Positions 1-64,000 of a DNA stretch of 64,000 nt are shown here, piece by piece. The translations under genes were made by a program, and so were the position numbers. The notes under the pieces are model-generated. The model had not been told where the DNA came from, searched no databases, and saw only the letters and a list, made by a program, of their open reading frames with translations. The stretch covers positions 372,001 to 436,000 of the forward strand of contig NZ_JHYS01000001.1 of the NCBI RefSeq assembly GCF_000688255.1, read 5' to 3'. The first letter of the stretch is position 1. Each line of letters opens with the position of its first letter. Source of the DNA: Simplicispira psychrophila DSM 11588. Lineage in GTDB: Bacteria > Pseudomonadota > Gammaproteobacteria > Burkholderiales > Burkholderiaceae_C.

Positions 1-1518
1 CACGGCACGCGCTGGCAAAAAACCCTGCTCGACGCCATCACCTACTGCGCCGGGCAGATTTTGTCGACCGGCTTTGCCCCCGAACTGCGCCTGCGCATGA
101 GCGATGCGGCGCGCGAGGCGCAGCCGTTCCATGCACTGATCCGCGACGTCGAAAGCCTGCGCATTGAAGTGCTGCACAGCCTGCGCACCACGGACCGGCT
201 GGAAGAAACCGCGCAGCGCCTGCGCACCCGGCTGGAAGCCTGCCGCAGCGCCGCCGCCAGCGTGTATTTGCACTTTGAGGACAACGGCATCTCGGTCGGC
301 CTGGTATTTCGCCTGCGCCAGCTGCGCACGCGCATCCTGCGGGTGCGCGAGCTGCTCGACTGCGTGCTCTCGCCCACCCCCCACCTGAGCGCGGCGCGCC
401 TGCTGGCGCACCTAGTGCAAGTCGGACAGGAACGGCGCAGCATCCGCGCCCTGCTGTCGAGCAACACCTCGCTGCTGGCCGCCAAGGTGGCCGAGCGCAA
501 CGCCGAAACTGGCGAGCACTACATCACGCGCACGCGCAGTGAATACTTCGCCATGGTCGGCAACGCCGCCGGCGGCGGTGCGGTGATGGCGTTCACCACG
601 CTGATCAAATTTGCCCTGTATGCGCTGGCGCTGTCGGCGTTTTGGGGCGGCTTTCTGGCCGGCATCAACTACGCCATCAGCTTTGTACTGGTCCAGATGC
701 TGCACTTCACCGTGGCCACCAAACAGCCGGCCATGACGGCACCGGCCATGGCCGCCAAGCTGAAAGAAATGGACAACGTCGCCGGTGTTGAGGAATTTGT
801 CGACAAGGTGACCTATCTGGTGCGCTCGCAGGTGGCGGCGGTGCTGGGCAATGTGCTGGTGGTGTTCCCGGCCGCGCTGGGGCTGGCGTGGCTGTGGGGC
901 TGGGCCACCGAGGTACCGGTGCTGGACGAAGCCCATGCCCTGCAGGTGCTCGACTCACTGCACCTGCTCGGGCCCTCGCTGCTGTTTGCGGCCTTCACCG
1001 GGGTGCTGCTGTTTGCCTCCAGCATCATTGCCGGCTGGACGGAAAACTGGTTTGTGCTGCACCGGCTGGATTCGGCGCTGCGTTACAACCCGCGCATCAC
1101 TGCCTTTTTGGGTGCCACACGGGCGCAGCGCTGGGCCCACTTCTTACGCCACAACCTGTCGGGGCTGGCAGCCAACATCTCACTCGGCTTCATGTTGGGA
1201 CTGGTGCCGGCCTTTGCCGCCTTCTTTGGCCTGGGGCTGGAAGTGCGACATGTCACACTGTCTGCCGGCCAGCTGGGGGTTGCTGGTGCCAGCCTGGGGA
1301 GCGAAGTGATCCACCAGAGCGCTTTCTGGTGGGCAGTGGCAACCATTCCGCTGCTGGGCGCACTGAACGTGGGCGTGAGTTTCTATCTGGCGTTTCTGGT
1401 GGCGCTGCGTGCGCAAAACGTCACGGGTGTCGAGCGCGCACGCATTTACGCGGCCATCCTGGCACGTTTACGCTCGGTACCACGGGAGTTTTTCCTGCCA
1501 GGGCGGCAAGTGGCCTGA
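1..1518 (+). CDS. Gcr-type 'site-specific recombinase' family membrane protein (5' end outside window)
   Basis: The frame is open from the first base, so the N-terminus is missing; about 505 residues are present. The visible part begins with a soluble, helical, Arg/Leu-rich segment. From about residue 180 it contains several hydrophobic helices, a WTENW segment in the loop near position 1040, and a conserved-looking C-terminal pair of membrane helices. I recognise this as the family annotated 'site-specific recombinase Gcr' in Neisseria and Burkholderiales. The membrane topology argues against a true recombinase, and no catalytic Ser or Tyr recombinase motif is visible. Its function is unknown. 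It ends 166 bases before an antiporter gene on the same strand. Confidence 0.7.
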   Translation, partial: HGTRWQKTLLDAITYCAGQILSTGFAPELRLRMSDAAREAQPFHALIRDVESLRIEVLHSLRTTDRLEETAQRLRTRLEACRSAAASVYLHFEDNGISVGLVFRLRQLRTRILRVRELLDCVLSPTPHLSAARLLAHLVQVGQERRSIRALLSSNTSLLAAKVAERNAETGEHYITRTRSEYFAMVGNAAGGGAVMAFTTLIKFALYALALSAFWGGFLAGINYAISFVLVQMLHFTVATKQPAMTAPAMAAKLKEMDNVAGVEEFVDKVTYLVRSQVAAVLGNVLVVFPAALGLAWLWGWATEVPVLDEAHALQVLDSLHLLGPSLLFAAFTGVLLFASSIIAGWTENWFVLHRLDSALRYNPRITAFLGATRAQRWAHFLRHNLSGLAANISLGFMLGLVPAFAAFFGLGLEVRHVTLSAGQLGVAGASLGSEVIHQSAFWWAVATIPLLGALNVGVSFYLAFLVALRAQNVTGVERARIYAAILARLRSVPREFFLPGRQVA

Positions 1519-1684
1519 GCGTAAAAATGCGGGCTGTACCCCACTGTCCTACATACCGTAGATGCAACAGACGGTAAATTCAAACCCTCGCGCCGCGCTA
1601 GGGCACGGCACAGGCAGCGCTCACCAAGCGGCCTTTTTTTCTCCTGCGGACTTTGGTCCGTTGACATAACAAGGATGCAATCAC

Positions 1685-2947
1685 ATGAATGAAATCCTGA
1701 CCTTCTGGGCGCAGTGGCTGCGCCCCTCGGCCGGACTACCGACGGTGCAGTGGTCGCTGCTGCTGGCCGCCGCGACCATGGCCGGTTATTTGTGCCAGCG
1801 CCACATCGGCTTGCCCAAGGTGGTGGGCTATTCGCTGGTCGGCACTGTCGCCGGTCTGGCCGGCTTCAGTGGCGCACTGTGGCCGCTGCAGGGCATTGGC
1901 CTGTTTCTGCTGGAACTGGGTATCTCGCTGGTGCTGTTTGAATGCGGGGCACGCATTCCGCTACGCTGGTTCCGCCACAACCCGATGGTGCTGGTGCAAA
2001 GCGTGGCCGAGTCGGCGCTGACATTTTTTGCCGTCTACTGGGTTCTGCTCTGGCTCCAAGTGCCCGAACGCGCCGCCGGCCCGCTGGCGGTGGTGGCGCT
2101 GGCAGCTTCGCCCGCCGTGCTGACACGCGTGGTCAACGACACCCGCGCTGCCGGTCCGGTGACCGAGCGCGCCATTGTGCTGGCCACGCTCTCGACGCTG
2201 TACGCGCTGACGCTGGGCAGCGCGCAGGCCGAAGTCATCAACCGACCCTCACTCACTCTGCTGGATACCGCCTACCCGGTGATGGTGGTGCTGGGCGTGT
2301 CGATTGTCGTGGCGGCGCTGCTGTCGATGGCGCTGCGCTTTGCCCTGCGCTTCATGACCCCGACCAGCGAGAACACTTCCATCCTGCTGCTGGCGCTGAT
2401 TGCCGCCGGCACTGCTGTGGCCGCGCACTTGGGCGGCTCGGCGCCGCTGGCGGCGCTGCTCGGCGGCATGTTGCTCAAACAACTCAACCCGCGCCCGTGG
2501 GCCTGGCCGCGCCAGCTGGGCACGGCGTCTTCGCTGCTGACCATGCTGATGTTCGTGCTGGTGTCCACCGTGGCCGCGCAGGCCGACTGGAGCGGCCCGG
2601 TGGCCGGCGTGGTGCTGGCGCTGATCATCGTGCGCCTGCTGGCCAAGGTGATCGGCGTCGGGCTGGGCAATGTCGGCAGTGGCGCCAGCTGGCGCCAGGC
2701 GCTGTGGGTCGGCGCAGCAATGACGCCGATGTCGTCGATTGCGCTGCTGCTGGCCTCGCAGTTTGTCGTCGCCTCGCCGTCCACCGGCCACCTGATAGCG
2801 CGGGTCGCACTGCCGGCGATTTTGCTGATGGAGGTGCTGGGCGCGGTGATTGCCACCGTGGCCATTTACCGCGCCGGCGAAAGCTCCAAACCCTGGGCGC
2901 CTCTGACCACCCACAACAATGGCACAGGAGACAGCCGTGAGTCTTGA
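1685..2947 (+). CDS. CPA2-type monovalent cation:proton antiporter, membrane domain only
   Basis: This 420-residue protein is almost entirely hydrophobic, with about 12 predicted membrane helices and the small-residue-rich helices typical of Kef/NapA-like transporters (for example the segment around residues 60-100 and the [12 protein letters not shown] stretch). It lacks the cytoplasmic RCK/TrkA-N and TrkA-C domains that gate KefB/KefC, so it would be an ungated or differently regulated exchanger of Na+ or K+ for H+ in the inner membrane. An AAGG sequence lies about 10 bases before the chosen ATG. Its 3' end overlaps the start of the YbdK-like gene, suggesting translational coupling. Confidence 0.75.
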
Positions 2948-4061
2948 ATCTTTTAACAAATCCGAACCGCTGACGCTGGGCGTTGAGTTGGAATTGCAAC
3001 TGGTCAACACCCACGACTACGACTTGGCGCCCTACGCCGAAGACATGCTGCGACTGATGCTCAAGAACCCGCTGGTCGGCAGCGTGGTGCCCGAGATGAC
3101 CAACAGCATGATTGAAATCTCGACGGACATCTGCCGCTCGTCGAGCGAAGTGCTGGGGCAACTCACCCCCATTCGTGATGCCTTGGTGCGCAGCGCCGAC
3201 AAGCTCAACATTGCCGTGGTCGGCGGCGGCACACACCCGTTCCAGCAGTGGCACGAGCGGCGCATTTACGACAAGCCGCGCTTTCAGGAGCTGTCGCAGC
3301 TGTACGGCTACCTGTCCAAGCAGTTCACCATTTTTGGCCAGCACGTGCACATCGGCTGCCCGGATGCCGACTCGGCGCTGCTGATGCTGCACCGCATGTC
3401 GCGCTACATCCCGCACTTCATCGCGCTGTCAGCGTCCAGCCCGTATGTGCAGGGGCACGACACGGCATTTGACTCGGCGCGGCTCAATTCGGTGTTTGCC
3501 TTTCCACTGTCCGGGCGCGCGCCCTGCGTGCTGAAGTGGACCGAGTTTGAAAAGTACTTCGACAAGATGACGCACACCGGCGTGGTCAAGAGCATGAAGG
3601 ATTTTTACTGGGACATCCGCCCCAAGCCCGAGTTTGGCACCATCGAAATCCGGGTTTTTGACACGCCGCTGACCATCGAACGCGCCGCCGCGCTGGCCGG
3701 CTTTGTGCAGTCGCTGGGGGCCTGGTTCATGGCCGAACAGCCGTTTGTGCCGCAAGAAGACGATTACCTCGTCTACACCTACAACCGCTTTCAGGCCTGC
3801 CGCTTTGGCATGGAAGCGGTCTATGTCGATCCGGCCACCGGCAACCACATGCCGCTGCGCGAGCACATCATGCGCACCATGGACCAGATTGCCGGACACG
3901 CGGCGCAGCACGGCGCCTCGGGCGCGCTGCACCTGCTGCGCAGTGAAGCCCACGCCGGCCAGAACGACGCGCGCTGGCTGCGCGAGCGCCAACGCGAAGA
4001 ACAATTGCTGGCCGAAGTCAGCCGCCAAGCCGCGCTGCGTTTTCGCGGCACGCCGACGTGA
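2937..4061 (+). CDS. ybdK: YbdK family carboxylate-amine ligase (GCS2-type glutamate-cysteine ligase homologue)
   Basis: The protein has 374 residues and begins with the family hallmark [11 protein letters not shown] close to the N-terminus. It then shows the [12 protein letters not shown] segment, FGQHVHIG (metal/ATP site region), and the [17 protein letters not shown] signature near the centre. These place it in the GCS2 family of ATP-dependent carboxylate-amine ligases, of which E. coli YbdK has weak glutamate-cysteine ligase activity; the true substrate is not known. I chose GTG 2937 because an AGGAG sits 6 bases upstream. An in-frame ATG at 2919 is the alternative. Either start overlaps the antiporter gene. 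Confidence 0.85.
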
Positions 4062-4196
4062 GCGGTGCGTGCTGCCTCTAAGCGCCCCTATCTTCTGAAC
4101 GCGTGGCCATAGCACCGGCTCTGGCCCTGCCCAAGTACGCAGCGTGGGACGGCGTCATAAAACATGCGCATTCGTTCCACGAGCAGCCATCAGCTG

Positions 4197-5096
4197 TTAA
4201 AGCATGTGAATGGCTTTAGTCGCCACCTGCGCATACTGAGAACTGGTGAAGCGGTTATCGCCAATGAAGTGCACCAGACGCGCCTGGTCCAAATCCATCT
4301 GTGGCGCCCAATAAGGATATTGCTCAAAAGGCAGCGGCTGTGCACTGGCTGTATTGGCAACGAAGTAATTGGAGGTGAACTGTTCTGTGCCCCAGCTGGC
4401 CCAGCACGCTTGGCCCAGTTGTGCCGCCATGAGGCGCGAGAAATGCTCCACCGCCTCGCGTGACAGGGAGCCGCGCGCAAACCCGGCGAAACCGGAGCAG
4501 CCCCGGATGTACTGCTTGTCGGACAGCTCGGGCACGCTGTACAGCGCACGTTCAGCCAGCACCTGAACATGCTGGCTTTCAAAGGTCAGCGCCTGGGTAC
4601 GGGCCTGCTCCGCAGAGATGAAATGGCGGCCCATATGGGTAGAGAGGGTGAAAGAAATGTTGCGGGCCAGCGCCTCGAGCACCATCTCGGGGTTGCGCAC
4701 CGTGACCGTGTCCGAGTCCAGCTGCACCACGTAATAGTCCTTGGAGGCATCGGCAATGCTCAGGATGCGCTCCCAGGTTCCGCCTGATGGGCAATAGGCA
4801 TTGGGCACCCGCTTGCGTGGCAGGAACCGCACATTGACCAGATGCTTGACGATCAGTTCTTTATTGCTGGCCGACAGGCTGTCATCCACTACGATGAATA
4901 TTTCAGGGTGGATGTATTTGGCAAATGTCTTGGCAGCGACCAAATACAGGTAGATGTCGGCGTCGTAGGTCTGGCTCAAGACCGCCAAACCGGAGCTTTT
5001 GTCCATTTGGACCGGCGGGGTCTGCAACACCCGGCGTGCCGCCTGGTTGAACAGTTTTTTGTGGATCCTGACAGCCAGTTTGTCAAAAATTCTCAT
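4197..5096 (-). CDS. Putative glycosyltransferase-like protein
   Basis: This 299-residue soluble protein has a mixed alpha/beta look. The motif VVQLDSDTVTV (about residues 121-131) resembles the DxD metal/nucleotide-sugar site of GT-A glycosyltransferases, preceded by a Rossmann-like FIVVDDSLS strand. A later GCSGFAGFARG segment and a terminal HFIGDNRF fit a GT8-like or related uncharacterised family, but I cannot assign a substrate. It has a good AAAGGAAAG ribosome site before ATG 5096. It is divergent from thiL and convergent with ybdK, so it is probably a monocistronic gene. Membrane helices and a signal peptide are absent. Confidence 0.5.
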   Translation of the reverse strand: MRIFDKLAVRIHKKLFNQAARRVLQTPPVQMDKSSGLAVLSQTYDADIYLYLVAAKTFAKYIHPEIFIVVDDSLSASNKELIVKHLVNVRFLPRKRVPNAYCPSGGTWERILSIADASKDYYVVQLDSDTVTVRNPEMVLEALARNISFTLSTHMGRHFISAEQARTQALTFESQHVQVLAERALYSVPELSDKQYIRGCSGFAGFARGSLSREAVEHFSRLMAAQLGQACWASWGTEQFTSNYFVANTASAQPLPFEQYPYWAPQMDLDQARLVHFIGDNRFTSSQYAQVATKAIHML

Positions 5097-5283
5097 TTCT
5101 TTCCTTTGCGCAGGGGTCGAATTGAAAGAGGGACATCCGCCTTGGAATGTACCGGCCCAGGGTCTTCAATTGAAGCGATGGATACCGTTGTACAGCAGTG
5201 TTACGCCAGTTTCATCTGCGTTAAAGCACGCTTCTCAAACGGGTCGCCGCAGTGCGGCATGGGCAAAGGCCACAATCGCCCAC

Positions 5284-6258
5284 ATGGGTGAATTTGATCT
5301 GATTGCACGTTACTTCACGCGCCCAGTGCAGCGCGCTGCTCTGGGCGTGGGCGACGACTGCGCGCTGCTGGCACCTCAGCTTGGAATGCAACTGGCGGTA
5401 TCGAGCGACATGCTGGTCGAGGGACGGCATTTTTTTGCCGATACCGACGCCGAACGCCTGGGCCACAAGGCGCTGGCCGTGAACCTGTCCGATCTGGCCG
5501 CCTGCGGCGCGCGGCCGCTGGCGTTCACGCTGGCACTGGCCCTGCCGCACGTCGATGCGCTGTGGCTGGAGCCCTTTGCGCGCGGGCTACTGGCGCTGGC
5601 CGATGCGCACGGCTGCGAGCTGGTCGGCGGCGACACCACGCAAGGGCCCCTGAATATCTGTATCACCGTGTTCGGCGAAGTGCCGCCCGGCCAAGCCCTG
5701 CTGCGCAGTGGCGCGCGCGTCGGTGACGACCTCTATGTCAGCGGCACGCTCGGTGATGCGCGCCTGGCGCTGGAAGCCTTGCAAGGGCACATCACGCTGG
5801 CACCAGACACCCTGGCCGCCGCACGCCTGCGTCTGGAAGCACCGACACCGCGCGTCGCCCTGGGCCTGGCGCTGCGCGGCGTGGCACACAGCGCGATGGA
5901 TATCAGCGACGGCCTGCTCGGTGACCTCGGCCACCTGCTGCGCGCCTCGGGCGTGGGGGCCTGTATCGACACCTCCAAAACTATTAATTTAATAGCTGCA
6001 GGCGCATATCCTATAAGCGCTATAGGCCAATTTGACACCGAATTGCTGCAGCAGTGCACGCTGGCCGGTGGCGACGACTACGAACTGCTCTTCACCGCTG
6101 CGCCACAGCAGCGCAGTGCCGTGGCCGCTGCCGCACGGACCAGCGCCACGCCCGTGACGTGCATCGGCCGCATTGAAGCGGCGCCCGGGCTGCGACTGAT
6201 CGATGCGCAGGGTCGGGCGGTAACGCAGCGCTACGCCTCGTTCGACCATTTCGCCTGA
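5284..6258 (+). CDS. thiL: Thiamine-monophosphate kinase ThiL
   Basis: ThiL phosphorylates thiamine monophosphate to thiamine diphosphate using ATP, the last step of thiamine cofactor synthesis. The 324-residue protein starts MGEFDLIARYF, has GVGDDCAL near residue 20, SSDMLVEGRHF, the Mg-binding ELVGGDTTQG, MDISDGLLGDLGHLL and AGGDDYELLF, all hallmarks of the PurM/ThiL fold. The frame is open further upstream, but ATG 5284 gives the usual family length. Residues 235-251 are encoded by a copy of the 50-bp dispersed element described below. They fall where other ThiL proteins have a variable loop before AGGDDYE, so the enzyme is probably functional. Confidence 0.93.
   Translation: MGEFDLIARYFTRPVQRAALGVGDDCALLAPQLGMQLAVSSDMLVEGRHFFADTDAERLGHKALAVNLSDLAACGARPLAFTLALALPHVDALWLEPFARGLLALADAHGCELVGGDTTQGPLNICITVFGEVPPGQALLRSGARVGDDLYVSGTLGDARLALEALQGHITLAPDTLAAARLRLEAPTPRVALGLALRGVAHSAMDISDGLLGDLGHLLRASGVGACIDTSKTINLIAAGAYPISAIGQFDTELLQQCTLAGGDDYELLFTAAPQQRSAVAAAARTSATPVTCIGRIEAAPGLRLIDAQGRAVTQRYASFDHFA
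5986..6035 (+). repeat. 50-bp dispersed palindromic element, copy inside thiL
   Basis: The segment begins AATTTAATAGCT, carries GGCGC and AAGCGCT as imperfect inverted halves, and ends GGCCAATTTGA. It is visibly more AT-rich than the gene around it. It is read as NLIAAGAYPISAIGQFD in ThiL. A hand alignment to the cca copy (28237-28286) matches 35 of 50 positions without gaps, and to the pncC copy (10213-10262) 34 of 50. Confidence 0.8.
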
Positions 6259-6383
6259 CACGGGCCGCTGCGCCCGGCACGCCTGTGCAGAACGTGCGCA
6301 CAAACAAGAACAGATTCTCTGCGGCATTCTCACTAGCATGGTCTGCAAGAACGTGTTCACGCCACCACCGCAGGACTGACACC

Positions 6384-8165
6384 ATGCCCAACGCTCCCAG
6401 CCCCCACGAGCCCCGCAGCCCGACCCACCTGACCGTGGTGCCCCGACACCCGGCGCCGCATCCGCCTGCTGCGCCATCGCATCCGCATCCGCATCCACGC
6501 GCGCCCCTGCCGACACCGCCCGGCCTGAAAGCCGGCCTCGACTGGGCACTGCACCTAGCGCTGGCACCGGCCAAAAGCATCGAACTGACCTGGCTGGCCC
6601 AACACCAGGTCAGCGAGATGGTGCGCTATGTCCAGGAGCGGATCGAGGCGGGGCCGAACAAGCAAGCGCGCCATGGCGTGATACCGCCGATCAACGACCG
6701 GCGTTTTGTCGCCCCCGAATGGCAGCAGTGGCCGTTCAACCTGCTGCACCAGTCATTTCTGCTGACCACCCAGTGGTGGGAGGCCGCCACACACGGCGTG
6801 CCGGGGGTCGATAAGCACCACCAAGACCTGGTGGCCTTTGCCGCGCAGCAATACTTGGACGTTTTTTCCCCCGGCAACCAGTGGCTGACCAACCCGGTGG
6901 TGCTGCACCGCACCCTGGAGCAAGGCGGCGCCAATCTGCTGCGCGGCGCCCTGCACGCCTGGGACAATCTACAGCGCCAGCTCAGCCACACGCCTCCGGC
7001 AGGCAGTGAAAACTACCGCGTCGGGCGGGACGTCGCCATCACCCCCGGCCAGGTGGTGCTGAAAAACCGCCTGATGGAACTGATCCAGTACGCCCCGAGC
7101 ACCGCCCAGGTACATCCCGAGCCGATCCTGATCGTGCCGGCATGGATCATGAAGTACTACATCCTGGACCTGTCGCCGCACAACTCGCTGATCCGCTACC
7201 TGCGAGACCAAGGCCATACGGTGTTTTGCATCTCGTGGAAAAACCCCGTGGCACACGACCGCCACCTGGGCATGGAGGACTACCTGCAACACGGTTTGGG
7301 TGCCGCGCTCGACGCCGTCCATGCCATCGTGCCGCAGCAAAAAACCCATGCTGTCGGCTACTGCCTGGGCGGCACGCTGCTGGCCATGGCCGCCGCCGCC
7401 ATGGCGCGCGACGGCGACGAGCGCCTGGCCTCGCTGACGCTGCTGGCCACACAGACCGACTTCACCGCGCCGGGGGAACTGAGCCTGTTCATCGATGACG
7501 ATCAGCTGCGCTGGCTAGAAGCGCAAATGAACCACACCGGCTACCTCAAGGCCAGCCAGATGGCGGGCGCCTTTCAGATGCTGCGCTCGTATGATCTGCT
7601 GTGGTCGCGCCTGGTCAATGAATATCTGCTGGGCGAGCGCCCGACCATGAACGACCTGATGGCCTGGAACGCCGACGCCACGCGCATGCCGGCCCGGATG
7701 CACTCGCAGTACCTGCGCCGGCTGTTTTTGCACAACGAGCTGAGCCAGGGCCATTACCACGTCCACGGCAAACCCGTGTCGCTGGGCGATCTGCAGCTGC
7801 CCACCTTCATGGTCGGCACCGTCACCGACCATGTGGCCCCCTGGCACTCGGTCTATCAGCTGCACCAGTTCAGCCCGGCAGAAATCACCTTCGTGCTCAC
7901 CAGCGGCGGGCACAACGCCGGGGTCGTCAACCCGCCCGGCAACCCGCACCGCCACTACCAACTGCAGACCCGCCCCGCGCACGGCGCCACCCCTGCGCCC
8001 GAAGCATGGCTGGCGAGCGCGCCGCAGACGCCGGACTCCTGGTGGCCAGCCTGGGCGGCGTGGCTACAGGCGCACTCGGGGCCACAGGTGGCACCACCGG
8101 CCCTGGGCGCGCCCGACTACCCCCCACTGGCAGCAGCGCCGGGCAGCTACGTACACGCCCCATAA
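6384..8165 (+). CDS. phaC: Poly(3-hydroxyalkanoate) synthase, class I
   Basis: PhaC polymerises (R)-3-hydroxyacyl-CoA into polyhydroxyalkanoate at the granule surface. The 593-residue protein has the lipase-box-like GYCLGG with nucleophile Cys327, the acid Asp482 in GTVTDHVAPW and His510 in TSGGHNAGVVNPPG, completing the catalytic triad. PAWIMKYYILDLSPHNSL and ISWKNP are also typical. The first 50 residues are an unusual Pro/His-rich tail (HPHPHPHPR-like) before the conserved domain. I chose ATG 6384, which has a weak AGGA upstream; an upstream in-frame extension lacks family similarity. Acetate kinase follows, and phaA/phaB are not adjacent. Confidence 0.93.
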   Translation: MPNAPSPHEPRSPTHLTVVPRHPAPHPPAAPSHPHPHPRAPLPTPPGLKAGLDWALHLALAPAKSIELTWLAQHQVSEMVRYVQERIEAGPNKQARHGVIPPINDRRFVAPEWQQWPFNLLHQSFLLTTQWWEAATHGVPGVDKHHQDLVAFAAQQYLDVFSPGNQWLTNPVVLHRTLEQGGANLLRGALHAWDNLQRQLSHTPPAGSENYRVGRDVAITPGQVVLKNRLMELIQYAPSTAQVHPEPILIVPAWIMKYYILDLSPHNSLIRYLRDQGHTVFCISWKNPVAHDRHLGMEDYLQHGLGAALDAVHAIVPQQKTHAVGYCLGGTLLAMAAAAMARDGDERLASLTLLATQTDFTAPGELSLFIDDDQLRWLEAQMNHTGYLKASQMAGAFQMLRSYDLLWSRLVNEYLLGERPTMNDLMAWNADATRMPARMHSQYLRRLFLHNELSQGHYHVHGKPVSLGDLQLPTFMVGTVTDHVAPWHSVYQLHQFSPAEITFVLTSGGHNAGVVNPPGNPHRHYQLQTRPAHGATPAPEAWLASAPQTPDSWWPAWAAWLQAHSGPQVAPPALGAPDYPPLAAAPGSYVHAP

Positions 8166-8192
8166 CCCCCTGTCCTTCCCACCGGAGTTGCC

Positions 8193-8411
8193 ATGCCCGA
8201 GACACCACGCCCTTCCCTGCACCACGACGCGGCGGACAACGACCTCGCCAGCGTGTGCCACCCTGCCAAAGTGCGCGTGCCCCCTGGTAACAACGGTCTG
8301 CAGCGCCTGCTAACCCCTGTGCGCCCCCTGGGGCGGGTGCGCATGGTCAGAGGGCCTTCGTGCGCCGTGGCGGTGCTGCTGGCACAGCACGACCAGGCCT
8401 CGCCGCCATGA
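8193..8411 (+). CDS. Small hypothetical ORF between phaC and ackA
   Basis: This 72-codon frame starts with ATG five bases after a GGAG and stops in an ATGA overlap with ackA, an arrangement typical of coupled genes. The product (starting MPETPRPSLHHD) has no recognisable domain or membrane segment. The frame could be a genuine small protein, a leader that couples ackA translation to phaC, or chance in GC-rich DNA. I cannot tell these apart from the sequence alone. Confidence 0.3.
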   Translation: MPETPRPSLHHDAADNDLASVCHPAKVRVPPGNNGLQRLLTPVRPLGRVRMVRGPSCAVAVLLAQHDQASPP

Positions 8412-9598
8412 GCGATCTGATCCTGGTTCTCAACTGTGGCTCGTCCAGCATCAAGTTCGCACTGTTTGACACCGGGGTGCAGCCGCTGCCGCGCCAGCCG
8501 CTGTGGAACGGCAAGGTGGACGGCATCACTGGCCCTGCCCCGACCTTTGGCGAAACCGGCGTGCCCCCTGGCCTGGTGGTGCTGGACGCGGTGCACCCTT
8601 ACCACGCCGCGCTGCAGCACATTCGCGCACGGGTGCTGGCGCGCTTGGCGCAGGGGGGACACCACCTCAGCGCCGTAGCGCACCGCGTGGTGCACGGCGG
8701 CGCCAAATACGCCGACCCGGTGCGCGTCGATGCGGCGGTGCTGGCTGACCTGCAAACCTACATCCCCCTGGCGCCGCTGCACCAGCCGTTTGCCCTCGAA
8801 GCCATTGCCGCGCTGCTACAAAGCAATCCCGAACTACCGCAGGTAGCGTGCTTTGACACCGCCTTTCACCACACCCTGGCCGACGTCGAAAAAATGCTGC
8901 CGCTGTCCTGGGATGCCTGGGAGCGCGGCCTGCGCCGCTACGGCTTTCATGGCCTGTCGTACGAATACCTGTCGGTGGCGCTGGCCGAGCGTTACGGCAA
9001 CGGCGCACGCGGGCGCACGCTCGTCGCCCACCTGGGCAGCGGTGCCAGCCTGTGCGCCCTGGAGAGGCTCAAAAGCGTCGCCACCACCATGGGGTTTTCC
9101 GCGCTGGACGGTCTGATGATGGGCACGCGCTGCGGCGCCCTCGACCCCGGCGCGCTGCTGTACCTGATGGAAGTCGAAAAACTCTCGCTCGCCAAAGTGG
9201 GCCAACTGCTGTACCACCAGTCGGGGCTGCTCGGCCTCTCCGGCGTATCGTCCGACCCGCGCGAGCTGCTGCCGCTGGAGGCGCAAAACGCCCGCGTGCA
9301 AGCCGCGCTGGCGCTGTACGTGCGCCGCATCGTGCGCGAGATCGGCGCGCTGGTCGCAGTGCTGGGCGGGCTTGACCTGCTGGTGTTCACCGCCGGCGTT
9401 GGCGAACACAACGCCGTTATCCGCGCGCGTGTCTGTCAAGATGTGGCCTACTTGGGCGTGGCGCTCGAGCCCGATGCCAACACCCGCCACGCCCTGCTGA
9501 TCAGCCGCAGCGAGAGCCGCGTTGCCGTGGCGGTGGAGCCCACCAACGAAGAATGGATGGCCGCCAGCCACGCCCACGTCCTGCTGAGCACGCCATAG
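8408..9598 (+). CDS. ackA: Acetate kinase
   Basis: This enzyme interconverts acetate plus ATP and acetyl phosphate plus ADP. The 396-residue protein opens with LVLNCGSSSIKFALFD, the phosphate-1 loop of the ASKHA fold, then shows HRVVHGG, FDTAFHHT, YGFHGLSY, HLGSGASL, MGTRCGALDPG and TAGVGEHN near the C-terminus. These cover the substrate- and ATP-binding signatures of the family. The ATG overlaps the small upstream frame (ATGA). No phosphotransacetylase gene is next to it; the location behind phaC suggests a role in balancing acetyl-CoA between polymer and acetate, which is inference. Confidence 0.95.
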   Translation: MSDLILVLNCGSSSIKFALFDTGVQPLPRQPLWNGKVDGITGPAPTFGETGVPPGLVVLDAVHPYHAALQHIRARVLARLAQGGHHLSAVAHRVVHGGAKYADPVRVDAAVLADLQTYIPLAPLHQPFALEAIAALLQSNPELPQVACFDTAFHHTLADVEKMLPLSWDAWERGLRRYGFHGLSYEYLSVALAERYGNGARGRTLVAHLGSGASLCALERLKSVATTMGFSALDGLMMGTRCGALDPGALLYLMEVEKLSLAKVGQLLYHQSGLLGLSGVSSDPRELLPLEAQNARVQAALALYVRRIVREIGALVAVLGGLDLLVFTAGVGEHNAVIRARVCQDVAYLGVALEPDANTRHALLISRSESRVAVAVEPTNEEWMAASHAHVLLSTP

Positions 9599-9647
9599 CC
9601 GACCAGGGACGACACGGCGCGCGCCAGCACCTCCTAGAATTCGCGCC

Positions 9648-10196
9648 ATGCACAGCCCCTCTGCCGCCGCGCCCACGCAGCACTCAACCGCACCGCCCAT
9701 CACACGTCCCGGCGTGCGCTTTTTACTCTTGCATCCGGCCCACTGCATCGCCTTGGGCTTTGGCAGTGGCCTGAGCCGCATCGCGCCCGGCACCGTCGGC
9801 ACGCTGTGGGGCTGGCTGTCGTACGTGTTGCTGCTGCAGCACCTGGACCCGCTGCGCATCGGCGTGGTGATTGTCCTGAGCACCCTGGGCGGCTGGTGGG
9901 CCTGCACCGTCACCGCGCAACACATGCGCGTCTCCGACCCCGGCCCCATCGTCTGGGACGAAATCGTCGCCTTCTGGCTGGTGCTGTGGCTGGCCATGCC
10001 GATGGGTTTTTGGGGCCAGCTCATCGCCTTTGCGCTGTTCCGCTTTTTTGACGCCGCCAAGCCCGGCCCGGTCGGCTGGGCCGACGGCGTCTTCAAGGGC
10101 TTTGGCTGGCGCGGCGGTTGGGGCATTTTGTTTGATGACTTTGTCGCCGCCTTCTGCGCCTTGCTGGTGATCGCTGTCTGGAGGTTCTTCTGGTGA
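9648..10196 (+). CDS. pgpA: Phosphatidylglycerophosphatase A
   Basis: PgpA removes the phosphate from phosphatidylglycerophosphate in the inner membrane to give phosphatidylglycerol. The protein is 182 residues long. It has FGSGLSRIAPGTVGTLWG, the conserved motif DPGPIVWDEIVAFW with acidic residues for Mg binding, and FRFFDAAKPGPVGWAD, with three or four membrane helices. An N-terminal Ala/Thr/Pro-rich segment of about 20 residues precedes the conserved part. Its TGA overlaps the GTG start of the following PncC-GGDEF gene (GTGA), so the two are almost certainly co-translated. Confidence 0.93.
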   Translation: MHSPSAAAPTQHSTAPPITRPGVRFLLLHPAHCIALGFGSGLSRIAPGTVGTLWGWLSYVLLLQHLDPLRIGVVIVLSTLGGWWACTVTAQHMRVSDPGPIVWDEIVAFWLVLWLAMPMGFWGQLIAFALFRFFDAAKPGPVGWADGVFKGFGWRGGWGILFDDFVAAFCALLVIAVWRFFW

Positions 10197-11848
10197 CGCC
10201 GCCCTCACCCTCAAAAAATGAGCTGTCAGCGCTTATTCCACAAGGGCTTGAGGCCGATTTGACTCAAATTTCAGCGCGGCTGCTGGCGCACGGCTGGATG
10301 CTGACCACCGCCGAAAGCTGCACCGGTGGCCTGATCGCCGCGGCCTGCACCGAACGGGCCGGCTCCAGCCAATGGTTTGAGCGCGGCTGGGTCAGCTACT
10401 CCAACGCCGCCAAGACCGAGCTGCTGGGGGTGCCGGCGGCACTGATCGACGCACACGGCGCCGTCAGCGAGCCGGTAGTCCGCGCCATGGCCGAAGGCGC
10501 GCTGGCCCACGCCCACGCCCAGGTCAGCCTCGCCGTCACCGGCATCGCTGGCCCCACGGGTGGCAGCGCCGACAAACCCGTCGGCACGGTGTGGTTTGGC
10601 TGGTGCGTCGCCGGGCAAACCCACAGCCAAGTGCTGCACTTTGCCGGCGACCGCACCGCCGTGCGGCGCGCCACGCTGCACCACGCGCTGGCGCAGCTGA
10701 CCGGGTGGCTGGTACAACAACCACCCGCAGCCAAAACCCGGGGCCAAAGCACCCCAGCGACCCAGACCCCAACGCAGACCCCAACGCAGATCCTGACCCA
10801 TACGCTAGAGCATCTGAAAGAGCAGAACCAGACGCTGCAACGGCTGCTGGAAGAACACATCCGGACGCTGGAGAAAAAAGAAACCCTGTACCGCCAGCTG
10901 ACCGAAGACGCAGAGGACGTACTGTGGCAAACCAACAGCCAACTGCGCATCACCTACATCAGCCCGGCCGACGAACGTCTGCGCGGCTTCAAGGCCGAAG
11001 AGGTGCTGGGAAAGCACATTTTCGAGATTTTTACCGACGAGGGCATTGCTATCGTCCAGGAAAAAATTCAAGCCCGCGCGCTGGCAGAAGCGAGCGGTAC
11101 CACCACCCTTTCTTCGATATTTGAAGTGCAGCACCGCTGCAAGGACGGGCGACTGATATGGGGCGAAGTAGTAGCCAAGCCGGACCGCGACGCACAAGGC
11201 ACCATCATCGGCTACCACGGCATCACCCGAGAAACGACGCAGCGCAAATTGCTGCAGGACCAGGTGCATGACCTGGCGTTCTACGACCCCCTGACCCAAC
11301 TGGCCAACCGCCGCCTGCTGATCGACCATCTCACCCAAGCCCTGCTGTCCTGCCAGCGCCAGCGCAGCCAGGGCGCCCTGCTGTTTCTGGATTTGGACAA
11401 CTTCAAATCCCTCAACGACGCGCACGGCCATGGCGCCGGCGACCTGCTGCTGATCGAAGTGGCGCAGCGTTTGAAAACCTGCGTGCGCGCCATCGACACC
11501 GTGGCCCGTTTTGGCGGTGATGAATTTGTGGTGTTGCTGGGCGTCCTCAGCAACGAAGCCAGCGAGGCCGCCACGCAAGCTGGCGCCATTGCCGAAAAAA
11601 TACGCGCCAGCCTGGCACAGCCCTACCAGATCAGCATCACCCCCGCCCACCAGCAGCCGCCCACGACGGTAGAGCACCGGTGCTCGGCCAGCATTGGCCT
11701 GGTGCTGTTTGACGGCAACGACACCGTCCCCAACCAGATCATTGACCAAGCCGATGCCGCTATGTACCAGGCCAAAAAAGACGGCCGTAACCGCGTCTGC
11801 GTCCATAGCACCGGCGCTGGGACAACCGAGACGAAACACGGCCGGTAG
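10193..11848 (+). CDS. PncC (CinA C-terminal amidase) domain fused to PAS and GGDEF diguanylate cyclase
   Basis: A single uninterrupted frame encodes 551 residues. Residues 18-165 form a CinA-C/PncC domain (TTAESCTGGLIAA, GAVSEPVVRAMAEGA, VTGIAGPTGG, KPVGTVWFG), which in the family deamidates nicotinamide mononucleotide. A Pro/Thr/Gln linker with TPTQTPTQ repeats (about 185-200) leads into a coiled coil (about 205-240) and a PAS sensor domain (about 245-370). The GGDEF domain follows, with intact GGDEF at 441-445 and an RxxD product-inhibition site at 432-435, so it should make cyclic di-GMP. The gene starts at GTG overlapping the pgpA stop. Residues 7-24 come from a dispersed 50-bp element. 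PncC is normally a stand-alone protein or fused to a molybdopterin-like domain. Confidence 0.88.
   Translation: MTPPSPSKNELSALIPQGLEADLTQISARLLAHGWMLTTAESCTGGLIAAACTERAGSSQWFERGWVSYSNAAKTELLGVPAALIDAHGAVSEPVVRAMAEGALAHAHAQVSLAVTGIAGPTGGSADKPVGTVWFGWCVAGQTHSQVLHFAGDRTAVRRATLHHALAQLTGWLVQQPPAAKTRGQSTPATQTPTQTPTQILTHTLEHLKEQNQTLQRLLEEHIRTLEKKETLYRQLTEDAEDVLWQTNSQLRITYISPADERLRGFKAEEVLGKHIFEIFTDEGIAIVQEKIQARALAEASGTTTLSSIFEVQHRCKDGRLIWGEVVAKPDRDAQGTIIGYHGITRETTQRKLLQDQVHDLAFYDPLTQLANRRLLIDHLTQALLSCQRQRSQGALLFLDLDNFKSLNDAHGHGAGDLLLIEVAQRLKTCVRAIDTVARFGGDEFVVLLGVLSNEASEAATQAGAIAEKIRASLAQPYQISITPAHQQPPTTVEHRCSASIGLVLFDGNDTVPNQIIDQADAAMYQAKKDGRNRVCVHSTGAGTTETKHGR
10213..10262 (+). repeat. 50-bp dispersed palindromic element, copy at the 5' end of pncC-GGDEF
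   Basis: The segment runs from an A6 stretch through GAGCTG, CAGCGCTTATTCC and ACAAGGGCTTGAGGCC to GATTTGA, the same layout and length as the thiL and cca copies. It lies 20 bases inside the coding region and is translated between the GTG start and the conserved domain. Confidence 0.75.
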
Positions 11849-11876
11849 ACGCTGTCGAACTTGGGCCGCGCCAGCC

Positions 11877-13364
11877 TCACCCCGCGCCAGCCCCCGTCCG
11901 CTCCAGCAACACCGCGCTGGCGGCGTTCAGGCCCAGCACCTCCACCGCGCAGCCGTGGTGGCGCAGGCGTTGCACCACTTTGTCCAGCGCGCCAACGGCG
12001 GTGATGTCCCAGAAATGGGCGCGCGAGACGTCGATGGTGACACGGCGGTGTTCGGCGCCGAGCACGTCAAAAGCTTCCACAAAAGCGTCGGCCGAGGCAA
12101 AGAACACCTGACCGCTGACCAGCCAGGTGCGCGTACCGGCAGCATCGTCATCGGTGCAACGCACCTCCAGCATCTGCGACACCTTGACGGCAAAGAACAC
12201 ACCGCTCAGCAGCACGCCCACTGCTACGCCCGCCGCCAGGTTGTGGCTGGCGAGGGTGACGACCACGGTGGCCAACATGGCGGCGCTGGACAGGCGTGGA
12301 TGGCGCACCACGGTGCGCAGCGACTTCCAGTCGAAGGTTTCCGCCGACACCATCACCATGATGGCGACCAGCGCAATCACCGGCACCTGCGACACCCAGG
12401 ATTTCAGCGCCACCATCAGGATCAGCAAAAACACACCGGCAAACAGCGTGGACAGACGCCCGCGCCCGCCGTATTTCACGTTGCCGACCGCCTGGCCAAT
12501 CATGCCGCAGCCGGCAATGCCGCCAAAGCAGCTGGCGGCGAGGTTGGCCAGTCCCAGGCCGGAGCATTCGCGGTTCTTGTTGCTCGGGGTGTCGGTCAGC
12601 TCATCAATCACCGCGGCGGTGAGCACCGATTCAAGCAGACCAACCATGGCAATCGCCAGGGCAGGAAGGGCAATGATTTGCAGGGTCTGTAGCGATAGCG
12701 GCACCTCGGGCAAGCCGAACATCGGCAGCGTATCGGGCAACTGACCCAAGTCGGCCACCGTGGGCAGCGCCAAGCCCAGGGCGAAGGACAGCGCACTCAG
12801 CGCCAGCACGCAGATCAGCGGCGACGGAATCGCCGTCAGCGCACGCCAGCCGAGCCAGGCACCCAGACGCGGCAGGCCATAAATCAGCACCAATCCCAGC
12901 GCCAACATCGCCCAAGTGGCGGTACTGGCACCGCGCAGATGCGGCAGCTGCGCGGAAAAAATCAGCACCGCCAGCGCGTTGACAAAACCGGTGCGCACCG
13001 AACTGGAGACAAAGCGCACCAGTACCCCCAGGCGCAGCAGACCAAACAGCACCTGCACCGCGCCCGCCAGCAGCCCGGCGGCGAACAAATATTCCAAGCC
13101 GTGCGACTGCACCAGCGGCGCGGCGACCAGCGCCACCGAACCGGCCGCAGCCGACACCATCGCCGGACGCGCGCCGGCAAAGGCAATCACGATGCTGATG
13201 ACAAACGAGGCAAACAGCCCCACCGACGGATCGACACCGGCGACGAAGGAGAAGGCGATCACCTCGGGGATGAGGGCAAAAGTGGCGACGGCACCGGCCA
13301 GCAGTTCGCGCGGAATGCTGGATGCCCATTCAGCGCGCAGACGGGTCAAGAAGGGGGAGTTCAT
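11877..13364 (-). CDS. SulP family anion transporter with C-terminal STAS domain
   Basis: The 495-residue protein has 10-12 membrane helices starting at IPRELLAGAVATFALIPEVIAFS, the SulP entry signature, followed by FVISIVIAFAGARPAMVSAAAGSVALV. The last 90 residues (about 400-490) form a STAS domain (VSGQVFFASADAF, VTIDVSRAHFWDITAVGALD). Family members carry sulfate, bicarbonate, or dicarboxylates; this short form with an NSPF-like start resembles the proteobacterial group whose substrate is uncertain. No clear Shine-Dalgarno precedes ATG 13364; a hairpin ends about 10 bases upstream. It is convergent with the GGDEF gene, 28 bases apart. Confidence 0.88.
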   Translation of the reverse strand: MNSPFLTRLRAEWASSIPRELLAGAVATFALIPEVIAFSFVAGVDPSVGLFASFVISIVIAFAGARPAMVSAAAGSVALVAAPLVQSHGLEYLFAAGLLAGAVQVLFGLLRLGVLVRFVSSSVRTGFVNALAVLIFSAQLPHLRGASTATWAMLALGLVLIYGLPRLGAWLGWRALTAIPSPLICVLALSALSFALGLALPTVADLGQLPDTLPMFGLPEVPLSLQTLQIIALPALAIAMVGLLESVLTAAVIDELTDTPSNKNRECSGLGLANLAASCFGGIAGCGMIGQAVGNVKYGGRGRLSTLFAGVFLLILMVALKSWVSQVPVIALVAIMVMVSAETFDWKSLRTVVRHPRLSSAAMLATVVVTLASHNLAAGVAVGVLLSGVFFAVKVSQMLEVRCTDDDAAGTRTWLVSGQVFFASADAFVEAFDVLGAEHRRVTIDVSRAHFWDITAVGALDKVVQRLRHHGCAVEVLGLNAASAVLLERTGAGAG

Positions 13365-13373
13365 AAAACGACA

Positions 13374-13391
13374 ACGCGCCCGAAGGCGCGT
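13374..13391 (-). terminator. Hairpin with TTCG-type loop, likely terminator of the UPF0149 gene
   Basis: ACGCGCC and GGCGCGT pair perfectly around a four-base loop that reads TTCG on the minus strand, followed on that strand by a T-rich tail (TGTCGTTTT). It sits 80 bases after the UPF0149 stop but only about 10 bases before the SulP start, so it could alternatively affect SulP translation. Confidence 0.45.
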
Positions 13392-13404
13392 GGAGAAAAA
13401 ACGG

Positions 13405-13454
13405 TCAAATCAGCCTCAAACGCCCGCACAGCAAGCGCTGATAGCTATCAAAAC
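13405..13454 (-). repeat. 50-bp dispersed palindromic element, intergenic copy
   Basis: Read on the minus strand it runs GTTTTGATAGCTATCAGCGC, TTGCTGTGCGGGCG, TTTGAGGCTGATTTGA, matching the 50-position register of the other copies (ATAG at 7-10, GCGC at 17-20, ATTTGA at the end). It lies between the SulP and UPF0149 genes. Confidence 0.8.
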
Positions 13455-13468
13455 AGAAATATCGACGT

Positions 13469-14320
13469 TCAAGCGCCGCAGCACTTCTTGTATTTTTTGC
13501 CACTGCCGCAGCTGCACGGGTCGTTGCGGCCGGGCGCGGGCGCTTTGCGCACGCTTTCGATGCGCGGGCCGAGGCTTTTCCACAGCTGGCGCAAGTCGTA
13601 CACCGCCCAGATGGCGGCGCCAAAGGCTTCGACGCGGGCGTTGCTGGTGCTGGGTTCGCCGTCTTCGCTGTACATGCAGACTTCGGGCTTGCCGGTGTCG
13701 TCTTCGGTCAGGGCGACGATGGCGTCCAGCGCCTCGTCCAGCCAGCCGGCGACTTCCTTGTCGCGTGGCAGCTCCCAGTCTTCGGGCCAGTTTTCGACGG
13801 CAAACATAAAGCCCAAGGCCCAGACTTGGGCAAACGAGGGGATGTCCTGGCCGGCCATCTCGGCGCGTTCTGCTTCGGGCAGGCTGGCGATGGCGCCGCG
13901 CATGTCCATGACTTCGGGCTCGAAGGTGCGCTCGTCGTCCAGGCGCTCCACCGGCGTATCCAGTGCCTGCACCACTTCGTTCCAGCGCAGCATCCACAGT
14001 TCTAAAAACTGCGCCTGCTGGGCCGCATCGGCAAACATCGCCAGCAAGGGCAGGGGCTGGCCCTCAGCCACTTCGGCCGGCTCGCCGTCGCCCAGCAGCA
14101 TGGGCAGGTATTCACCGGGCGCGATGGCGCGGCGCGAACATACCAGTGCGGTCAGGAAGCCATCGCAAAACTCCCATTGCGGGACTTCTTCGCTGCGCGT
14201 GCGCAGGTCTTCCAAGATGTCTTCCAGCGCTTCCAGCTGGTCGGCGCCCAAAGCGGGCGCCAGGGGGGTGCTATCGGTGCTGTCAGCGCTGTCGGGGATA
14301 TCCGAGGTGCGGTCAGTCAT
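13469..14320 (-). CDS. UPF0149/YecA family protein with C-terminal SEC-C metal-binding motif
   Basis: This 283-residue acidic protein carries a YecA/UPF0149-type helical domain ([46 protein letters not shown]) and ends with [22 protein letters not shown]. The Cys-Cys-His/Cys pattern of the tail is the zinc-binding SEC-C motif first known from SecA. Its role is unknown, but SEC-C tails are often linked with translation or protein export. The last conserved Cys pair is intact, so the gene looks functional. Transcription probably ends at the hairpin downstream. Confidence 0.85.
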
Positions 14321-14549
14321 GGGGATTCCAGTCGTCAGTCAAAGGCTTTTATGATGCCCGGGCGGCGCACAGCACAAACCGGCTGTGGCGGGCGGGAACG
14401 GCGTGCAAGTGTAGCCCCGCAGGCCTTGCTGCCCCGGCCTTTTTCCCCCTGACCCGGCGCTTTGGGAGGCTTTCCACCATGCCCTGTGATTGTTCCCGAC
14501 GCTGCTTTCCTGTCCCGCATTCCCCACGCTGCGCTAGCGCAGTGGCACC

Positions 14550-15380
14550 ATGATCCTGATGCCCCCCACCGCACCCGTGTTCGCCTACGCATCCGACTAC
14601 GCCGCCTTTCTGCGCCAGCACTTGGCACAGCAGCCGTCCAACGTGGCCAGTTATCCATGGAAGGGGGAACAGCTGTGGCTGAAAAAAGCCGGCCCGCGCC
14701 ATGGCATGTGGCGCTACCACCTGCTGGGCACGCTGGCGCGCCTGGCACGTCTGCCGGTGCTGCGCCCGGTGCCCAACCGGGGCGGCGCCCAGGCCATTGC
14801 CACCGAGGCGCGGCGCCTGCACGACCTGGCCGCGCGCGGCCTGCGCGTGCCCGCCGTGCTGGCGCTGCAGTCCGAAGGATTGCTGCTGCGCCACCTGGGC
14901 GTGCCCGGCCAGCCCACGCCGTCGCTGGCGCAAGAGATCAGGTCGGCAGTGCCGCACGGCAGCGCACCGGTGCTGGCGCTGTGGGCACAAGGCCTGCAGG
15001 CACTGCAGCATGTCCACGCCACCGGCACCAGTTTGAGCCAGGCTTTTGCACGCAATCTGGTGCGCTGTCCGGATGGCGTGGTCGGCTATATCGATTTTGA
15101 AGACGACCCGACACGCACCCTGCCGCTGGTGCATTGCCAGGCGCGTGATGTCCTGTGCTATGTGCATTCAACGGCGCTGTATTTGCAGGACAGCGGCGCC
15201 ACCGAAGGCGCCCGCACCGTGCTGGCCGACTGGCGGGTGCAGTGCAGCCCGGGCCTGCAAAGCACACTGACCGACAGCATCGCCCGCCTGGACTGGGTGC
15301 GCCACCTGCCCGCCTCACGCCGCCTGGGACGCGACCTGCAACGCGCCCGGGCCGCCTACGATGTGCTGCAGCGGTGCTGA
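14550..15380 (+). CDS. Kinase-fold protein, possible lipopolysaccharide kinase-like phosphotransferase
   Basis: The 276-residue product has features of small eukaryotic-like or BUD32/Kdo kinase folds. A Lys appears in WLKKAGPRHGMWRY, an Arg/Glu-rich helix in AIATEARRLHDLAARGLRVPAVLAL, a hinge-like segment after LLLRHLG, and GVVGYIDFEDDP where kinases have the metal-binding DFG. The usual HxD catalytic loop is not obvious: SLSQAFARNLVRCPDG lies at that place. I therefore call it a kinase-fold protein without naming a substrate. It is convergent with the YgjP-like gene, with a dispersed element between them. Confidence 0.5.
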   Translation: MILMPPTAPVFAYASDYAAFLRQHLAQQPSNVASYPWKGEQLWLKKAGPRHGMWRYHLLGTLARLARLPVLRPVPNRGGAQAIATEARRLHDLAARGLRVPAVLALQSEGLLLRHLGVPGQPTPSLAQEIRSAVPHGSAPVLALWAQGLQALQHVHATGTSLSQAFARNLVRCPDGVVGYIDFEDDPTRTLPLVHCQARDVLCYVHSTALYLQDSGATEGARTVLADWRVQCSPGLQSTLTDSIARLDWVRHLPASRRLGRDLQRARAAYDVLQRC

Positions 15381-15383
15381 GGG

Positions 15384-15433
15384 TCAAATCAGCCGCAAAC
15401 GCTTGCTGCGTTTGCGCTTCAAGCTATTAAATG
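15384..15433 (-). repeat. 50-bp dispersed palindromic element, intergenic copy with strong hairpin
   Basis: On the minus strand it reads CATTTAATAGCTTGAAGCGC, AAACGCAGCAAGCGTTTGCG, GCTGATTTGA, exactly 50 positions in the common register. The inner arms GCAAACGC and GCGTTTGC pair perfectly, so it may also stop transcription between the two convergent genes. Confidence 0.8.
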
Positions 15434-15440
15434 AGTATTT

Positions 15441-16235
15441 TTAATCGTCCCAGCACGGCGCTGGTTCGTCACGCAGACTGCGCCGCAGCATGGCGTGGTC
15501 GGGCACCACGGTGGCGACGGTGCGCCAGAAGTCCGCACTGTGGTTCATCTCGCGCAGGTGCGACAACTCGTGTGCCACGACGTAATCAATGATGGCCGGG
15601 CGGTAGTGCAGCAGGCGCCAGTTCAGGCGAATCGACCCATCGGATTTGGCGCTGCCCCAGCGCGTTTGGGCGCTGGACAGGCGCAGGCTGCGCCACTGCA
15701 CGTCCAGCAGCGGCGCAAAGTGGTTCAGCCGGGCGGTGAAGTGCGCCTGCGCCTGGCGCATCAGCCAGGCTTGCACGGTGTCGCGCAGCTGCGCGGCACT
15801 GGCGTGGGCCGGCAGGCCGATGCGCAGCGTGGCGGGCTCCCCTCTGCCCTCGTCAGCGTCCTGCAACGTCCCGGTCAGCGGCTGACGGGCATCCAGGCGC
15901 ATGTGCAGCGGTGCGCCCAGGTAGGGCAGCACGGCGCCATCGCGCCAGTCGATGCGGGCCTGCGCCTGGCGCTGCTGCCGCACCCGGGCCTGGGCCAGCT
16001 TGCGCACGATCCAGTCGGCTTTGAGCCGCAGCGCGGCCTCCACCGATGCCAACGTGGCGCCCCAGGGGGCGCGCACCGCCAGCCCGTCGGCACTCACCAA
16101 GAAACCCATGCTGCGCCGGCGCGCACGTACCAGCACATAAGCCACCACGGCGCCTGGCAGCAGCAGCTCGCGGTTGGCTTGCGGGTGGCGAAATTCAACC
16201 GGTGCTAGGCACTCGTGCAACAGCAGCGGGGACAA
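15441..16235 (-). CDS. YgjP-like (M48/SprT-type) zinc metallopeptidase
   Basis: The 264-residue protein has the C-terminal zinc site VAHELSHLREMNHSADFW, in which two His and a Glu of HELSH plus the downstream His/Asp pair are typical of YgjP-like metallopeptidases (DUF45). The N-terminal half has an Arg-rich strand (VLVRARRRSMGFLVSADGLAVRAP) also typical of the family. The physiological substrate is unknown. It lies 15 bases downstream of gmhB on the same strand, so it probably belongs to the glyQ-glyS-gmhB transcription unit. Confidence 0.8.
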   Translation of the reverse strand: MSPLLLHECLAPVEFRHPQANRELLLPGAVVAYVLVRARRRSMGFLVSADGLAVRAPWGATLASVEAALRLKADWIVRKLAQARVRQQRQAQARIDWRDGAVLPYLGAPLHMRLDARQPLTGTLQDADEGRGEPATLRIGLPAHASAAQLRDTVQAWLMRQAQAHFTARLNHFAPLLDVQWRSLRLSSAQTRWGSAKSDGSIRLNWRLLHYRPAIIDYVVAHELSHLREMNHSADFWRTVATVVPDHAMLRRSLRDEPAPCWDD

Positions 16236-16250
16236 GAGCGCAGTTCCCCA

Positions 16251-16820
16251 TCACCCCGCGCCAGCGGGCAAGGCCGCCGCAGACGCCAGCAGGTAGGCGA
16301 CGGCAGCGGCCAGATCGGCGTGCCGGTGCGTGCCAGCCGGCAGCGACAGCGCCGGGTCGATAGCGGCGCCTTGGCCGCTATCGACCAAGTGCAGCTGCGC
16401 GCCGATGGCCGCGCCCGCCTGCAGGTGCGCGGCGCAGCTGCCGATCACTGGCACGGTGCGCGGGTCAACGCGGTAGCGCTCACAAATCTGCTCCATCAAA
16501 CCAGGGGCTGGCTTGCGGCAGTTGCAGGCATCGGCGGCGGTGTGCGGGCAATAAAAAATGGCGTCAAGGCGTCCGCCCAGAGCCGCCAACTGCTTGTGCA
16601 TCAATGCATGGATGGCGTTGAGCGTGGTGACATCAAACAGACCGCGCCCCAGACCAGACTGGTTGGTGGCCAGCACCACGCGCCAGCCGGCATGGTTCAG
16701 GCTGGCAATGGCTTGCAGGGCGCCCGGCACCGGCACCCACTCCTCCACGCTAGAGATGAAGGCCTCTTCATCGGCCAGGGAATTGATGGTGCCGTCGCGG
16801 TCGAGGATGACGAGTTTCAT
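16251..16820 (-). CDS. gmhB: D-glycero-beta-D-manno-heptose-1,7-bisphosphate 7-phosphatase
   Basis: GmhB removes the 7-phosphate from heptose bisphosphate during ADP-heptose synthesis for the lipopolysaccharide core. The protein, 189 residues long, opens with MKLVILDRDGTIN, the HAD nucleophile motif, then VVLATNQSGLGRGLF and the zinc-binding loop CPHTAADACNCRKPAPG. The later HAD acidic motif appears changed: the usual GDxxxD region reads VIGSCAAHLQAGAAIG, lacking the Asp pair that normally binds Mg. That deviation is worth checking, since it could lower activity. I chose ATG 16820; upstream sequence in frame is Cys-rich and not family-like. Confidence 0.85.
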   Translation of the reverse strand: MKLVILDRDGTINSLADEEAFISSVEEWVPVPGALQAIASLNHAGWRVVLATNQSGLGRGLFDVTTLNAIHALMHKQLAALGGRLDAIFYCPHTAADACNCRKPAPGLMEQICERYRVDPRTVPVIGSCAAHLQAGAAIGAQLHLVDSGQGAAIDPALSLPAGTHRHADLAAAVAYLLASAAALPAGAG

Positions 16821-16827
16821 GGCGCGA

Positions 16828-17472
16828 TTATTGGGGTAAAGCGCCGACTTGGATAAAAGCCGGTGCCGGTAATGCAGTCGGCAGCAGCTGCCAGCCGGTG
16901 ACAAACAGCCCGCTGCTGCGCCCGCGCACCCACTGCAACAGCAAGACCTGGCCGGGGCGCCACTGCGCTGCTTGCGGGTCATCGATCAACACTTGCTGCG
17001 GCCCGTCCAGGCCCGTCACCTGGACGATGAGTTGCGTGCCCCCGGCGGTGCGCGCGCTGGGCGGTGTGAAGTGGCTGCCCAGCACCTCGGCCGCCACGGG
17101 CGGGAGCGATTGCGCGCCTTGCAGATTCAAGTGATGCCACCCCAGTGCACCGGCGCCAGCCACGCACAGCACCAGCCACAGCGCCAAGCCAGCGCGCTGC
17201 ACCGGGCGCCAGCCCCAGCGCCGGCCCGCCCAGCGCGTGGCCAGAAGGGCGATGCACAGCGCCACTACGCCCCACAGCAGCGGTGCCAGCACCGTCAGGG
17301 CATCGCGCGGCGGCGCGAACGGCGTGAGCGGCAACAGCGGCGTTTGCAAGCGGCGGTCGCTTTGCCATTGCAGCAGCCAGCGCAGCCCTACCAGCGCCGC
17401 CGGCGGCGCAAACAGCAGCCACGCCGTGCGCTGCGCGCTGGGCGCGGGAGAAGTAGCAGTTTCTTGCACCAC
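16828..17472 (-). CDS. Hypothetical inner-membrane protein
   Basis: This 214-residue protein has three or four membrane helices in its first 115 residues (AWLLFAPPAALVGLRWLL, VLAPLLWGVVALCIALLAT, AGLALWLVLCVAGAGALGW). A periplasmic-like C-terminal domain follows (TQLIVQVTGLDGPQQVLIDDPQAAQWRPGQVLLLQWVRGRSSG). I do not recognise the family. It sits 7 bases after glyS and 8 bases before gmhB in the same direction, a position consistent with cotranscription. No enzymatic motif is visible. Confidence 0.6.
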   Translation of the reverse strand: MVQETATSPAPSAQRTAWLLFAPPAALVGLRWLLQWQSDRRLQTPLLPLTPFAPPRDALTVLAPLLWGVVALCIALLATRWAGRRWGWRPVQRAGLALWLVLCVAGAGALGWHHLNLQGAQSLPPVAAEVLGSHFTPPSARTAGGTQLIVQVTGLDGPQQVLIDDPQAAQWRPGQVLLLQWVRGRSSGLFVTGWQLLPTALPAPAFIQVGALPQ

Positions 17473-17479
17473 AGACGTT

Positions 17480-19675
17480 TTAAGCCGCCAAGCGCGACAA
17501 ATCGGCCACGCGGTTCATGGCGTTGTGCAGCACCGTCAGCAGGCCCTGGCGGTTCAGGCGCAAATCGAGCTGCTCGGCGTTGACCATCACATCGTCAAAA
17601 AACGCATCGACTGGCGCGCGCAGCACCGCCAGGGTTTGCAGGCTGGCGGTGTAGTCGCCGGCTGCAAACTGTGCATTGGCTTCGGGCACAAAGCGCTGCA
17701 GCGCAGCAAACAGATCTTGCTCGGCCTGCTCTTGCAGCAGGTCGGGGTTGACGTGGGCATCGACCGCACCGGCTTTTTTCAGGATATTGCCAACGCGCTT
17801 GTTGGCGGCGGCCAAGGCCGGCGCCTCGGGCAAAGCGGCAAAGGCGCGCACCGCCGCCAATTGCTTTTGCACCAGCGACAGCCGTTGTGGACGCAGTGCC
17901 AGCACGGCATCGACCTCTTGCGCGCTGTAGCCCTGCTCGCGCAGGCTGCCGGCGAGGCGGTCGTAGATGAAATCGGCCAGTGCCGCTAACGCAGCGGGCG
18001 CGTCTTCAATCTTGTCGCCAAACGCGGGCGCGGCGCTGGCCAGCAGGGCCGTGACGTCCAGTGGCAGGTCTTTTTCCACCAACATGCGAATCACGCCCAG
18101 CGCGTGGCGGCGCAGCGCAAACGGGTCGCGGTCGCCGGTGGGCAGGTTGCCAATGCCGAACATGCCGACCAGGGTTTCCAGCTTGTCGGCCAGCGCCACC
18201 ACCATGCCGACATTTTGGCGCGGCAGGGTGTCCCCGGCAAAACGCGGCTTGTAGTGGTCTTCAATGGCAAAGGCGACATCGTCGGGCAGACCGTCGTTGA
18301 CGGCGTAATAACCGCCCATCACGCCTTGCAGCTCCGGGAACTCGCCCACCATATCGGTGAGCAAATCGGTCTTGGCCAGCAGCGCGGCGTTGTCCACACA
18401 GGTCAGCAGGTAGTCCTGCACAATCTCGGCGTCCTGCGTGCCGTCCACTTGGTGGCGCTCGGCCAGCGCCTCGAACAAAGGCACCGCAATGGCGTGGGCG
18501 ATGGCGCGTACACGCTTCACGCGCTCGCCCTGGGTGCCCAATTTGTTGTGATAAACGACTTTATCGAGTTGTTCAACGCGGCTGTGCAGCGTCTTTTTGC
18601 GGTCTTGGTCGAAAAAGAATTTGGCATCGGCCAGGCGCGGGCGCACCACGCGCTCGTTGCCGCCAATCACCAGGCTCGCGTCATCCGGCGTGATGTTGCT
18701 GACCACCAAGAACTGGTGCGTCAACTGGCCGTCGGCGTCCAGCAGCGGGAAGTATTTTTGATTGGCCTTCATCGTCAAAATCAGGCACTCGGGCGGCACG
18801 CCCAAGAACTCTTTTTCAAACGCGCAGGTCAGCACATTCGGCCGTTCCACCAGCGCCGTCACTTCGTCCAGCAGCGCGGCGTCGTCAATCGGGCGCACGC
18901 CGTTGCCGATCTGGGCGGCGGCGGCGGTCAGCTGGCGCACGATGTCAGCGCGGCGCTCGGTGAACGAGGCAATCACTGCGCCTTCATTGGCCAACTGACC
19001 GGCGTAGCTGTCGGCATCGCGCAGCACCACCGGCGACACCGTGGCTTCAAAGCGGTGGCCTTGGGTTTGGTTGCTGGCGCTCAATCCCAGCGCCTTGACT
19101 GGCACCACGGTAGCGCCGTGCAGCGCCACCAAGCCGTGTGCCGGGCGCACAAAGTGCACGCTGCTCCAGCCGGGCTGCTCGCAGTTGCTTTGCAGCTGGT
19201 AGTTCATCACCTTGGGAATCGGCAGCTTGGCCAGTGCTTCAAGCAGGGCCTTTTGCAGGCCGTCTTGCAGGCTGGCGCCGGGCTGGACGCTGTTGTAGAA
19301 CAGCGCTTCGGCCTTGCCGTCCGGGGCGCGTTGCAGCGCCGCGACCAGCGCGACAGCGTCGGACACATCGGCACCGAGGGCGGCCAGCTTTTTCAGCAGC
19401 GCCGGACTGGCGTTGCCGCTGGCGTCCAGGCCGACGGCGACGGGCATCAGCTTTTGCTGCACCGTGCGGTCGGCGGCGCGCGCAGCGACAGCGGTGATGT
19501 GCGCAGCCAAACGGCGCGGCGTGGCGTAGGCCGTCACCACCGAGGCGGCGGTCGCCAAGCCTTGGACCTGGAGTTGCTCGGCCAGCACGTTGGCAAAGGC
19601 CTCACCGAGTTTTTGCAACACCTTGGGCGGCAGTTCTTCAACAAACAGTTCAACGAGAAGATTTTGGGTGGTCAT
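17480..19675 (-). CDS. glyS: Glycyl-tRNA synthetase beta subunit
   Basis: GlyS is the tRNA-binding subunit of the alpha2beta2 bacterial glycyl-tRNA synthetase. The 731-residue protein begins NLLVELFVEELPPKVLQKLGEAF, the canonical start, and contains FVRPAHGLVALHG, ECLILTMKANQKYFPLLD, RVVRPRLADAKFFFDQDRKKTL and GNLPTGDRDPFALRR, all conserved in the family. The C-terminal anticodon-binding-like region (residues 590-720) includes FFDDVMVNAE. Its start lies 22 bases after the glyQ stop, as in most Burkholderiales. Confidence 0.97.
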   Translation of the reverse strand: MTTQNLLVELFVEELPPKVLQKLGEAFANVLAEQLQVQGLATAASVVTAYATPRRLAAHITAVAARAADRTVQQKLMPVAVGLDASGNASPALLKKLAALGADVSDAVALVAALQRAPDGKAEALFYNSVQPGASLQDGLQKALLEALAKLPIPKVMNYQLQSNCEQPGWSSVHFVRPAHGLVALHGATVVPVKALGLSASNQTQGHRFEATVSPVVLRDADSYAGQLANEGAVIASFTERRADIVRQLTAAAAQIGNGVRPIDDAALLDEVTALVERPNVLTCAFEKEFLGVPPECLILTMKANQKYFPLLDADGQLTHQFLVVSNITPDDASLVIGGNERVVRPRLADAKFFFDQDRKKTLHSRVEQLDKVVYHNKLGTQGERVKRVRAIAHAIAVPLFEALAERHQVDGTQDAEIVQDYLLTCVDNAALLAKTDLLTDMVGEFPELQGVMGGYYAVNDGLPDDVAFAIEDHYKPRFAGDTLPRQNVGMVVALADKLETLVGMFGIGNLPTGDRDPFALRRHALGVIRMLVEKDLPLDVTALLASAAPAFGDKIEDAPAALAALADFIYDRLAGSLREQGYSAQEVDAVLALRPQRLSLVQKQLAAVRAFAALPEAPALAAANKRVGNILKKAGAVDAHVNPDLLQEQAEQDLFAALQRFVPEANAQFAAGDYTASLQTLAVLRAPVDAFFDDVMVNAEQLDLRLNRQGLLTVLHNAMNRVADLSRLAA

Positions 19676-19696
19676 GTGTGTGTCTCTTACTGCGCT

Positions 19697-20656
19697 TCAG
19701 GCGGCTTTTTTCTGGGCGGTCTGTGCGGACTGCGCTTTGGCCAGCTCGGCCAGCACTTCGTCGGCCCAGGCGCGTGGCGCCATCGGAAAGCCCAAGCGTG
19801 CGCGGCTGTCGAGGTAGCTTTTGGCCACGGCGCGCGCCATGTTGCGGATGCGGCCAATGTAGGCAGCGCGCTCGGTGACAGAAATCGCACCGCGTGCGTC
19901 CAGCAGGTTGAAGCTGTGCGCAGCCTTCAAAACTTGCTCGTAGGCCGGCAACGCCAGTTGTTCGGCAATCAGGTGCTGCGCTTGCTTTTCGTGCGCGGCA
20001 AAGGCGGTGAACAAGAAATCGGCATCGGCGTGCTCAAAGTTGTAGGTCGATTGCTCGACCTCGTTTTGCTTGTAGACGTCGCCGTAAGTCAGCTTCGTGC
20101 CATCGGCGCCTTCCGTCCACACCAGGTTGTAGACGTTGTCCACGCCTTGCAGGTACATCGCCAAGCGCTCTAGGCCGTAGGTGATTTCGCCGGTCGCCGG
20201 TTTGCAGTCGATGCCGCCGACCTGCTGGAAATAGGTGAACTGTGTCACTTCCATGCCGTTCAGCCAAACCTCCCAGCCCAAGCCCCACGCGCCCAGCGTT
20301 GGGTTTTCCCAGTCGTCTTCGACGAAGCGGATGTCGTTCTTTTTCAAATCGAAGCCAAGCGCTTCGAGGCTGCCTAAATACAGCTCCAAGATGTTGGCCG
20401 GCGCGGGTTTCAGCACCACTTGGTATTGGTAGTAATGCTGCAAACGGTTGGGGTTTTCGCCGTAGCGGCCATCCTTGGGACGGCGGCTGGGCTGGACGTA
20501 GGCGGCCTTCCACGGCTCGGGGCCGATGGCGCGCAAAAAGGTCGCGGTGTGCGAGGTGCCGGCGCCGACTTCCATGTCGTAAGGCTGCAAAAGTGCGCAG
20601 CCCTGGGCGTCCCAGTAGGTCTGCAGTTTCAGGATGATTTGTTGGAATGTGAGCAT
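19697..20656 (-). CDS. glyQ: Glycyl-tRNA synthetase alpha subunit
   Basis: GlyQ is the catalytic subunit that adenylates glycine and charges tRNA-Gly together with GlyS. The 319-residue protein starts [20 protein letters not shown] and includes [75 protein letters not shown] and [13 protein letters not shown], which are the class II core motifs. An upstream in-frame extension to 20722 is not family-like. Upstream lie 344 bases that hold repeats but no gene. Confidence 0.97.
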
Positions 20657-21000
20657 GGCTTTTTCAGGACACGCGCCAGGCCAATCCTGGGCGGACAGTA
20701 AAGGAGCGCGCAGCGCGCGCAAAAAGAGATTTTAAGGGGCACCTGCGGCGAGAGATTCTGGGGACAAGGGCAGCGCCCACAAATCAAAATTAATAGCTAG
20801 CACCGCACGCATCTAAACACTTTTAATCACTAAATCATCTAAAACCCTTTAAATACGTGCGGTAGTAGCTCACTTTTTAATATAGCTAGAGCACTCTGTC
20901 GGGTTACGCCCTTTGGGCTAACCCGACCTACGAATAAAGCCTGCAGCACCGCGCATCCCTAAAATGCCCACCACCCCAGCCACACCCCACGGAGCACCGC
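20657..21000. other. Gene-free spacer between glyQ and the SPFH gene, filled with repeats
   Basis: No coding frame is convincing here. From 20787 to about 20880 it is AT-rich and holds two partial, oppositely oriented relatives of the 50-bp dispersed element: TTAATAGCTAGCACCGCACG near 20790, and its inverted partner ending GTGCGGTAGTAGCT near 20870. At 20897-20932 lies a copy of a different palindromic repeat. Promoters for both divergent genes must be here, but I see no unambiguous -35/-10 pair. Confidence 0.6.
20897..20932. repeat. Palindromic GTCGGGTTA/TAACCCGAC repeat, copy A
   Basis: Thirty-six bases run TGTCGGGTTACGCCC, TTT, GGGCTAACCCGACCTACG, an imperfect hairpin. It is identical in sequence to copy C at 22185-22220. 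Repeats of this type are scattered in many proteobacterial genomes, often after or between genes. Confidence 0.85.
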
Positions 21001-22113
21001 ATGAGTCTGATGAATTTCATTACTAAGCAACTAATTGAAGTCATCGAGTGGACGGACGACTCGCGCGATACGCTGTCGTACCGCTGGCCCGACGAGGACA
21101 AGGAAATCAAAAACGGCGCACAACTCATCGTGCGCGAGTCGCAGCAGGTGCAGTTTGTCTCTGCCGGCCAGTTTGCTGACCTGTTCCAGCCCGGCAAGTA
21201 CAGCCTGACCACCGAAAATATCCCCCTCCTGTCCACCCTGCGCGGCTGGAAATACGGCTTCCAGTCGCCCTTCAAATGCGACGTGTATTACCTCAATACA
21301 CGCCTGTTCACCGGCAACAAATGGGGCACCTCCAACCCGGTGATGATGCGCGACAAGGACTTTGGCGTGGTGCGCCTGCGCGCCTTTGGCTCCTACGATT
21401 TCCGCATTGTCGAAGCGCCCAAGTTCTTGAAAGAAGTCGCTGGCACCGACCAAAATTTCCGCCTCGACGAGTTTGCCGACACCATGCGCTCGCGCATCGT
21501 CAGCGTGTTTACCGAAGCCTTGGCGCGCGCCCAGGTCCCGGCGCTGGACGTGGCCACGCGCTACTCGGAAATGGGTGAGGCGCTGCTGCAGCTGATCAAC
21601 CCGGCCATGCGCGAGAAGTACGGCCTGGAGATCACCACCTTCCTGCTGGAAAACGTCTCGGTGCCACCCGAGGTCGAGCAGGCCATCGACAAGCGCTCTA
21701 GCATGGGCGTGATTGGCAACCTGAACGATTACGTCAAATACCAGATGGGCCAGGCCATGACCGCTGGCGGTGACGCCAGCACTGCCGCCACCCTGCCGGC
21801 CACCATGGCTATGGGCTTTGGCATGGCGCAAGAGATGATGCGCAGCATGCAGTCCGGTGGCCAAGGCCAAGCGGCAGGTAGTTCGGCGCCGCACGACCCA
21901 TTCGCGCCCCCAGCCGCCAGCGCACCGGCGCCAGCCGCTGCACCTGCCAGCGCGGCCCCGCAAGTGCTGACGCCGGCCCAAGCCGCGCAGGCGCTGGGCG
22001 TATCGGAAGCAGACGTCATGACCGAGATCACCGCTGGCAACCTGAAGGCTCGCCAAATTGGCAGCCAGTGGCGCATTGCGCAAAGCGCGCTGGACGAGTT
22101 TTTGCGCGGATAA
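21001..22113 (+). CDS. SPFH/YdjI-like protein with C-terminal helix-turn-helix (excisionase-like) domain
   Basis: The first 260 residues of this 370-residue protein match the SPFH 'virion core/YdjI-like' group: MSLMNFITKQLIEVIEWTDD, VRESQQVQFVSAGQFADLFQPGKYSLTTENIP, and ITTFLLENVSVPPEVEQAIDKR. An Ala/Pro/Met-rich linker (about 265-325) follows. The last 50 residues (LTPAQAAQALGVSEADVM, NLKARQIGSQWRIAQSALDEFL) look like an excisionase/MerR-type winged helix, as seen in many 'SPFH plus binding module' proteins. In Bacillus, YdjI is localised to membranes together with a zinc-ribbon membrane protein, YdjG; the next gene here is of that kind. Confidence 0.8.
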   Translation: MSLMNFITKQLIEVIEWTDDSRDTLSYRWPDEDKEIKNGAQLIVRESQQVQFVSAGQFADLFQPGKYSLTTENIPLLSTLRGWKYGFQSPFKCDVYYLNTRLFTGNKWGTSNPVMMRDKDFGVVRLRAFGSYDFRIVEAPKFLKEVAGTDQNFRLDEFADTMRSRIVSVFTEALARAQVPALDVATRYSEMGEALLQLINPAMREKYGLEITTFLLENVSVPPEVEQAIDKRSSMGVIGNLNDYVKYQMGQAMTAGGDASTAATLPATMAMGFGMAQEMMRSMQSGGQGQAAGSSAPHDPFAPPAASAPAPAAAPASAAPQVLTPAQAAQALGVSEADVMTEITAGNLKARQIGSQWRIAQSALDEFLRG

Positions 22114-22131
22114 AACGCAGCTACGCTACCT

Positions 22132-22163
22132 CGTAGGTCGGGTTAGCGCAGCGTAACCCGACA
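22132..22163. repeat. Palindromic GTCGGGTTA/TAACCCGAC repeat, copy B
   Basis: Thirty-two bases run CGTAGGTCGGGTTAGCGC, AGCGTAACCCGACA. It is in the opposite orientation to copy C and has a GCGC core in place of the GCCCTTTGGGC core. It lies 18 bases after the SPFH stop codon. Confidence 0.85.
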
Positions 22164-22184
22164 TTCTCAGCACCCCAGAGCACC

Positions 22185-22220
22185 TGTCGGGTTACGCCCT
22201 TTGGGCTAACCCGACCTACG
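22185..22220. repeat. Palindromic GTCGGGTTA/TAACCCGAC repeat, copy C
   Basis: Thirty-six bases identical to copy A at 20897-20932. Together with copy B it forms a larger inverted pair separated by 21 bases, so the SPFH gene is bracketed by this repeat family. Confidence 0.85.
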
Positions 22221-22240
22221 GGCTCAAGTCATCGCCTCAC

Positions 22241-23374
22241 ATGCCACCCTCCACCACCACCATCCCGCCACCCGCCCAGCCGGCGATGGTCAAAAAGCAC
22301 CCCTGCCCGGAGTGCGGCGCCAACCTGGAATGGAGCGCAACACGCCAGTCGCTGCAATGCCCGTACTGCGGCACGCTGGTGCCGTGGTCGGACGAGCAAC
22401 GCGAGCAGTTGGGCAGCGAAGTGGCAGAGCAAGACCTGCAAGCGGCTCTGCGCAACCCCAGCGCCGGGCGCGGCTGGGGCCAAGAGCGGCGCGAGGTCCA
22501 GTGCCAAAACTGCCAGGCGATTTCGGTGTTTGTCGATGGCCGGGTGGCGCAGCGCTGCGACTTTTGCGGCTCGCCGGCCATCGTGGCGCACGAGGAGCGC
22601 AACGACGCCATCACGCCACAAAGCATCCTGCCGTTCAAGATCAGCGACGGCCAGGTGCGCGAGCGTATCCGCCAGTGGTATGGCTCGCGCTGGTTTGCGC
22701 CCAACAAGCTCAAAAACGCCGCGCTGACCGACACGCTGCGCGGCGCCTACCTGCCCTATTGGACGTTTGACGCCCATGTCGATGCCAGCTGGCAGGCCGA
22801 TGCCGGTTATTACTACTACGTCACCGAGCAGTACCGCGACAGCAACGGCAATACGCAAACCCGCCAAGTGCGTCAGGTGCGCTGGGAGAGGGCGTCGGGT
22901 GATTTAAAACATTTCTTTGACGATGAATTAGTGCCCGGCACCGTCGGCGTGCATGAAAAGCTGCTGCGCCAAATCGAGCCGTTCCCGACCACCACCGACC
23001 TACAGCCGTACACGCCCGAATTTGTGCGCGGCTGGACGGTGGAGCGCTATCAGATCGACCTGGGCCGCGCCGCCCAGCGCAACGAAAAAGACATGGACGC
23101 GCAGGTGCAGCAGCTGTGCTCGGCCCAAGTGCCTGGCGACACCCAGCGCAACCTGCGCGTGCAGTGCCAGTACCAAGGCCGCACCTTCAAGCACATCCTG
23201 GTGCCGGTGTGGCTGGTCGGTTACACCTACGGGCGCACAACCTATCAGGTAGTGGCCAATGGCTACACCGGCACCATCGCCGGTGAGCAGCCGTACAGCT
23301 GGGTCAAGATTTTCTTCACCGCGCTGCTGGTGATCAGCGTGATAGCGCTGGTGCTGGCGGGCTCAGGGCGCTGA
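22241..23374 (+). CDS. Double zinc-ribbon protein with C-terminal membrane anchor (YdjG-like)
   Basis: The 377-residue protein has two zinc-ribbon modules. The first is CPECGA...CPYCG (about residues 22-45) and the second CQNC...CDFCG (about 88-111). A domain with YLPYWTFDAHVDASWQADAGYYYYVTE follows, then LVPVWLVGYTYG, and a C-terminal hydrophobic helix (VKIFFTALLVISVIALVLAG). Proteins of this layout are often labelled 'primosomal/TFIIB-like zinc ribbon', but the membrane tail fits the Bacillus YdjG type better. The neighbouring SPFH gene supports a shared membrane-associated role, perhaps envelope stress; that role is inference. Confidence 0.7.
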   Translation: MPPSTTTIPPPAQPAMVKKHPCPECGANLEWSATRQSLQCPYCGTLVPWSDEQREQLGSEVAEQDLQAALRNPSAGRGWGQERREVQCQNCQAISVFVDGRVAQRCDFCGSPAIVAHEERNDAITPQSILPFKISDGQVRERIRQWYGSRWFAPNKLKNAALTDTLRGAYLPYWTFDAHVDASWQADAGYYYYVTEQYRDSNGNTQTRQVRQVRWERASGDLKHFFDDELVPGTVGVHEKLLRQIEPFPTTTDLQPYTPEFVRGWTVERYQIDLGRAAQRNEKDMDAQVQQLCSAQVPGDTQRNLRVQCQYQGRTFKHILVPVWLVGYTYGRTTYQVVANGYTGTIAGEQPYSWVKIFFTALLVISVIALVLAGSGR

Positions 23375-23397
23375 GTGCCTCACACCAGCACCACCAA

Positions 23398-25404
23398 TCA
23401 CGGCAAATCGCGGCTTGGATCGGGCGTCGTGGCATCGCGCGGGCCGATCTGGCCGAGGCGGCTTCTCAAAGACTGCGGCTGGCCGGTCAAGATGGCGGCG
23501 TAGTTGGTGGTGTTGGACAGCACCTTCTTGACGTAGTCGCGCGTTTCAGCAAACGGCACGTTCTCGGCCCAGATGGCAGCGTCCAGCACCGGGCCGTTGC
23601 GCCAGTTGCGCGGGCGCCCGGGGCCGGCGTTGTAGGCTGCGGCGGCCATCGGCATGGAACCGGCAAAGTCGTCCAGCGCCAGCTTGAGGTATGCCGTGCC
23701 GATGGTGATGTTGGTGTCGCGGTCGTTCAACTGCGCCGGCGTGAAGCTGGTCAGGCCGATTTTTTTGGCCGTCCAGCGCGCCGTCGCCGGCATCACCTGC
23801 ATCAGGCCCGAGGCACCCACGCCCGAGCGCGCATCCATGATGAAGCGGCTTTCCTGGCGGATCAGGCCGTAAACGTAAGCCGGGTCCAGGCCAATGGTCT
23901 GGCTGCGCGCCACCACCGTGCTTTGGTAGGGCATCGGAAAGCGCTGCGTGTAATCAAACACGGTTTTGGTGCGCTCGCTGGTGTTGATGCAGCGATCCCA
24001 GACCTCGCGCTGGCAAGCCAAGTCGGCGGCAGCCAGCAATTCACGCTCGCTCATGCCACCTGGGTTGTGCAGGTTGGTGGCGTAGTTCCACTCACGCACG
24101 CCCTCACTGCGCAGGCCGATGGCAATGGCGTACAAGGCGCGGTTCAGCGCCGGGTTGGCACGCACCAAGGCCTTTTCCTGGGTGGTGAGCGGCGCGGGCG
24201 CCGGTGGCACCGTGATGCGTTGGCCCAGATCTTCCAGCGCCAGCTGCTCATAAAAGCCGCGCTGGCTGGCAATGCCCTGCAGCAGCAGCTGCGCCTCGGC
24301 GCGCTGCTCGTCGCCCGGCCGATCCTGCAACAGGGCATGTGCCCTCCAGTACGCCCAGGTGCTGTCCTGGCGTGCTTCGGCGCTCATGGCATTGATGGTT
24401 TTGCTCACCGTTTTCCACTCGCCGGCGCGCAGGGCGGCGCGCACTTTCCAGCCCAGCAGGTCGTCGTTCAGGTCCGCGTCCTTGGCCACTTTCTTGAAGT
24501 AGTCCATGGCCGTGGGCGAGAGGCGAAACGCCGCCTGCTTGCCGATCACGCCCCAGGTCCAGTTGCGTTCTTCGGGCGTCAGCTGGCCGCCCCATTTGTT
24601 CTCCAGCAGACTGGCCGCGCCGTCGGGGTCGCTGCTGGCCAGGCGGATCAGCCCCAACACCATCAGCTCCTGGCGCTGGCGCGTTGGCGCCGTGGCGCGG
24701 CTGTGCAGAAATTTCAGCGGGTTGCTGCTCAACTCAATCAGCTGCGGCAGCATGTCGGGCGCCACGATGGTGATGGCGTTGCGCGCTGCGCGCACACGGT
24801 TGGCCTCCACCGCCAGGCGCGCCTTGCGCCAGACATCCAGCGCTGGCAGCTGGCGCGCAGTAAACAGCTCGCCCGCCGCGTAGGTGCAGCCATCGTCGCC
24901 CTCGCGCTGGGCATACCAGTTGTCGCGCACCTGCGCCACCGCAGCCGCCGGCATGGCGGCGCCCATGTTCTCGATGGTCAGGGCGTAGCAGCGCACCTCA
25001 CGGTCATCCGACATACGGTAATACGGGTGCTGCGCGGCAAAGCGGCCCCAGTCGCGCCGCTGGCCAAGCAACAGCAGCCAGTCATTGCGCAGGCGGTCTT
25101 CCTGGTAACTGCCGGCATAGCGCTGCAAGAAGGCGGATACTTCGGCGTCGCTGGCTTCGCCCAAACGCAGGCGCAGCTCCCAGTACGCAGCCCACGGTTC
25201 CAGTGCATGGCCGCGCGCGCCGGGCAGCAGCAAGCTGAGCTTTTTGCGATCCAACTTGCGAAACGCCTGTTGCATCTCGACCAGGGTGGCATCGCCCTGG
25301 GCTGGTGCTGTAGGCTGCGCAGCAACCTGGGCGGACAAGGGAAAAGCGGCGGTGGCGAGCACGGCACACGCCGCCAGTGGTGTCAAAATCTTGAGCAATT
25401 GCAT
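23398..25404 (-). CDS. slt: Soluble lytic murein transglycosylase (Slt70-like)
   Basis: The enzyme cleaves peptidoglycan between MurNAc and GlcNAc, forming 1,6-anhydro ends, in the periplasm. The 668-residue protein has a signal peptide (MQLLKILTPLAACAVLATAAFPLSAQ), a long alpha-superhelical region, and a C-terminal SLT domain. In that domain ESRF (catalytic Glu), GLMQVMPATA and AAAYNAGPGRPRNW are intact. The start ATG 25404 gives a clean signal peptide, but no Shine-Dalgarno is visible. It is divergent from the 5-formyltetrahydrofolate cyclo-ligase gene with only 14 bases between starts. Confidence 0.9.
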   Translation of the reverse strand: MQLLKILTPLAACAVLATAAFPLSAQVAAQPTAPAQGDATLVEMQQAFRKLDRKKLSLLLPGARGHALEPWAAYWELRLRLGEASDAEVSAFLQRYAGSYQEDRLRNDWLLLLGQRRDWGRFAAQHPYYRMSDDREVRCYALTIENMGAAMPAAAVAQVRDNWYAQREGDDGCTYAAGELFTARQLPALDVWRKARLAVEANRVRAARNAITIVAPDMLPQLIELSSNPLKFLHSRATAPTRQRQELMVLGLIRLASSDPDGAASLLENKWGGQLTPEERNWTWGVIGKQAAFRLSPTAMDYFKKVAKDADLNDDLLGWKVRAALRAGEWKTVSKTINAMSAEARQDSTWAYWRAHALLQDRPGDEQRAEAQLLLQGIASQRGFYEQLALEDLGQRITVPPAPAPLTTQEKALVRANPALNRALYAIAIGLRSEGVREWNYATNLHNPGGMSERELLAAADLACQREVWDRCINTSERTKTVFDYTQRFPMPYQSTVVARSQTIGLDPAYVYGLIRQESRFIMDARSGVGASGLMQVMPATARWTAKKIGLTSFTPAQLNDRDTNITIGTAYLKLALDDFAGSMPMAAAAYNAGPGRPRNWRNGPVLDAAIWAENVPFAETRDYVKKVLSNTTNYAAILTGQPQSLRSRLGQIGPRDATTPDPSRDLP

Positions 25405-25418
25405 GGGGGAATTATGTG

Positions 25419-25991
25419 ATGGACAAAGCAGCCCTGCGGAAAACACTGGTGCAACAGCGCCTGGACTTACCCGATCGCCTGGCACGCGCCGACCTGTTGC
25501 AGCAAATTTTGCGTATCTGGCTGGTACACCGCACGGACACCGTGATTGGCGCCTATTGGCCGATCAAAGGCGAGTTTGATCCACTGCCGGCACTGCACCG
25601 CTGGAAGGAAGACGGCGAGCTGCTGGACGAACCACAGCTGCGCCGCATTGGCCTGCCAGTAGTCAATAAACAGCACAAGACGCTGACCTTCCACGCCTGG
25701 TACCCCGGCTGCCCGATGGAAGAAGACGCCTACGGCATCCCCAAACCCAAAGACACCGAACTGATCGTGCCGACGCTGCTGTTTGTGCCCTGCGTTGGCT
25801 ACGCCGCCGGCGGCTACCGGCTGGGCTACGGCGGCGGCTTTTACGACCGCACCCTGGCCACGCTGCAGCCGAACCCCTTCACCGTCGGTCTGGGCTATAC
25901 CCACGGCTACCTGGACGATTTCACGCCCGAGCCGCACGATCTGCCGCTGGACGCCATCCTGAACGACAACGGTGTGGTCTGGCCGGTGTGA
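25419..25991 (+). CDS. 5-formyltetrahydrofolate cyclo-ligase
   Basis: This enzyme uses ATP to convert 5-formyltetrahydrofolate to 5,10-methenyltetrahydrofolate. The 190-residue protein starts MDKAALRKTLVQQRLDL with the basic Arg/Lys N-terminal motif, has VIGAYWPIKGEFDPLPAL, and the hallmark GYRLGYGGGFYDRTLA phosphate loop near residue 135. A GGGGGA lies about eight bases ahead of ATG 25419; an overlapping GTG at 25416 is equally possible. In many proteobacteria the gene lies near 6S RNA, which I do not see here. Confidence 0.9.
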   Translation: MDKAALRKTLVQQRLDLPDRLARADLLQQILRIWLVHRTDTVIGAYWPIKGEFDPLPALHRWKEDGELLDEPQLRRIGLPVVNKQHKTLTFHAWYPGCPMEEDAYGIPKPKDTELIVPTLLFVPCVGYAAGGYRLGYGGGFYDRTLATLQPNPFTVGLGYTHGYLDDFTPEPHDLPLDAILNDNGVVWPV

Positions 25992-26034
25992 CCGGGCGGC
26001 TCCGCGCAATCCATCCCTGAAAGGCAGGCCCGCC

Positions 26035-26718
26035 ATGCTCAAGCTGTATATCGGCAGTAAAAATTACTCGTCCTGGTCGCTGCGCCCCTGGCTGCTGATG
26101 CGCCAGACTGGGATTGCCTTTGATGAGGTGGTGGTGCGCTTTGACAGCTTTGCTGCCGACTCGCAGTTCAAGCGGACACTGCAGGGCATCAGCCCGACCG
26201 GCAAAGTGCCGGTGCTGGTCGATGGCGACCGGGTGGTGTGGGACACGTTGGCGATTGCCGAAACCCTGGCCGAACAATATCCGGACAAGCAGCTGTGGCC
26301 GCAGGACGCGCACGCCCGCGCCCAGGCGCGCAGCGTGGTGGCCGAAATGCACAGCGGCTTTACCGCGCTGCGCAGCGCCTGCCCGCAAAACATCGAAGCA
26401 CAGCTGCCGGACACCGGCGCCCTGCTCTGGCGCGACCAGCCCGCCGTGCGCGCCGACGTCGCCCGCTTGGTCGAGATGTGGAGCGCGCTGCTAGCGCAGC
26501 ACGGTGGCCCGATGCTGCTGGGCGACTTCAGCATTGCCGATGCGTTTTTTGCCCCGGTATGCATGCGCCTGGTGACCTATGCCCTGCCCGTGCCGGCACA
26601 CATTGGCGCCTACATCGACCGCGTGCGCGCCCTGCCGGCGATGCAGGACTGGATTGCCGGCGCACTGGCCGAGCAGGACTTTCGCGCTTTTGAGGAGCCG
26701 TACCGGCTACAGCGCTGA
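26035..26718 (+). CDS. Glutathione S-transferase family protein
   Basis: The 227-residue protein has an N-terminal thioredoxin-like domain beginning MLKLYIGSKNYSSWSLRPWLLM, in which the Ser pair after NY is in the position of the catalytic Ser/Cys of beta- and zeta-like GSTs. It also shows SPTGKVPVLVDGDRVVWDTLAIAETLAE, the glutathione-binding signature with cis-Pro and Asp/Thr. A helical C-terminal domain carries FSIADAFFAPVCMRL, the usual N-cap/hydrophobic staple. Substrate cannot be deduced. It follows the cyclo-ligase by 43 bases, with AGGCAGG upstream. Confidence 0.88.
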   Translation: MLKLYIGSKNYSSWSLRPWLLMRQTGIAFDEVVVRFDSFAADSQFKRTLQGISPTGKVPVLVDGDRVVWDTLAIAETLAEQYPDKQLWPQDAHARAQARSVVAEMHSGFTALRSACPQNIEAQLPDTGALLWRDQPAVRADVARLVEMWSALLAQHGGPMLLGDFSIADAFFAPVCMRLVTYALPVPAHIGAYIDRVRALPAMQDWIAGALAEQDFRAFEEPYRLQR

Positions 26719-26739
26719 GAGGACAGCGCGCCCTGCTTT

Positions 26740-27201
26740 TCAGCCCTGGCGGAACTGCTTGCGCAAGAACGGCTTGTGGCGCGCGATGTGCGCCATCTGC
26801 GCCTCGGCAATAGTGCCGCCCAAATTTTCGCCATCGCCATTGAGCACCTCGTTGGCGTAGCGCATGGCACGCGCCACCACTTCGGTTTCGCTCACGCCCT
26901 GCGCCGTCGCCAACTCCAGCGCCACACAGCGCATGGCGCGCTGGGACAGCATCCACATGGCGCCAAACGAGTCCCAAGCGGCCGCAGCTTCTTGAGATTT
27001 TTCGCGGTCGGCGAGGATTTCATTCAACGGCTTGGCGAGAATTTCTTGCAGGCTATCGACCTGCTGTTGCAGGTGTTCTGCACGCTCTTCCCATTGAGCG
27101 GCAGTAGCTTGAACAGCGCTAGCGCCCGCAGCAACAGGCACCGGCAGGCTGCCATCCGGATTCGGCTGGGCAATGGACAGGGAGGAAGAAAAGGAGGTCA
27201 T
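26740..27201 (-). CDS. Hypothetical helical protein, coupled to queC
   Basis: The product has 153 residues. A Ser/Pro/Ala-rich N-terminus is followed by amphipathic helices ([42 protein letters not shown]) and a C-terminal segment ending in [16 protein letters not shown]. No catalytic motif or membrane helix is seen, and I do not recognise the family. Its ATG overlaps the queC stop (ATGA) and GGAGG-like bases precede it, so it is translated and coupled to queC. A phasin-like role is conceivable from the helical, amphipathic character, but there is no motif to support it. Confidence 0.6.
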
Positions 27202-27908
27202 AAAGTGCTTCCCTCTTGTGCGCGATAACCATCCCAGCCACGCGCACGCAGCGTGCAAGCCGGACACGTGCCACAGCCATAACCCCATTCGTGGCGCTGG
27301 CCGCGCTCGCCTTGGTAGCAGGTGTGGGTGTCTTCGACAATCAAGTCCACCAATGCCTGCCCGCCCAGCGATTCGGCCATGCGCCAGGTAGCGGCCTTGT
27401 CGATCCACATCAGCGGCGTTTCGATGCGCAGGCGCTGCGCCAGCCCTAAATTCAGCGCCAGCTGCATCGCCTTCATGGTGTCATCGCGGCAGTCCGGGTA
27501 ACCCGAAAAATCGGTCTCGCACACGCCGGTCACGATCACCTGCAGGCCGCGCCGATAGGCCAGCGCACCGGCCAGCGTCAAAAACAGCAGATTGCGCCCC
27601 GGCACAAAGGTGTTGGGCAGACCATCGGCCTGCATGGCAAACGCGACATCCTCGGTCAGCGACGAGCCACCGATCTGGCGCAGCACATCGAGACTGAGCA
27701 CATGGTCTTGGCCCAAGAACGGCTCCCATTGCGGAAAGCGCTCGCGCAGCCGCGCTAACACGACGGTGCGCGCCAGCATCTCGACGCTGTGGCGCTGACC
27801 GTAGTCAAATCCCAAGGTTTCAACGCGCTCATAGCGCTCCAAGGCATGGGCCAGGCAGGTGGTCGAATCCTGCCCGCCAGAGAAAAGAACGAGAGCGGTG
27901 GTGTGCAT
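27198..27908 (-). CDS. queC: 7-cyano-7-deazaguanine synthase
   Basis: QueC converts 7-carboxy-7-deazaguanine to preQ0 using ATP and ammonia, in the queuosine pathway. The 236-residue protein has [18 protein letters not shown], the PP-loop, [24 protein letters not shown], and the C-terminal zinc site [22 protein letters not shown] with four Cys. ATG 27908 was chosen because the PP-loop must start within the first ten residues. It is divergent from cca, whose start lies 43 bases away. Confidence 0.95.
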
Positions 27909-27951
27909 GGGGTGATTAGAACGGCTGGGCGCGCCCCCTACACTCGGGCGC

Positions 27952-29214
27952 ATGAAAATTTACATGGTCGGCGGCGCGGTGCGTGACCGCTTGTTAGGGC
28001 GGGAGGTCAGTGACCGCGATTGGGTGGTGGTGGGCGCGACGCCAGAGCAAATGGTGGCGCAGGGCTATCTGCCGGTGGGGCGGGATTTTCCGGTGTTTTT
28101 GCACCCAAAAACCCGCGAGGAATATGCGCTGGCGCGCACTGAGAGGAAGAGCGGGCGCGGCTATCGGGGCTTTGTGGTGCAGACCTCGCCCGAGGTGACA
28201 CTGGAAGAAGACTTGGCACGGCGCGACCTAACTATCAATTCGATAGCTACTAATGCACGTCCTAAAAGCGCTGCAGACTATTTTGACCCTTATCACGGCC
28301 AGCGCGATCTGGAAAAGCGCGTGCTGCGCCATGTCACCGACGCTTTCCGCGAAGACCCGGTACGCATCCTGCGTGTGGCGCGCTTTGCGGCGCGCTTGAC
28401 CGATTTTTCCGTGGCGCCTGAGACGCTGCAGCTGATGCGCGAGATGGTGGCGCACGGCGAGGCCGATCACTTGGTGGCTGAACGCGTCTGGCAAGAACTG
28501 GCGCGCGGGCTGATGGAGGAGCAACCGTCGCGGATGTTTGAGGTGCTGCGCGCTTGCGGTGCGCTGGCGGTGGTGCTGCCCGAGGTGAACCGCCTGTGGG
28601 GCGTGCCGCAGCGTGCGGACCACCACCCCGAAATTGATACCGGCATCCACCTGATGATGGTGCTGGACATGGCCGCGCACCTGAAGGCGCCGCTGACGGT
28701 GCGCTTTGCTTGTCTGGTACACGACTTGGGCAAAGCCACCACGCCGGCGCATGTGCTGCCGCGCCACTTGGGCCACGAGGAGCGCAGCGCCCAGTTGCTC
28801 AAGGGGCTGGCCGCACGCCTGCGCGTGCCGCTGGACTGCCGCGAAATTGCCGATGTGGTGGCGCGAGAGCACGGCAATATCCACCGCAGCGCCGAACTGG
28901 ACGCGGCCGCGCTGGTGCGGCTGATTGAGCGCTGCGACGGCATCCGCAAGCCCGAGCGTTTTGCTGAAATTTTGCTGGCCTGCGAGTGCGATGCACGTGG
29001 GCGCTTGGGGCGGCAAGCATCCGCCTACCCCCAGCGCCAGCGGCTGCGGGAAGCGCTGGTGGCGCTGCAAGCGGTTGCTACGGCAACCATAGCGGCTAGC
29101 GCAGCAGCAGCGGGCGTTACCGGGCCAAAAGTGGGTGAAATGATCCACGCCGCACGGGTCAAGGCGGTGGCGGCTTGGTTGGCCTCTGCAGCCACGCCAA
29201 CACCCGCCGCCTGA
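27952..29214 (+). CDS. cca: Multifunctional CCA-adding enzyme (tRNA nucleotidyltransferase, HD domain)
   Basis: Cca adds or repairs the 3'-CCA end of tRNAs. The 420-residue protein has the class II nucleotidyltransferase start [28 protein letters not shown] with GG and DxD-type catalytic acids. [12 protein letters not shown] and LRVARFAAR follow, and a C-terminal HD phosphohydrolase domain contains [10 protein letters not shown] and EHGNIHRS. Residues 96-112 ([17 protein letters not shown]) are encoded by a 50-bp dispersed element placed where homologues have a short loop ending in IDPYGGQRDL. The enzyme core is otherwise intact. Confidence 0.94.
28237..28286 (+). repeat. 50-bp dispersed palindromic element, copy inside cca
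   Basis: It runs AATTCGATAGCTACTAATGC, ACGTCCTAAAAGCGCTGCAG, ACTATTTTGA. It is in the same codon phase as the thiL copy, so both encode the pattern N-x-I-A-x-x-A-x-P-x-S-A-x-x-x-F-D. Confidence 0.8.
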
Positions 29215-29224
29215 CCACACAAGC

Positions 29225-29662
29225 TCAGGCCGGCACCGACTGCACCCAGCGCACGATGTCGGCCGCACTGAGTGCGCCCGAGATACGCGCCGCTTCTTTA
29301 CCGTTTTTGAACAACACCAGGGTCGGGATGCTGCGGATGTGGTAGGGCGCCGCGACTTGCGGGTGTGCCTCGGTATCAAGCTTGGCCAAGCGCATGTGCG
29401 GTTCCAGCTGACCGGCGGCTTGGACAAACGCCGGCGCCATCTGCCGGCACGGGCCGCACCACGGCGCCCAGAAATCCACCAGCATCGGAATCTGGTTGCG
29501 CTGCACCTGCTTGGCAAAGCTGGTGGCGTCCAGTTCGAGCGGCGCTGCCATAAACAGCGGCTGGTGGCAGCTACCGCAGTCGGGCGCGCTGGCCAACTGG
29601 GCCGACTGCACCCGGTTGGTGGTGTGGCAGTGCGGGCAGACGATGTGCAGAGCTTCGGTCAT
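29225..29662 (-). CDS. trxC: Thioredoxin 2 (TrxC) with N-terminal zinc ribbon
   Basis: The 145-residue protein has an N-terminal zinc ribbon (CPHCHTTN and CGSCHQP) followed by a thioredoxin domain with the active site WAPWCGPCRQM and the cis-proline region IRSIPTLVLFKNG. It acts as a cytoplasmic disulfide reductase, and TrxC proteins are usually induced by oxidative stress. ATG 29662 gives the expected length. It is convergent with cca (ends 10 bases apart) and follows a histidine kinase gene in the same direction. Confidence 0.93.
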   Translation of the reverse strand: MTEALHIVCPHCHTTNRVQSAQLASAPDCGSCHQPLFMAAPLELDATSFAKQVQRNQIPMLVDFWAPWCGPCRQMAPAFVQAAGQLEPHMRLAKLDTEAHPQVAAPYHIRSIPTLVLFKNGKEAARISGALSAADIVRWVQSVPA

Positions 29663-29718
29663 GGCGGGCTTTCTCAAGAGAAGTGGTGGTCACGACATCG
29701 GGCCAAAGGGACATAAAT

Positions 29719-30531
29719 TCAAGCGGAGAAACGCACACTGACCGTACAACCGGCACCCAGCACCGCCGTGGCCTGGGCGTCGCCGCCATGGCGCTGGGCA
29801 ATGGCGCGCACTGCCGCTAGGCCGGTACCGACCCCTTCAAACTCAGTCGCACGGTGCAGGCGCTGGAACATGCCAAACAGGCCGGCGGCCTGCGCCGGAT
29901 TGAAGCCGGCGCCGTTGTCCTGCACGCGCAGCGTGACGCTGCCGTCGGCGCTGCATTCGCCCACGACGGCAATGCGCGCCGGATCGCACCCGCGCGTGAA
30001 TTTGAGCGCGTTACCAACCAGCTCGGCCAGCAGCTGGCGCAACAGCGCGGCGTCGCCCTGCACGCTGGGCAGGTCGGGAGCGATATGCCACTGCACGACC
30101 CGGCCTTGCACCTGCGCGGCCAGCGTAGCCTGCACTTCGTGCGCCAGCGCGGTCAGCGCAACCGGCTGGCGCAGCAGGGGCGCGTGGGCGATGCGCGACA
30201 GCGCCAGCAGACCATCCAGCATGCGCCCCATGCGCCGCGCCGACTGGTCCATGGTGGATAGAAATTCCTGCGCCTCCGCCAGCGCTTCCCCCTGCAGGCC
30301 AGCGTCCTGCAGCAGTTCGGCCACCAACGGGCCATAGGAGGTGATGTGGCGCAGCGGCGCGCGCAAGTCGTGTGAGACGGCGCGCAAAAATTCTTCCTGC
30401 GCCGCACGCAGCGCGGCCAGTTCACGCTCGCGCTCGGCCAACAGGGCAAGCGCCTGTGACAGCGTTGGTGCTGGCAGCGGCGCTAACGCGGGCTCGGCAG
30501 CGGTGTCAAGCCAAGGCGCCATCCCGCTCAT
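29719..30531 (-). CDS. Soluble sensor histidine kinase (HisKA-HATPase)
   Basis: The 270-residue protein has no membrane helix or sensor domain. After a Pro/Ala-rich N-terminus and a short coiled coil (LALLAERERELAALRAAQEEF) comes the H-box VSHDLRAPLRHITSYG, then N-box ELVGNALKF, G1 DNGAGF and G2 GVGTGLA. This arrangement resembles the C-terminal part of bacteriophytochrome-type or PAS-kinases. It overlaps glmU by the ATGA of the stop/start, and no response regulator is adjacent. The signal and partner are unknown. The short length suggests an orphan kinase that may act with a separate sensor. Confidence 0.85.
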   Translation of the reverse strand: MSGMAPWLDTAAEPALAPLPAPTLSQALALLAERERELAALRAAQEEFLRAVSHDLRAPLRHITSYGPLVAELLQDAGLQGEALAEAQEFLSTMDQSARRMGRMLDGLLALSRIAHAPLLRQPVALTALAHEVQATLAAQVQGRVVQWHIAPDLPSVQGDAALLRQLLAELVGNALKFTRGCDPARIAVVGECSADGSVTLRVQDNGAGFNPAQAAGLFGMFQRLHRATEFEGVGTGLAAVRAIAQRHGGDAQATAVLGAGCTVSVRFSA

Positions 30532-31991
30532 GGCTTGGGCAGCTTGGCAGGGCGCGTCCAGTTCGTCAGATGGACCTGTTTGCCGCGCGCCACGCCCAGC
30601 GCGCCCGCTGGCACGGCTTTGGTGACGGTCGAGCCGCCGCCCACAGTCGCACCAGCGCCAATGGTGATCGGCGCCACCAGCACGCAGTTGCTGCCAATGT
30701 GCACATCGGCCTCGATCACGGTACGGTGCTTGTTGGCGCCGTCGTAGTTGGCGGTGATGCTGCCGGCGCCGTAGTTGACGCGCTCGCCCACCGTGGCGTC
30801 GCCCAGATAGGCCAGGTGGTTGGCCTTGGCGCCATCGGCCAGGGTGGAATTTTTGACTTCGACAAAGTTGCCGATGTGTACCGCGCGGCCCAGCTGCGCG
30901 CCGGGGCGCAGGCGGGCGAACGGCCCGATCAGCGCACCCTCGCCCACCGCCACGCCGGCTTGCTCGCCATCGATGTGGGTGTAGGGGTGAATCACCGCAC
31001 CCGCCGCAATCACCGCATTGGCAATGCAGCAGTGCGCGCCAATCTGCACGCCCTCGCCCAGTTCCACGCGGCCGGTGAAAATGCAGCCGACGTCGATTTC
31101 CACGTCCTGCCCGCAAACCAATGCGCCGCGCACACCGGTTCGTGGGTCGTCGCGCAGGTCAAAACGCGCCGGATCGGCCAAGCGCACGCCCTGCTCCATC
31201 AGCGCATGCGCCTGGCGCAGTTGGTAGGCACGCTCCAGCTCGGCCAGTTGCACCGGGCTGTTGACGCCGGCGACCTGCAACGCGTCACTGATGCGGTGCG
31301 CCAGCACTGGCACGCCATCCGCCACGGCCAGGGCGACGATGTCGGTCAGGTAATACTCGCCCTGGGCGTTGTGATTGGTCAAGCGGCCCAGCCACGGCGC
31401 CAGCAGGCGCGCCGGTACGGCCAGGATGCCGCTGTAGACCTCGGTGATGGCGCGCTGGGCCTCGCTGGCGTCCTTGTGCTCGACGATGGCCTGCACCGCA
31501 CCCGCGGCGTTGCGCACGATGCGGCCATAGCCGGTCGGGTCGGGCAGCGTCACCGTCAGTAGCGCCAGCGCGCCGTCGTATACGTCATCGATCACGCCTT
31601 CCGAGGCAGCAATCAGCGCACGCAGCGTGTCCGGCTGGGTCAGCGGCACATCGCCCGACAGCACCACCACCGTGCCATCGGTACGCAACTGCGGCAGCGC
31701 CTGCTGCACGGCGTGGCCGGTGCCCAACTGCGGCTCCTGGCGAACAAATGCCAATTCAAATTCAGGGTTAAAAGTAGCACTAACGCTTGCTGCACCTGCG
31801 GTAGCAGCTTCTACTTCCATAGCACCATGGCCAGTGATGACGATGGCGCTGCGCGCCTGCAAATGCGCCGCCTGGTCCAGTACATGCTGCAGCAGCGGCC
31901 GCCCGGCCAGACGCTGCAAAACTTTGGGCAAACGGCTTTTCATGCGCGTGCCTTTGCCGGCGGCCATGATGAGGATGTCGAGTGGTGTCAT
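30528..31991 (-). CDS. glmU: Bifunctional UDP-GlcNAc pyrophosphorylase / glucosamine-1-phosphate N-acetyltransferase
   Basis: GlmU acetylates glucosamine-1-phosphate and then transfers UMP to make UDP-GlcNAc for peptidoglycan and LPS. The protein has 487 residues, about 30 more than E. coli GlmU. It shows the uridylyltransferase signature LDILIMAAGKGTRMKSRLPKVL, VLSGDVPL, EYYLTDI, a left-handed beta-helix of hexapeptide repeats, and the catalytic EVKNSTLADGAKANHLAYLGD. Part of the extra length (about residues 59-75, AATAGAASVSATFNPEF) coincides with a derivative of the 50-bp dispersed element. ATG 31991 was taken; its stop overlaps the kinase start. Confidence 0.95.
   Translation of the reverse strand: MTPLDILIMAAGKGTRMKSRLPKVLQRLAGRPLLQHVLDQAAHLQARSAIVITGHGAMEVEAATAGAASVSATFNPEFELAFVRQEPQLGTGHAVQQALPQLRTDGTVVVLSGDVPLTQPDTLRALIAASEGVIDDVYDGALALLTVTLPDPTGYGRIVRNAAGAVQAIVEHKDASEAQRAITEVYSGILAVPARLLAPWLGRLTNHNAQGEYYLTDIVALAVADGVPVLAHRISDALQVAGVNSPVQLAELERAYQLRQAHALMEQGVRLADPARFDLRDDPRTGVRGALVCGQDVEIDVGCIFTGRVELGEGVQIGAHCCIANAVIAAGAVIHPYTHIDGEQAGVAVGEGALIGPFARLRPGAQLGRAVHIGNFVEVKNSTLADGAKANHLAYLGDATVGERVNYGAGSITANYDGANKHRTVIEADVHIGSNCVLVAPITIGAGATVGGGSTVTKAVPAGALGVARGKQVHLTNWTRPAKLPKP
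31768..31816 (+). repeat. Derivative of the 50-bp dispersed element inside glmU
   Basis: It contains AAAGTAGCACTAACGCTTGC, TGCACCTGCGGTAGCAGC, close to the intergenic copies' TTGCTGCACAAGCG core but one base shorter before the CGCTTGC. It is oriented against the glmU reading direction. Because of the indel and divergence it is the least certain of the listed copies. Confidence 0.5.
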
Positions 31992-32091
31992 AAAAACTCC
32001 GTGGTCCGGTGCGGTTGGTGGCGGCGCGCTCGCAGGCGGCGCACGCCCAGCGTACCGGCGCGATTATCGGGGCCGTGCGGCGCCAGCGGAA

Positions 32092-32853
32092 CTACAACAG
32101 CGGCACACAGCGCGCCGGCTGGTCGTAGTACTCGGCCAGGCGTTCCAGCGCATGGGGATTGGGCAGGCGCAGCCGGCCGTGCGCGATGTCGTGCAACCCC
32201 AGTTTGGCCAGCCGGCGCAGCGTTTTGTTGGTGTGTACCAGTGACAGCCCCAACGCATCGGCAATGTGCTGCTGGTTGAGCGGAAAAGGCACACTGCCGC
32301 CCTCGGCCAGGCCCAGCCGCTCCAAGCGCCGGTAGAGGTGCATCAGCAGCATCGCCACACGCTCGGTGGCATTGCGCTGCCCGGTGGTCAGCAGGTTGTC
32401 GTCCACAAAGCTCTCGCCACGCGCCGACAGCCAGGTGATGTCATAGCCCAGCCGCGGCTCGGTGCGAAACAGCTCCCACAGGCGGTCGCCGGTAAACACG
32501 CACAGCGCGCAGTCGGTCACGGCCTCGACGCCGTGCGCGGCACTGTCGCCAAACTCCTGCTGCAAGCCCACCAGATCGCCTGGCAGCACGAAGTTGAGGA
32601 TCTGCCGGCGCCCGTCGCTGAGCGTCTTGTAGCGAAACGCCCAGCCGGCGTACAGGGTGAACAACTTGCCGTTGGGGGCGTATTCGCGGATCACCGCCGC
32701 GCCGGCCGACACTGCCAGTACACCGCTGCGAAAAGATTCGATAAACGCCAGCTGCTGCGGCGTCACGGACGTGAACGCATCCGTCTGGCGCAGCCGGCAA
32801 TCACTGCAGTGGGGTGGGCAAAATCTGACAGCAAGCGGAGGAACGTGGTGCAT
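32092..32853 (-). CDS. CRP/FNR family transcriptional regulator with N-terminal cysteines
   Basis: The 253-residue protein has a cyclic-nucleotide-binding-like beta-barrel (about residues 45-150) and a winged-helix C-terminus containing NQQHIADALGLSLVHTNKTLRRLA, the recognition helix. The N-terminus carries Cys12, Cys16 and Cys19 (FCPPHCSDC), and Cys115 and Cys118 lie in the barrel (TDCALC). This roughly resembles the four-Cys iron-sulfur arrangement of FNR, but the spacing differs, so redox sensing is only a possibility. It is divergent from the BLUF gene with 145 bases between starts. Confidence 0.85.
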   Translation of the reverse strand: MHHVPPLAVRFCPPHCSDCRLRQTDAFTSVTPQQLAFIESFRSGVLAVSAGAAVIREYAPNGKLFTLYAGWAFRYKTLSDGRRQILNFVLPGDLVGLQQEFGDSAAHGVEAVTDCALCVFTGDRLWELFRTEPRLGYDITWLSARGESFVDDNLLTTGQRNATERVAMLLMHLYRRLERLGLAEGGSVPFPLNQQHIADALGLSLVHTNKTLRRLAKLGLHDIAHGRLRLPNPHALERLAEYYDQPARCVPLL

Positions 32854-32926
32854 CGTGGGCGGATTCTAGAAGGGCGGCCAACCGGCCGCCCCACAGTGGC
32901 CCGTGGCACATGGGTTGCCGTTTGGC

Positions 32927-32951
32927 GTGTGGTGTGTGGTGTGTGGTGTGT
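32927..32951. repeat. Heptamer tandem repeat (GTGTGGT) between the CRP/FNR and BLUF genes
   Basis: Three complete GTGTGGT units and four further bases follow each other without mismatch. They lie 48 bases before the BLUF start and 74 bases upstream of the CRP/FNR start, in the shared promoter region. Such repeats can change copy number by slippage. Confidence 0.8.
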
Positions 32952-32998
32952 CTTTTGACATTGCAATGACATGGAGGGTTGCTTACAGTGGTACGCCT

Positions 32999-33400
32999 AT
33001 GACCTCGTCCCTGAACACCCTCTATGAAGTGCTGTATGTCAGCGTGCTGGCGCCCGGCGCTCCGGTCAGCGCCGTCGCGGAGATTGCCGGCCATGCGCGT
33101 GCCGCCAATGCGCAGCGCGGCATCACCGGCCTGCTGGTGTTTGACGGCAACGGCTTTTGCCAGCAGCTGGAGGGCACGCAAAAAAATGTGCTCTCCGCCA
33201 TGGAGCGGATTAGCCAGGACGCCCGCCACGTGCAGATCAGTGTGGTGCACCACGGCCCGCTGACGGCGCGGCGTTTTTCTGACTTCAGCCTGGCTTTCAG
33301 CCCAGCAGAAGATGCCGACACGCTGGCGGCGCTGGCTTTGCTCGACGGCGAGGCGGCGCTGCAGGCATTCCATGCACTGCGTGCGAGCGTGCTGCTGTAA
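32999..33400 (+). CDS. Short BLUF-domain blue-light photoreceptor
   Basis: BLUF domains bind FAD and respond to blue light. The 133-residue protein contains essentially only this domain. Aligning by hand to cyanobacterial PixD, the flavin-switch residues are all present: Tyr13 (VLYVS), Asn37 (ARAANAQRGITGLL) and Gln55 (FCQQLEG). No output domain is attached, so it must signal through a partner; the divergent CRP/FNR regulator is an obvious candidate, which is inference. ATG 32999 was chosen because GGAGGG lies upstream and the domain starts soon after. Confidence 0.88.
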   Translation: MTSSLNTLYEVLYVSVLAPGAPVSAVAEIAGHARAANAQRGITGLLVFDGNGFCQQLEGTQKNVLSAMERISQDARHVQISVVHHGPLTARRFSDFSLAFSPAEDADTLAALALLDGEAALQAFHALRASVLL

Positions 33401-33434
33401 ATAACACGCGCTTTGGCGCCAGCGCCTGCCAGCT

Positions 33435-33484
33435 AAAACCCTAGCTGCTGGCGCTTGCTGCACAAGCGTTGCAGCCAAATTCGC
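33435..33484 (+). repeat. 50-bp dispersed palindromic element, intergenic copy
   Basis: It reads AAAACCCTAGCTGCTGGCGC, TTGCTGCACAAGCGTTGCAG, CCAAATTCGC. Immediately upstream (33420-33434) is AGCGCCTGCCAGCTA, an inverted partial copy of its first half, so the site can form a longer hairpin. It lies between the convergent BLUF and tyrS genes. Confidence 0.75.
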
Positions 33485-33494
33485 TGTATTTCTC

Positions 33495-34727
33495 TCAGGC
33501 CAGTGTCACGCGGGCAAATTTGCGCTTGCCCACCTGCACCACATAGCTGCCCACGTCCAGCTTCAAACCGCGCTCGCTGACCACGCTGCCGTCCACCCGC
33601 ACACCACCGCCGTCGATCAGGCGATTAGCCTCACTGGTCGAGGGGGCCAAGTTGGCCTGCTTGAGCAGCGCGCCGATGCCCAGCGGCGCGCCGGACAGCG
33701 CCACTTCAGCAATCTCGTCGGGCACGCCGCCCTTGCTGCGGTTGATGAAGTCCTGCTCGGCCGCGTCGGCGGCAGCCGCGCTGTGAAAGCGTGCGGTGAT
33801 TTCTTTCGCCAGCGCCACTTTGGCGTCCTTGGGATTGCGCCCAGCGGCAATCTCGGCCCTGAACGCGGCAATCTCGGCCAAGCTTTTAAACGACAGCAGC
33901 GTGTACCAGTCCCACATCAGCGTGTCCGAAATACTCAGCACCTTGGCAAACATGGTGTTGGCGTCTTCGGTGATGCCGATGTAGTTGTTTTTCGACTTGG
34001 ACATCTTCTCGACGCCGTCCAGCCCGACCAGCAGTGGCATGGTGAGCACGCACTGCGGCTCCTGGCCGTATTCCTGTTGCAAGTGGCGACCCATCAGCAA
34101 ATTGAATTTTTGATCCGTGCCGCCCAGCTCGAGGTCGGCCTTGAGCGCCACCGAGTCGTAACCCTGCATCAACGGGTACAAAAACTCATGCACTGCAATC
34201 GGCGTGCCGGCCTTGAAACGGTCGTGAAAGTCGTTGCGCTCCATCATCCGTGCCACAGTAAATTTGGCGGCCAGCTGGATCATGCCGGTGGCACCCAGCG
34301 GCTCGCACCACTCGCTGTTGTAGCGAATCTCAGTTTTGGCCGGGTCGAGCACCAAACTGGCTTGCTGGTAATAGGTTTCGGCGTTGAACTTGATTTGCTC
34401 CGGCGTCAACGGCGGGCGCGTGTTGTTGCGCCCGGACGGGTCGCCAATCAGGCTGGTGAAGTCGCCAATCAAGAAAATCACCTGGTGGCCCAGGTCTTGC
34501 AGCTGGCGCATTTTGTTCAGCACCACGGTGTGGCCGATGTGGATGTCGGGCGCAGTCGGGTCCAGGCCGAGCTTGATGCGCAGCGGCTGGCCGCTGGCTT
34601 GAGAGCGTGTCAGCTTCTTTACCCACTCGTCTTGCGGCAGCAGTTCCTGCACGCCGCGCAGCGAGACTTCAAGCGCTTGTCTTACATCTTCGGACACCGC
34701 AACCGGTGTAACAAAATCTTGATTCAT
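33495..34727 (-). CDS. tyrS: Tyrosyl-tRNA synthetase
   Basis: TyrS charges tRNA-Tyr. The 410-residue protein has the class I signature [18 protein letters not shown] (HIGH), the ATP loop KMSKSKNNY, and a C-terminal S4-like RNA-binding domain ([31 protein letters not shown]). [17 protein letters not shown] is typical of the TyrRS group with KMSKS. ATG 34727 gives the usual N-terminus; an upstream in-frame extension to 34895 is not family-like. It is divergent from the M23 peptidase gene. Confidence 0.97.
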
Positions 34728-34763
34728 AAGGGTTTTCCTGGGGTGCTCGGGCGTCGCCCTGGC

Positions 34764-34769
34764 TATAAT
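34764..34769 (+). promoter_or_regulatory. Putative -10 box (TATAAT) upstream of the M23 peptidase gene
   Basis: TATAAT occurs as a perfect -10 hexamer in otherwise GC-rich spacer DNA between tyrS and the M23 gene. A convincing -35 at 16-18 bases upstream is not visible. It would give a leader of about 140 bases to the chosen start. Confidence 0.35.
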
Positions 34770-34918
34770 TCGGGCCACATTGCAGTGGCGGATTCTACGT
34801 AGTCCCGCTATTTCGACCCGCTCGAACGGCTGCATCCTGACAGTTTGTGCGTTCCGAAGCCCTCGTGCTGATCCAGCCCGGTGCCCCACGGACACACGCT
34901 CACCCTGGGGATTTACCT

Positions 34919-36280
34919 TTGAAATACGGTTTCACCACCGCCAGCCAGGCATTGCTTGGCCGGTTGTCTCGCAGCATTCAGCAGCATCCCAAACGCATCA
35001 CGGCCGCTCTGGCCACGGTTCTACTGACCGGCGGCGGCGGCGCGTTTGCCGTGGCCTCGTTTGGCCCCGATCCGGTCGATTTGCCGGTGACCCTGATCGA
35101 GCAGCCGGTGGAATCGCTGGCCAGTGGTCAATCCCTGGCCGAGTTGATCGACCGGCCCGGGTTTTCGCTCTACCGCTCTGGCCACGTCCGCGCCAGCGAT
35201 ACCGCTGAATCGCTGCTCCGGCGCCTGGGCATTGCCGATCCGGCCGCCGCCGCTTTTTTACGCCGCGATGCCAACGCCCAGCGCAATCTGCTGGGGCGCA
35301 CCGGGCGCATCCTCTCGGCCGAAACCTCGGACGACCACCGTTTGGTGCGCATCACGGCACGCTGGGCGCACGACGACGACGGCACCTTCCAGCGCCTGGT
35401 GATCGAAAAATCAGGCAACGGCTTTGTCTCGCACATCACTTCGGCCCCGCTCACCACCTCCAGCCGTCTGGCCGGCGGCGTGGTGCGCAGTTCGCTGTTT
35501 GCCGCCACCGACGCGGCCAGCATCCCGGACGCCGTGGCCGTACAGATGGCCGAGCTGTTTTCGGGCAATATCGACTTTCACCGCGCCCTGCGCCAAGGCG
35601 ACCGCTTCTCGGTGGTCTACGAAACCCTGGAAGCCGACGGCGAACTGCTGCGCAGCGGCCGCGTGCTCAGCGCTGAATTCCACAACAACGGCAAGACGCA
35701 CCAGGCCATGTGGTTCCAGGAGCCGGGCGCGAGCAAAGGCGCCTACTACACGCTCGCGGGCCAGAACATGCGCCGCGCCTACCTGACCTCCCCGGTCGAG
35801 TTCTCGCGCGTTTCCAGTGGCTTCAAGATGCGCTTTCACCCCATTCTGCAAACGTGGCGCGCCCACCTGGGCACCGACTTTGCTGCACCTTCGGGCACCG
35901 CCGTGCGCACCGTCGGCGACGGTGTGATCGAGTTCGCCGGGGTGCAGAACGGCTATGGCAACGTGGTGTACGTCAAGCACCGCAACCAGCACGTCACCGT
36001 GTATGCCCACCTGAGCCGCATCGACGTGCGCACCAACCAGGCGGTGGACCAGGGCCAGACCCTTGGCGCCGTCGGCGCCACCGGCTGGGCCACCGGCCCA
36101 CACCTGCACTTTGAATTCCGCATCAACGGCCAACAGCAGGACCCGATGCTCATCGCCCAGCAAAGCGAATCCGCCCAGCCGGTGTCGGCCGCTGCACGCC
36201 CCGCATTCAACCGCCTGGCCGCCAGCATGCGCATGCAGCTGACCTCGGCCGAACTGATCGAGCAAGCCAGCGCCGACTGA
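34919..36280 (+). CDS. M23 family peptidoglycan endopeptidase (LytM domain), membrane-anchored
   Basis: This protein would act on peptidoglycan cross-links in the periplasm. From the chosen TTG it has 453 residues: a membrane helix near residues 24-45 ([21 protein letters not shown]), a LysM-like/OapA-type middle region, and a C-terminal M23 domain. [21 protein letters not shown] carries the first zinc His and Asp, and [12 protein letters not shown] carries the HxH. All zinc ligands are intact. The start is uncertain: TTG 34919 gives the N-terminus I expect for the family, GTG 34847 is an in-frame alternative. anmK follows by 16 bases. Confidence 0.88.
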
Positions 36281-36296
36281 GCCATCTGCGCCCTGC

Positions 36297-37418
36297 ATGT
36301 CTGAGCTGTACATCGGCCTGATGTCGGGCACTTCGCTCGACGGTGTGGACGGCGTTTTGGTTGATTTTTCAGACTCAAAATGCCTTGTAAGGCAGCACTG
36401 GTCAGCACCACTAGCTACCGAATTAAGAGCGGAGCTGCTGGCCTTGAATACCGCTGGTGCCGATGAGTTGCACCGCGCCGCGCTCGCTGCCAATGCCCTG
36501 GTGCGCACCTATGCCGACACCGTACAGGCGCTGCTGGCAGACAGCGGCGTGGTCGCCAGCGCCGTGCGCGCCATCGGTGCCCACGGCCAGACGGTGCGCC
36601 ACCGCCCGCAGGCCTTTGATGGCACCGGCTACACCCTGCAGCTGAACAACCCGGCGCTGCTGGCAGAACTGACTGGCATCACCGTGGTGGCCGATTTTCG
36701 CAGCCGCGACGTCGCCGCAGGCGGGCAGGGCGCGCCGCTGGTGCCCGCCTTTCACCAACATGTCTTTGCCCAGCCGCAGGCCACGATGCTGGTGCTGAAT
36801 ATCGGCGGTATTTCCAACCTGAGCGTGCTAGGCGCTAAAGACGATGCTCAGGGCCAAGTGCTGGGCTTTGACTGCGGGCCGGGCAACGCGCTGATGGACT
36901 ACTGGTGCCAGCGCCACACCGGCCAACCATTTGACCGGGACGGCGCCTGGGCGGCCACTGGCACGCTGTTGCCGGCCTTGCTGGCGCAGTGCCTGGCCGA
37001 ACCTTATTTGCACCAGCCACCGCCCAAGAGCACCGGCCGCGACTTGTTCAATCCGCACTGGCTGCACGCGCAACTCGATACGCACGGCAATGCGGCGCCG
37101 CAAGACATACAGGCCACATTGACCGAATTGACCGCTAGCGCTTGTGCCAGCAGCGTAAGCAGCTATGGAAAAAAGAGTAAAAATCTAGCCGTCTGCGGCG
37201 GTGGCGCCTTCAATCAGCATTTGATGCACCGCCTGCAAGCCTTGCTGCCCACAGTGGCAGTACAACCGTCTGATGCCTATGGCCTACCCGCGCAACAGGT
37301 CGAGGCGGCGGCCTTTGCCTGGCTGGCACGGCAAACGCTGTGTGGCGCCCCCGGCAACTTGCAAAGCGTCACGGGCGCCCAAGGTGCCCGTGTGTTGGGG
37401 GCGATCTACCCCGCGTGA
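36297..37418 (+). CDS. anmK: Anhydro-N-acetylmuramic acid kinase
   Basis: AnmK phosphorylates and opens 1,6-anhydro-MurNAc from cell-wall recycling to MurNAc-6-phosphate. The 373-residue protein shows YIGLMSGTSLDGVDGVLVDF, GAHGQTVRHRP, VADFRSRDVAAGGQGAPLVPAFH, LNIGGISNLSV and VCGGGAFN, the ASKHA-fold signatures. Two copies of the 50-bp dispersed element lie within it, after the N-terminal motif (residues 27-43) and near residue 280, where protein sequence (SKCLVRQHWSAPLATEL; TASACASSVSSYGKK) departs from the usual family pattern. The position behind an M23 endopeptidase fits a shared muropeptide theme. Confidence 0.94.
   Translation: MSELYIGLMSGTSLDGVDGVLVDFSDSKCLVRQHWSAPLATELRAELLALNTAGADELHRAALAANALVRTYADTVQALLADSGVVASAVRAIGAHGQTVRHRPQAFDGTGYTLQLNNPALLAELTGITVVADFRSRDVAAGGQGAPLVPAFHQHVFAQPQATMLVLNIGGISNLSVLGAKDDAQGQVLGFDCGPGNALMDYWCQRHTGQPFDRDGAWAATGTLLPALLAQCLAEPYLHQPPPKSTGRDLFNPHWLHAQLDTHGNAAPQDIQATLTELTASACASSVSSYGKKSKNLAVCGGGAFNQHLMHRLQALLPTVAVQPSDAYGLPAQQVEAAAFAWLARQTLCGAPGNLQSVTGAQGARVLGAIYPA
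36375..36424 (-). repeat. 50-bp dispersed palindromic element, first copy in anmK
   Basis: Read on the minus strand it is AATTCGGTAGCTAGTGGTGC, TGACCAGTGCTGCCTTACAA, GGCATTTTGA, starting and ending like the cca copy but with a divergent centre. It is inserted in the opposite direction to the gene, which keeps an open frame through it. Confidence 0.65.
37123..37172 (-). repeat. 50-bp dispersed palindromic element, second copy in anmK
   Basis: On the minus strand it reads TTTTCCATAGCTGCTTACGC, TGCTGGCACAAGCGCTAGCG, GTCAATTCGG. ATAGCTGCTTACGC and ACAAGCGCTAGCGG closely match the intergenic copies. It is oriented against anmK and remains translatable. Confidence 0.75.
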
Positions 37419-37431
37419 GTCAAGAAAACGG

Positions 37432-37794
37432 TCAGGAAAAGCTGGAGCCACAACCGCAGGTGGAGGTGGCGCCGGGGTTCTTGATGACGAATTGCGCGCC
37501 CTGCAGGTCTTCCTTGTAGTCAATCTCGGCACCGACGAGGTACTGAAAACTCATGGCATCGATCAGCAGCGACACGCCATTTTTGGTCATGACAGTGTCA
37601 TCGTCATTGGTGATTTCATCGAAAGTGAATCCGTACTGAAAGCCGGAGCAACCGCCGCCTTGCACGAACACGCGCAATTTCAGCTCAGGGTTGCCCTCCT
37701 CGGCGATCAAATCCGCCACCTTGGCCGCCGCGCTCTCGGTAAAGATGATCGGATCGGGCATTTGGGTGGGGATGTTTTCGGCAACTGCGCTCAT
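37432..37794 (-). CDS. erpA: Iron-sulfur cluster insertion protein ErpA
   Basis: ErpA is an A-type carrier that hands Fe-S clusters to target proteins. The 120-residue protein has [39 protein letters not shown] with the first cluster Cys, and the C-terminal CGCGSSF with the other two. [20 protein letters not shown] is also characteristic. It follows rplM-rpsI in the same direction, as in many Burkholderiales, but a strong terminator separates it from rpsI, so it probably has its own promoter between 37795 and 37925. Confidence 0.96.
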
Positions 37795-37924
37795 GGGGGC
37801 TTCTCCAATTCAGGGTTTTGGCTTGGATGCTACTGCAAAGCATCCAGAGAGCGGAACTGCTGCGCTCTTGACGCCAATTTGAGTGTGGGCTTTTGCGGCG
37901 CTTGTCCGTGTTCACACACAGGCA

Positions 37925-37963
37925 CAAAAAAGGCCGCAGCAAGCAAGCTTGCAGCGGCCTTTT
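37925..37963 (-). terminator. Rho-independent terminator of the rplM-rpsI operon
   Basis: AAAAGGCCGC and GCGGCCTTTT flank a loop region with further pairing (GCAAG/CTTGC). On the minus strand the stem is followed by a run of T. It begins about 20 bases after the rpsI stop codon. Confidence 0.85.
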
Positions 37964-37982
37964 GGCAAACAATACCGGCGGA

Positions 37983-38375
37983 TTAACGCTTGGAGAACTG
38001 CTTGGCGCGGCGAGCCGAGTGCAAGCCGACCTTTTTACGCTCCACTTCGCGGGCATCGCGCGTCACGAAGCCGGCTTGGCTCAGTGCGGGCTTGAGCGTC
38101 GCGTCGTAATCGATCAGGGCACGGGTGATACCGTGGCGGGCTGCACCCGCCTGGCCGGACTCACCACCGCCGTGCACGTTGATCATCACGTCGAAGGTTT
38201 CGGCGTGGTTGGTCAACATCAGCGGTTGCTTGGCGATCATGATCGAAGTACCGCGGCCAAAGTAAGACTCGATGTCCTTACCGTTGATCGTGATCTTGCC
38301 ACTGCCTTTTTTCAGAAACACGCGGGCGACGCTCGATTTGCGACGGCCGGTGCCGTTGTTCCATTCACCAATCAT
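37983..38375 (-). CDS. rpsI: 30S ribosomal protein S9
   Basis: S9 is a small-subunit protein whose C-terminal tail reaches the P-site tRNA. The 130-residue protein has [60 protein letters not shown] and ends [15 protein letters not shown], with the conserved terminal Lys-Arg. It starts 11 bases after rplM, with GGAGCC upstream, forming the standard rplM-rpsI operon. Confidence 0.98.
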
Positions 38376-38386
38376 CTCAAGGCTCC

Positions 38387-38815
38387 TTAGAGTTCCAGCA
38401 CTTTAGGCTGTTGGGCAGTGTGGGGATGCTCTGCACCGCCGTACACCTTGAGCTTCTTGATCATGGCGTATCCCAGCGGGCCCTTGGGCAGCATGCCCTT
38501 GACAGCCTTTTCCAGCGCGCGGCCGGGGTGCTTGGATTGCATGTCACGGAAGCTGGTGGCCGTGATACCGCCGGGGTAACCCGAGTGGCGGTAGTAAATC
38601 TTGTCGGTCGACTTGGCGCCGGTGACTTTGAGTTGCGCAGCATTGATGATGACGATGAAGTCACCGGTATCAACGTGAGGCGTATAAATGGCTTTGTGTT
38701 TGCCGCGCAGACGGAGGGCAACTTCGCTGGCTACCCGTCCGAGCACCTTATCGGTGGCGTCAATCACAAACCACTCGTGTACGACCTCAGCGGGTTTGGC
38801 GCTGAAAGTTTTCAT
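38387..38815 (-). CDS. rplM: 50S ribosomal protein L13
   Basis: L13 is an early assembly protein of the large subunit. The 142-residue protein begins [41 protein letters not shown] and has [33 protein letters not shown] and [26 protein letters not shown]. These match the family along the whole length. The start ATG 38815 is fixed by homology; upstream in-frame codons continue to 38860 but lie in the 5' leader. Confidence 0.98.
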
Positions 38816-38986
38816 GAGTTTTCTCTTTCGAGGGTTCGACCAGCCAGAAGGGGCTAGCATCCTTGGAGCTCTTTTCCACGGTCGGCGTTTCTCTTCAATG
38901 GAAACCTCTTAGGTGGTAATTGCACATCAACCTTTCGGGTGACACACACTTCGCCGCGGAGCCGCGCAAGCGCTGCGAAGCCTGCA

Positions 38987-38992
38987 ATTATA
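38987..38992 (-). promoter_or_regulatory. Putative -10 box of the rplM-rpsI operon
   Basis: On the minus strand the hexamer reads TATAAT, about 170 bases before rplM, in the 278-base spacer between rplM and the convergently placed kinase gene end. A TTGATCAA palindrome lies next to it at 39001-39008. No strong -35 is evident. Confidence 0.4.
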
Positions 38993-39093
38993 CAAAGACA
39001 TTGATCAATGTGCCTATGGTGAATAGCCCGGCAGGCCAGCGATGTCGGATCCATGCGACGCCACAGCCCTGTCACAGCGCGCCGCGTTACGCA

Positions 39094-41088
39094 TCAATTG
39101 CCCGAGACGCTATTAGCCTGTTTTTGCAAGCGGCTGCGGTGCTCGGCGCACAGGGCCAGGGCGGCATTGGCGGGTTTGGCGCATTCGCTGTAAACGCAGG
39201 CGCTGCGCGTGAAGAAATTGGTGTCGGCGCACAGCGCCTGGGCAGGCTCGGGAGGCGGCTTGGACGCTGGCACTGCAGGCGCCGGAGTGGGCACCGGCGC
39301 TGCTGAGGATGCGGGTAAGCCCTCTGACACAGCGCTGACCTTGGCGCTGCGCCGTTGTGGCGCTGCGGATGCGGCCTCCGGGTGTTTGGACGACACATCG
39401 ACAAACGCGGGCAGAGGTCCGGCAGGCACTGCGGGCGATGCACTTTCAGTCACCACCTCCTTCTGCGGCACCGGCTCCGGCGCGCGGGCCAATGTCGGTG
39501 CGGCAGGCGCAGGCTCTGGCTCCGCCATTTCAGTGATCATGGTGTCTTCAGCGGTCGATGCAGGGGTATGCCCCATCCAGCCATACCCAAGCGCGCCCAG
39601 AGACACCACTGCAGCCGCCAGCCAGGCGATGCGGCGCAGCGGTTTTTTGCGTGTTGGCTGCGGCGGCGCAGACGCCGCCGCCCACAAAGGCGCTGAGGCA
39701 GGCGGTGTGCTGCCGTGCTCCAGATCGTCGCGAAGAACAGAGTCGCCCGCATCCAGAAAAATAGCCTCATGGGAATCTTCGATTACCACAGGCCCCGCAG
39801 ACGCCAGCACAAAGTCCGTGTCATCTACTGGTGCGGGCGCACTGGCATGGGCGACGGGCAGCGGAAGCACGGGCGCCACCGCTGGCAAAGCATCTGGCCT
39901 GCTGGGGGCGGCCAGCACGGGCGCTACCGCCGACTCGGTCGCTGCGGCAGCATCCGACAGCACCTCCCCTGGCGCCGGCAGAGCAGGCGTACCGCCCTCC
40001 CGACTGCTGAAGCGGCCACTCAATTGCCCCAGCAGCGCATTGGTCAAATCTACCGTAGGGGCCGTCAGGCCCGGGCCGGCCTGATCGGTGGGCTCGACCC
40101 AGATATCGCCCAATTCGGCACGAAAATCAAAATGCTCCAGCGCCGCTGGCGGTGACACCATGTCCAGGGTGTACAAAAAAGCATCAATGCTCTGAGGGCG
40201 GTCTTCCGGACGCAGCGCCAGCGACTGCCCCACGGCAGCCACAAACGCTGGTGAATAAGCCTGGCCAAATTGGTCATGCACCGTCTTGGCAACGCGAGCA
40301 AACGGCACCATGCGATCGCGAATGGAGCGCAGTGTGGATGGCAGCGGCGTGTCGTTGCACAAACAGCCGTGCACTACGGCGGCAAGCGAATAGAGATCGC
40401 CCCACGGCCCTTGCGGCAGGTCAGCGTCACCATCGGCGTATTGCTCGATGGGCGCGTAGTTGACCTTCAGGACGGCGGTATGTTTGTGGTCGCGGTCATT
40501 GATGGCGTGGCGCGCTGCACCCAGATCGAGCAGCACTGGCGGGCCCATGTCCTGCAAAAAAATATTGTCCGGAGAAATATCGCGGTGCAGCGTCTGGCTC
40601 TCGTGCAGCATGCGCAGGGCGCCCAGCACCGACCACAGGACTTGGCGCAACCAAGCCTCGGGCGGTGGCGTGCGCATCTGCGCTCGTGCCTGCTTCAGGG
40701 TCATACCGTTGTACAGCGGCATGACCATATAGGCGGTGTTGTGCGCTTCCCAGAAGCGAAACACCTTAACCAGGGAAGGATGGTCAAACTGGGCCAGCAG
40801 GCGTGCTTCGCCGACAAATGATTTCAGACCCGATTGGAAGGCCGGCTGGTCGCTGAGAGTGCGCACTGAGACCGAAAGTCCTTCAGCGCGCCCCGCCAGG
40901 GCCAGCGGCAAATACTCTTTGATGGCCACAGCGCGGTGCAAGGAATGATCAAACGCCTTGTATACCACCCCAAACCCGCCCACCCCCAGGATCGACAGAA
41001 TCTCGAACTCGGCCAGACGCGTGCCAGGTGACAGTGCATCAGCATGGGGAGCCTCTTTCACGGCGGCAGAACAGGGGATGTCGATCAT
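39094..41088 (-). CDS. Membrane-anchored Ser/Thr protein kinase (PknB-like)
   Basis: The 664-residue protein has an N-terminal eukaryotic-type kinase domain: glycine loop GVGGFG (35-40), Lys57 in AIKEYL, catalytic HRDISPDN (Asp170, Asn175), and DLGAAR in place of DFG (Asp188). A long Ala/Pro-rich region follows, then one membrane helix (IAWLAAAVVSLGALGYGWMG, about 500-520) and a periplasmic Pro/Ala-rich part. That part ends in a Cys-containing module (CADTNFFTRSACVYSECAKPANAALALC). All catalytic residues are present. The start ATG 41088 was preferred because it gives a soluble N-terminus; a further 26 in-frame codons upstream are not kinase-like. A candidate Fur box lies upstream. Confidence 0.87.
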   Translation of the reverse strand: MIDIPCSAAVKEAPHADALSPGTRLAEFEILSILGVGGFGVVYKAFDHSLHRAVAIKEYLPLALAGRAEGLSVSVRTLSDQPAFQSGLKSFVGEARLLAQFDHPSLVKVFRFWEAHNTAYMVMPLYNGMTLKQARAQMRTPPPEAWLRQVLWSVLGALRMLHESQTLHRDISPDNIFLQDMGPPVLLDLGAARHAINDRDHKHTAVLKVNYAPIEQYADGDADLPQGPWGDLYSLAAVVHGCLCNDTPLPSTLRSIRDRMVPFARVAKTVHDQFGQAYSPAFVAAVGQSLALRPEDRPQSIDAFLYTLDMVSPPAALEHFDFRAELGDIWVEPTDQAGPGLTAPTVDLTNALLGQLSGRFSSREGGTPALPAPGEVLSDAAAATESAVAPVLAAPSRPDALPAVAPVLPLPVAHASAPAPVDDTDFVLASAGPVVIEDSHEAIFLDAGDSVLRDDLEHGSTPPASAPLWAAASAPPQPTRKKPLRRIAWLAAAVVSLGALGYGWMGHTPASTAEDTMITEMAEPEPAPAAPTLARAPEPVPQKEVVTESASPAVPAGPLPAFVDVSSKHPEAASAAPQRRSAKVSAVSEGLPASSAAPVPTPAPAVPASKPPPEPAQALCADTNFFTRSACVYSECAKPANAALALCAEHRSRLQKQANSVSGN

Positions 41089-41215
41089 GGAGAGAGCGGG
41101 CGGCACGGGGTAGAAGAAAAAAGGAACGGCCGCAACAAGGTGCCTATCGCAAATCGCTGCCATCATCCACGATGACTAAACAACGACAACGACAAAGCGC
41201 ATGAATTTGCAAAAA

Positions 41216-41230
41216 TGATGCTAATTATCA
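41216..41230. promoter_or_regulatory. Candidate Fur box between the kinase gene and rlmJ
   Basis: TGATGCTAATTATCA matches the 7-1-7 Fur core TGATAATNATTATCA at all but two positions (GC for AA). It lies 128 bases before the kinase start and 109 bases before rlmJ, in the divergent promoter region, so either gene could be iron-regulated. Confidence 0.4.
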
Positions 41231-41338
41231 TCGTAGGGAGGGTTGACTGAGCACAACGCCAGACACAAAACCAAGCCCATGTAGGACCAAGTCGAATGCC
41301 GTGCCATCTGCAGCGGCGGCGATGGTTACCATAGCGCC

Positions 41339-42241
41339 ATGTTCAGTTATCGCCACGCCTTTCACGCAGGCAACCACGCTGATGTGCTCAAGCACACCGT
41401 GTTGATTGCCACTTTGCAATACCTTTTAGAAAAGGACGCCGCCCTGACGGTGCTCGACACCCATGCAGGCGTCGGTTTATACCGGCTTGACGGCGATTAC
41501 GCGCGCACCAGCGGCGAAGCGGGCGACGGCATCCTGCGCCTGACGATGCGTGCCGCTGGCACGGTAGGCGCTGCACCGCTGGCGCCAGCCCTGCAAAACT
41601 ATATCGATATGGTGCGCTCCTTCAATCAGGGCGCCAGCATCAAGGTCTATCCCGGCTCGCCCTTCCTTATTCAGCGCCTGCTGCGTCCGCACGACAAACT
41701 CAAACTGTTTGAGCTGCACCCGGCCGACATGCACGCGTTGGTCGGCAACGTGGCCCAACTCGAAGCCGGCCGCCAAGTGGCGGTACTGTGTGAAGACGGT
41801 TTTGAAGGCACCAAGAAATTTCTGCCACCACCTGCCCGCAGGGCACTGATGCTGTGCGATCCCAGCTATGAAATGAAGAGCGATTACGGACGCGTGCTGG
41901 ACATGGTGGCCGACTCGATCAAGCGTTTTGCCACCGGCACCTATGCCGTCTGGTATCCGATCATCCCGCGCCCCGAAGCACACGACCTGCCGCGCCGCCT
42001 GAAAACCATGGCACAAAAAGCGGGCAAAAGCTGGCTGCACGCCACCCTGACGGTCAAGTCGAGCAAGATCACCGAGAGCGCCGAGGGCCAGATCAAGCGA
42101 CCCGGCCTGCCCGCTAGCGGCATGTTTCTGATCAATCCACCGCACACGCTCAAGGCCCAGCTGAAAGACGCCTTGGCACAAATGGTCGAATTGCTCGGCC
42201 AAGATAAGCACGCCACGCACACGCTGGAAAGCGGGAGCTAG
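41339..42241 (+). CDS. rlmJ: 23S rRNA (adenine-2030-N6)-methyltransferase RlmJ
   Basis: RlmJ methylates A2030 in 23S rRNA. The 300-residue protein starts MFSYRHAFHAGNHADVLKHTVL, the hallmark N-terminus, followed by VLDTHAGVGLYRLDG, the SAM-binding motif. PPPARRALMLCDPSYEMKSDYGRV carries the catalytic D-P-P-Y-like motif (DPSYE), and TGTYAVWYPIIPR follows. The gene ends next to the convergent rlpA-like gene. Beyond the usual length it has an ordinary hydrophilic C-terminus. Confidence 0.95.
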   Translation: MFSYRHAFHAGNHADVLKHTVLIATLQYLLEKDAALTVLDTHAGVGLYRLDGDYARTSGEAGDGILRLTMRAAGTVGAAPLAPALQNYIDMVRSFNQGASIKVYPGSPFLIQRLLRPHDKLKLFELHPADMHALVGNVAQLEAGRQVAVLCEDGFEGTKKFLPPPARRALMLCDPSYEMKSDYGRVLDMVADSIKRFATGTYAVWYPIIPRPEAHDLPRRLKTMAQKAGKSWLHATLTVKSSKITESAEGQIKRPGLPASGMFLINPPHTLKAQLKDALAQMVELLGQDKHATHTLESGS

Positions 42242-42252
42242 AAGAGGCCATC

Positions 42253-42708
42253 TCAGGCGGGGGGACAGGCTTGGCTGGCACGATCCCAGGACGTCAGTAC
42301 CACCGGCTTGGTGCCTCGCCCCAGCAGGCCCAGTGCTTTTGCTGCTGCGCGGCTGAGGTCAATGATGCGGCGGGAGCCGTGGGGTCCGCGGTCGTTGATG
42401 CGCACCACCACTACCTTGCCGGTGACGAGGCTGCGCACGCACACCTTCGTGCCAAACGGCAGCCGGGGGTGGGCAGCGGTCAAGGCGTGCATGTCAAAGG
42501 GCTCGCCGCTGGCCGTACGCCGCTGGTGCAACTGTGCGCCATACCAAGAAGCCAAACCGCGCTCCATGATTGGTCGGGGATGGGTCGGGACACCGAGCGC
42601 AGAAGTGGCGATAGGCGCCCTGCCTGGCCCCGGATTTTTGGCCCACGCCCCCGCAGCGCCCAGCAAAGCGACGCTGCACGCTGCGCCGGCGCAGCAACGC
42701 ACGCTCAT
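42253..42708 (-). CDS. RlpA-like double-psi beta-barrel septal/envelope protein
   Basis: The 151-residue product has a signal peptide (SVRCCAGAACSVALLGAAGAWA) and one RlpA-like domain: GLASWYGAQLHQRRTASGEPFDM, ALTAAHPRLPFGTKVCVRSL, and VVVVRINDRGPHGSRRIIDLSRAAAKALGLL. The Asp/His residues that form the lytic transglycosylase site of RlpA (in INDRGPH) are present. It lacks the SPOR domain of full-length RlpA. Two starts are possible; ATG 42708 gives a cleaner signal peptide than the upstream TTG 42735. Confidence 0.88.
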   Translation of the reverse strand: MSVRCCAGAACSVALLGAAGAWAKNPGPGRAPIATSALGVPTHPRPIMERGLASWYGAQLHQRRTASGEPFDMHALTAAHPRLPFGTKVCVRSLVTGKVVVVRINDRGPHGSRRIIDLSRAAAKALGLLGRGTKPVVLTSWDRASQACPPA

Positions 42709-42798
42709 CCACAGAATATCTTTAAGTAAAAACAATAGGTTATTTTTGAAGCCTTGGTGTGCTTCATCCTAACGCAGGCGCTCTGGCACCGATACGGC

Positions 42799-42825
42799 AA
42801 AAAAAATCCCGCACAAGGCGGGATT
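42799..42825 (-). terminator. Rho-independent terminator of ompW
   Basis: AATCCCGC and GCGGGATT form a perfect 8-bp stem with a five-base loop. On the minus strand a run of eight T follows. It lies about 54 bases after the ompW stop codon. Confidence 0.85.
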
Positions 42826-42878
42826 GTCAAATCCATCGTGGCACCTCAAGAAGGGCCAAAAAACTCAGTGCGCAATAC

Positions 42879-43493
42879 TTAGAAGCGCCAGCCCAGGCCG
42901 ACACCGATCAACACGGGATTGACCTTGAACTCGCCCGCCTTGGCACCAAACGACATCACATCGGTCTTGATCTGCACCTTTTTGACATCCAGGTTCAAGT
43001 ACAGGTTCTTGGCCAAGGGAATGTCCACACCAGCCTGCAATGCCCAACCAAAGCTATTTTTGTCGATCGAAGGGTTCAGCGCTGCAACAACAGCGGGATC
43101 AAAACGTACGCTGGAAAAACGCGTGTAGTTCAAGCCGGCGCCGACATAAGGCTTGAAGCCACCCAGCTCGGTGAAGTGGTATTGCGCTGTCAGCGTGGGC
43201 GGCAAGTGCTTGAGCGAACCGATAGCAGTGCCATTGGACGAAATGGTCTGCTTTTGTGGCACGGTCAGAATCAGCTCCACTGCGACGTTCTTGTTGAAAA
43301 AGTAGCTGATGTCCACTTCAGGCATCCACTTGTTGTTGATGCCCAGTCCCAGGCCAGTGGAGTCACCGTTAGAGCTGTTCAGGTGCACAGCACGTGCGCG
43401 GACCATCCAGGGGCCTTCGGTTGTTTGTTGGGCAAAAGCGCTAGCGCACAAAACGGAGCCCAGCAAAGCGGCAGCAATCGCATGTTTTTTCAT
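42879..43493 (-). CDS. ompW: OmpW family outer-membrane protein
   Basis: OmpW forms an eight-stranded outer-membrane barrel with a hydrophobic channel. The 204-residue protein has a signal peptide (KKHAIAAALLGSVLCASAFAQ) and family motifs: WMPEVDISYFFNKNVAVELILTVPQK, LPPTLTAQYHF, FKPYVGAGLNYTRF, and the C-terminal aromatic residue in GVGLGWRF required by the Bam machine. A perfect FNR box 69 bases upstream and a terminator downstream make a complete single-gene unit, in keeping with the known FNR control of ompW in enterobacteria. Confidence 0.95.
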   Translation of the reverse strand: MKKHAIAAALLGSVLCASAFAQQTTEGPWMVRARAVHLNSSNGDSTGLGLGINNKWMPEVDISYFFNKNVAVELILTVPQKQTISSNGTAIGSLKHLPPTLTAQYHFTELGGFKPYVGAGLNYTRFSSVRFDPAVVAALNPSIDKNSFGWALQAGVDIPLAKNLYLNLDVKKVQIKTDVMSFGAKAGEFKVNPVLIGVGLGWRF

Positions 43494-43561
43494 TTTTTCA
43501 TCCAAAGAAAACCGGGAACATTCCCCGATAACCATTGAACGATTAAGGCTTTCTAGACAAA

Positions 43562-43575
43562 TTGATATGTATCAA
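43562..43575. promoter_or_regulatory. FNR/DNR box upstream of ompW
   Basis: TTGATATGTATCAA is an exact match to the FNR consensus TTGAT-N4-ATCAA. Its centre is about 75 bases before the ompW ATG, which allows a class II position (-41.5) with a leader of about 34 bases. Confidence 0.8.
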
Positions 43576-43580
43576 AACGG

Positions 43581-44480
43581 TTAGGCGATTGGCACAAAAA
43601 CATCACTTGATGTAGGTGTATTTGTATTGCACACGCCCAGCCGGCGGCATAGCTCCAGCGTCGCTGCGCTCTGGTTCATGGAGTAGAAATGCAGCGCTGG
43701 TGCACCACCGCTGCGCAATTGCTCGCACAGCCGGGTGATGACGTCCAGCCCAAAGGCACGGATCGACGCCGTATCGTCGCCCAAAGACTGCAAGCGCAAG
43801 CGCAACCAGCGTGGAATTTCGGCTCCGCAGGCATCCGAAAAACGCATCAGCTGGGTAGCACCCAGAATTGGCATGATGCCCGGCACCACGGGCATGTCCA
43901 GCCCCAGGCGCTGCGTGTCATCGATGAAACGAAAGTACGCGTCGGCATTGAAAAAATACTGGGTGATGGCCGAATTGGCACCGGCGCGCACCTTGGCCGC
44001 AAAGGCCTGCAGATCAGCCTCGGGTGAGCGGGCCTGTGGATGCACTTCGGGATAAGCCGCCACTTCAATATAAAAATGGTCGCCGGTTTCGGTGCGGATG
44101 AACTCCACCAAGTCGCTGGCGTACTGGAACTCGCCGCCCAGGCCATAGCCGCTGGGCAAGTCACCGCGCAGCGCCACTAGGCGCGTCACGCCCATGGCTT
44201 GGAGCTGGGCCAGTTCCGCGCGCACCGAGGCGCGCGTAGCACCAATGCACGAGAAGTGGGCTGCAGCACTTTGGCCTTCGGCCAAAATCTCACCCACCAT
44301 GGCAAAAGTGCCCTCTTGTGTCGAGCCGCCCGCGCCATAGGTAACGGAGCAAAACTGCGGTTGCAAGGCATACAGTTGCTGGCGCACAGCGCGCAGCTTG
44401 ACCGCGCCTTCGGGCGTCTTGGTCGGAAAAAATTCGATGCTGATCGGGCAGGACCCACCAGCGCTGCCCACTGCGCTCAT
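43581..44480 (-). CDS. metF: 5,10-methylenetetrahydrofolate reductase
   Basis: MetF reduces methylenetetrahydrofolate to methyltetrahydrofolate for methionine synthesis. The 299-residue TIM-barrel protein has ISIEFFPTKTPEGAVKL, the family start motif with the catalytic Glu, FCSVTYGAGGST, VALRGDLPSGYG, EVAAYPEVHPQA, ITQYFFNADAYFRFIDD and VPGIMPIL. The start overlaps the tlyA stop (ATGA), placing it third in the riboswitch-controlled ahcY-tlyA-metF unit. Confidence 0.96.
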   Translation of the reverse strand: MSAVGSAGGSCPISIEFFPTKTPEGAVKLRAVRQQLYALQPQFCSVTYGAGGSTQEGTFAMVGEILAEGQSAAAHFSCIGATRASVRAELAQLQAMGVTRLVALRGDLPSGYGLGGEFQYASDLVEFIRTETGDHFYIEVAAYPEVHPQARSPEADLQAFAAKVRAGANSAITQYFFNADAYFRFIDDTQRLGLDMPVVPGIMPILGATQLMRFSDACGAEIPRWLRLRLQSLGDDTASIRAFGLDVITRLCEQLRSGGAPALHFYSMNQSAATLELCRRLGVCNTNTPTSSDVFVPIA

Positions 44481-45475
44481 GCACTTCTCCTGGCAAAAAC
44501 AAAAAACTCCCGGTTGCCGTCGCCACCGCTGATGGCGCTGTCCAGCCACGCCAGCACTTCCAAGCCTTGCTCGGCGCAGCAGTCGCGGATGCGTTTTTCG
44601 ACCACTGCGTACAGCGCCCCATCGCGCACGATGCCACCCTTGCCAACCTGGCCGGGCTGCAGCTCAAACTGTGGCTTGACCAGCATCAACAGCCGGCCTT
44701 CAGGCGCCAGCAGCGGCACCAGCGCTGGCAGCACCAGCGTCAGCGAGATGAACGACAAATCGCCCACTACCACGTCAAACAAGGGCGTGGTGTTGATGTC
44801 GGCACATTCAGCGCGGCGGCGGCGCTCGACCGGCAGCGTGCCCGCGGCGCGTGCCTTGGCCTTGGCGGCGCGCTCCAGCCGAAAATTCTCGATGTCCTTG
44901 TCTTTGGCGTCGTCGCTGTCGTCGTATTCCTCATCCACCAAGCCGCCATTGCGCATCCAGCTGTAGGGCGCTTCGGGCTGGGTTTCGTTGTCTTCAACTT
45001 CCTCGATGATTTCCGACAGCACCAGCTCGCAGTCCTGCTGCAAAGCGCCCGGCGTGATCGCGCGCGCGTTCACGCCTTCGACGCACACCACGCGCGCATC
45101 ACTGCGCAGGCGCTCGTGCAACTGGCCGTGGCCGACATCGACGCCAATCACCTGCGCTGCGCCGTGCTGCAGCAGGCAATCGGTAAAGCCGCCGGTGCTC
45201 TGGCCGACATCCAAGCAGCGCAACCCGGTCACGTTGAGTTGGGCTGCCGCCAGCGCGCCTTCCAGCTTCAAGCCGCCGCGCGACAGATATTTGGCCTCAG
45301 CGCCGTCCAGCAAGCGCACTTCGGCAATCGCCGGGATGTCATCGCCGTTCTTCACTACCTTCTGCCACGGCGAACTGGCCGACAGGCGCCACTCGACTCC
45401 GGCGGCAATCAACCGCTGCGCCTGCGAGCGCGTGGCCGCATGGCCAAAATCCACCAGAAAAACGTCGGCGCGCAT
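44477..45475 (-). CDS. tlyA: TlyA family rRNA methyltransferase/S4-domain protein with acidic insertion
   Basis: The N-terminal 65 residues form an S4 RNA-binding domain (MRADVFLVDFGHAATRSQAQRLIAAG), followed by a FtsJ-like methyltransferase with GLRCLDVGQSTGGFTDCLL and a second half VVVGDLSFISLTLVLPAL, KPQFEL, VGKGGIVRD. TlyA 2'-O-methylates rRNA, or in other lineages is called a haemolysin. The protein has 332 residues, about 70-80 more than usual: residues 153-231 form a highly charged insertion (EEVEDNE..., DEEYDDSDDAKDKD, KAKARA) between the two halves of the methyltransferase. It overlaps metF by ATGA. Confidence 0.9.
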   Translation of the reverse strand: MRADVFLVDFGHAATRSQAQRLIAAGVEWRLSASSPWQKVVKNGDDIPAIAEVRLLDGAEAKYLSRGGLKLEGALAAAQLNVTGLRCLDVGQSTGGFTDCLLQHGAAQVIGVDVGHGQLHERLRSDARVVCVEGVNARAITPGALQQDCELVLSEIIEEVEDNETQPEAPYSWMRNGGLVDEEYDDSDDAKDKDIENFRLERAAKAKARAAGTLPVERRRRAECADINTTPLFDVVVGDLSFISLTLVLPALVPLLAPEGRLLMLVKPQFELQPGQVGKGGIVRDGALYAVVEKRIRDCCAEQGLEVLAWLDSAISGGDGNREFFVFARRSA

Positions 45476-45510
45476 AGCTCATTTCCTCGTCAAAAGACGA
45501 TGTTTTATAG

Positions 45511-45560
45511 TCAAATCGGGCTACAGCCCTTTAAATACATGCGCTAATAGCTATTAAAAT
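45511..45560 (-). repeat. 50-bp dispersed palindromic element, copy between ahcY and tlyA
   Basis: On the minus strand it runs ATTTTAATAGCTATTAGCGC, ATGTATTTAAAGGGCTGTAG, CCCGATTTGA. Its first half is also half of a perfect 14-bp inverted repeat (CGCTAATAGCTATT at 45542-45555 and AATAGCTATTAGCG at 45561-45574), again a paired arrangement of element ends. Confidence 0.8.
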
Positions 45561-45598
45561 AATAGCTATTAGCGACTCAGCATCACCCCAGCGGGTGA

Positions 45599-47032
45599 TC
45601 AGTAACGGTAGGTTTCAGCCTTGTACGGGCCGTTCTTGCTCACGCCGATATAAGCGGCTTGTGCGTCGGTCAGCTCGGTCAGCATCGCGCCGACCTTCTT
45701 CAGGTGCAAACGTGCGACTTTTTCGTCCAGCGACTTGGGCAACACATACACCTTGCCGACTTGGTACTCGGTCGGCTTGGTGAACAGCTCAATTTGCGCA
45801 ATGGTTTGGTTGGCAAACGAGGCGCTCATGACAAAGCTCGGGTGGCCGGTGCCGCAGCCCAGGTTCACCAAACGGCCCTTGGCCAGCAAAATGATTTTTT
45901 TACCTTCAGGGAAGGTGATGTGGTCCACCTGCGGCTTGATTTCTTCCCACTGGTATTTCTCAATCGACGCCACGTCGATTTCGTTGTCAAAGTGGCCAAT
46001 GTTGCAGACGATGGCCTGGTCTTTCATGGCGGCCATGTGCTCGTGGCGAATGACGTCCTTGTTGCCGGTGGTGGTGACGAAAATGTCGGCCTTGTCGGCG
46101 GCGTACTCCATCGTGACGACTTTGTAGCCTTCCATGGCGGCTTGCAGCGCGTTGATCGGGTCGATTTCAGTCACCCAGACTTGGGCCGACAGCGCACGCA
46201 GCGCCTGTGCCGAGCCCTTGCCGACGTCGCCGTAACCCGCCACGCAAGCCACCTTGCCGGCAATCATCACGTCGGTAGCGCGCTTGATGCCGTCCACCAG
46301 CGACTCGCGGCAGCCGTACAGGTTGTCAAATTTGCTCTTGGTCACCGAGTCATTGACGTTGATGGCGCGGAACAGCAGCGTGCCCTTGGCGCTCATCTCG
46401 TTCAGGCGGTGCACACCGGTGGTGGTCTCTTCGGTCACACCGATGATCTCGGCCGACTTGCGCGTGTACCAGGCGGCATCCACTGCCAGCTTGGCGCGGA
46501 TGGCGGCAAACAAAATGGTTTCTTCTTCGCTGCTCGGCTTGTCCAGCACCGACTGATCCTTTTCAGCCTTTTGGCCCAGGTGCATCAGCATGGTGGCGTC
46601 GCCGCCGTCGTCCAAGATCATGTTGGGGCCTTCGCCGGGCGTGCCGGCAGCGCCAAACTCAAAAATGCGGTGGGTGTAATCCCAGTAGTCCGACAACGAC
46701 TCGCCCTTAATGGCAAACACCGGCGTGCCGTTGGCGGCAATCGCGGCAGCGGCGTGGTCTTGGGTGCTGAAAATGTTGCACGAGGCCCAGCGCACTTGGG
46801 CGCCGAGTGCTTCCAGCGTCTCGATCAGCACGGCGGTCTGGATCGTCATGTGCAACGAGCCGGTGACGCGCGCGCCTTTGAGCGGTTGGGCGGCAGCGAA
46901 TTCTTCGCGGATGGCCATCAGACCGGGCATTTCGGTCTCGGCAATGCGAATTTCCTTGCGGCCCCAAGCGGCCAGGGAAATATCGGTGATGGCGCAGTCG
47001 GTGGGCAGGGGCAGGGGAGTGCGGACGTTCAT
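45599..47032 (-). CDS. ahcY: S-adenosylhomocysteinase
   Basis: AhcY hydrolyses S-adenosylhomocysteine to adenosine and homocysteine and closes the methyl cycle. The 477-residue protein has [57 protein letters not shown], the NAD-binding [22 protein letters not shown], and ends PYKAETYRY with the conserved Lys and Tyr. GGAG precedes ATG 47032 at a suitable distance. The SAH riboswitch upstream provides direct substrate-level control of this gene and its downstream partners. Confidence 0.97.
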
Positions 47033-47062
47033 GGGTAGCTCCAAAAGCAGTGTGTTGAAACA

Positions 47063-47113
47063 CCACTTGGCGCGCCATAAGCCATAAAACCCAGCCCATC
47101 GCACGCCAAGTGG
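47063..47113 (-). other. Hairpin between the SAH aptamer and ahcY, possible expression platform
   Basis: CCACTTGGCG (47063-47072) and CGCCAAGTGG (47104-47113) pair perfectly over ten bases around a 31-base loop. The outer end touches the 3' edge of the aptamer, and the ahcY ribosome site lies about 20 bases further on, so it could switch with the aptamer P1 stem. This coupling is inferred from position. Confidence 0.5.
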
Positions 47114-47200
47114 ATGAGCGTCGTTGCAGAGCGGGACAAGCCCGGCCTCCCGAGCCTCACGTCCGCTGTGTTAGCGGGACGCTGCAACGCTCCTCAGGAG
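47113..47200 (-). promoter_or_regulatory. S-adenosylhomocysteine riboswitch aptamer
   Basis: On the minus strand the segment carries the family's conserved blocks in order: GAGGAGCGTTGCAGCG, a hairpin (GTCCCGCTAACACAGCGGAC), GAGGCTCGG, and TGCAACGACGCTCA, whose halves pair (GAGCGTTGCA with TGCAACGACGCTC). This is the architecture of the SAH riboswitch known upstream of ahcY and metF in beta- and gammaproteobacteria, where binding of SAH turns expression on. Confidence 0.9.
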
Positions 47201-47209
47201 AAAGGGGCG

Positions 47210-47215
47210 ATTATA
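47210..47215 (-). promoter_or_regulatory. Putative -10 box of the ahcY operon
   Basis: The hexamer reads TATAAT on the minus strand and lies about 10 bases before the SAH aptamer, where the start of the riboswitch transcript is expected. It overlaps the stop codon region of the MFS gene. The -35 is weak (TTGCGC with a 19-base spacer). Confidence 0.55.
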
Positions 47216-48443
47216 TCGGCGCCAGCCGCCGCAGGCGCAATGCCAGTGCCAGCGCCCCCATCAGCAGCACCAGCGAAAACGCTACCAGCGTCGGCCAGCG
47301 CCCATGTTCCCAGAACCAGCCGCCGGCCGAGCCGAGTACGCTCGAGCCCAGGTAATAGGCCAGCAGATACAACGAGGACGCATGGCCCTTGGACTGCAGT
47401 GCCAGTTGCCCGACCCAGCCGCTGGCGACGGCGTGGGCGACAAAAAAGCCAAACGTCAGCACCGCAATGCCGGCAATCACCGTCCACAGCGGCGCCGCCA
47501 GCGTCAGCACCACGCCGGCAGACATCAGCACCACGCCACCGACCAACACCGGCCCCCGCCCCCAGCGGTCGGCCAAAGCGCCCGCAGCCGGCGAGGCAAC
47601 GATGCCAAACAAATAGACGCAAAAAATCAGCCCGATCTGCGTCTGGCTCAACCCATAGGGTACGGTGGCCAGCCGAAAGCCCACGTAGTTGAACAGCGAC
47701 ACAAATACGCCCATCAGTGCAAAACCCGACAAAAACAACGGCAGCAGACCGGGGGTGTGCAAGTGTGTGCGCCAAGCACGCATGTGGTAAGCCAAGCCCA
47801 GGGACGGCGCCCTGGCGGTGGTGGTAGGAACTGCGCGCTGGCCGCGCGGCAGCAACAGCACAAATCCCACAGCGGCCAGCAACCCCAGCACGCTGATAGT
47901 GCCCATGGCCACGCGCCAGCCAAACTGGTCGGCCAGTGCGCTCATGCCCACCCGCCCCGCCATACCGCCAAAAGCCGTGCCGCCGACATACAGCCCCATG
48001 GAAAATCCCAGCCCACGCGGATGGATTTCGTCCGACAGATAGGCCATGGCCACTGCGGGCACGCCGCCCAGCAACACTCCTTCCAGCGCCCGCGCCAGCA
48101 GCAACATTCCCCAGGTCGGCGCCAGCGCGGCGCCCAGGTTGCACAGTGCGGCCAGCGCCATCGAGGCAAACATCAGGCGGCGCTTGTCGCGCCCCTCCGA
48201 CAGTGCCCCGGCAATGAAAATCGCCGCCGCCAGACAGCCGGTGCTGACCGACAGCGCAAAAGAGCTGCCCGCCGCGCCTAGGCCGAAATGCTGGGCTAGC
48301 TCCGGCAGCACCGGCTGCACGCAGTACAGGAGAGAAAACGTGGCAAAGCCGGCCAGAAACAGGGCCAGACTGATGCGCCGATAGGCCGGCGAGCCGGACT
48401 CCACCCAGGTGCGGGTGGCCGGCGCTAAAGAAGGTTGCTGCAT
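47211..48443 (-). CDS. MFS transporter, YnfM-like efflux family
   Basis: The 410-residue protein has 12 membrane helices. Helices begin at RRISLALFLAGFATFSLLYCVQPVLPEL, and the loop between TM2 and TM3 carries the MFS signature (GALSEGRDKRRLMF). GIVASPAAGALADRWGRGPVLVGG in the second half is the matching repeat. Its closest recognisable relatives are arabinose-polymer/YnfM-type drug-efflux transporters, but substrate cannot be assigned. The start ATG 48443 lies in the divergent region shared with prfC. Confidence 0.85.
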   Translation of the reverse strand: MQQPSLAPATRTWVESGSPAYRRISLALFLAGFATFSLLYCVQPVLPELAQHFGLGAAGSSFALSVSTGCLAAAIFIAGALSEGRDKRRLMFASMALAALCNLGAALAPTWGMLLLARALEGVLLGGVPAVAMAYLSDEIHPRGLGFSMGLYVGGTAFGGMAGRVGMSALADQFGWRVAMGTISVLGLLAAVGFVLLLPRGQRAVPTTTARAPSLGLAYHMRAWRTHLHTPGLLPLFLSGFALMGVFVSLFNYVGFRLATVPYGLSQTQIGLIFCVYLFGIVASPAAGALADRWGRGPVLVGGVVLMSAGVVLTLAAPLWTVIAGIAVLTFGFFVAHAVASGWVGQLALQSKGHASSLYLLAYYLGSSVLGSAGGWFWEHGRWPTLVAFSLVLLMGALALALRLRRLAPI

Positions 48444-48577
48444 GGGCGCCACTGTGACACGCTCACGCCTTTTCTGCAGAAAACAGCCAGCCGGTAAAAT
48501 TGCCGGTTCCGCCAGGGCCTGCCACTGCTGGGCACCCTCTGCGCCTCCTCCCATTTCCCCCGTTTGCTGGATTGACC

Positions 48578-50206
48578 TTGTCCTACACTTCAGAAACCCG
48601 GCGCCGCCGCACCTTTGCCATCATTTCCCACCCCGACGCCGGCAAGACCACGCTGACGGAAAAATTGCTGCTGTTCTCGGGAGCGATCCAGATCGCCGGT
48701 GCCGTGAAAGGCCGCAAGGCCAGCCGCCACGCCACTTCCGACTGGATGGAGATTGAGAAACAGCGCGGCATTTCGGTGGCGTCCAGCGTGATGCAGATGC
48801 TGTACCGCGACCACGTCATCAACCTGCTGGACACCCCCGGCCACAAGGACTTCTCGGAAGACACCTACCGCGTGCTCACCGCCGTCGATTCGGCACTGAT
48901 GGTGATCGATGCGGCCAACGGCGTCGAGGCGCAAACGCGCCGTCTGATCGAAGTCTGCCGCCAGCGCGACACGCCCATCATCACCTTCGTCAACAAGATG
49001 GACCGCGAAGTGCGCGACCCGCTCGACATCCTCGACGAAGTTGAGCGCGAGCTGGGAATGCCCTGCTGCCCGGTCACTTGGCCAGTGGGCCAAGGTAAAA
49101 GTTTTGGCGGCATCATCAATCTGCGCACGCAGACCATGACGGTGTTCACCCCCGGCAGCGACCGTGGCCCGAAAGACTTTGAAATCGTGCCACTGGCCGA
49201 GTCTGACCGGCTGCGCAAGCGCTTCGGCCGCTCGTTTGACGAGGCGCTGGAAAGCATGGAGTTGGCGATGGGTGCCTCGGCGGCGTGGAGCCATGAAGAC
49301 TTCTTGGCGGGCAAGCTGACACCGGTATTTTTCGGCTCGGGCGTCAACAACTTTGGGGTGATGGAAGTGCTGGATGCGGTGGTCGATATGTCGCCCCCGC
49401 CCGGATCGCGCCTGAGCACGCTGCAGGTCAACAAGCAGCCGGTCGAGAAAATCATCCGTCCGGAAGACAGGGGTTTTTCGGGTGTGGTGTTCAAGGTGCA
49501 GGCCAATATGGACGCCAACCACCGCGACCGCATCGCCTTCGTGCGTGTGGCCTCAGGCAAATACACACCCGGCATGAAGCTCAAGGTGCAGCGCACCGCT
49601 AAGGAACTGCGCCCCACATCGGTCGTCACCTTTATGAGCCAGCGCCGCGAAGCGGTCGAAGAAGCCTACGCCGGCGACATCATCGGCTTCACCACGCACG
49701 GCGGCGTGCAGCTGGGTGACACCATCACCGATGGCACCAATCTGCAGTTCACCGGCCTGCCGTTCTTTGCGCCCGAGCTGTTCATGACGGTGATTCTGAA
49801 AAACCCCTTGCGCACCAAGCAACTACAGCAAGGCTTGGCGCAACTGGGCGAAGAAGGCGCGATCCAGGTCTTCAAGCCCGACGTCGGCGGCCCGATGCTG
49901 CTGGGCGCCATCGGCCAGCTGCAGTTTGAAGTAGTGCAGCACCGCCTGAAAACCGAATACGACGCCGATATCCGCCTGGACGGCTGTCAATACACCAGCG
50001 CCCGCTGGATCACCGCCGACAGCCCGGTCGACCTACGCGCCTTCACCGACGCCTACCCCATGCGCCTGGCACACGATGCGGCCAACACGCTGGCTTACCT
50101 GTGTACCTCGCCGTATGACGTGCGTCTGGCGCAAGAGCGTTTTCCGAAGATCCACTTCCATCCGCTGCGCGAACATGCGGGATTGGCTTTGCAGGCGGTA
50201 GGGTAA
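48578..50206 (+). CDS. prfC: Peptide chain release factor 3
   Basis: RF3 is a GTPase that recycles RF1/RF2 after termination. The protein (about 542 residues) has RRTFAIISHPDAGKTTLTEKLLLF (P-loop), the switch I/II motifs RGISVASSVM and DTPGHKDFSEDTYR, NKMDRE for guanine recognition, and the C-terminal domain (GAIGQLQFEVVQHRLKTEYDADIRL). No ATG is available before the P-loop; TTG 48578 (reading MSYTSETRRRRTF) fits the family N-terminus, with TTG 48572 an alternative. It is followed after 9 bases by the AT-rich glycosyltransferase gene. Confidence 0.96.
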   Translation: MSYTSETRRRRTFAIISHPDAGKTTLTEKLLLFSGAIQIAGAVKGRKASRHATSDWMEIEKQRGISVASSVMQMLYRDHVINLLDTPGHKDFSEDTYRVLTAVDSALMVIDAANGVEAQTRRLIEVCRQRDTPIITFVNKMDREVRDPLDILDEVERELGMPCCPVTWPVGQGKSFGGIINLRTQTMTVFTPGSDRGPKDFEIVPLAESDRLRKRFGRSFDEALESMELAMGASAAWSHEDFLAGKLTPVFFGSGVNNFGVMEVLDAVVDMSPPPGSRLSTLQVNKQPVEKIIRPEDRGFSGVVFKVQANMDANHRDRIAFVRVASGKYTPGMKLKVQRTAKELRPTSVVTFMSQRREAVEEAYAGDIIGFTTHGGVQLGDTITDGTNLQFTGLPFFAPELFMTVILKNPLRTKQLQQGLAQLGEEGAIQVFKPDVGGPMLLGAIGQLQFEVVQHRLKTEYDADIRLDGCQYTSARWITADSPVDLRAFTDAYPMRLAHDAANTLAYLCTSPYDVRLAQERFPKIHFHPLREHAGLALQAVG

Positions 50207-50215
50207 CGCGGGCTT

Positions 50216-51997
50216 ATGTCAGTTAAGACAGCTTTTGCACTACAGCACTATGCTTCTCTAGCACTTTTTGCTGTGGTCTTTTGGGGACTGGGAAAAACAG
50301 TTGTTACATATACAGTGCGCCACATATCCGAGGATTTTTGGCTAAATAGCACCATCGCCATAGCTATAGGAATGGCAATATTCAGTGTGGCACTGCAATG
50401 GATGGCCATCGGTGGATTATTGCAGCGCTCATATATTAATGTGATCTTCTTCATCGGCCTGATACTGGCAATCTATCAAATATATGTATATTTTTTCAGT
50501 TCATTACCCAAACCCCAAGGTCCAAAGCTGTCTGTACAAGATCGACTCTGGGCACTCCCTCCTCTGATTCTCTTAGCTCCTACGGCAGTAGCGGCATTGC
50601 ATCTACCCTATAAGTGGGATGAACTGATGTACCACCTGCCACACGCACAGCAGTGGGCACAGACAGGCCATCTACAAGTTAATGCGTGGTTACGTTATCC
50701 ATGGGCTCCATATAATATAAATATCTTGTACGCTGCAGGTTTAATTATTCGTGGCGATATATTTACTCATTTGCTACATGCATTGGCTGGCTGGCTGGTT
50801 ACACTCACGGTGTATCGCGTAGGTTTATTGCATTTTGGCCGAGCTACCGCCTGCATTTCAGCTTTGATATGGATACAGCTCACCCATAAAGAATACGATT
50901 CGTCCTTGGTAGACATGGGCGTGAGTCTTTTTATATGCATGGCAGTAGTAACTTATTTAAACTGGCTTGCCCGCCGAGAAGATCGGGGATGGCTTTTGCT
51001 ATCAGGCTTTCTTTTGGGAATGGCCATAGGATCAAAATATCAGGCTCTAGGGTTTTTACCTCTATTTTTTATCCATCTTATATTATCTTCAAAAGATAAA
51101 AAAATTATTTTTACATGGCTTATTGCATTAGCCATTCCATGTATTTACTGGTATGCCAGAAATTTTATTTCGACTGGGGATCCATTTAATCCCTTAGGAG
51201 GGAAAATTTTTGGATTTAGTGAATGGAATGCTGGGGATCTAGAATACCAACTTTACGACTTAAAACGCTCTGCCAATTGGCCTCGCTGGACTTTATGGCC
51301 CGCTGTTTTAGCGCCTTTTTTGCGAATGCGCTGGAGCGATTTTAATTTTAGATTTATGGTTATTTTTGGACTGTATGCGTTTGTTGTTTGGCTATTAACA
51401 TCGCACTATGATAGATATCTGATGCCTGCTTATCCAATAATAGCAATATTAAGTGCTGGAGTAGTGGTTTTTTCTGTTAAAAAATTATTTTTTATAATAA
51501 AATTAGACGCATTAAAATCACCTCTCATACGTATTAAGTATTTAAATACTATTATAATAATTTTTGCTTTTATCATTTTTTCAATACCAGTTGAAAAAGA
51601 AATAAAACACAAGTGGGCTGAAGTATCTCTTAGCGAAGCGGATGGCGCCAATATATTACGCCATAAAGTCCAAGGATATGCATTGATAGAAAAAATAAGA
51701 GGAAAAATCTTTCCAAAGGTATATCAATGGGGACTCGAAAATAATATTTATTATTTACAACAACCAATATACGGGGATCATTTTGGTCCTTGGCGGTATC
51801 GTGATTTGAACGATTTGACATCTGCACAGCTCTGGAGGCATTTTAAATCACAAGATTTTTCTACACTTTTAGTTCATGCAAATACAGTTCCTGGTCTTGA
51901 AACTAAACCTGAATTTTTTCAATACTTCTCTGTCATCGCAGAGGGTCATGGCAGCAAGGCGTATTCGATATTAAAAATAAAAAATTCCAATGAATAA
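50216..51997 (+). CDS. GT-C fold membrane glycosyltransferase, GtrC-like, AT-rich
   Basis: The 593-residue protein has 10 or more membrane helices. A catalytic-type Asp-Glu follows TM3 in LPYKWDELMYHLPHAQQW (Asp135, Glu136), the arrangement of lipid-sugar-using GT-C enzymes such as ArnT and PMT. A soluble periplasmic domain forms the C-terminus. Its base composition is strongly AT-rich compared with all neighbours. It overlaps the next gene, a bactoprenol glycosyltransferase, by 8 bases. In gtr cassettes the third, variable gene is a membrane transferase that moves the lipid-linked sugar onto O-antigen; I infer that role here. Confidence 0.7.
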   Translation: MSVKTAFALQHYASLALFAVVFWGLGKTVVTYTVRHISEDFWLNSTIAIAIGMAIFSVALQWMAIGGLLQRSYINVIFFIGLILAIYQIYVYFFSSLPKPQGPKLSVQDRLWALPPLILLAPTAVAALHLPYKWDELMYHLPHAQQWAQTGHLQVNAWLRYPWAPYNINILYAAGLIIRGDIFTHLLHALAGWLVTLTVYRVGLLHFGRATACISALIWIQLTHKEYDSSLVDMGVSLFICMAVVTYLNWLARREDRGWLLLSGFLLGMAIGSKYQALGFLPLFFIHLILSSKDKKIIFTWLIALAIPCIYWYARNFISTGDPFNPLGGKIFGFSEWNAGDLEYQLYDLKRSANWPRWTLWPAVLAPFLRMRWSDFNFRFMVIFGLYAFVVWLLTSHYDRYLMPAYPIIAILSAGVVVFSVKKLFFIIKLDALKSPLIRIKYLNTIIIIFAFIIFSIPVEKEIKHKWAEVSLSEADGANILRHKVQGYALIEKIRGKIFPKVYQWGLENNIYYLQQPIYGDHFGPWRYRDLNDLTSAQLWRHFKSQDFSTLLVHANTVPGLETKPEFFQYFSVIAEGHGSKAYSILKIKNSNE

Positions 51998-52943
51998 TTA
52001 TTATCATCTCCAGTCCGGTGCAAAAATTGCCGTCATTCTTCCTTGTCTGAATGAAGCTTTAGCCATTGGACAAACGCTAGATGAATTACGCACAGCCCTG
52101 CCCCAGGCACAGTTGCATGTGTTTGACAACAACTCTACCGATGGCACCGGCACGGTGGCTCAGGCACATGGTGCAGCCGTCAGCAACGTGACATTGCGTG
52201 GCAAGGGCAATGTGATTCGGCGTATGTTTGCCGATGTCGAGGCTGATGTGTATGTGATGGTGGACGGCGACGCCACCTATGACCCGGCCCAGCTACAGGC
52301 ACATGTGGATTTGCTGCTGGCACAGCGGCTGGACATGATCGTGGGTTGCCGTGTTGACGACGGCCTCAATCCGCAGACCTACCGACCCGGCCATCGCTGG
52401 GGAAATTTGGCACTGACCCGGTCGGTGTCTTCGATTTTTGGTGGCCAGTTCACCGATATGTTGTCTGGCTATCGGGTTTTTTCACGTCGTTACGTAAAGT
52501 CTTTCCCGGCTATGTCGCAAGGCTTTGAAATCGAAACTGAATTGAATGTCCACGCCTTGGAATTGCGTATGCCTTGCGCGGAGGTAGACGTTTTGTATCG
52601 CTCCCGTCCAGAAGGGTCTACCAGCAAGCTGTCAACCTTTCGTGACGGTTGGCGCATCCTGAAAACCATTCTGAAATTATTTGTCAGCGAGCGGCCACTG
52701 GCATTTTTTGCGTTGTTCGCGGGGCTGCTGGCCTTCGTGGCTGTCGGTATCACGGTGCCGCTGGGCATTACCTATATGCAAACCGGCTTGGTGCCGCGCT
52801 TTCCTACGGCCGTGTTGGCTACCGGACTGATGCTGTGCGCTATGTTGAGCTTAGTGTGCGGCGCTATCTTGCATACGGTCACGATGGGGCGGCGTGAGGT
52901 CAAACAGTTGGCTTATCTGCGCATTCCGGCGCTGCAACCCTGA
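51990..52943 (+). CDS. gtrB: GtrB-like bactoprenol glycosyltransferase (GT2)
   Basis: The 317-residue protein has a GT2 domain (IAVILPCLNEALAIGQTLDEL, VFDNNSTDGTG, RGKGNVIRRMFADVEADVYVMVDGDATYD with the DxD). It is followed by two membrane helices at about residues 235-255 and 275-300. This is the layout of GtrB/DPM-like enzymes that attach a sugar to undecaprenyl phosphate on the cytoplasmic face. It overlaps the upstream GT-C gene by 8 bases and the downstream gtrA by one base (TGATG), so the three are translationally coupled. Confidence 0.85.
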   Translation: MNNYYHLQSGAKIAVILPCLNEALAIGQTLDELRTALPQAQLHVFDNNSTDGTGTVAQAHGAAVSNVTLRGKGNVIRRMFADVEADVYVMVDGDATYDPAQLQAHVDLLLAQRLDMIVGCRVDDGLNPQTYRPGHRWGNLALTRSVSSIFGGQFTDMLSGYRVFSRRYVKSFPAMSQGFEIETELNVHALELRMPCAEVDVLYRSRPEGSTSKLSTFRDGWRILKTILKLFVSERPLAFFALFAGLLAFVAVGITVPLGITYMQTGLVPRFPTAVLATGLMLCAMLSLVCGAILHTVTMGRREVKQLAYLRIPALQP

Positions 52944-53377
52944 TGAAAGCTGATTGGCTACCCGCCTTGCTGCGTTTTGGTCTGGTTGGCATCGTCGGCT
53001 TATTGGTCGATCTGGCGGTGCTTTACGTGGCCGCGCCGGGCTTGGGCTGGTACGGTGCCCGGGTCTTGTCCTTTTGGGCGGCCGCTACAGCGACTTGGTG
53101 GTTGAATCGGCACTACACCTTTGCCAGCGCTAAGGCCAGCGTTGCGCAATCGTCCCTCTCGGTGGGTCGGCAATATCTGCGCTACTTGCTCTCTATGACC
53201 TTGGGCGGGAGCGTGAACTACCTGACATACGCTACGGTCATCGCTTGGGTGGTGCTGCCGGCAGCACCGGCGATCGGGGTGGCTTTGGGCAGCTGCGCTG
53301 GATTGGCTTTCAATTTTGTTGCGGCAAGGTATTTTATTTTTCGCCACGCTGCGGAAAACCCAGAGGCACCTTCTTGA
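52943..53377 (+). CDS. gtrA: GtrA family flippase-like membrane protein
   Basis: GtrA proteins move undecaprenyl-linked sugars across the inner membrane. The 144-residue protein has four membrane helices and the conserved features: LRFGLVGIVGLLVDLAVLY at the N-terminus, WWLNRHYTFAS after TM2, and NFVAARYFIFR at the C-terminus. Its position after a GtrB-like transferase and a GT-C enzyme supports the assignment. Confidence 0.88.
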   Translation: MKADWLPALLRFGLVGIVGLLVDLAVLYVAAPGLGWYGARVLSFWAAATATWWLNRHYTFASAKASVAQSSLSVGRQYLRYLLSMTLGGSVNYLTYATVIAWVVLPAAPAIGVALGSCAGLAFNFVAARYFIFRHAAENPEAPS

Positions 53378-53474
53378 CGTGAAGCCTCTCGGCAGTCGTC
53401 CATTAGTCTCTGCCTGCTCCTTTTACAGAATGCTGCACGTTTAGCGTTGGTGGCATTCGACACCAATATTCGCC

Positions 53475-55334
53475 ATGCTACGCTCCCGATTTTTGCCCTA
53501 TTTGTTCACACTGTTGCTTTGTCCCCTGACAGTGGCAGCGCAAACTGTGCCAGTTTCAGCGCAGCCACAGCGCACGCCTTTTCTGATCGCTCCCACCGTC
53601 GAAGGTGTGCTGCTCTGTGATGAGGCGGTGGCAGATTTACAGATTGCGTCGATGAATGCCGCTCTCGCTTTGTGCCGGCAGCACAAAAGCAACGGTGCTG
53701 CTGCCCTCACCCGTTTACTCGACACACTGGAGCCGGGTGGCCCGCAGGGGCAAGTGCAGGTGGGTTACACCCTGAACGTGCAATTGCTCAGTTTGTACCG
53801 CAAGCCGGGCAAGCCCAGTAAAGATTGGCAGATGGATACGGAACAGGTGGATGCGCTGCTAGACCTCATCACCAAGGTGTCGCGTCCGGTGGTGTTGTAT
53901 TTGGCGGCCGATCACTTCGACTCGATGGGGCCTATCGTGGAAGAGTTGCGCCACGATCCGGCCAACTTGATGCAGTTGCGTGATGGTAAACCGCTGGAGC
54001 TGGGGTATTTTGGCTACCGCATCATGCCGTGGACGATGCAGACCGACCTGGCCATTCCCGTCAACCACTACCGCGTGCTGGCGCTTCAATACCTTGCACA
54101 GCGCATCCAGGCGCTCCCCAAACCAGTGCAAAGCCGCATTGCTGCCATCACCTTGGCAGGCGAGTTGCACCATATGTACCCTGATTTTGAGAACGGCATG
54201 GGCCGCTACCAAGACATTCAGGTGACAGACTACAGCGCGGCCTCGGTGGCGGGGTTTCGCCAATGGTTGCAGCAGCAATACAAGGGTATTGCTGATTTAA
54301 ATGCGCAAATGGGCTTCTCTTATGTCTCGTTTGATGCAGTGCCGGCACCGTCGAAAGATATTCGCAAAGAAAAATTGGCAGGATTTGCTGAACACTACGA
54401 CGCTTTTGCTGATGGCACTTTACCGCTGGCGGGCTGGCTTTGGGACCCGCAAGGCGCTATTAAGCAGCTGGATTTGTACGTTGATGGCCAGCGCGTAGGC
54501 GCGGTGCCGCGTGGCTTGAATCGGCTGGATGTGTACCGCGCCGAAGCCTCCATCCTGAGTCCTAACGTCGGTTATCGCTACGACTTTGACTACAGCACCT
54601 TGCCACCTGGCCGCCATAAGGCGCAAATCGTGGCTGAGACTAGCAAGGTGCGCCGCCATGGGCTGGCCGAGGTTGAGTTTGTCGTGGTGGCGCGCGACCA
54701 AAGCAGCGCTGCTGGCAGATCGCCTGCTTCTGTGCCGTCGCTAAAGAATGCCAAGGCCCTGCCAGGCGTGCGTTCTTGGCTTGACCTGCCCCGCACCGGG
54801 CAAGATTTGTACTTCAACCCGTTAGCGCGCGATTGGAACCGTTACCGCAACTACCAGGTGCAACAGTACTTGGCAGTGTTCCACCAAGTCGCCGTGCGAG
54901 CAGGCTTGCCAGCTGACAAACTCTATTCACACCAAATCGTGCCGCGCGCCAACTCCAGCTGGAACCACCAACTGTTTGCTGCCGACGGCACCATCGGCGG
55001 CTATACCCCGTGGAAGCAGGGTCTCAATATGTACGGCGGCAGCACCGACAGCGACTGGGTGCGTAGCTACTTGGCCAAGGAAGGCATCACCGATTACGGC
55101 GTGCCGGAATTTCATCCGCAGCAATGGAAAACTCCCGGTGTCCACTTGGCTGCGCTGCAATCGCACTACCGAGGTGGCGCACGTTTTATCAGTCCCTATT
55201 ATTTTTCGCTGATCCCGGAGCGCTTCAAGAGCACTTCTGAGCATGGCGTTAATCGCATGGAATTACGTCCAAACAACCCCAAGGACGGCTCCAGTCAGCT
55301 CTACCAGGCCATTCAGACCTTCGCCCGGCAATAG
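53475..55334 (+). CDS. Secreted glycoside-hydrolase-like protein (GH42-type TIM barrel)
   Basis: The 619-residue protein has a signal peptide (FLPYLFTLLLCPLTVAAQ). LAGELHHMYPD followed by TDYSAASVAGFRQWLQQQYKGIADLNAQMGFS is the arrangement around the acid/base Glu of GH42-like barrels, where a FRxWL...LN segment follows a NE-type motif. A Glu in ITDYGVPEFHPQQ could be the nucleophile. A beta-rich domain (about residues 315-420) interrupts the barrel. I infer that it acts on surface glycan made by the adjacent gtr cassette; the exact activity is unknown. It has its own short spacer (97 bases) from gtrA. Confidence 0.55.
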   Translation: MLRSRFLPYLFTLLLCPLTVAAQTVPVSAQPQRTPFLIAPTVEGVLLCDEAVADLQIASMNAALALCRQHKSNGAAALTRLLDTLEPGGPQGQVQVGYTLNVQLLSLYRKPGKPSKDWQMDTEQVDALLDLITKVSRPVVLYLAADHFDSMGPIVEELRHDPANLMQLRDGKPLELGYFGYRIMPWTMQTDLAIPVNHYRVLALQYLAQRIQALPKPVQSRIAAITLAGELHHMYPDFENGMGRYQDIQVTDYSAASVAGFRQWLQQQYKGIADLNAQMGFSYVSFDAVPAPSKDIRKEKLAGFAEHYDAFADGTLPLAGWLWDPQGAIKQLDLYVDGQRVGAVPRGLNRLDVYRAEASILSPNVGYRYDFDYSTLPPGRHKAQIVAETSKVRRHGLAEVEFVVVARDQSSAAGRSPASVPSLKNAKALPGVRSWLDLPRTGQDLYFNPLARDWNRYRNYQVQQYLAVFHQVAVRAGLPADKLYSHQIVPRANSSWNHQLFAADGTIGGYTPWKQGLNMYGGSTDSDWVRSYLAKEGITDYGVPEFHPQQWKTPGVHLAALQSHYRGGARFISPYYFSLIPERFKSTSEHGVNRMELRPNNPKDGSSQLYQAIQTFARQ

Positions 55335-55744
55335 GAGCGTGCACCGCTCCCTCCATGGCGGGGTTCTCAAACGACGCCCGGCATTCTTACTCAATAGGTA
55401 ATGGGCACTGACATACCCTCTCCCGAGTCACTTCTCCCCCAGCTGTACACCTCCCTGCCTAATCAGTCCCACGCAGGCGGCATCCTCACCACGGACGGAG
55501 CCATCACCCCAGATGCGCTGCGGGCAAGACAGGCGCAGTGAGCAGCCTCTACATCAGCGGCTGGTTTGGTACGCACCACCAGCTCGAAGGTGCGCGATGA
55601 CTCCAGGGTCAGGCGCTTTTTCCGTAGCAAATCGGTAAAAAATACCTTGATAATTTTTAAGAAAAACAGGGCTGTAACGCATATACAGCAAGCGCTAAAA
55701 GCTATCAATAAAGAAGCGAAAATTTCCACGAAGTAGGCAGTCCC
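55335..55744. other. Gene-free spacer between the GH-like gene and the SCO-locus membrane gene
   Basis: Both flanking genes point into this 410-base spacer, so it should hold terminators rather than promoters, but I see no classic stem with a T-run. A copy of the 50-bp element lies at 55662-55711. A minus-strand open frame (55463-55729) exists, but its N-terminal part is encoded by that element. Confidence 0.55.
55662..55711 (-). repeat. 50-bp dispersed palindromic element, intergenic copy
   Basis: On the minus strand it reads TTATTGATAGCTTTTAGCGC, TTGCTGTATATGCGTTACAG, CCCTGTTTTT. The first 40 positions fit the family register; the end has drifted. Confidence 0.75.
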
Positions 55745-56353
55745 TCAGTCGGAGCGCGACGCAGAAGATTCGGTGATGCGCTCTTTACGCACCAGGGCTG
55801 CCGCCACCAATGCCAGCCAGCCCAGTGCCACGGCAATGGCTACCCCGACCAGCCACTGGCCCAGGCGCGTCTGGTCATCCAGTAAATAAGCGTTGCACAC
55901 GCGCACCGGTGAGTCGATATAGAGCTGTCCCACCACGGCGGTCATCGGCAGCACGTTACCCAAAAAAAATCCCTGGACCAACCAGCCGGCCGGCTGCCAG
56001 GACAGCCGCAGCGCCGTACCAGCCAGCACCAAGGCGCTGCATTTGACGGCCTCGATGGGCAGGCTGACCAGCGCCAGGTCGAGCACACGCGGCACCATCA
56101 ACAGCGCCAACACCAACGCCACTGCGACCAGACCGCTGATACCGTGGGCGTTCCAGCGCGACACCCCGGCGCAAACGCGCGCAGGCAGTGCGCCCACCAG
56201 ACCCGCGCCAGCCAGCAGGAGCAGCGGAAATTGCACCAGCATGTGGCGCCACATACTGCTCTCTAACGCATGGCGCGACGCTGGCAAAAGTAGCAGCGCC
56301 AGCAGCAGCGCTGCCGCGACGGCTATGGGGCAATGGGCGACAGACCGCCTCAT
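55745..56353 (-). CDS. Membrane protein at the end of the cbb3/SCO operon
   Basis: The 202-residue protein has five or six membrane helices and a charged C-terminus. The segment WRHMLVQFPLLLLAGAGLVG recalls the HMLVQHMLL segment of CtaG-type (caa3) oxidase assembly factors, although the expected second His is absent, so this is only a resemblance. It overlaps the SCO1 gene by ATGA and is therefore the last gene of the oxidase unit, which suggests an assembly or copper role. Confidence 0.55.
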   Translation of the reverse strand: MRRSVAHCPIAVAAALLLALLLLPASRHALESSMWRHMLVQFPLLLLAGAGLVGALPARVCAGVSRWNAHGISGLVAVALVLALLMVPRVLDLALVSLPIEAVKCSALVLAGTALRLSWQPAGWLVQGFFLGNVLPMTAVVGQLYIDSPVRVCNAYLLDDQTRLGQWLVGVAIAVALGWLALVAAALVRKERITESSASRSD

Positions 56354-57015
56354 AAAGCGCTACCACCGGCCACACTGGCCATAGGAGTCTGGCGTGCCAG
56401 ATGGCGCGCGTAGTCCAGTGCCAGCTGCTGTTCAACCAGATCAAAGATGCGCACCAGCCGGCCTTGACCGTCCAGTACCAGCAAGGCGGCATTGTGTTCG
56501 TAGTCGCCCCGACCATCGGGCACCACCACGACCTGGAAGCGGCGCAGCAGTTGCTGCGTTTGCGCCGCATCGGGTATGCGGGCAAAGCGCCACACTGTCG
56601 GGTCGGCCTGCAATTGCTGCGCATAGGCCTGCAGCGCCGCCGGAGTGTCGTGGGTGCTGTCAAAACTGATCGACAGTAATCGCACACCTGTGCCCTGGCC
56701 GGCAGCCCGGTCCCTCAGCAGGTGGGCCTGTATTTGCTGGAAACTGCTGCCCAGCGTCAGGCAGACCGTCTGGCAGCGGGTGTAGATGAAATCGACCAGG
56801 GTGATGGCGCTTGGTACGCTCAAGAGTTGCACTAGCGGCTGGGTGCTGATGCCGGTCCCCTCGGCCACCACCGGTGGCACGGCCACCGGCTGCAGCGCCA
56901 CCTCCAGCCGCCGTGCGCCTTCGGCGGTCCAGACCTGGAAATCGTGCGTCAACCCAGCGGCGGCGGCGTAGGCAGCCCACGCCAGCAGCAGGCTGACAAA
57001 GGCGGTACGCAGCAT
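56350..57015 (-). CDS. SCO1/SenC family copper chaperone
   Basis: SCO proteins deliver copper or keep the thiols of oxidase copper sites reduced. The 221-residue protein has a signal/anchor (LRTAFVSLLLAWAAYAAAA) and the thioredoxin-like motif FIYTRCQTVCLTLGSSF with Cys81 and Cys85, plus the third ligand His174 in DYEHNAALLVLD. SISFDSTHDTP is another family element. Its placement after a cbb3-like oxidase is notable since such oxidases lack CuA and contain only CuB. Confidence 0.9.
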   Translation of the reverse strand: MLRTAFVSLLLAWAAYAAAAGLTHDFQVWTAEGARRLEVALQPVAVPPVVAEGTGISTQPLVQLLSVPSAITLVDFIYTRCQTVCLTLGSSFQQIQAHLLRDRAAGQGTGVRLLSISFDSTHDTPAALQAYAQQLQADPTVWRFARIPDAAQTQQLLRRFQVVVVPDGRGDYEHNAALLVLDGQGRLVRIFDLVEQQLALDYARHLARQTPMASVAGGSAL

Positions 57016-57050
57016 AGTTGGAGGGAGAGCTAGCCGGAGCGGCGCCGCGC

Positions 57051-57659
57051 TCAGGCCGGTTTGGCGGCCAGTGCCTTGAGTGCGGCACCGCCTTCAAACG
57101 GCGTGGTGCGGGTGCTGGCCTTGCGTTCCTGCTCGAATAGCCCGGGCTCTAGCGCCTCGCTCTTGTTCGACCAGGCGCTGCGAATGTAGGTTGCCACGGC
57201 GGCCAGCTCAGCATCCCCTAGCTGCTGAAAGGCCGGCATGGCTCCTTTGTAGGTCGCGCCCACCACCTCGATTTCGCCATTGATGCCATGCAGCAGGATA
57301 TTGGCCAGCGTGCGCGCATCGCCATGCACCCACTCTGAACCGTCCAGCGGCGGGAACACCCCCGGCAAGCCCTTGCCCGTCGCCTGGTGACAAGCCACAC
57401 AATTGGCCGTGAAAACCTGCTTGCCATCAACGGTAGCGCCAGCCGCAGCCGGCACGGGTCCGGACAGATCAGCCACGGTGCGACGGTCACCCAGGGCCGA
57501 GTTACCAAAAGGATCTGACGTCAGGATATAGAGCACGCCAAACGCCACCATGATCGCCGTGAGCGCTACCACGATCAGCGGGATGGGTCGGATCCGCTCT
57601 TCCGGATCGGTGTTTTCCCGCTGTTGGGCAGGTCGCTGAGGGTCTGATTCGTAGTTCAT
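57051..57659 (-). CDS. Membrane-anchored monohaem cytochrome c
   Basis: The 202-residue protein has an N-terminal membrane helix (PIPLIVVALTAIMVAFGVLYILT, about 25-47) and a class I cytochrome c domain with CVACH (Cys87, Cys90, His91) and Met141 (YKGAMPAF) as the likely sixth ligand. It takes the place of CcoP in the operon order ccoN-ccoO-cytochrome c, but has one haem instead of two and lacks the CcoP N-terminal signature, so it is a CcoP-like electron donor. It starts 23 bases after ccoO. Confidence 0.88.
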   Translation of the reverse strand: MNYESDPQRPAQQRENTDPEERIRPIPLIVVALTAIMVAFGVLYILTSDPFGNSALGDRRTVADLSGPVPAAAGATVDGKQVFTANCVACHQATGKGLPGVFPPLDGSEWVHGDARTLANILLHGINGEIEVVGATYKGAMPAFQQLGDAELAAVATYIRSAWSNKSEALEPGLFEQERKASTRTTPFEGGAALKALAAKPA

Positions 57660-57682
57660 GGCAGAAGCCTTGCAAGGATCGG

Positions 57683-58375
57683 TCAGGAGGCCGCAGCTGC
57701 ACTGCCTGTCGGCGGCGCAGTAGGCGCAGGTGCGCCAGGCGCTACAGGTACAGGCGCCACATCGGCCGGGGCGGCAGCGCCGGCGGCAGGCTGGGGCGGT
57801 GGTGGCAAGATGGGGTAGGTGTGGTTCATGCCTTGCAGGTACTTGACCAAGTCCAGCGCCTCCGGCCGTGCGACTACTACGCGTCCATATGGCGCGGCAC
57901 CGGGAGGCAGGTTCAGCACCTCTTCGCCTGGATCGGCCTTGTCCTTGACCTCAAACAGGAACGGGTAAGACGGCATGATCGAACCGGGCACATAGGCACG
58001 GGGCTGGTACAGGTGACCCAGATGCCAATCCTTGCTGGGTTGGCGAGCACCGATATTGAACAGATCCGGGCCGGTACGCATACTGCCCAACAGATGCGGC
58101 CTGTCGTAGTAATAGTCACCCGGCACCGAAACACGGCCCCAACCGCGCTCGTTGTCTGGGCCCAGGTCGCGGTCACGCGGCTGCTGCGTATGGCAATAGA
58201 CGCAACCATTGGCCACGTAGACCGAGCGCCCACGCAATTCGGCGCTGGTATAGGGTTTGAGCCCTTCAGGGGGCGCCACGTCACGTACCTGCATATAGGG
58301 CAATACCACCAGCGCGGCAGTGGCGATAGCCAGGGAAACCATGGCCCCGGCCGCCAGCTTGACTTCATTCTCCAT
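57683..58375 (-). CDS. ccoO: cbb3-type oxidase monohaem subunit CcoO-like
   Basis: CcoO passes electrons to the catalytic subunit. The 230-residue protein has one N-terminal membrane helix (AGAMVSLAIATAALVVLPYMQV). It also has the haem motif GCVYCHTQQPRDRD (Cys58, Cys61, His62) and Met134 (PGSIMPSYPFL), both highly typical of CcoO. YYDRPHLLGSMRTGPDLFNIGARQ is likewise diagnostic. The C-terminal 50 residues are Ala/Pro-rich. It overlaps the ccoN 3' end by 11 bases. Confidence 0.92.
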   Translation of the reverse strand: MENEVKLAAGAMVSLAIATAALVVLPYMQVRDVAPPEGLKPYTSAELRGRSVYVANGCVYCHTQQPRDRDLGPDNERGWGRVSVPGDYYYDRPHLLGSMRTGPDLFNIGARQPSKDWHLGHLYQPRAYVPGSIMPSYPFLFEVKDKADPGEEVLNLPPGAAPYGRVVVARPEALDLVKYLQGMNHTYPILPPPPQPAAGAAAPADVAPVPVAPGAPAPTAPPTGSAAAAS

Positions 58376-60017
58376 GAGCGAGCTCCATGCTCTTTTGCGG
58401 CGAAAACAGTGCCGCCCCTGTGCGCGTAGGACCAAAACGCAACACCATGGCCAGGAAATGGCTGACAAAGATCAGGTGACTGAGCACCATCAGCGAGCCG
58501 CCAACGCTGCGCCATTGCAGGTAAGGAATGGTCAGCGTGACCGAATCCATGAATGGCCGCGTGGCATCCAGCATGGCCAAGCCCTGCAGCCAGCCGCCGA
58601 TGCTCAAGCCGATAAAGTAGATGCTGATGCCGACCACGGCCAGCCAGAACTGCACCGAGATCAGGCGCGGGTACGGCCACTCCCAATTCAGTACGCGCGG
58701 CATCATGAAATAGATCGCACCAAACAGCACCATGGTGACAAAGGCGTAGGCCCCCAGGTGGGCGTGTGCCACCGTGAAGTGCGTGAAGTGCGCCACCTGA
58801 TTGATGCTGCGCAGCGCTTCAAACGACCCCTGCAGCGATGACAGCATGTACATCAGGCCACCAAACATCATGAAGCGCAGCGTGGGCGAATACAGCACCA
58901 GGTGCATGCGCCCCCACATAGTGCCGGCCATGTTGATGGTGAAGGCGGCTACCGGAATGATCATCATCATGCTTTGCACGATGGACAGCGTGGTCAGCCA
59001 GCCCGGAATCGGCCCCCCAATCAGATGGTGACCGCCCACTTGGCCGTAAAAGAAGGCCAGCGTCCAGAAACCGAGAATCGACAGGTTGTAAGAGCGCACC
59101 GGTCGCCCAATGATTTTGGGCAGAAAGTAATAGATACAGCCCACACTCACTGGCGTGAACCACAGACCCAGCACATTGTGGCCATACCACCAGTTGGTGG
59201 TCGCCTGTTGCACCCCGGTGTGCACACCGGGCAATTTGCCAACAATGAACAGCAGGGCAATCCACAACAGCGCGGCCACCATGTACCAGACACTGACGTA
59301 CAGCGACTCGACCTTGCGGTTGACCAGCGTGTACAGCACCGGGCCGATGATGCAGAGAAAGCCAGCAACAATGAAAATGCCGATCTGCCAGGGAATTTCG
59401 AGGTATTCCATGCCGTCCGTCCAACCCGAACCGATGGCACCGATGGCGCTGGCAATGCCGGTATTGATGAGCGCGCCGCCTAGCATGACCCACATGGCGC
59501 CGACCAGCGGCGTGCGTAGCAGGCGTGGCAGCAACCAGATAATGACGCCCAGGGCCGCATTGGTGATCCAGCCATACAGGACCGCCGTGAGGTGCACGGT
59601 GCGAATGCGCCCAAACGTCATCCAGGCCTCGCTCACCAGCCAGTCCGGCATATGCAGTTTCAGCGACGAGGTCAATCCGGCCAGCGAACCGAGCACTAGC
59701 CAGAAGCAGGCGAAAGCAATGAACATGAACACTGGAAAGGCAGTGGAGCGGTCGGCTCCGACACGGTTTTGCATTTCATAAGGGTCAGGCTCATGCAACA
59801 TCCCCCCAGGCTCGGCGGCGGCAGCCTGCAACTGCGCCTCACCCGCACTGCGCAATGCCGGGTCATCAACCCGGCCCAACTCACCCCGCGCAAAAATGAC
59901 TGAAGCCGCCTTGGGGTTTTCAACCAGCAGTCCCTTGCGCATGGACCAGATAAAGACAAAAAGTCCAATGATCGAGAGCAGGAACGCGCCCAGCAAGCTG
60001 AGTATTGCGCTGTCCAT
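58365..60017 (-). CDS. ccoN: cbb3-type oxidase catalytic subunit CcoN with CcoS-like N-terminal extension
   Basis: The 550-residue protein is an oxygen-reducing haem-copper oxidase. His142 and His420 fit the low-spin haem ligands, and His418 the high-spin haem ligand. The CuB site is His280 (WYGHN) and His330/331 (GGHHL), and Tyr324, six residues before that pair, is the cross-linked tyrosine characteristic of cbb3 enzymes. That Tyr separates it from NorB. The first 60 residues (ILSLLGAFLLSIIGLFVFIW, then AASVIFARGELGRVDDP) resemble the small assembly protein CcoS, so this looks like a CcoS-CcoN fusion. AGGA precedes ATG 60017. Confidence 0.88.
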   Translation of the reverse strand: MDSAILSLLGAFLLSIIGLFVFIWSMRKGLLVENPKAASVIFARGELGRVDDPALRSAGEAQLQAAAAEPGGMLHEPDPYEMQNRVGADRSTAFPVFMFIAFACFWLVLGSLAGLTSSLKLHMPDWLVSEAWMTFGRIRTVHLTAVLYGWITNAALGVIIWLLPRLLRTPLVGAMWVMLGGALINTGIASAIGAIGSGWTDGMEYLEIPWQIGIFIVAGFLCIIGPVLYTLVNRKVESLYVSVWYMVAALLWIALLFIVGKLPGVHTGVQQATTNWWYGHNVLGLWFTPVSVGCIYYFLPKIIGRPVRSYNLSILGFWTLAFFYGQVGGHHLIGGPIPGWLTTLSIVQSMMMIIPVAAFTINMAGTMWGRMHLVLYSPTLRFMMFGGLMYMLSSLQGSFEALRSINQVAHFTHFTVAHAHLGAYAFVTMVLFGAIYFMMPRVLNWEWPYPRLISVQFWLAVVGISIYFIGLSIGGWLQGLAMLDATRPFMDSVTLTIPYLQWRSVGGSLMVLSHLIFVSHFLAMVLRFGPTRTGAALFSPQKSMELAHGE

Positions 60018-60080
60018 GGGTAGCCGTCCTTTGCGATTGCACCGCCAAAAGGGATGAATGCAATCTTTTTGACGGAGTGA

Positions 60081-60094
60081 TTGAGGTATCGCAA
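60081..60094. promoter_or_regulatory. Degenerate FNR/DNR-like box upstream of ccoN
   Basis: TTGAGGTATCGCAA keeps TTGA and CAA of the TTGAT-N4-ATCAA consensus. Its centre is about 70 bases before the ccoN start, compatible with a position near -41.5. It is weaker than the norC and ompW boxes. Confidence 0.35.
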
Positions 60095-60141
60095 ACGCAA
60101 AAATTGTGCGCAAGCTATGCATTCATGGGGCGCATTATTAA

Positions 60142-60158
60142 ATTCATAGCGAATGAAT
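60142..60158. promoter_or_regulatory. NsrR-like palindrome upstream of ccoN
   Basis: ATTCAT-AGCGA-ATGAAT repeats, with the same 5-base spacer, the core of the perfect palindrome in front of norC (61442-61470). The arms differ at one position per side from the NsrR consensus ATGCAT/ATGCAT. Single half-sites ATTCAT (60121) and ATGAAT (60054) are also present nearby. Confidence 0.5.
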
Positions 60159-60251
60159 GTAAGCAGCGCCGCCAATAACCAGCCTCTCAAAAGTGTTACC
60201 GCAGCAGACGGCAGGCCCAGGCAAACACCCAAGCCCCGAGTGATCTTCTAC

Positions 60252-60518
60252 CTACAGACTGATCCAGTAAGCCAGCACGATCGCCCCCAGCACCAAGGCC
60301 AACCAAACCACCACAATCCAGCGCCACAGCGCCGGCGCATGGCGCAGCTCCAGAAAATCGAGGCTCACCACCACCCCCTTCACAAAGGTCAAGGCAAACA
60401 AAATCAACATCGGCGCCATAGCGCCGTGCCCGGCAAACCCGCTCTCACCCATCCAGTAAGTAACGGCAGTCACGGCCAGCAGGATCAGCCAGGCGCGGGT
60501 CAGGGAAATGGCAGGCAT
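60252..60518 (-). CDS. norF: NorF-like small membrane protein (oxidase subunit IV-like)
   Basis: The 88-residue protein has three membrane helices and the pattern of the prokaryotic cytochrome oxidase subunit IV/NorF family (AWLILLAVTAVTYWMG, LILFALTFVKGVVVSLDFLELRHAP). NorF and NorE together support nitric oxide reductase activity in denitrifiers, although they are not part of the purified enzyme. The gene starts 12 bases after the norE stop with a good AAGGAG, so they are cotranscribed. Confidence 0.8.
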   Translation of the reverse strand: MPAISLTRAWLILLAVTAVTYWMGESGFAGHGAMAPMLILFALTFVKGVVVSLDFLELRHAPALWRWIVVVWLALVLGAIVLAYWISL

Positions 60519-60529
60519 CCGAAAACTCC

Positions 60530-61204
60530 TTAACGCATGACATAAACCAACGGAAACAGCACGATCCACAGCAGATCAACCATGTGCCAAAACGCTCCTC
60601 CAGTCTCCAGGGCATGGCAGTCGTGGCTGCCATAGTCACCACGCCGCGTCTTGAACCACAGATAGGCCAGCGCCAGGATACCCACCACCACATGCAGGAA
60701 ATGGAACCCGGTCAGCATGAAATAGAACGTGTAGAACGTATTGCTCGACAGGTCGATCCCGGAGGTCAGTTTGTCGGCATATTCAGTCAGCTTGAGCAAG
60801 ACAAAGCCACAGCCACACACTATGGCCCCCACCAGCCAGCGCGCGCCCTGCGCCGACGCATCTCGCCGCACGGCACGCACAGCACACGCCACGCACCAGC
60901 TGGCAGTAATCAGCAGCACCGTGTTGAGTGCACCAGCCTGGAGATTCAAAGTGCGCTGCGACGCATTGAAAAGCTCTACTTCGCGCAAACGGGCAAAGGC
61001 GAACGAAATAAACAGGATGGCAAAAGTCAACAACTCCAACAGGATGACCAGCCATACCCCCAGGTCGCCACTAAGCCGTGGCTCCGCCGGCTTTACCACC
61101 GGCACAGCCTGCGCAGGCGAATGCAATTCGTTGTGCTCAGGCAACAAAATAAGAGACTGACTGCCATACAGACCGGTAGCTTTGCCAGGAGGTTGATTTT
61201 TCAT
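60530..61204 (-). CDS. norE: NorE-like cytochrome oxidase subunit III homologue
   Basis: The 224-residue protein has five membrane helices. The subunit III signature is visible: DLGVWLVILLELLTFAILFISFA, NTFYTFYFMLTGFHFLHVVVGILALAYLWF, and a C-terminal His/Trp helix GGAFWHMVDLLWIVLFPLVYV. In NorE proteins this domain stands alone next to nor genes. The position beside norF and divergent from norCBQ supports the call. ATG 61204 is preferred to an in-frame TTG at 61219. Confidence 0.85.
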   Translation of the reverse strand: MKNQPPGKATGLYGSQSLILLPEHNELHSPAQAVPVVKPAEPRLSGDLGVWLVILLELLTFAILFISFAFARLREVELFNASQRTLNLQAGALNTVLLITASWCVACAVRAVRRDASAQGARWLVGAIVCGCGFVLLKLTEYADKLTSGIDLSSNTFYTFYFMLTGFHFLHVVVGILALAYLWFKTRRGDYGSHDCHALETGGAFWHMVDLLWIVLFPLVYVMR

Positions 61205-61305
61205 AGTCGGGCGTTGCAAAAAGGTGACGACTTGATGGCACTGCGAACAGATCCATGCAATCGAGCGCCAGCCGTATCAGGCAGGGAAATAGCAAAATTC
61301 TGCTG

Positions 61306-61341
61306 AAAAATGTCGTTATTAGCAAAAACAACGACATTTTT
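61306..61341. promoter_or_regulatory. Perfect 12-bp inverted repeat in the norE/norC spacer
   Basis: AAAAATGTCGTT and AACGACATTTTT are exact reverse complements separated by 12 bases. The site is about 102 bases before norE and about 200 bases before norC. It does not match FNR, NsrR or the GT-N7-AC NorR motif, so the binding protein is unknown; a hairpin role is the alternative. Confidence 0.55.
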
Positions 61342-61441
61342 AACCCAAAAACACAACTATCACGCTAGCGCAGACCCATGGCACCCGGTGTGCCGGCATC
61401 GGCTTCGTCCGCTTTTATACGCTTCAATCTGCCAAGCACAA

Positions 61442-61470
61442 AATAAGATTCATAACACATGAATCTTATT
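61442..61470. promoter_or_regulatory. NsrR-like palindromic operator upstream of norC
   Basis: AATAAGATTCAT and ATGAATCTTATT are perfect 12-base arms with the 5-base spacer AACAC. The inner GATTCAT-N5-ATGAATC has the same length and symmetry as the NsrR site GATGCAT-N5-ATGCATC, differing at one base per arm. It abuts the FNR box, sharing its TT. Confidence 0.6.
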
Positions 61471-61482
61471 GAGGTTAATCAA
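61469..61482. promoter_or_regulatory. FNR/DNR-type box upstream of norC
   Basis: TTGAGGTTAATCAA matches TTGAT-N4-ATCAA at nine of ten fixed positions. Its centre is about 62 bases before the norC ATG, consistent with an activator at -41.5 and a leader of about 20 bases. FNR-family NO or oxygen sensors commonly drive norCB. Confidence 0.7.
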
Positions 61483-61537
61483 TGATTTTCATCAACGAAT
61501 CGTTACTATGCGAATTCATCACTGCATGAGGTACACC

Positions 61538-61963
61538 ATGAGTCAAGGCTTTACGAGCCAGATGGCACGCAACATTTTTTACGGAGGCACGGTTTTCTTC
61601 GTGCTCGTGTTTGCCAGTCTGATCTTTAACACTGAAACCAAAATTCCCGAGCGTTCCAAATCGGGCGAAATCACTGAATCGGTCGTGCGCGGCAAGCATA
61701 TATGGGAGACGCGCAACTGCATCGGCTGCCATACGCTGCTGGGCGAGGGTGCATATTTCGCTCCCGAGCTGGGCAACGTGTACGCACGCCGCGGCCCTGA
61801 CTTCATCAAGGGCTGGATCAAGGCCATGCCGACGCACACCCCAGGGCGCCGCCAGATGCCGCAATTCAACCTAACCGATCCGCAGCTGGACGACCTGGTC
61901 GAATTCCTGCGCTGGACCAACGGCATCAACACCGAGAAATGGCCGCCAAACATTGAAGGATAA
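61538..61963 (+). CDS. norC: Nitric oxide reductase cytochrome c subunit NorC
   Basis: NorC accepts electrons from periplasmic donors and passes them to NorB for reduction of two NO to N2O. The 141-residue protein has one membrane helix (FYGGTVFFVLVFASLIF) and a cytochrome c domain with CIGCH (Cys61, Cys64, His65), the typical TLLGEGAYFAPELGNVYARRG, and Met107 in GRRQMPQF as axial ligand. GAGG lies 7 bases before ATG 61538. Longer in-frame extensions upstream would overlap the FNR box. Confidence 0.96.
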   Translation: MSQGFTSQMARNIFYGGTVFFVLVFASLIFNTETKIPERSKSGEITESVVRGKHIWETRNCIGCHTLLGEGAYFAPELGNVYARRGPDFIKGWIKAMPTHTPGRRQMPQFNLTDPQLDDLVEFLRWTNGINTEKWPPNIEG

Positions 61964-63442
<1,479 letters not shown>

Positions 63443-63444
63443 CC

Positions 63445-64000
63445 ATGGCACACACCGTCCACACAGTGGCCTCACAGGGCTCCGGCCCTTCTAACGCGCT
63501 GGGCCGAAGCCCTGCTGTGGGCGGTGCACCGTTTTACGCTGCCCAAGGCAGCGAATGTGCTCTCTTTGAGCATTGCTTTGCGCAGCAACTACCGCTGCTG
63601 ATCAAAGGCCCCACCGGCTGCGGCAAAACACGTTTTGTCGAACACATGGCGGCGCGCCTCGGGCGCGCCCTGATTACCGTGTCCTGCCATGACGATCTCA
63701 GCGCGGCCGACCTCGTCGGTCGCCACCTGATTGGCCAGGGCAACACCGTCTGGACCGACGGGCCGCTGACGCGAGCCGTCCGCGAAGGCGCCATTTTGTA
63801 TCTGGACGAGATCGTCGAAGCCCGCAAGGACACCACTGTCGTGTTGCACCCGCTGGCCGACGACCGCCGCCTCCTTCCCATCGAACGCACGGGTGAGCTG
63901 CTCAAGGCGCCGCCCGAGTTCATGCTGGTCATCTCTTACAACCCGGGTTACCAGAACCTGCTCAAGGGCCTGAAACCCAGCACCCGCCAGCGCTTTACCG
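63445..64000 (+). CDS. norQ: MoxR-type AAA+ ATPase NorQ (3' end outside window)
   Basis: NorQ works with NorD to insert FeB into NorB. The visible 185 residues contain Walker [11 protein letters not shown] near residue 54, the [13 protein letters not shown] segment, Walker [14 protein letters not shown], and [23 protein letters not shown], the sensor region typical of the NirQ/NorQ/CbbQ group. It starts 2 bases after the norB stop. The frame is open to the end of the window, so the C-terminus and probably norD lie beyond. Confidence 0.95.

Follow-up and report, generated by a model that had tools for sequence, protein, structure and literature searches.

The window, the whole stretch of 64,000 nucleotides analysed here, carries copies of a dispersed repeat of about 66 bp that we tentatively interpret, at a probability of about 0.4, as a sequence-specific recognition site kept by a trans-acting system and most like DNA uptake sequences (DUS, USS). 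All ten copies listed in an earlier note on this DNA, and the copy it placed in glmU, were present in the sequence and aligned without gaps (Table 1). A covariance model trained on these eleven copies recovered every one at E 8.7e-8 or better, and also a weaker copy at 20823-20884 (E 0.0039). The copy placed at 36375 was detected less evenly, as it reached 47.1 bits with the covariance model trained on it and was found by the motif matrix but was missed by nhmmer models. Partial inverted relatives had also been proposed at 20787-20880; this region holds the weaker copy and, judged by eye, an adjoining inverted partial copy. Using nhmmer, we found 72-76 motif loci in 446 kb of this contig, and the profile search gave a clear excess over shuffled sequence (72 loci, compared with a best score of 11.0 bits in five Markov shuffles of the same 446 kb). 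The same motif was absent from 607 kb of sequence from five relatives without it. With a model built from the window copies, at least 150 loci were found across this 3.6 Mb genome.

The repeat had been described as a fixed-length, 50-bp palindromic element scattered between and inside genes. Its dispersal and near-fixed length were borne out, but conservation extends from about -8 to +60 in the earlier note's register, giving a unit of about 66 bp and not 50 bp. The palindrome likewise holds in part: a dyad (AGCGCTT...AAGCGCT) is present within a roughly two-fold symmetric conserved stretch flanked on both sides by A/T boxes, but the dyad arms showed no covariation in this genome. In other genomes, 17-35 (z 3.7) was the one core pair among eight to covary. 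A structured RNA or hairpin kept by pairing is therefore unsupported in this genome. A search of the whole window against Rfam at gathering thresholds returned only a SAH riboswitch, at 47109-47201, and no family at the motif copies. The consensus ends, in which we looked for MITE-type terminal inverted repeats, differ from each other. The foot of the motif is ATAGCT, with A9, G10 and C11 present in 72 of 72 loci, and a de novo pair search ranked CGCTT(N)7AAGCG first on contig 1. Intergenic copies have about 40% G+C, and some spacer copies examined by eye have stems that are well paired yet spelled differently.

Table 1. Copies of the repeat in the window, with positions counted from its first letter
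Position	Strand	Location	Score (bits)	Matrix score (bits)	Remarks
5979..6044	+	inside thiL, sense	52.3 (nhmmer)	71.6	
10207..10271	+	spacer upstream of pncC(CinA)-GGDEF	50.2		probably non-coding
13403..13456	-	intergenic	36.1		
15378..15439	-	fills convergent-gene spacer	43.7		adjoining gene ends at most 2 bp away
about 20787-20830		adjoins the 20840..20882 copy			second partial copy, inverted; by eye
20840..20882	-	intergenic	22.9		weaker copy; E 0.0039
28229..28293	+	inside cca, sense	40.2	54.5	
31759..31809	-	inside glmU, sense	25.9	36.9	
33433..33483	+	convergent-gene spacer	31.9		
36369..36430	-	in anmK near 5' end, antisense		26.2	weak copy
37119..37179	-	in anmK near 3' end, antisense	28.2	32.1	
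45503..45568	-	spacer before FtsJ-like methyltransferase gene	48.7		
55654..55718	-	convergent-gene spacer	37.1		

Placement of the copies was strongly uneven across genomic contexts. With genes called by a crude home-made dicodon script (which called the anmK start 147 bp late), 18 of 76 copies lay inside genes, on either strand, compared with about 82% of random positions. Convergent spacers were occupied in 20 of 33 cases and divergent spacers in 4 of 46, and copies in tandem spacers showed no orientation preference (17 versus 17). Spacing along contig 1 was more even than random (CV 0.76 versus 0.98, p 0.007). In the complete genome G004, the best 150 copies were spread around the whole chromosome, with spacing that was only suggestive (p 0.06). 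Strand bias relative to replication was only weak among these 150 best copies (60 versus 90, p 0.018).

Judged by comparison with orthologous sequences, the coding copies add no peptide to their host proteins. Relative to motif-free orthologues from the same genus (G002 and G005), the net difference ranged from -3 to +4 amino acids and was zero in 43 of 49 comparisons. These took in 33 copies from 9 gene sites at identity above 50%, and leave out one row at 27% identity and all other-genus rows. The thiL copy and the anmK 3' copy each showed 0 net amino acids against both relatives. Against three other genera the thiL copy was associated with +6 to +8 amino acids, and a weak coding copy in G004 with +7 and +10 against other genera. 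Among other-family proteins at the anmK 3' site, seven of nine aligned ungapped over the stretch and two differed by one or two residues. Coding segments were thus conserved in orthologues without the element (anmK 3', thiL, glmU, dapF and others), an outcome that the earlier note had itself named as refuting its reading. Four of the five copies previously assigned to coding genes, in thiL, cca and twice in anmK, stand as such; the copy assigned to pncC-GGDEF is probably untranslated, since it precedes the predicted start (window 10298) and lies almost entirely ahead of the CinA domain, which begins at residue 25 of the longest ORF, at about 10265. Intragenic copies on contig 1 have 18 host genes. 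Of these, 14 were run against Pfam and ten looked like housekeeping enzymes, putatively MurG, DapF, an RNB nuclease, AroE, Pgi, CobS, ThiL, Cca, GlmU and AnmK (names inferred from Pfam labels).

In motif-bearing species, silent positions within the coding copies retain the motif. Using a consensus of 67 contig-1 copies, coding ones included, we found that 221 of 340 four-fold sites in motif-bearing relatives matched the motif, compared with 49.5 expected, and shifted controls reached at most 1.6-fold; in motif-free relatives, 23 of 118 sites matched, compared with 20.7 expected. These counts come from 39 gene comparisons, of which glmU and anmK supply 34. With the same consensus and with common descent controlled, motif A/T bases at four-fold sites were kept in motif-bearing species at 121 of 160 positions versus 208 of 1251 in the rest of the five genes examined, and in motif-free species at 2 of 24 versus 44 of 240 elsewhere. 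Related species enter the P values as if they were independent, so we take the effect size, and not the P value, as the evidence. Together with the nearly constant protein length, the retention of motif bases at silent sites suggests that the DNA motif itself is maintained.

The motif is confined to one bacterial family among the genomes searched, and within that family it is patchy. It was found in 45 of 160 family genomes, a survey in which at most the best 33 copies per genome were scored, and in none of 24 genomes from other families of the order, in a survey scoring at most the best 89 copies per genome. A family-wide DNA search was dominated by one conserved gene, with 187 genomes unscored, and its loci are left out of the results. 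Where the motif occurs, orthologous sites are often shared. One convergent spacer carries it in 10 of 11 genomes, the cca copy is present in all three other motif-bearing relatives fetched, and the orthologous glmU site exceeded 16 bits in every one of the 16 other motif-bearing genomes scored, compared with -25.3 in motif-free G002. Coding-site scores are the best of a few offsets, from a matrix of 52 copies not wholly inside genes, and the background is of single positions, with a maximum of -5.0 bits over 59,895 such positions of a motif-free relative. Gains of the motif look abrupt from the anmK 5' site scores, where ten genomes fall at 22 to 41 bits, eleven below -27 and none in between. 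The motif is absent from the same-genus relatives G002 and G005, which we infer to be loss from its presence in other genera, not from a genus tree. A second 'dialect' of the motif in G002 was also considered and rejected, as a de novo search of 364 kb of that genome yielded no comparable motif (best z 8.0 versus 37.6).

If the repeat is a recognition site, one trans factor would read it, and copies may spread and persist either because uptake and recombination favour motif-bearing DNA (drive) or because the cell benefits from the site. New coding copies would come from substitution in place or from short replacement recombination, and would last only in proteins that can accept them. The even spacing on contig 1, the many housekeeping host genes and the lack of a comparable motif in G002 favour this reading, whereas the small share of copies inside genes, the longer stretches relative to other genera (thiL and the weak G004 copy) and the spacing in G004 weigh against it. 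Like the gains at the anmK 5' site, new copies of the Neisseria DUS are described as arising where no near-match stood (PMC2397512). DUS and USS, as characterized in PMC2397512 and PMC2346458, resemble the motif in copy number (hundreds or more), in occupying both strands and both genic and intergenic sites, in their core-genome conservation and in the disputed terminator role of inverted pairs. The coding copies described here are also DUS-like in being preserved as DNA with no insertion. Unlike DUS and USS, which are about 10-12 bp, the motif spans about 66 bp with a dyad and lies mostly between genes. A longer, extended USS exists in Pasteurellaceae; we know of no uptake sequence that approaches 66 bp. 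This genome has the competence genes ComEC and DprA, as do motif-free G002, G005, G026, G030 and G032, so they fail to separate the two groups, and loss of these genes does not account for motif absence. For ComEC there was no match in G007 and G033, both incomplete.

Several observations favour the main rival reading, a small REP/REPIN-type or MITE-type mobile element, which we consider rather unlikely as the overall explanation. Such an element, mobilized by a transposase of the Y1 (RAYT-like) or another kind, would insert mainly in spacers, and its coding copies would be rare tolerated events that were adjusted later. Hundreds of copies biased to spacers, and to convergent over divergent ones, fit this pattern. 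Spacers are also longer where the motif is present: for 12 of 16 spacer copies the spacer exceeded that of motif-free same-genus relatives by 25 to 165 bp, although seven of the 12 represent one orthologous spacer. The count covers G002 and G005 and differences below 300 bp; it omits a site where two genomes gave -482 and -469 bp, as well as other-genus rows at +68 to -937 bp. Exact core matches occurred in 8 viral contigs, with phage-type neighbours in four of five tested, and one phage copy lies in a spacer longer than those of its relatives, in a comparison where relatives were too few for two of three queries. The extra DNA at spacer copies and the longer phage spacer look like insertion and so speak against a recognition site; the phage copies are hard to reconcile with slow drive. 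Against mobility, the coding genes show no net insertion relative to same-genus relatives, and anmK hardly any relative to other families. We saw no target duplication by eye in two spacers (13 and 10 genomes), where relatives are too divergent for exact junctions. Copies are also less alike within one genome (56% identity) than orthologous copies are between species (72%), and the missing covariation of the dyad arms in this genome counts against mobility as well.

A link to the Y1 transposase was examined and, save perhaps for a faint one, rejected. In this genome, a copy overlaps one end of the Y1 gene (HFH, Y-x-x-x-NP) and another lies 56 bp from the other end, and when very weak matches of 6 to 14 bits are included a copy stands at the Y1 gene in 8 of 16 loci of motif-bearing genomes versus 0 of 5 in motif-free genomes. 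Strong copies (above 20 bits) occur at the Y1 gene in 4 of 16 loci, and genes overall have one within 60 bp about as often (81 of 373). Motif-free G002, G005, G026 and G032 carry the Y1 gene too, and there was no Y1 match in motif-bearing G003 (99% complete). The motif resembles the REP/REPIN-RAYT systems described in PMC6006769 in copy number, palindrome, gene-end location and the presence of a Y1 gene in most family genomes. It differs in its ATAGCT foot with no GT[AG]G or CGTC tag, in its coding copies with no insertion, in dyad arms that do not covary in this genome and in showing no dependence on Y1, although some REP subclasses in that account also have no GT[AG]G.

A chromosome-organizing or transcription-end site seems to us less probable still. 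Here a nucleoid protein, topoisomerase or termination factor would bind the motif as a symmetric footprint, and selection would have put it chiefly at gene ends. The near two-fold symmetry with A/T boxes on both sides, the strong preference for convergent spacers, the distribution around the whole G004 chromosome and the conservation at orthologous places are all consistent with such a role. Tandem spacers with no orientation, the copies within genes on both strands, and a consensus with no T-run directly after the dyad run counter to it, and also distinguish the motif from an intrinsic terminator, which would have an oriented hairpin and U-run. The replication strand bias is weak, and absence from same-genus G002 and G005 would be unexpected if the site were essential.

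Rickettsia palindromic elements are translated in frame within genes and add peptides, and the earlier note had likened the repeat to them; the two are alike in being palindromic and in having open frames that span several copies, but a peptide-adding insertion is very improbable here, as motif-free same-genus orthologues are nearly equal in length.

The core of the motif has been reported before. The earlier note knew of no name for the family, and our literature searches found no paper naming the whole 66-bp element, but PMC5217627 published the core in 2017 as an unexplained motif. That paper describes GCTTAT(N)5AAGCG in Acidovorax ebreus and ATAGCT(N)22CAAAAG in Polaromonas naphthalenivorans as potential novel motifs of single genomes. 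They number 114 and 125 copies; most are intergenic, often lying between convergent genes, and 5 and 18 are in genes. The most motif pairs were in Rhodoferax ferrireducens. The Acidovorax motif fits the core at positions 19-24 and 30-34 with the same spacing, the A of GCTTAT being the second commonest base at position 23 here. The Polaromonas motif shares ATAGCT only, with CAAAAG where this motif has CTAGAG. The parts of PMC5217627 considered here contain no 66-bp unit, family range, in-place coding copies, silent-site preservation or absence from relatives, and those of PMC2755013 concern CRISPR repeats only. The BRE of Bordetella, as described in PMC3110155, are 75-91 bp, 69% G+C and often tandem. 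Like the motif, they are repeated in Betaproteobacteria including Comamonadaceae, with some intragenic copies. By these descriptions the motif differs from them, with a length of about 66 bp, dispersed copies and an intergenic G+C content of about 40%.

These results bear on how such repeats are read in general. Short bacterial repeats are usually explained as inserting mobile DNA. Coding copies that do not lengthen proteins, and DNA kept at silent positions, point to a genome-wide DNA reader, and the contrast between motif-bearing G000 and its motif-free relatives G002 and G005 makes what was lost directly testable. The motif may, though this is not the likelier outcome, represent a new class of genomic mark: a 66-bp near-symmetric site that would write itself, by replacement and not by insertion, into hundreds of sites, conserved protein genes among them, be held at silent positions throughout a genus and disappear from whole lineages along with its reader. 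Such a mark might give Comamonadaceae their first uptake-like or genome-marking system, one longer than any other known. If the site instead organizes the chromosome, it would reveal a new nucleoid factor. As a mark for uptake or recombination, it would open the study of natural transformation and gene-flow barriers in a large environmental family.

Copies of the motif are numerous throughout the source genome. The eleven copies listed in an earlier note on the window, including that in glmU, align without gaps in one shared register, and R1, a covariance model derived from these copies, recovered all eleven plus one weaker copy. R1 gave at least 150 matches in the 3.6-Mb genome, all at E values of 4e-4 or better. 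Contig 1 (446 kb, including the window) contained 72 non-overlapping loci in an nhmmer search with a 47-column model and 76 with a 70-column model, and by extrapolation the genome holds approximately 600 copies. The excess over shuffled sequence was borne out, with five Markov shuffles peaking at 11.0 bits.

The same note described a fixed-length, 50-bp palindrome. The dyad is present in the core, but the length was too short, as the conserved stretch is approximately 66 bp. Its consensus is roughly CTATTAAATTgATAGCTnCTAGCGCTTGTnnATAAGCGCTAGAGGCCnATTTGACCCTAAATTT (72 loci, contig 1), with A9, G10, C11, and G19 invariant in 72 of 72 loci, and the footprint is roughly symmetric around position 26, with ends unlike each other. 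G+C was approximately 40% in copies between genes and 45% in copies inside genes, whereas spacers have 52% and coding DNA 63%. No covariation of dyad base pairs was found among copies of this genome. At one window spacer and its orthologues (Table), we observed by eye well-paired stems spelled differently between species (e.g., relatives G003, G004, G012, and G014), which contrasts with the little covariation in pooled statistics; the G012 copy there was missed by the model. Some copies form inverted, back-to-back pairs, giving a composite of ~100 bp.

Table. Positions of motif arrangements and other features (G000, source genome; G012, a relative; L numbers, contigs or loci)
Feature	Location	Strand	Remarks
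Inverted motif pair	G000 contig 1, 24624-24721		Centres 48 bp apart
Inverted motif pair	G000 contig 1, 55245-55348		Centres 53 bp apart
Inverted motif pair	Window, about 20787-20882		By eye
Spacer with paired stems	Window 45475-45599		Orthologues in L114, L117, L121, L123
Convergent spacer	L121:7145-7194		Orthologue in L114 (G012): no motif detected, ~558 bp instead (1 of 11 genomes)
SAH riboswitch	Window 47109-47201	-	Rfam RF01057, 53.6 bits; sole Rfam match in window at gathering thresholds
Motif copy adjoining phage-type gene	Viral contigs L376, L378, L380, L382		Rha regulator (twice), DUF3164, ERF annealing protein

Placement along contig 1 was uneven with respect to genes, which were called with a home-made procedure. 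Eighteen of 76 copies were inside genes (nine sense, nine antisense), compared with ~82% of random positions, while 50 were in spacers and eight lay across a gene end. Convergent spacers (those of at least 30 bp) were occupied in 20 of 33 cases, tandem spacers in 31 of 166, and divergent spacers in 4 of 46, with no orientation preference in tandem spacers (17 versus 17). One convergent spacer was motif-filled, in constant orientation, in 10 of 11 genomes. Host genes of 14 of the 18 intragenic copies were searched against Pfam, and ten resemble housekeeping enzymes. Spacing between copies was more even than random (CV 0.76 versus 0.98, p = 0.007). In the complete genome of a motif-bearing relative (G004), copies occur around the entire chromosome; its best 150 copies showed a slight strand bias (60 versus 90, p = 0.018) and perhaps more even spacing than random (p = 0.06).

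Contrary to the earlier proposal, coding copies add no peptide to their host proteins relative to same-genus orthologues. Compared with motif-free, same-genus orthologues aligned across the motif, net change ranged from -3 to +4 amino acids and was zero in 43 of 49 comparisons, which came from 33 copies at nine gene sites (two in anmK, two unnamed here, and one each in thiL, glmU, dapF, cobS, and a HAD-type gene) after exclusion of a single comparison at 27% identity. Since a 66-bp insertion would add 22 residues, we interpret these copies as not being insertions. At the anmK 3' site, seven of nine proteins from other families align ungapped, with a difference of one or two residues in the remaining two. 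Against more distant genera, thiL was six to eight residues longer (G026, G030, and G032), and the host stretch of a weak G004 copy was seven and ten residues longer. The cca gene was compared with motif-bearing relatives only.

Coding copies are instead preserved at silent sites. At motif sites located in the source genome, 221 of 340 four-fold silent positions matched the motif in other motif-bearing species, compared with an expectation of 49.5 based on the composition of each gene, although 34 of these 39 gene comparisons were glmU or anmK and genomes with a decayed anmK copy were included. Motif-free species matched at 23 of 118 sites (20.7 expected), and shifting the motif along genes gave at most 1.6-fold over expectation. 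As a control for common descent, we asked in five genes how often A/T-ending four-fold codons of the source genome retain their base. Motif-bearing species kept 121 of 160 where the base belonged to the motif versus 208 of 1,251 elsewhere, and motif-free species kept 2 of 24 versus 44 of 240. Scores at the anmK 5' site were 22 to 41 bits in ten genomes and below -27 in eleven (nine of them motif-bearing), with none intermediate. At the 3' site, 15 genomes scored 22 to 54, four scored -6 to -13, perhaps as decaying copies, and two motif-free genomes scored -35 and -45. Orthologous copies were 72% alike (241 pairs) versus 56% for copies within one genome (158 pairs), which indicates descent site by site without refreshing from a master copy. 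Silent-site preservation requires that some force acts on the DNA.

Presence of the motif varied among whole genomes. At least 75 matches each were found in 22 of 25 same-genus relatives, and G002, G005, and G007 had 0, 1, and 2. Five of ten genomes from other genera of the family had at least 22 matches, one had three, and four had none; the motif was found in 0 of 24 genomes of other families. A wider family draw gave at least one match in 45 of 160 genomes (42 of 141 genera). Titles among the exact core matches listed included Simplicispira, Acidovorax, Comamonas, Giesbergeria, Ramlibacter, Ottowia, Extensimonas, Paenacidovorax, Alicycliphilus, and Rhodoferax, as well as vaguely named metagenome-assembled genomes (e.g., 'Gammaproteobacteria bacterium'). 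In 607 kb from five motif-free relatives, G002, G005, G026, G030, and G032, there were no matches at E 1e-3, and 364 kb of G002 contained no alternative over-represented spaced motif of comparable strength.

The main rival explanation, which we consider rather unlikely, is a REP-like mobile element. Extra DNA often accompanies spacer copies: 12 of 16 were in spacers 25 to 165 bp longer than in motif-free, same-genus relatives, although seven of these are one orthologous spacer (6 of 10 by distinct spacers). Of the other four, two had spacers longer by 12 to 14 bp and two had spacers shorter by 3 and 11 bp. The count omits one further site, whose spacer in G002 is 586 bp. Exact core matches also occurred in eight viral contigs, with phage-type neighbours in four of five tested; L376 had additional weaker matches. 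In the contig bearing DUF3164, which we take to be Mu-like, the motif-bearing spacer upstream of that gene is 88 bases (counted by eye) compared with 6 to 47 in the nine of 12 relatives that read cleanly (three were misread, and the upstream gene varies). This finding speaks for movement that brings added DNA and counts against spread by favoured uptake and recombination alone. A Y1 transposase gene in the source genome has copies at both ends and, including very weak matches, the motif accompanies 8 of 16 Y1 loci versus none of the five in motif-free genomes. The spacer count and weak Y1 matches lean slightly toward a REP-like element. However, only four of the 16 Y1 loci carry strong copies, about the rate for genes generally (81 of 373). 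By eye, motif-free G002, G005, G026, and G032 have an intact Y1 gene, no Y1 match was found in motif-bearing G003, and coding copies lack net insertion. Separately, contigs C5, C16, and C22 of the source genome carry fragments matching Y1_Tnp, two of which begin at the first bases of the contig, so an insertion sequence of this kind may break the assembly. A chromosome-organising or transcription-end site seems less probable still.

Related motifs have been noted without explanation. In one source (PMC5217627), GCTTAT(N)5AAGCG of Acidovorax ebreus agrees with the core in position and spacing, and ATAGCT(N)22CAAAAG of Polaromonas naphthalenivorans agrees in ATAGCT only. In the mostly open-access literature covered, we found no published description of the full ~66-bp unit and its distribution or of in-place, silent-site-preserved coding copies.

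Overall, the pattern appears to fit uptake-sequence biology best, in which copies would spread or persist through favoured uptake and recombination of motif-bearing DNA. Like uptake sequences, the motif is dispersed on both strands within and between genes, persists over long periods at orthologous positions of core genes, and is gained without prior near-matches, as PMC2397512 describes for Neisseria. It differs in its length, its bias to spacers, and the proven uptake role of those sequences, and presence of ComEC and DprA does not track the motif. The whole-genome absences suggest a single reader that was lost.
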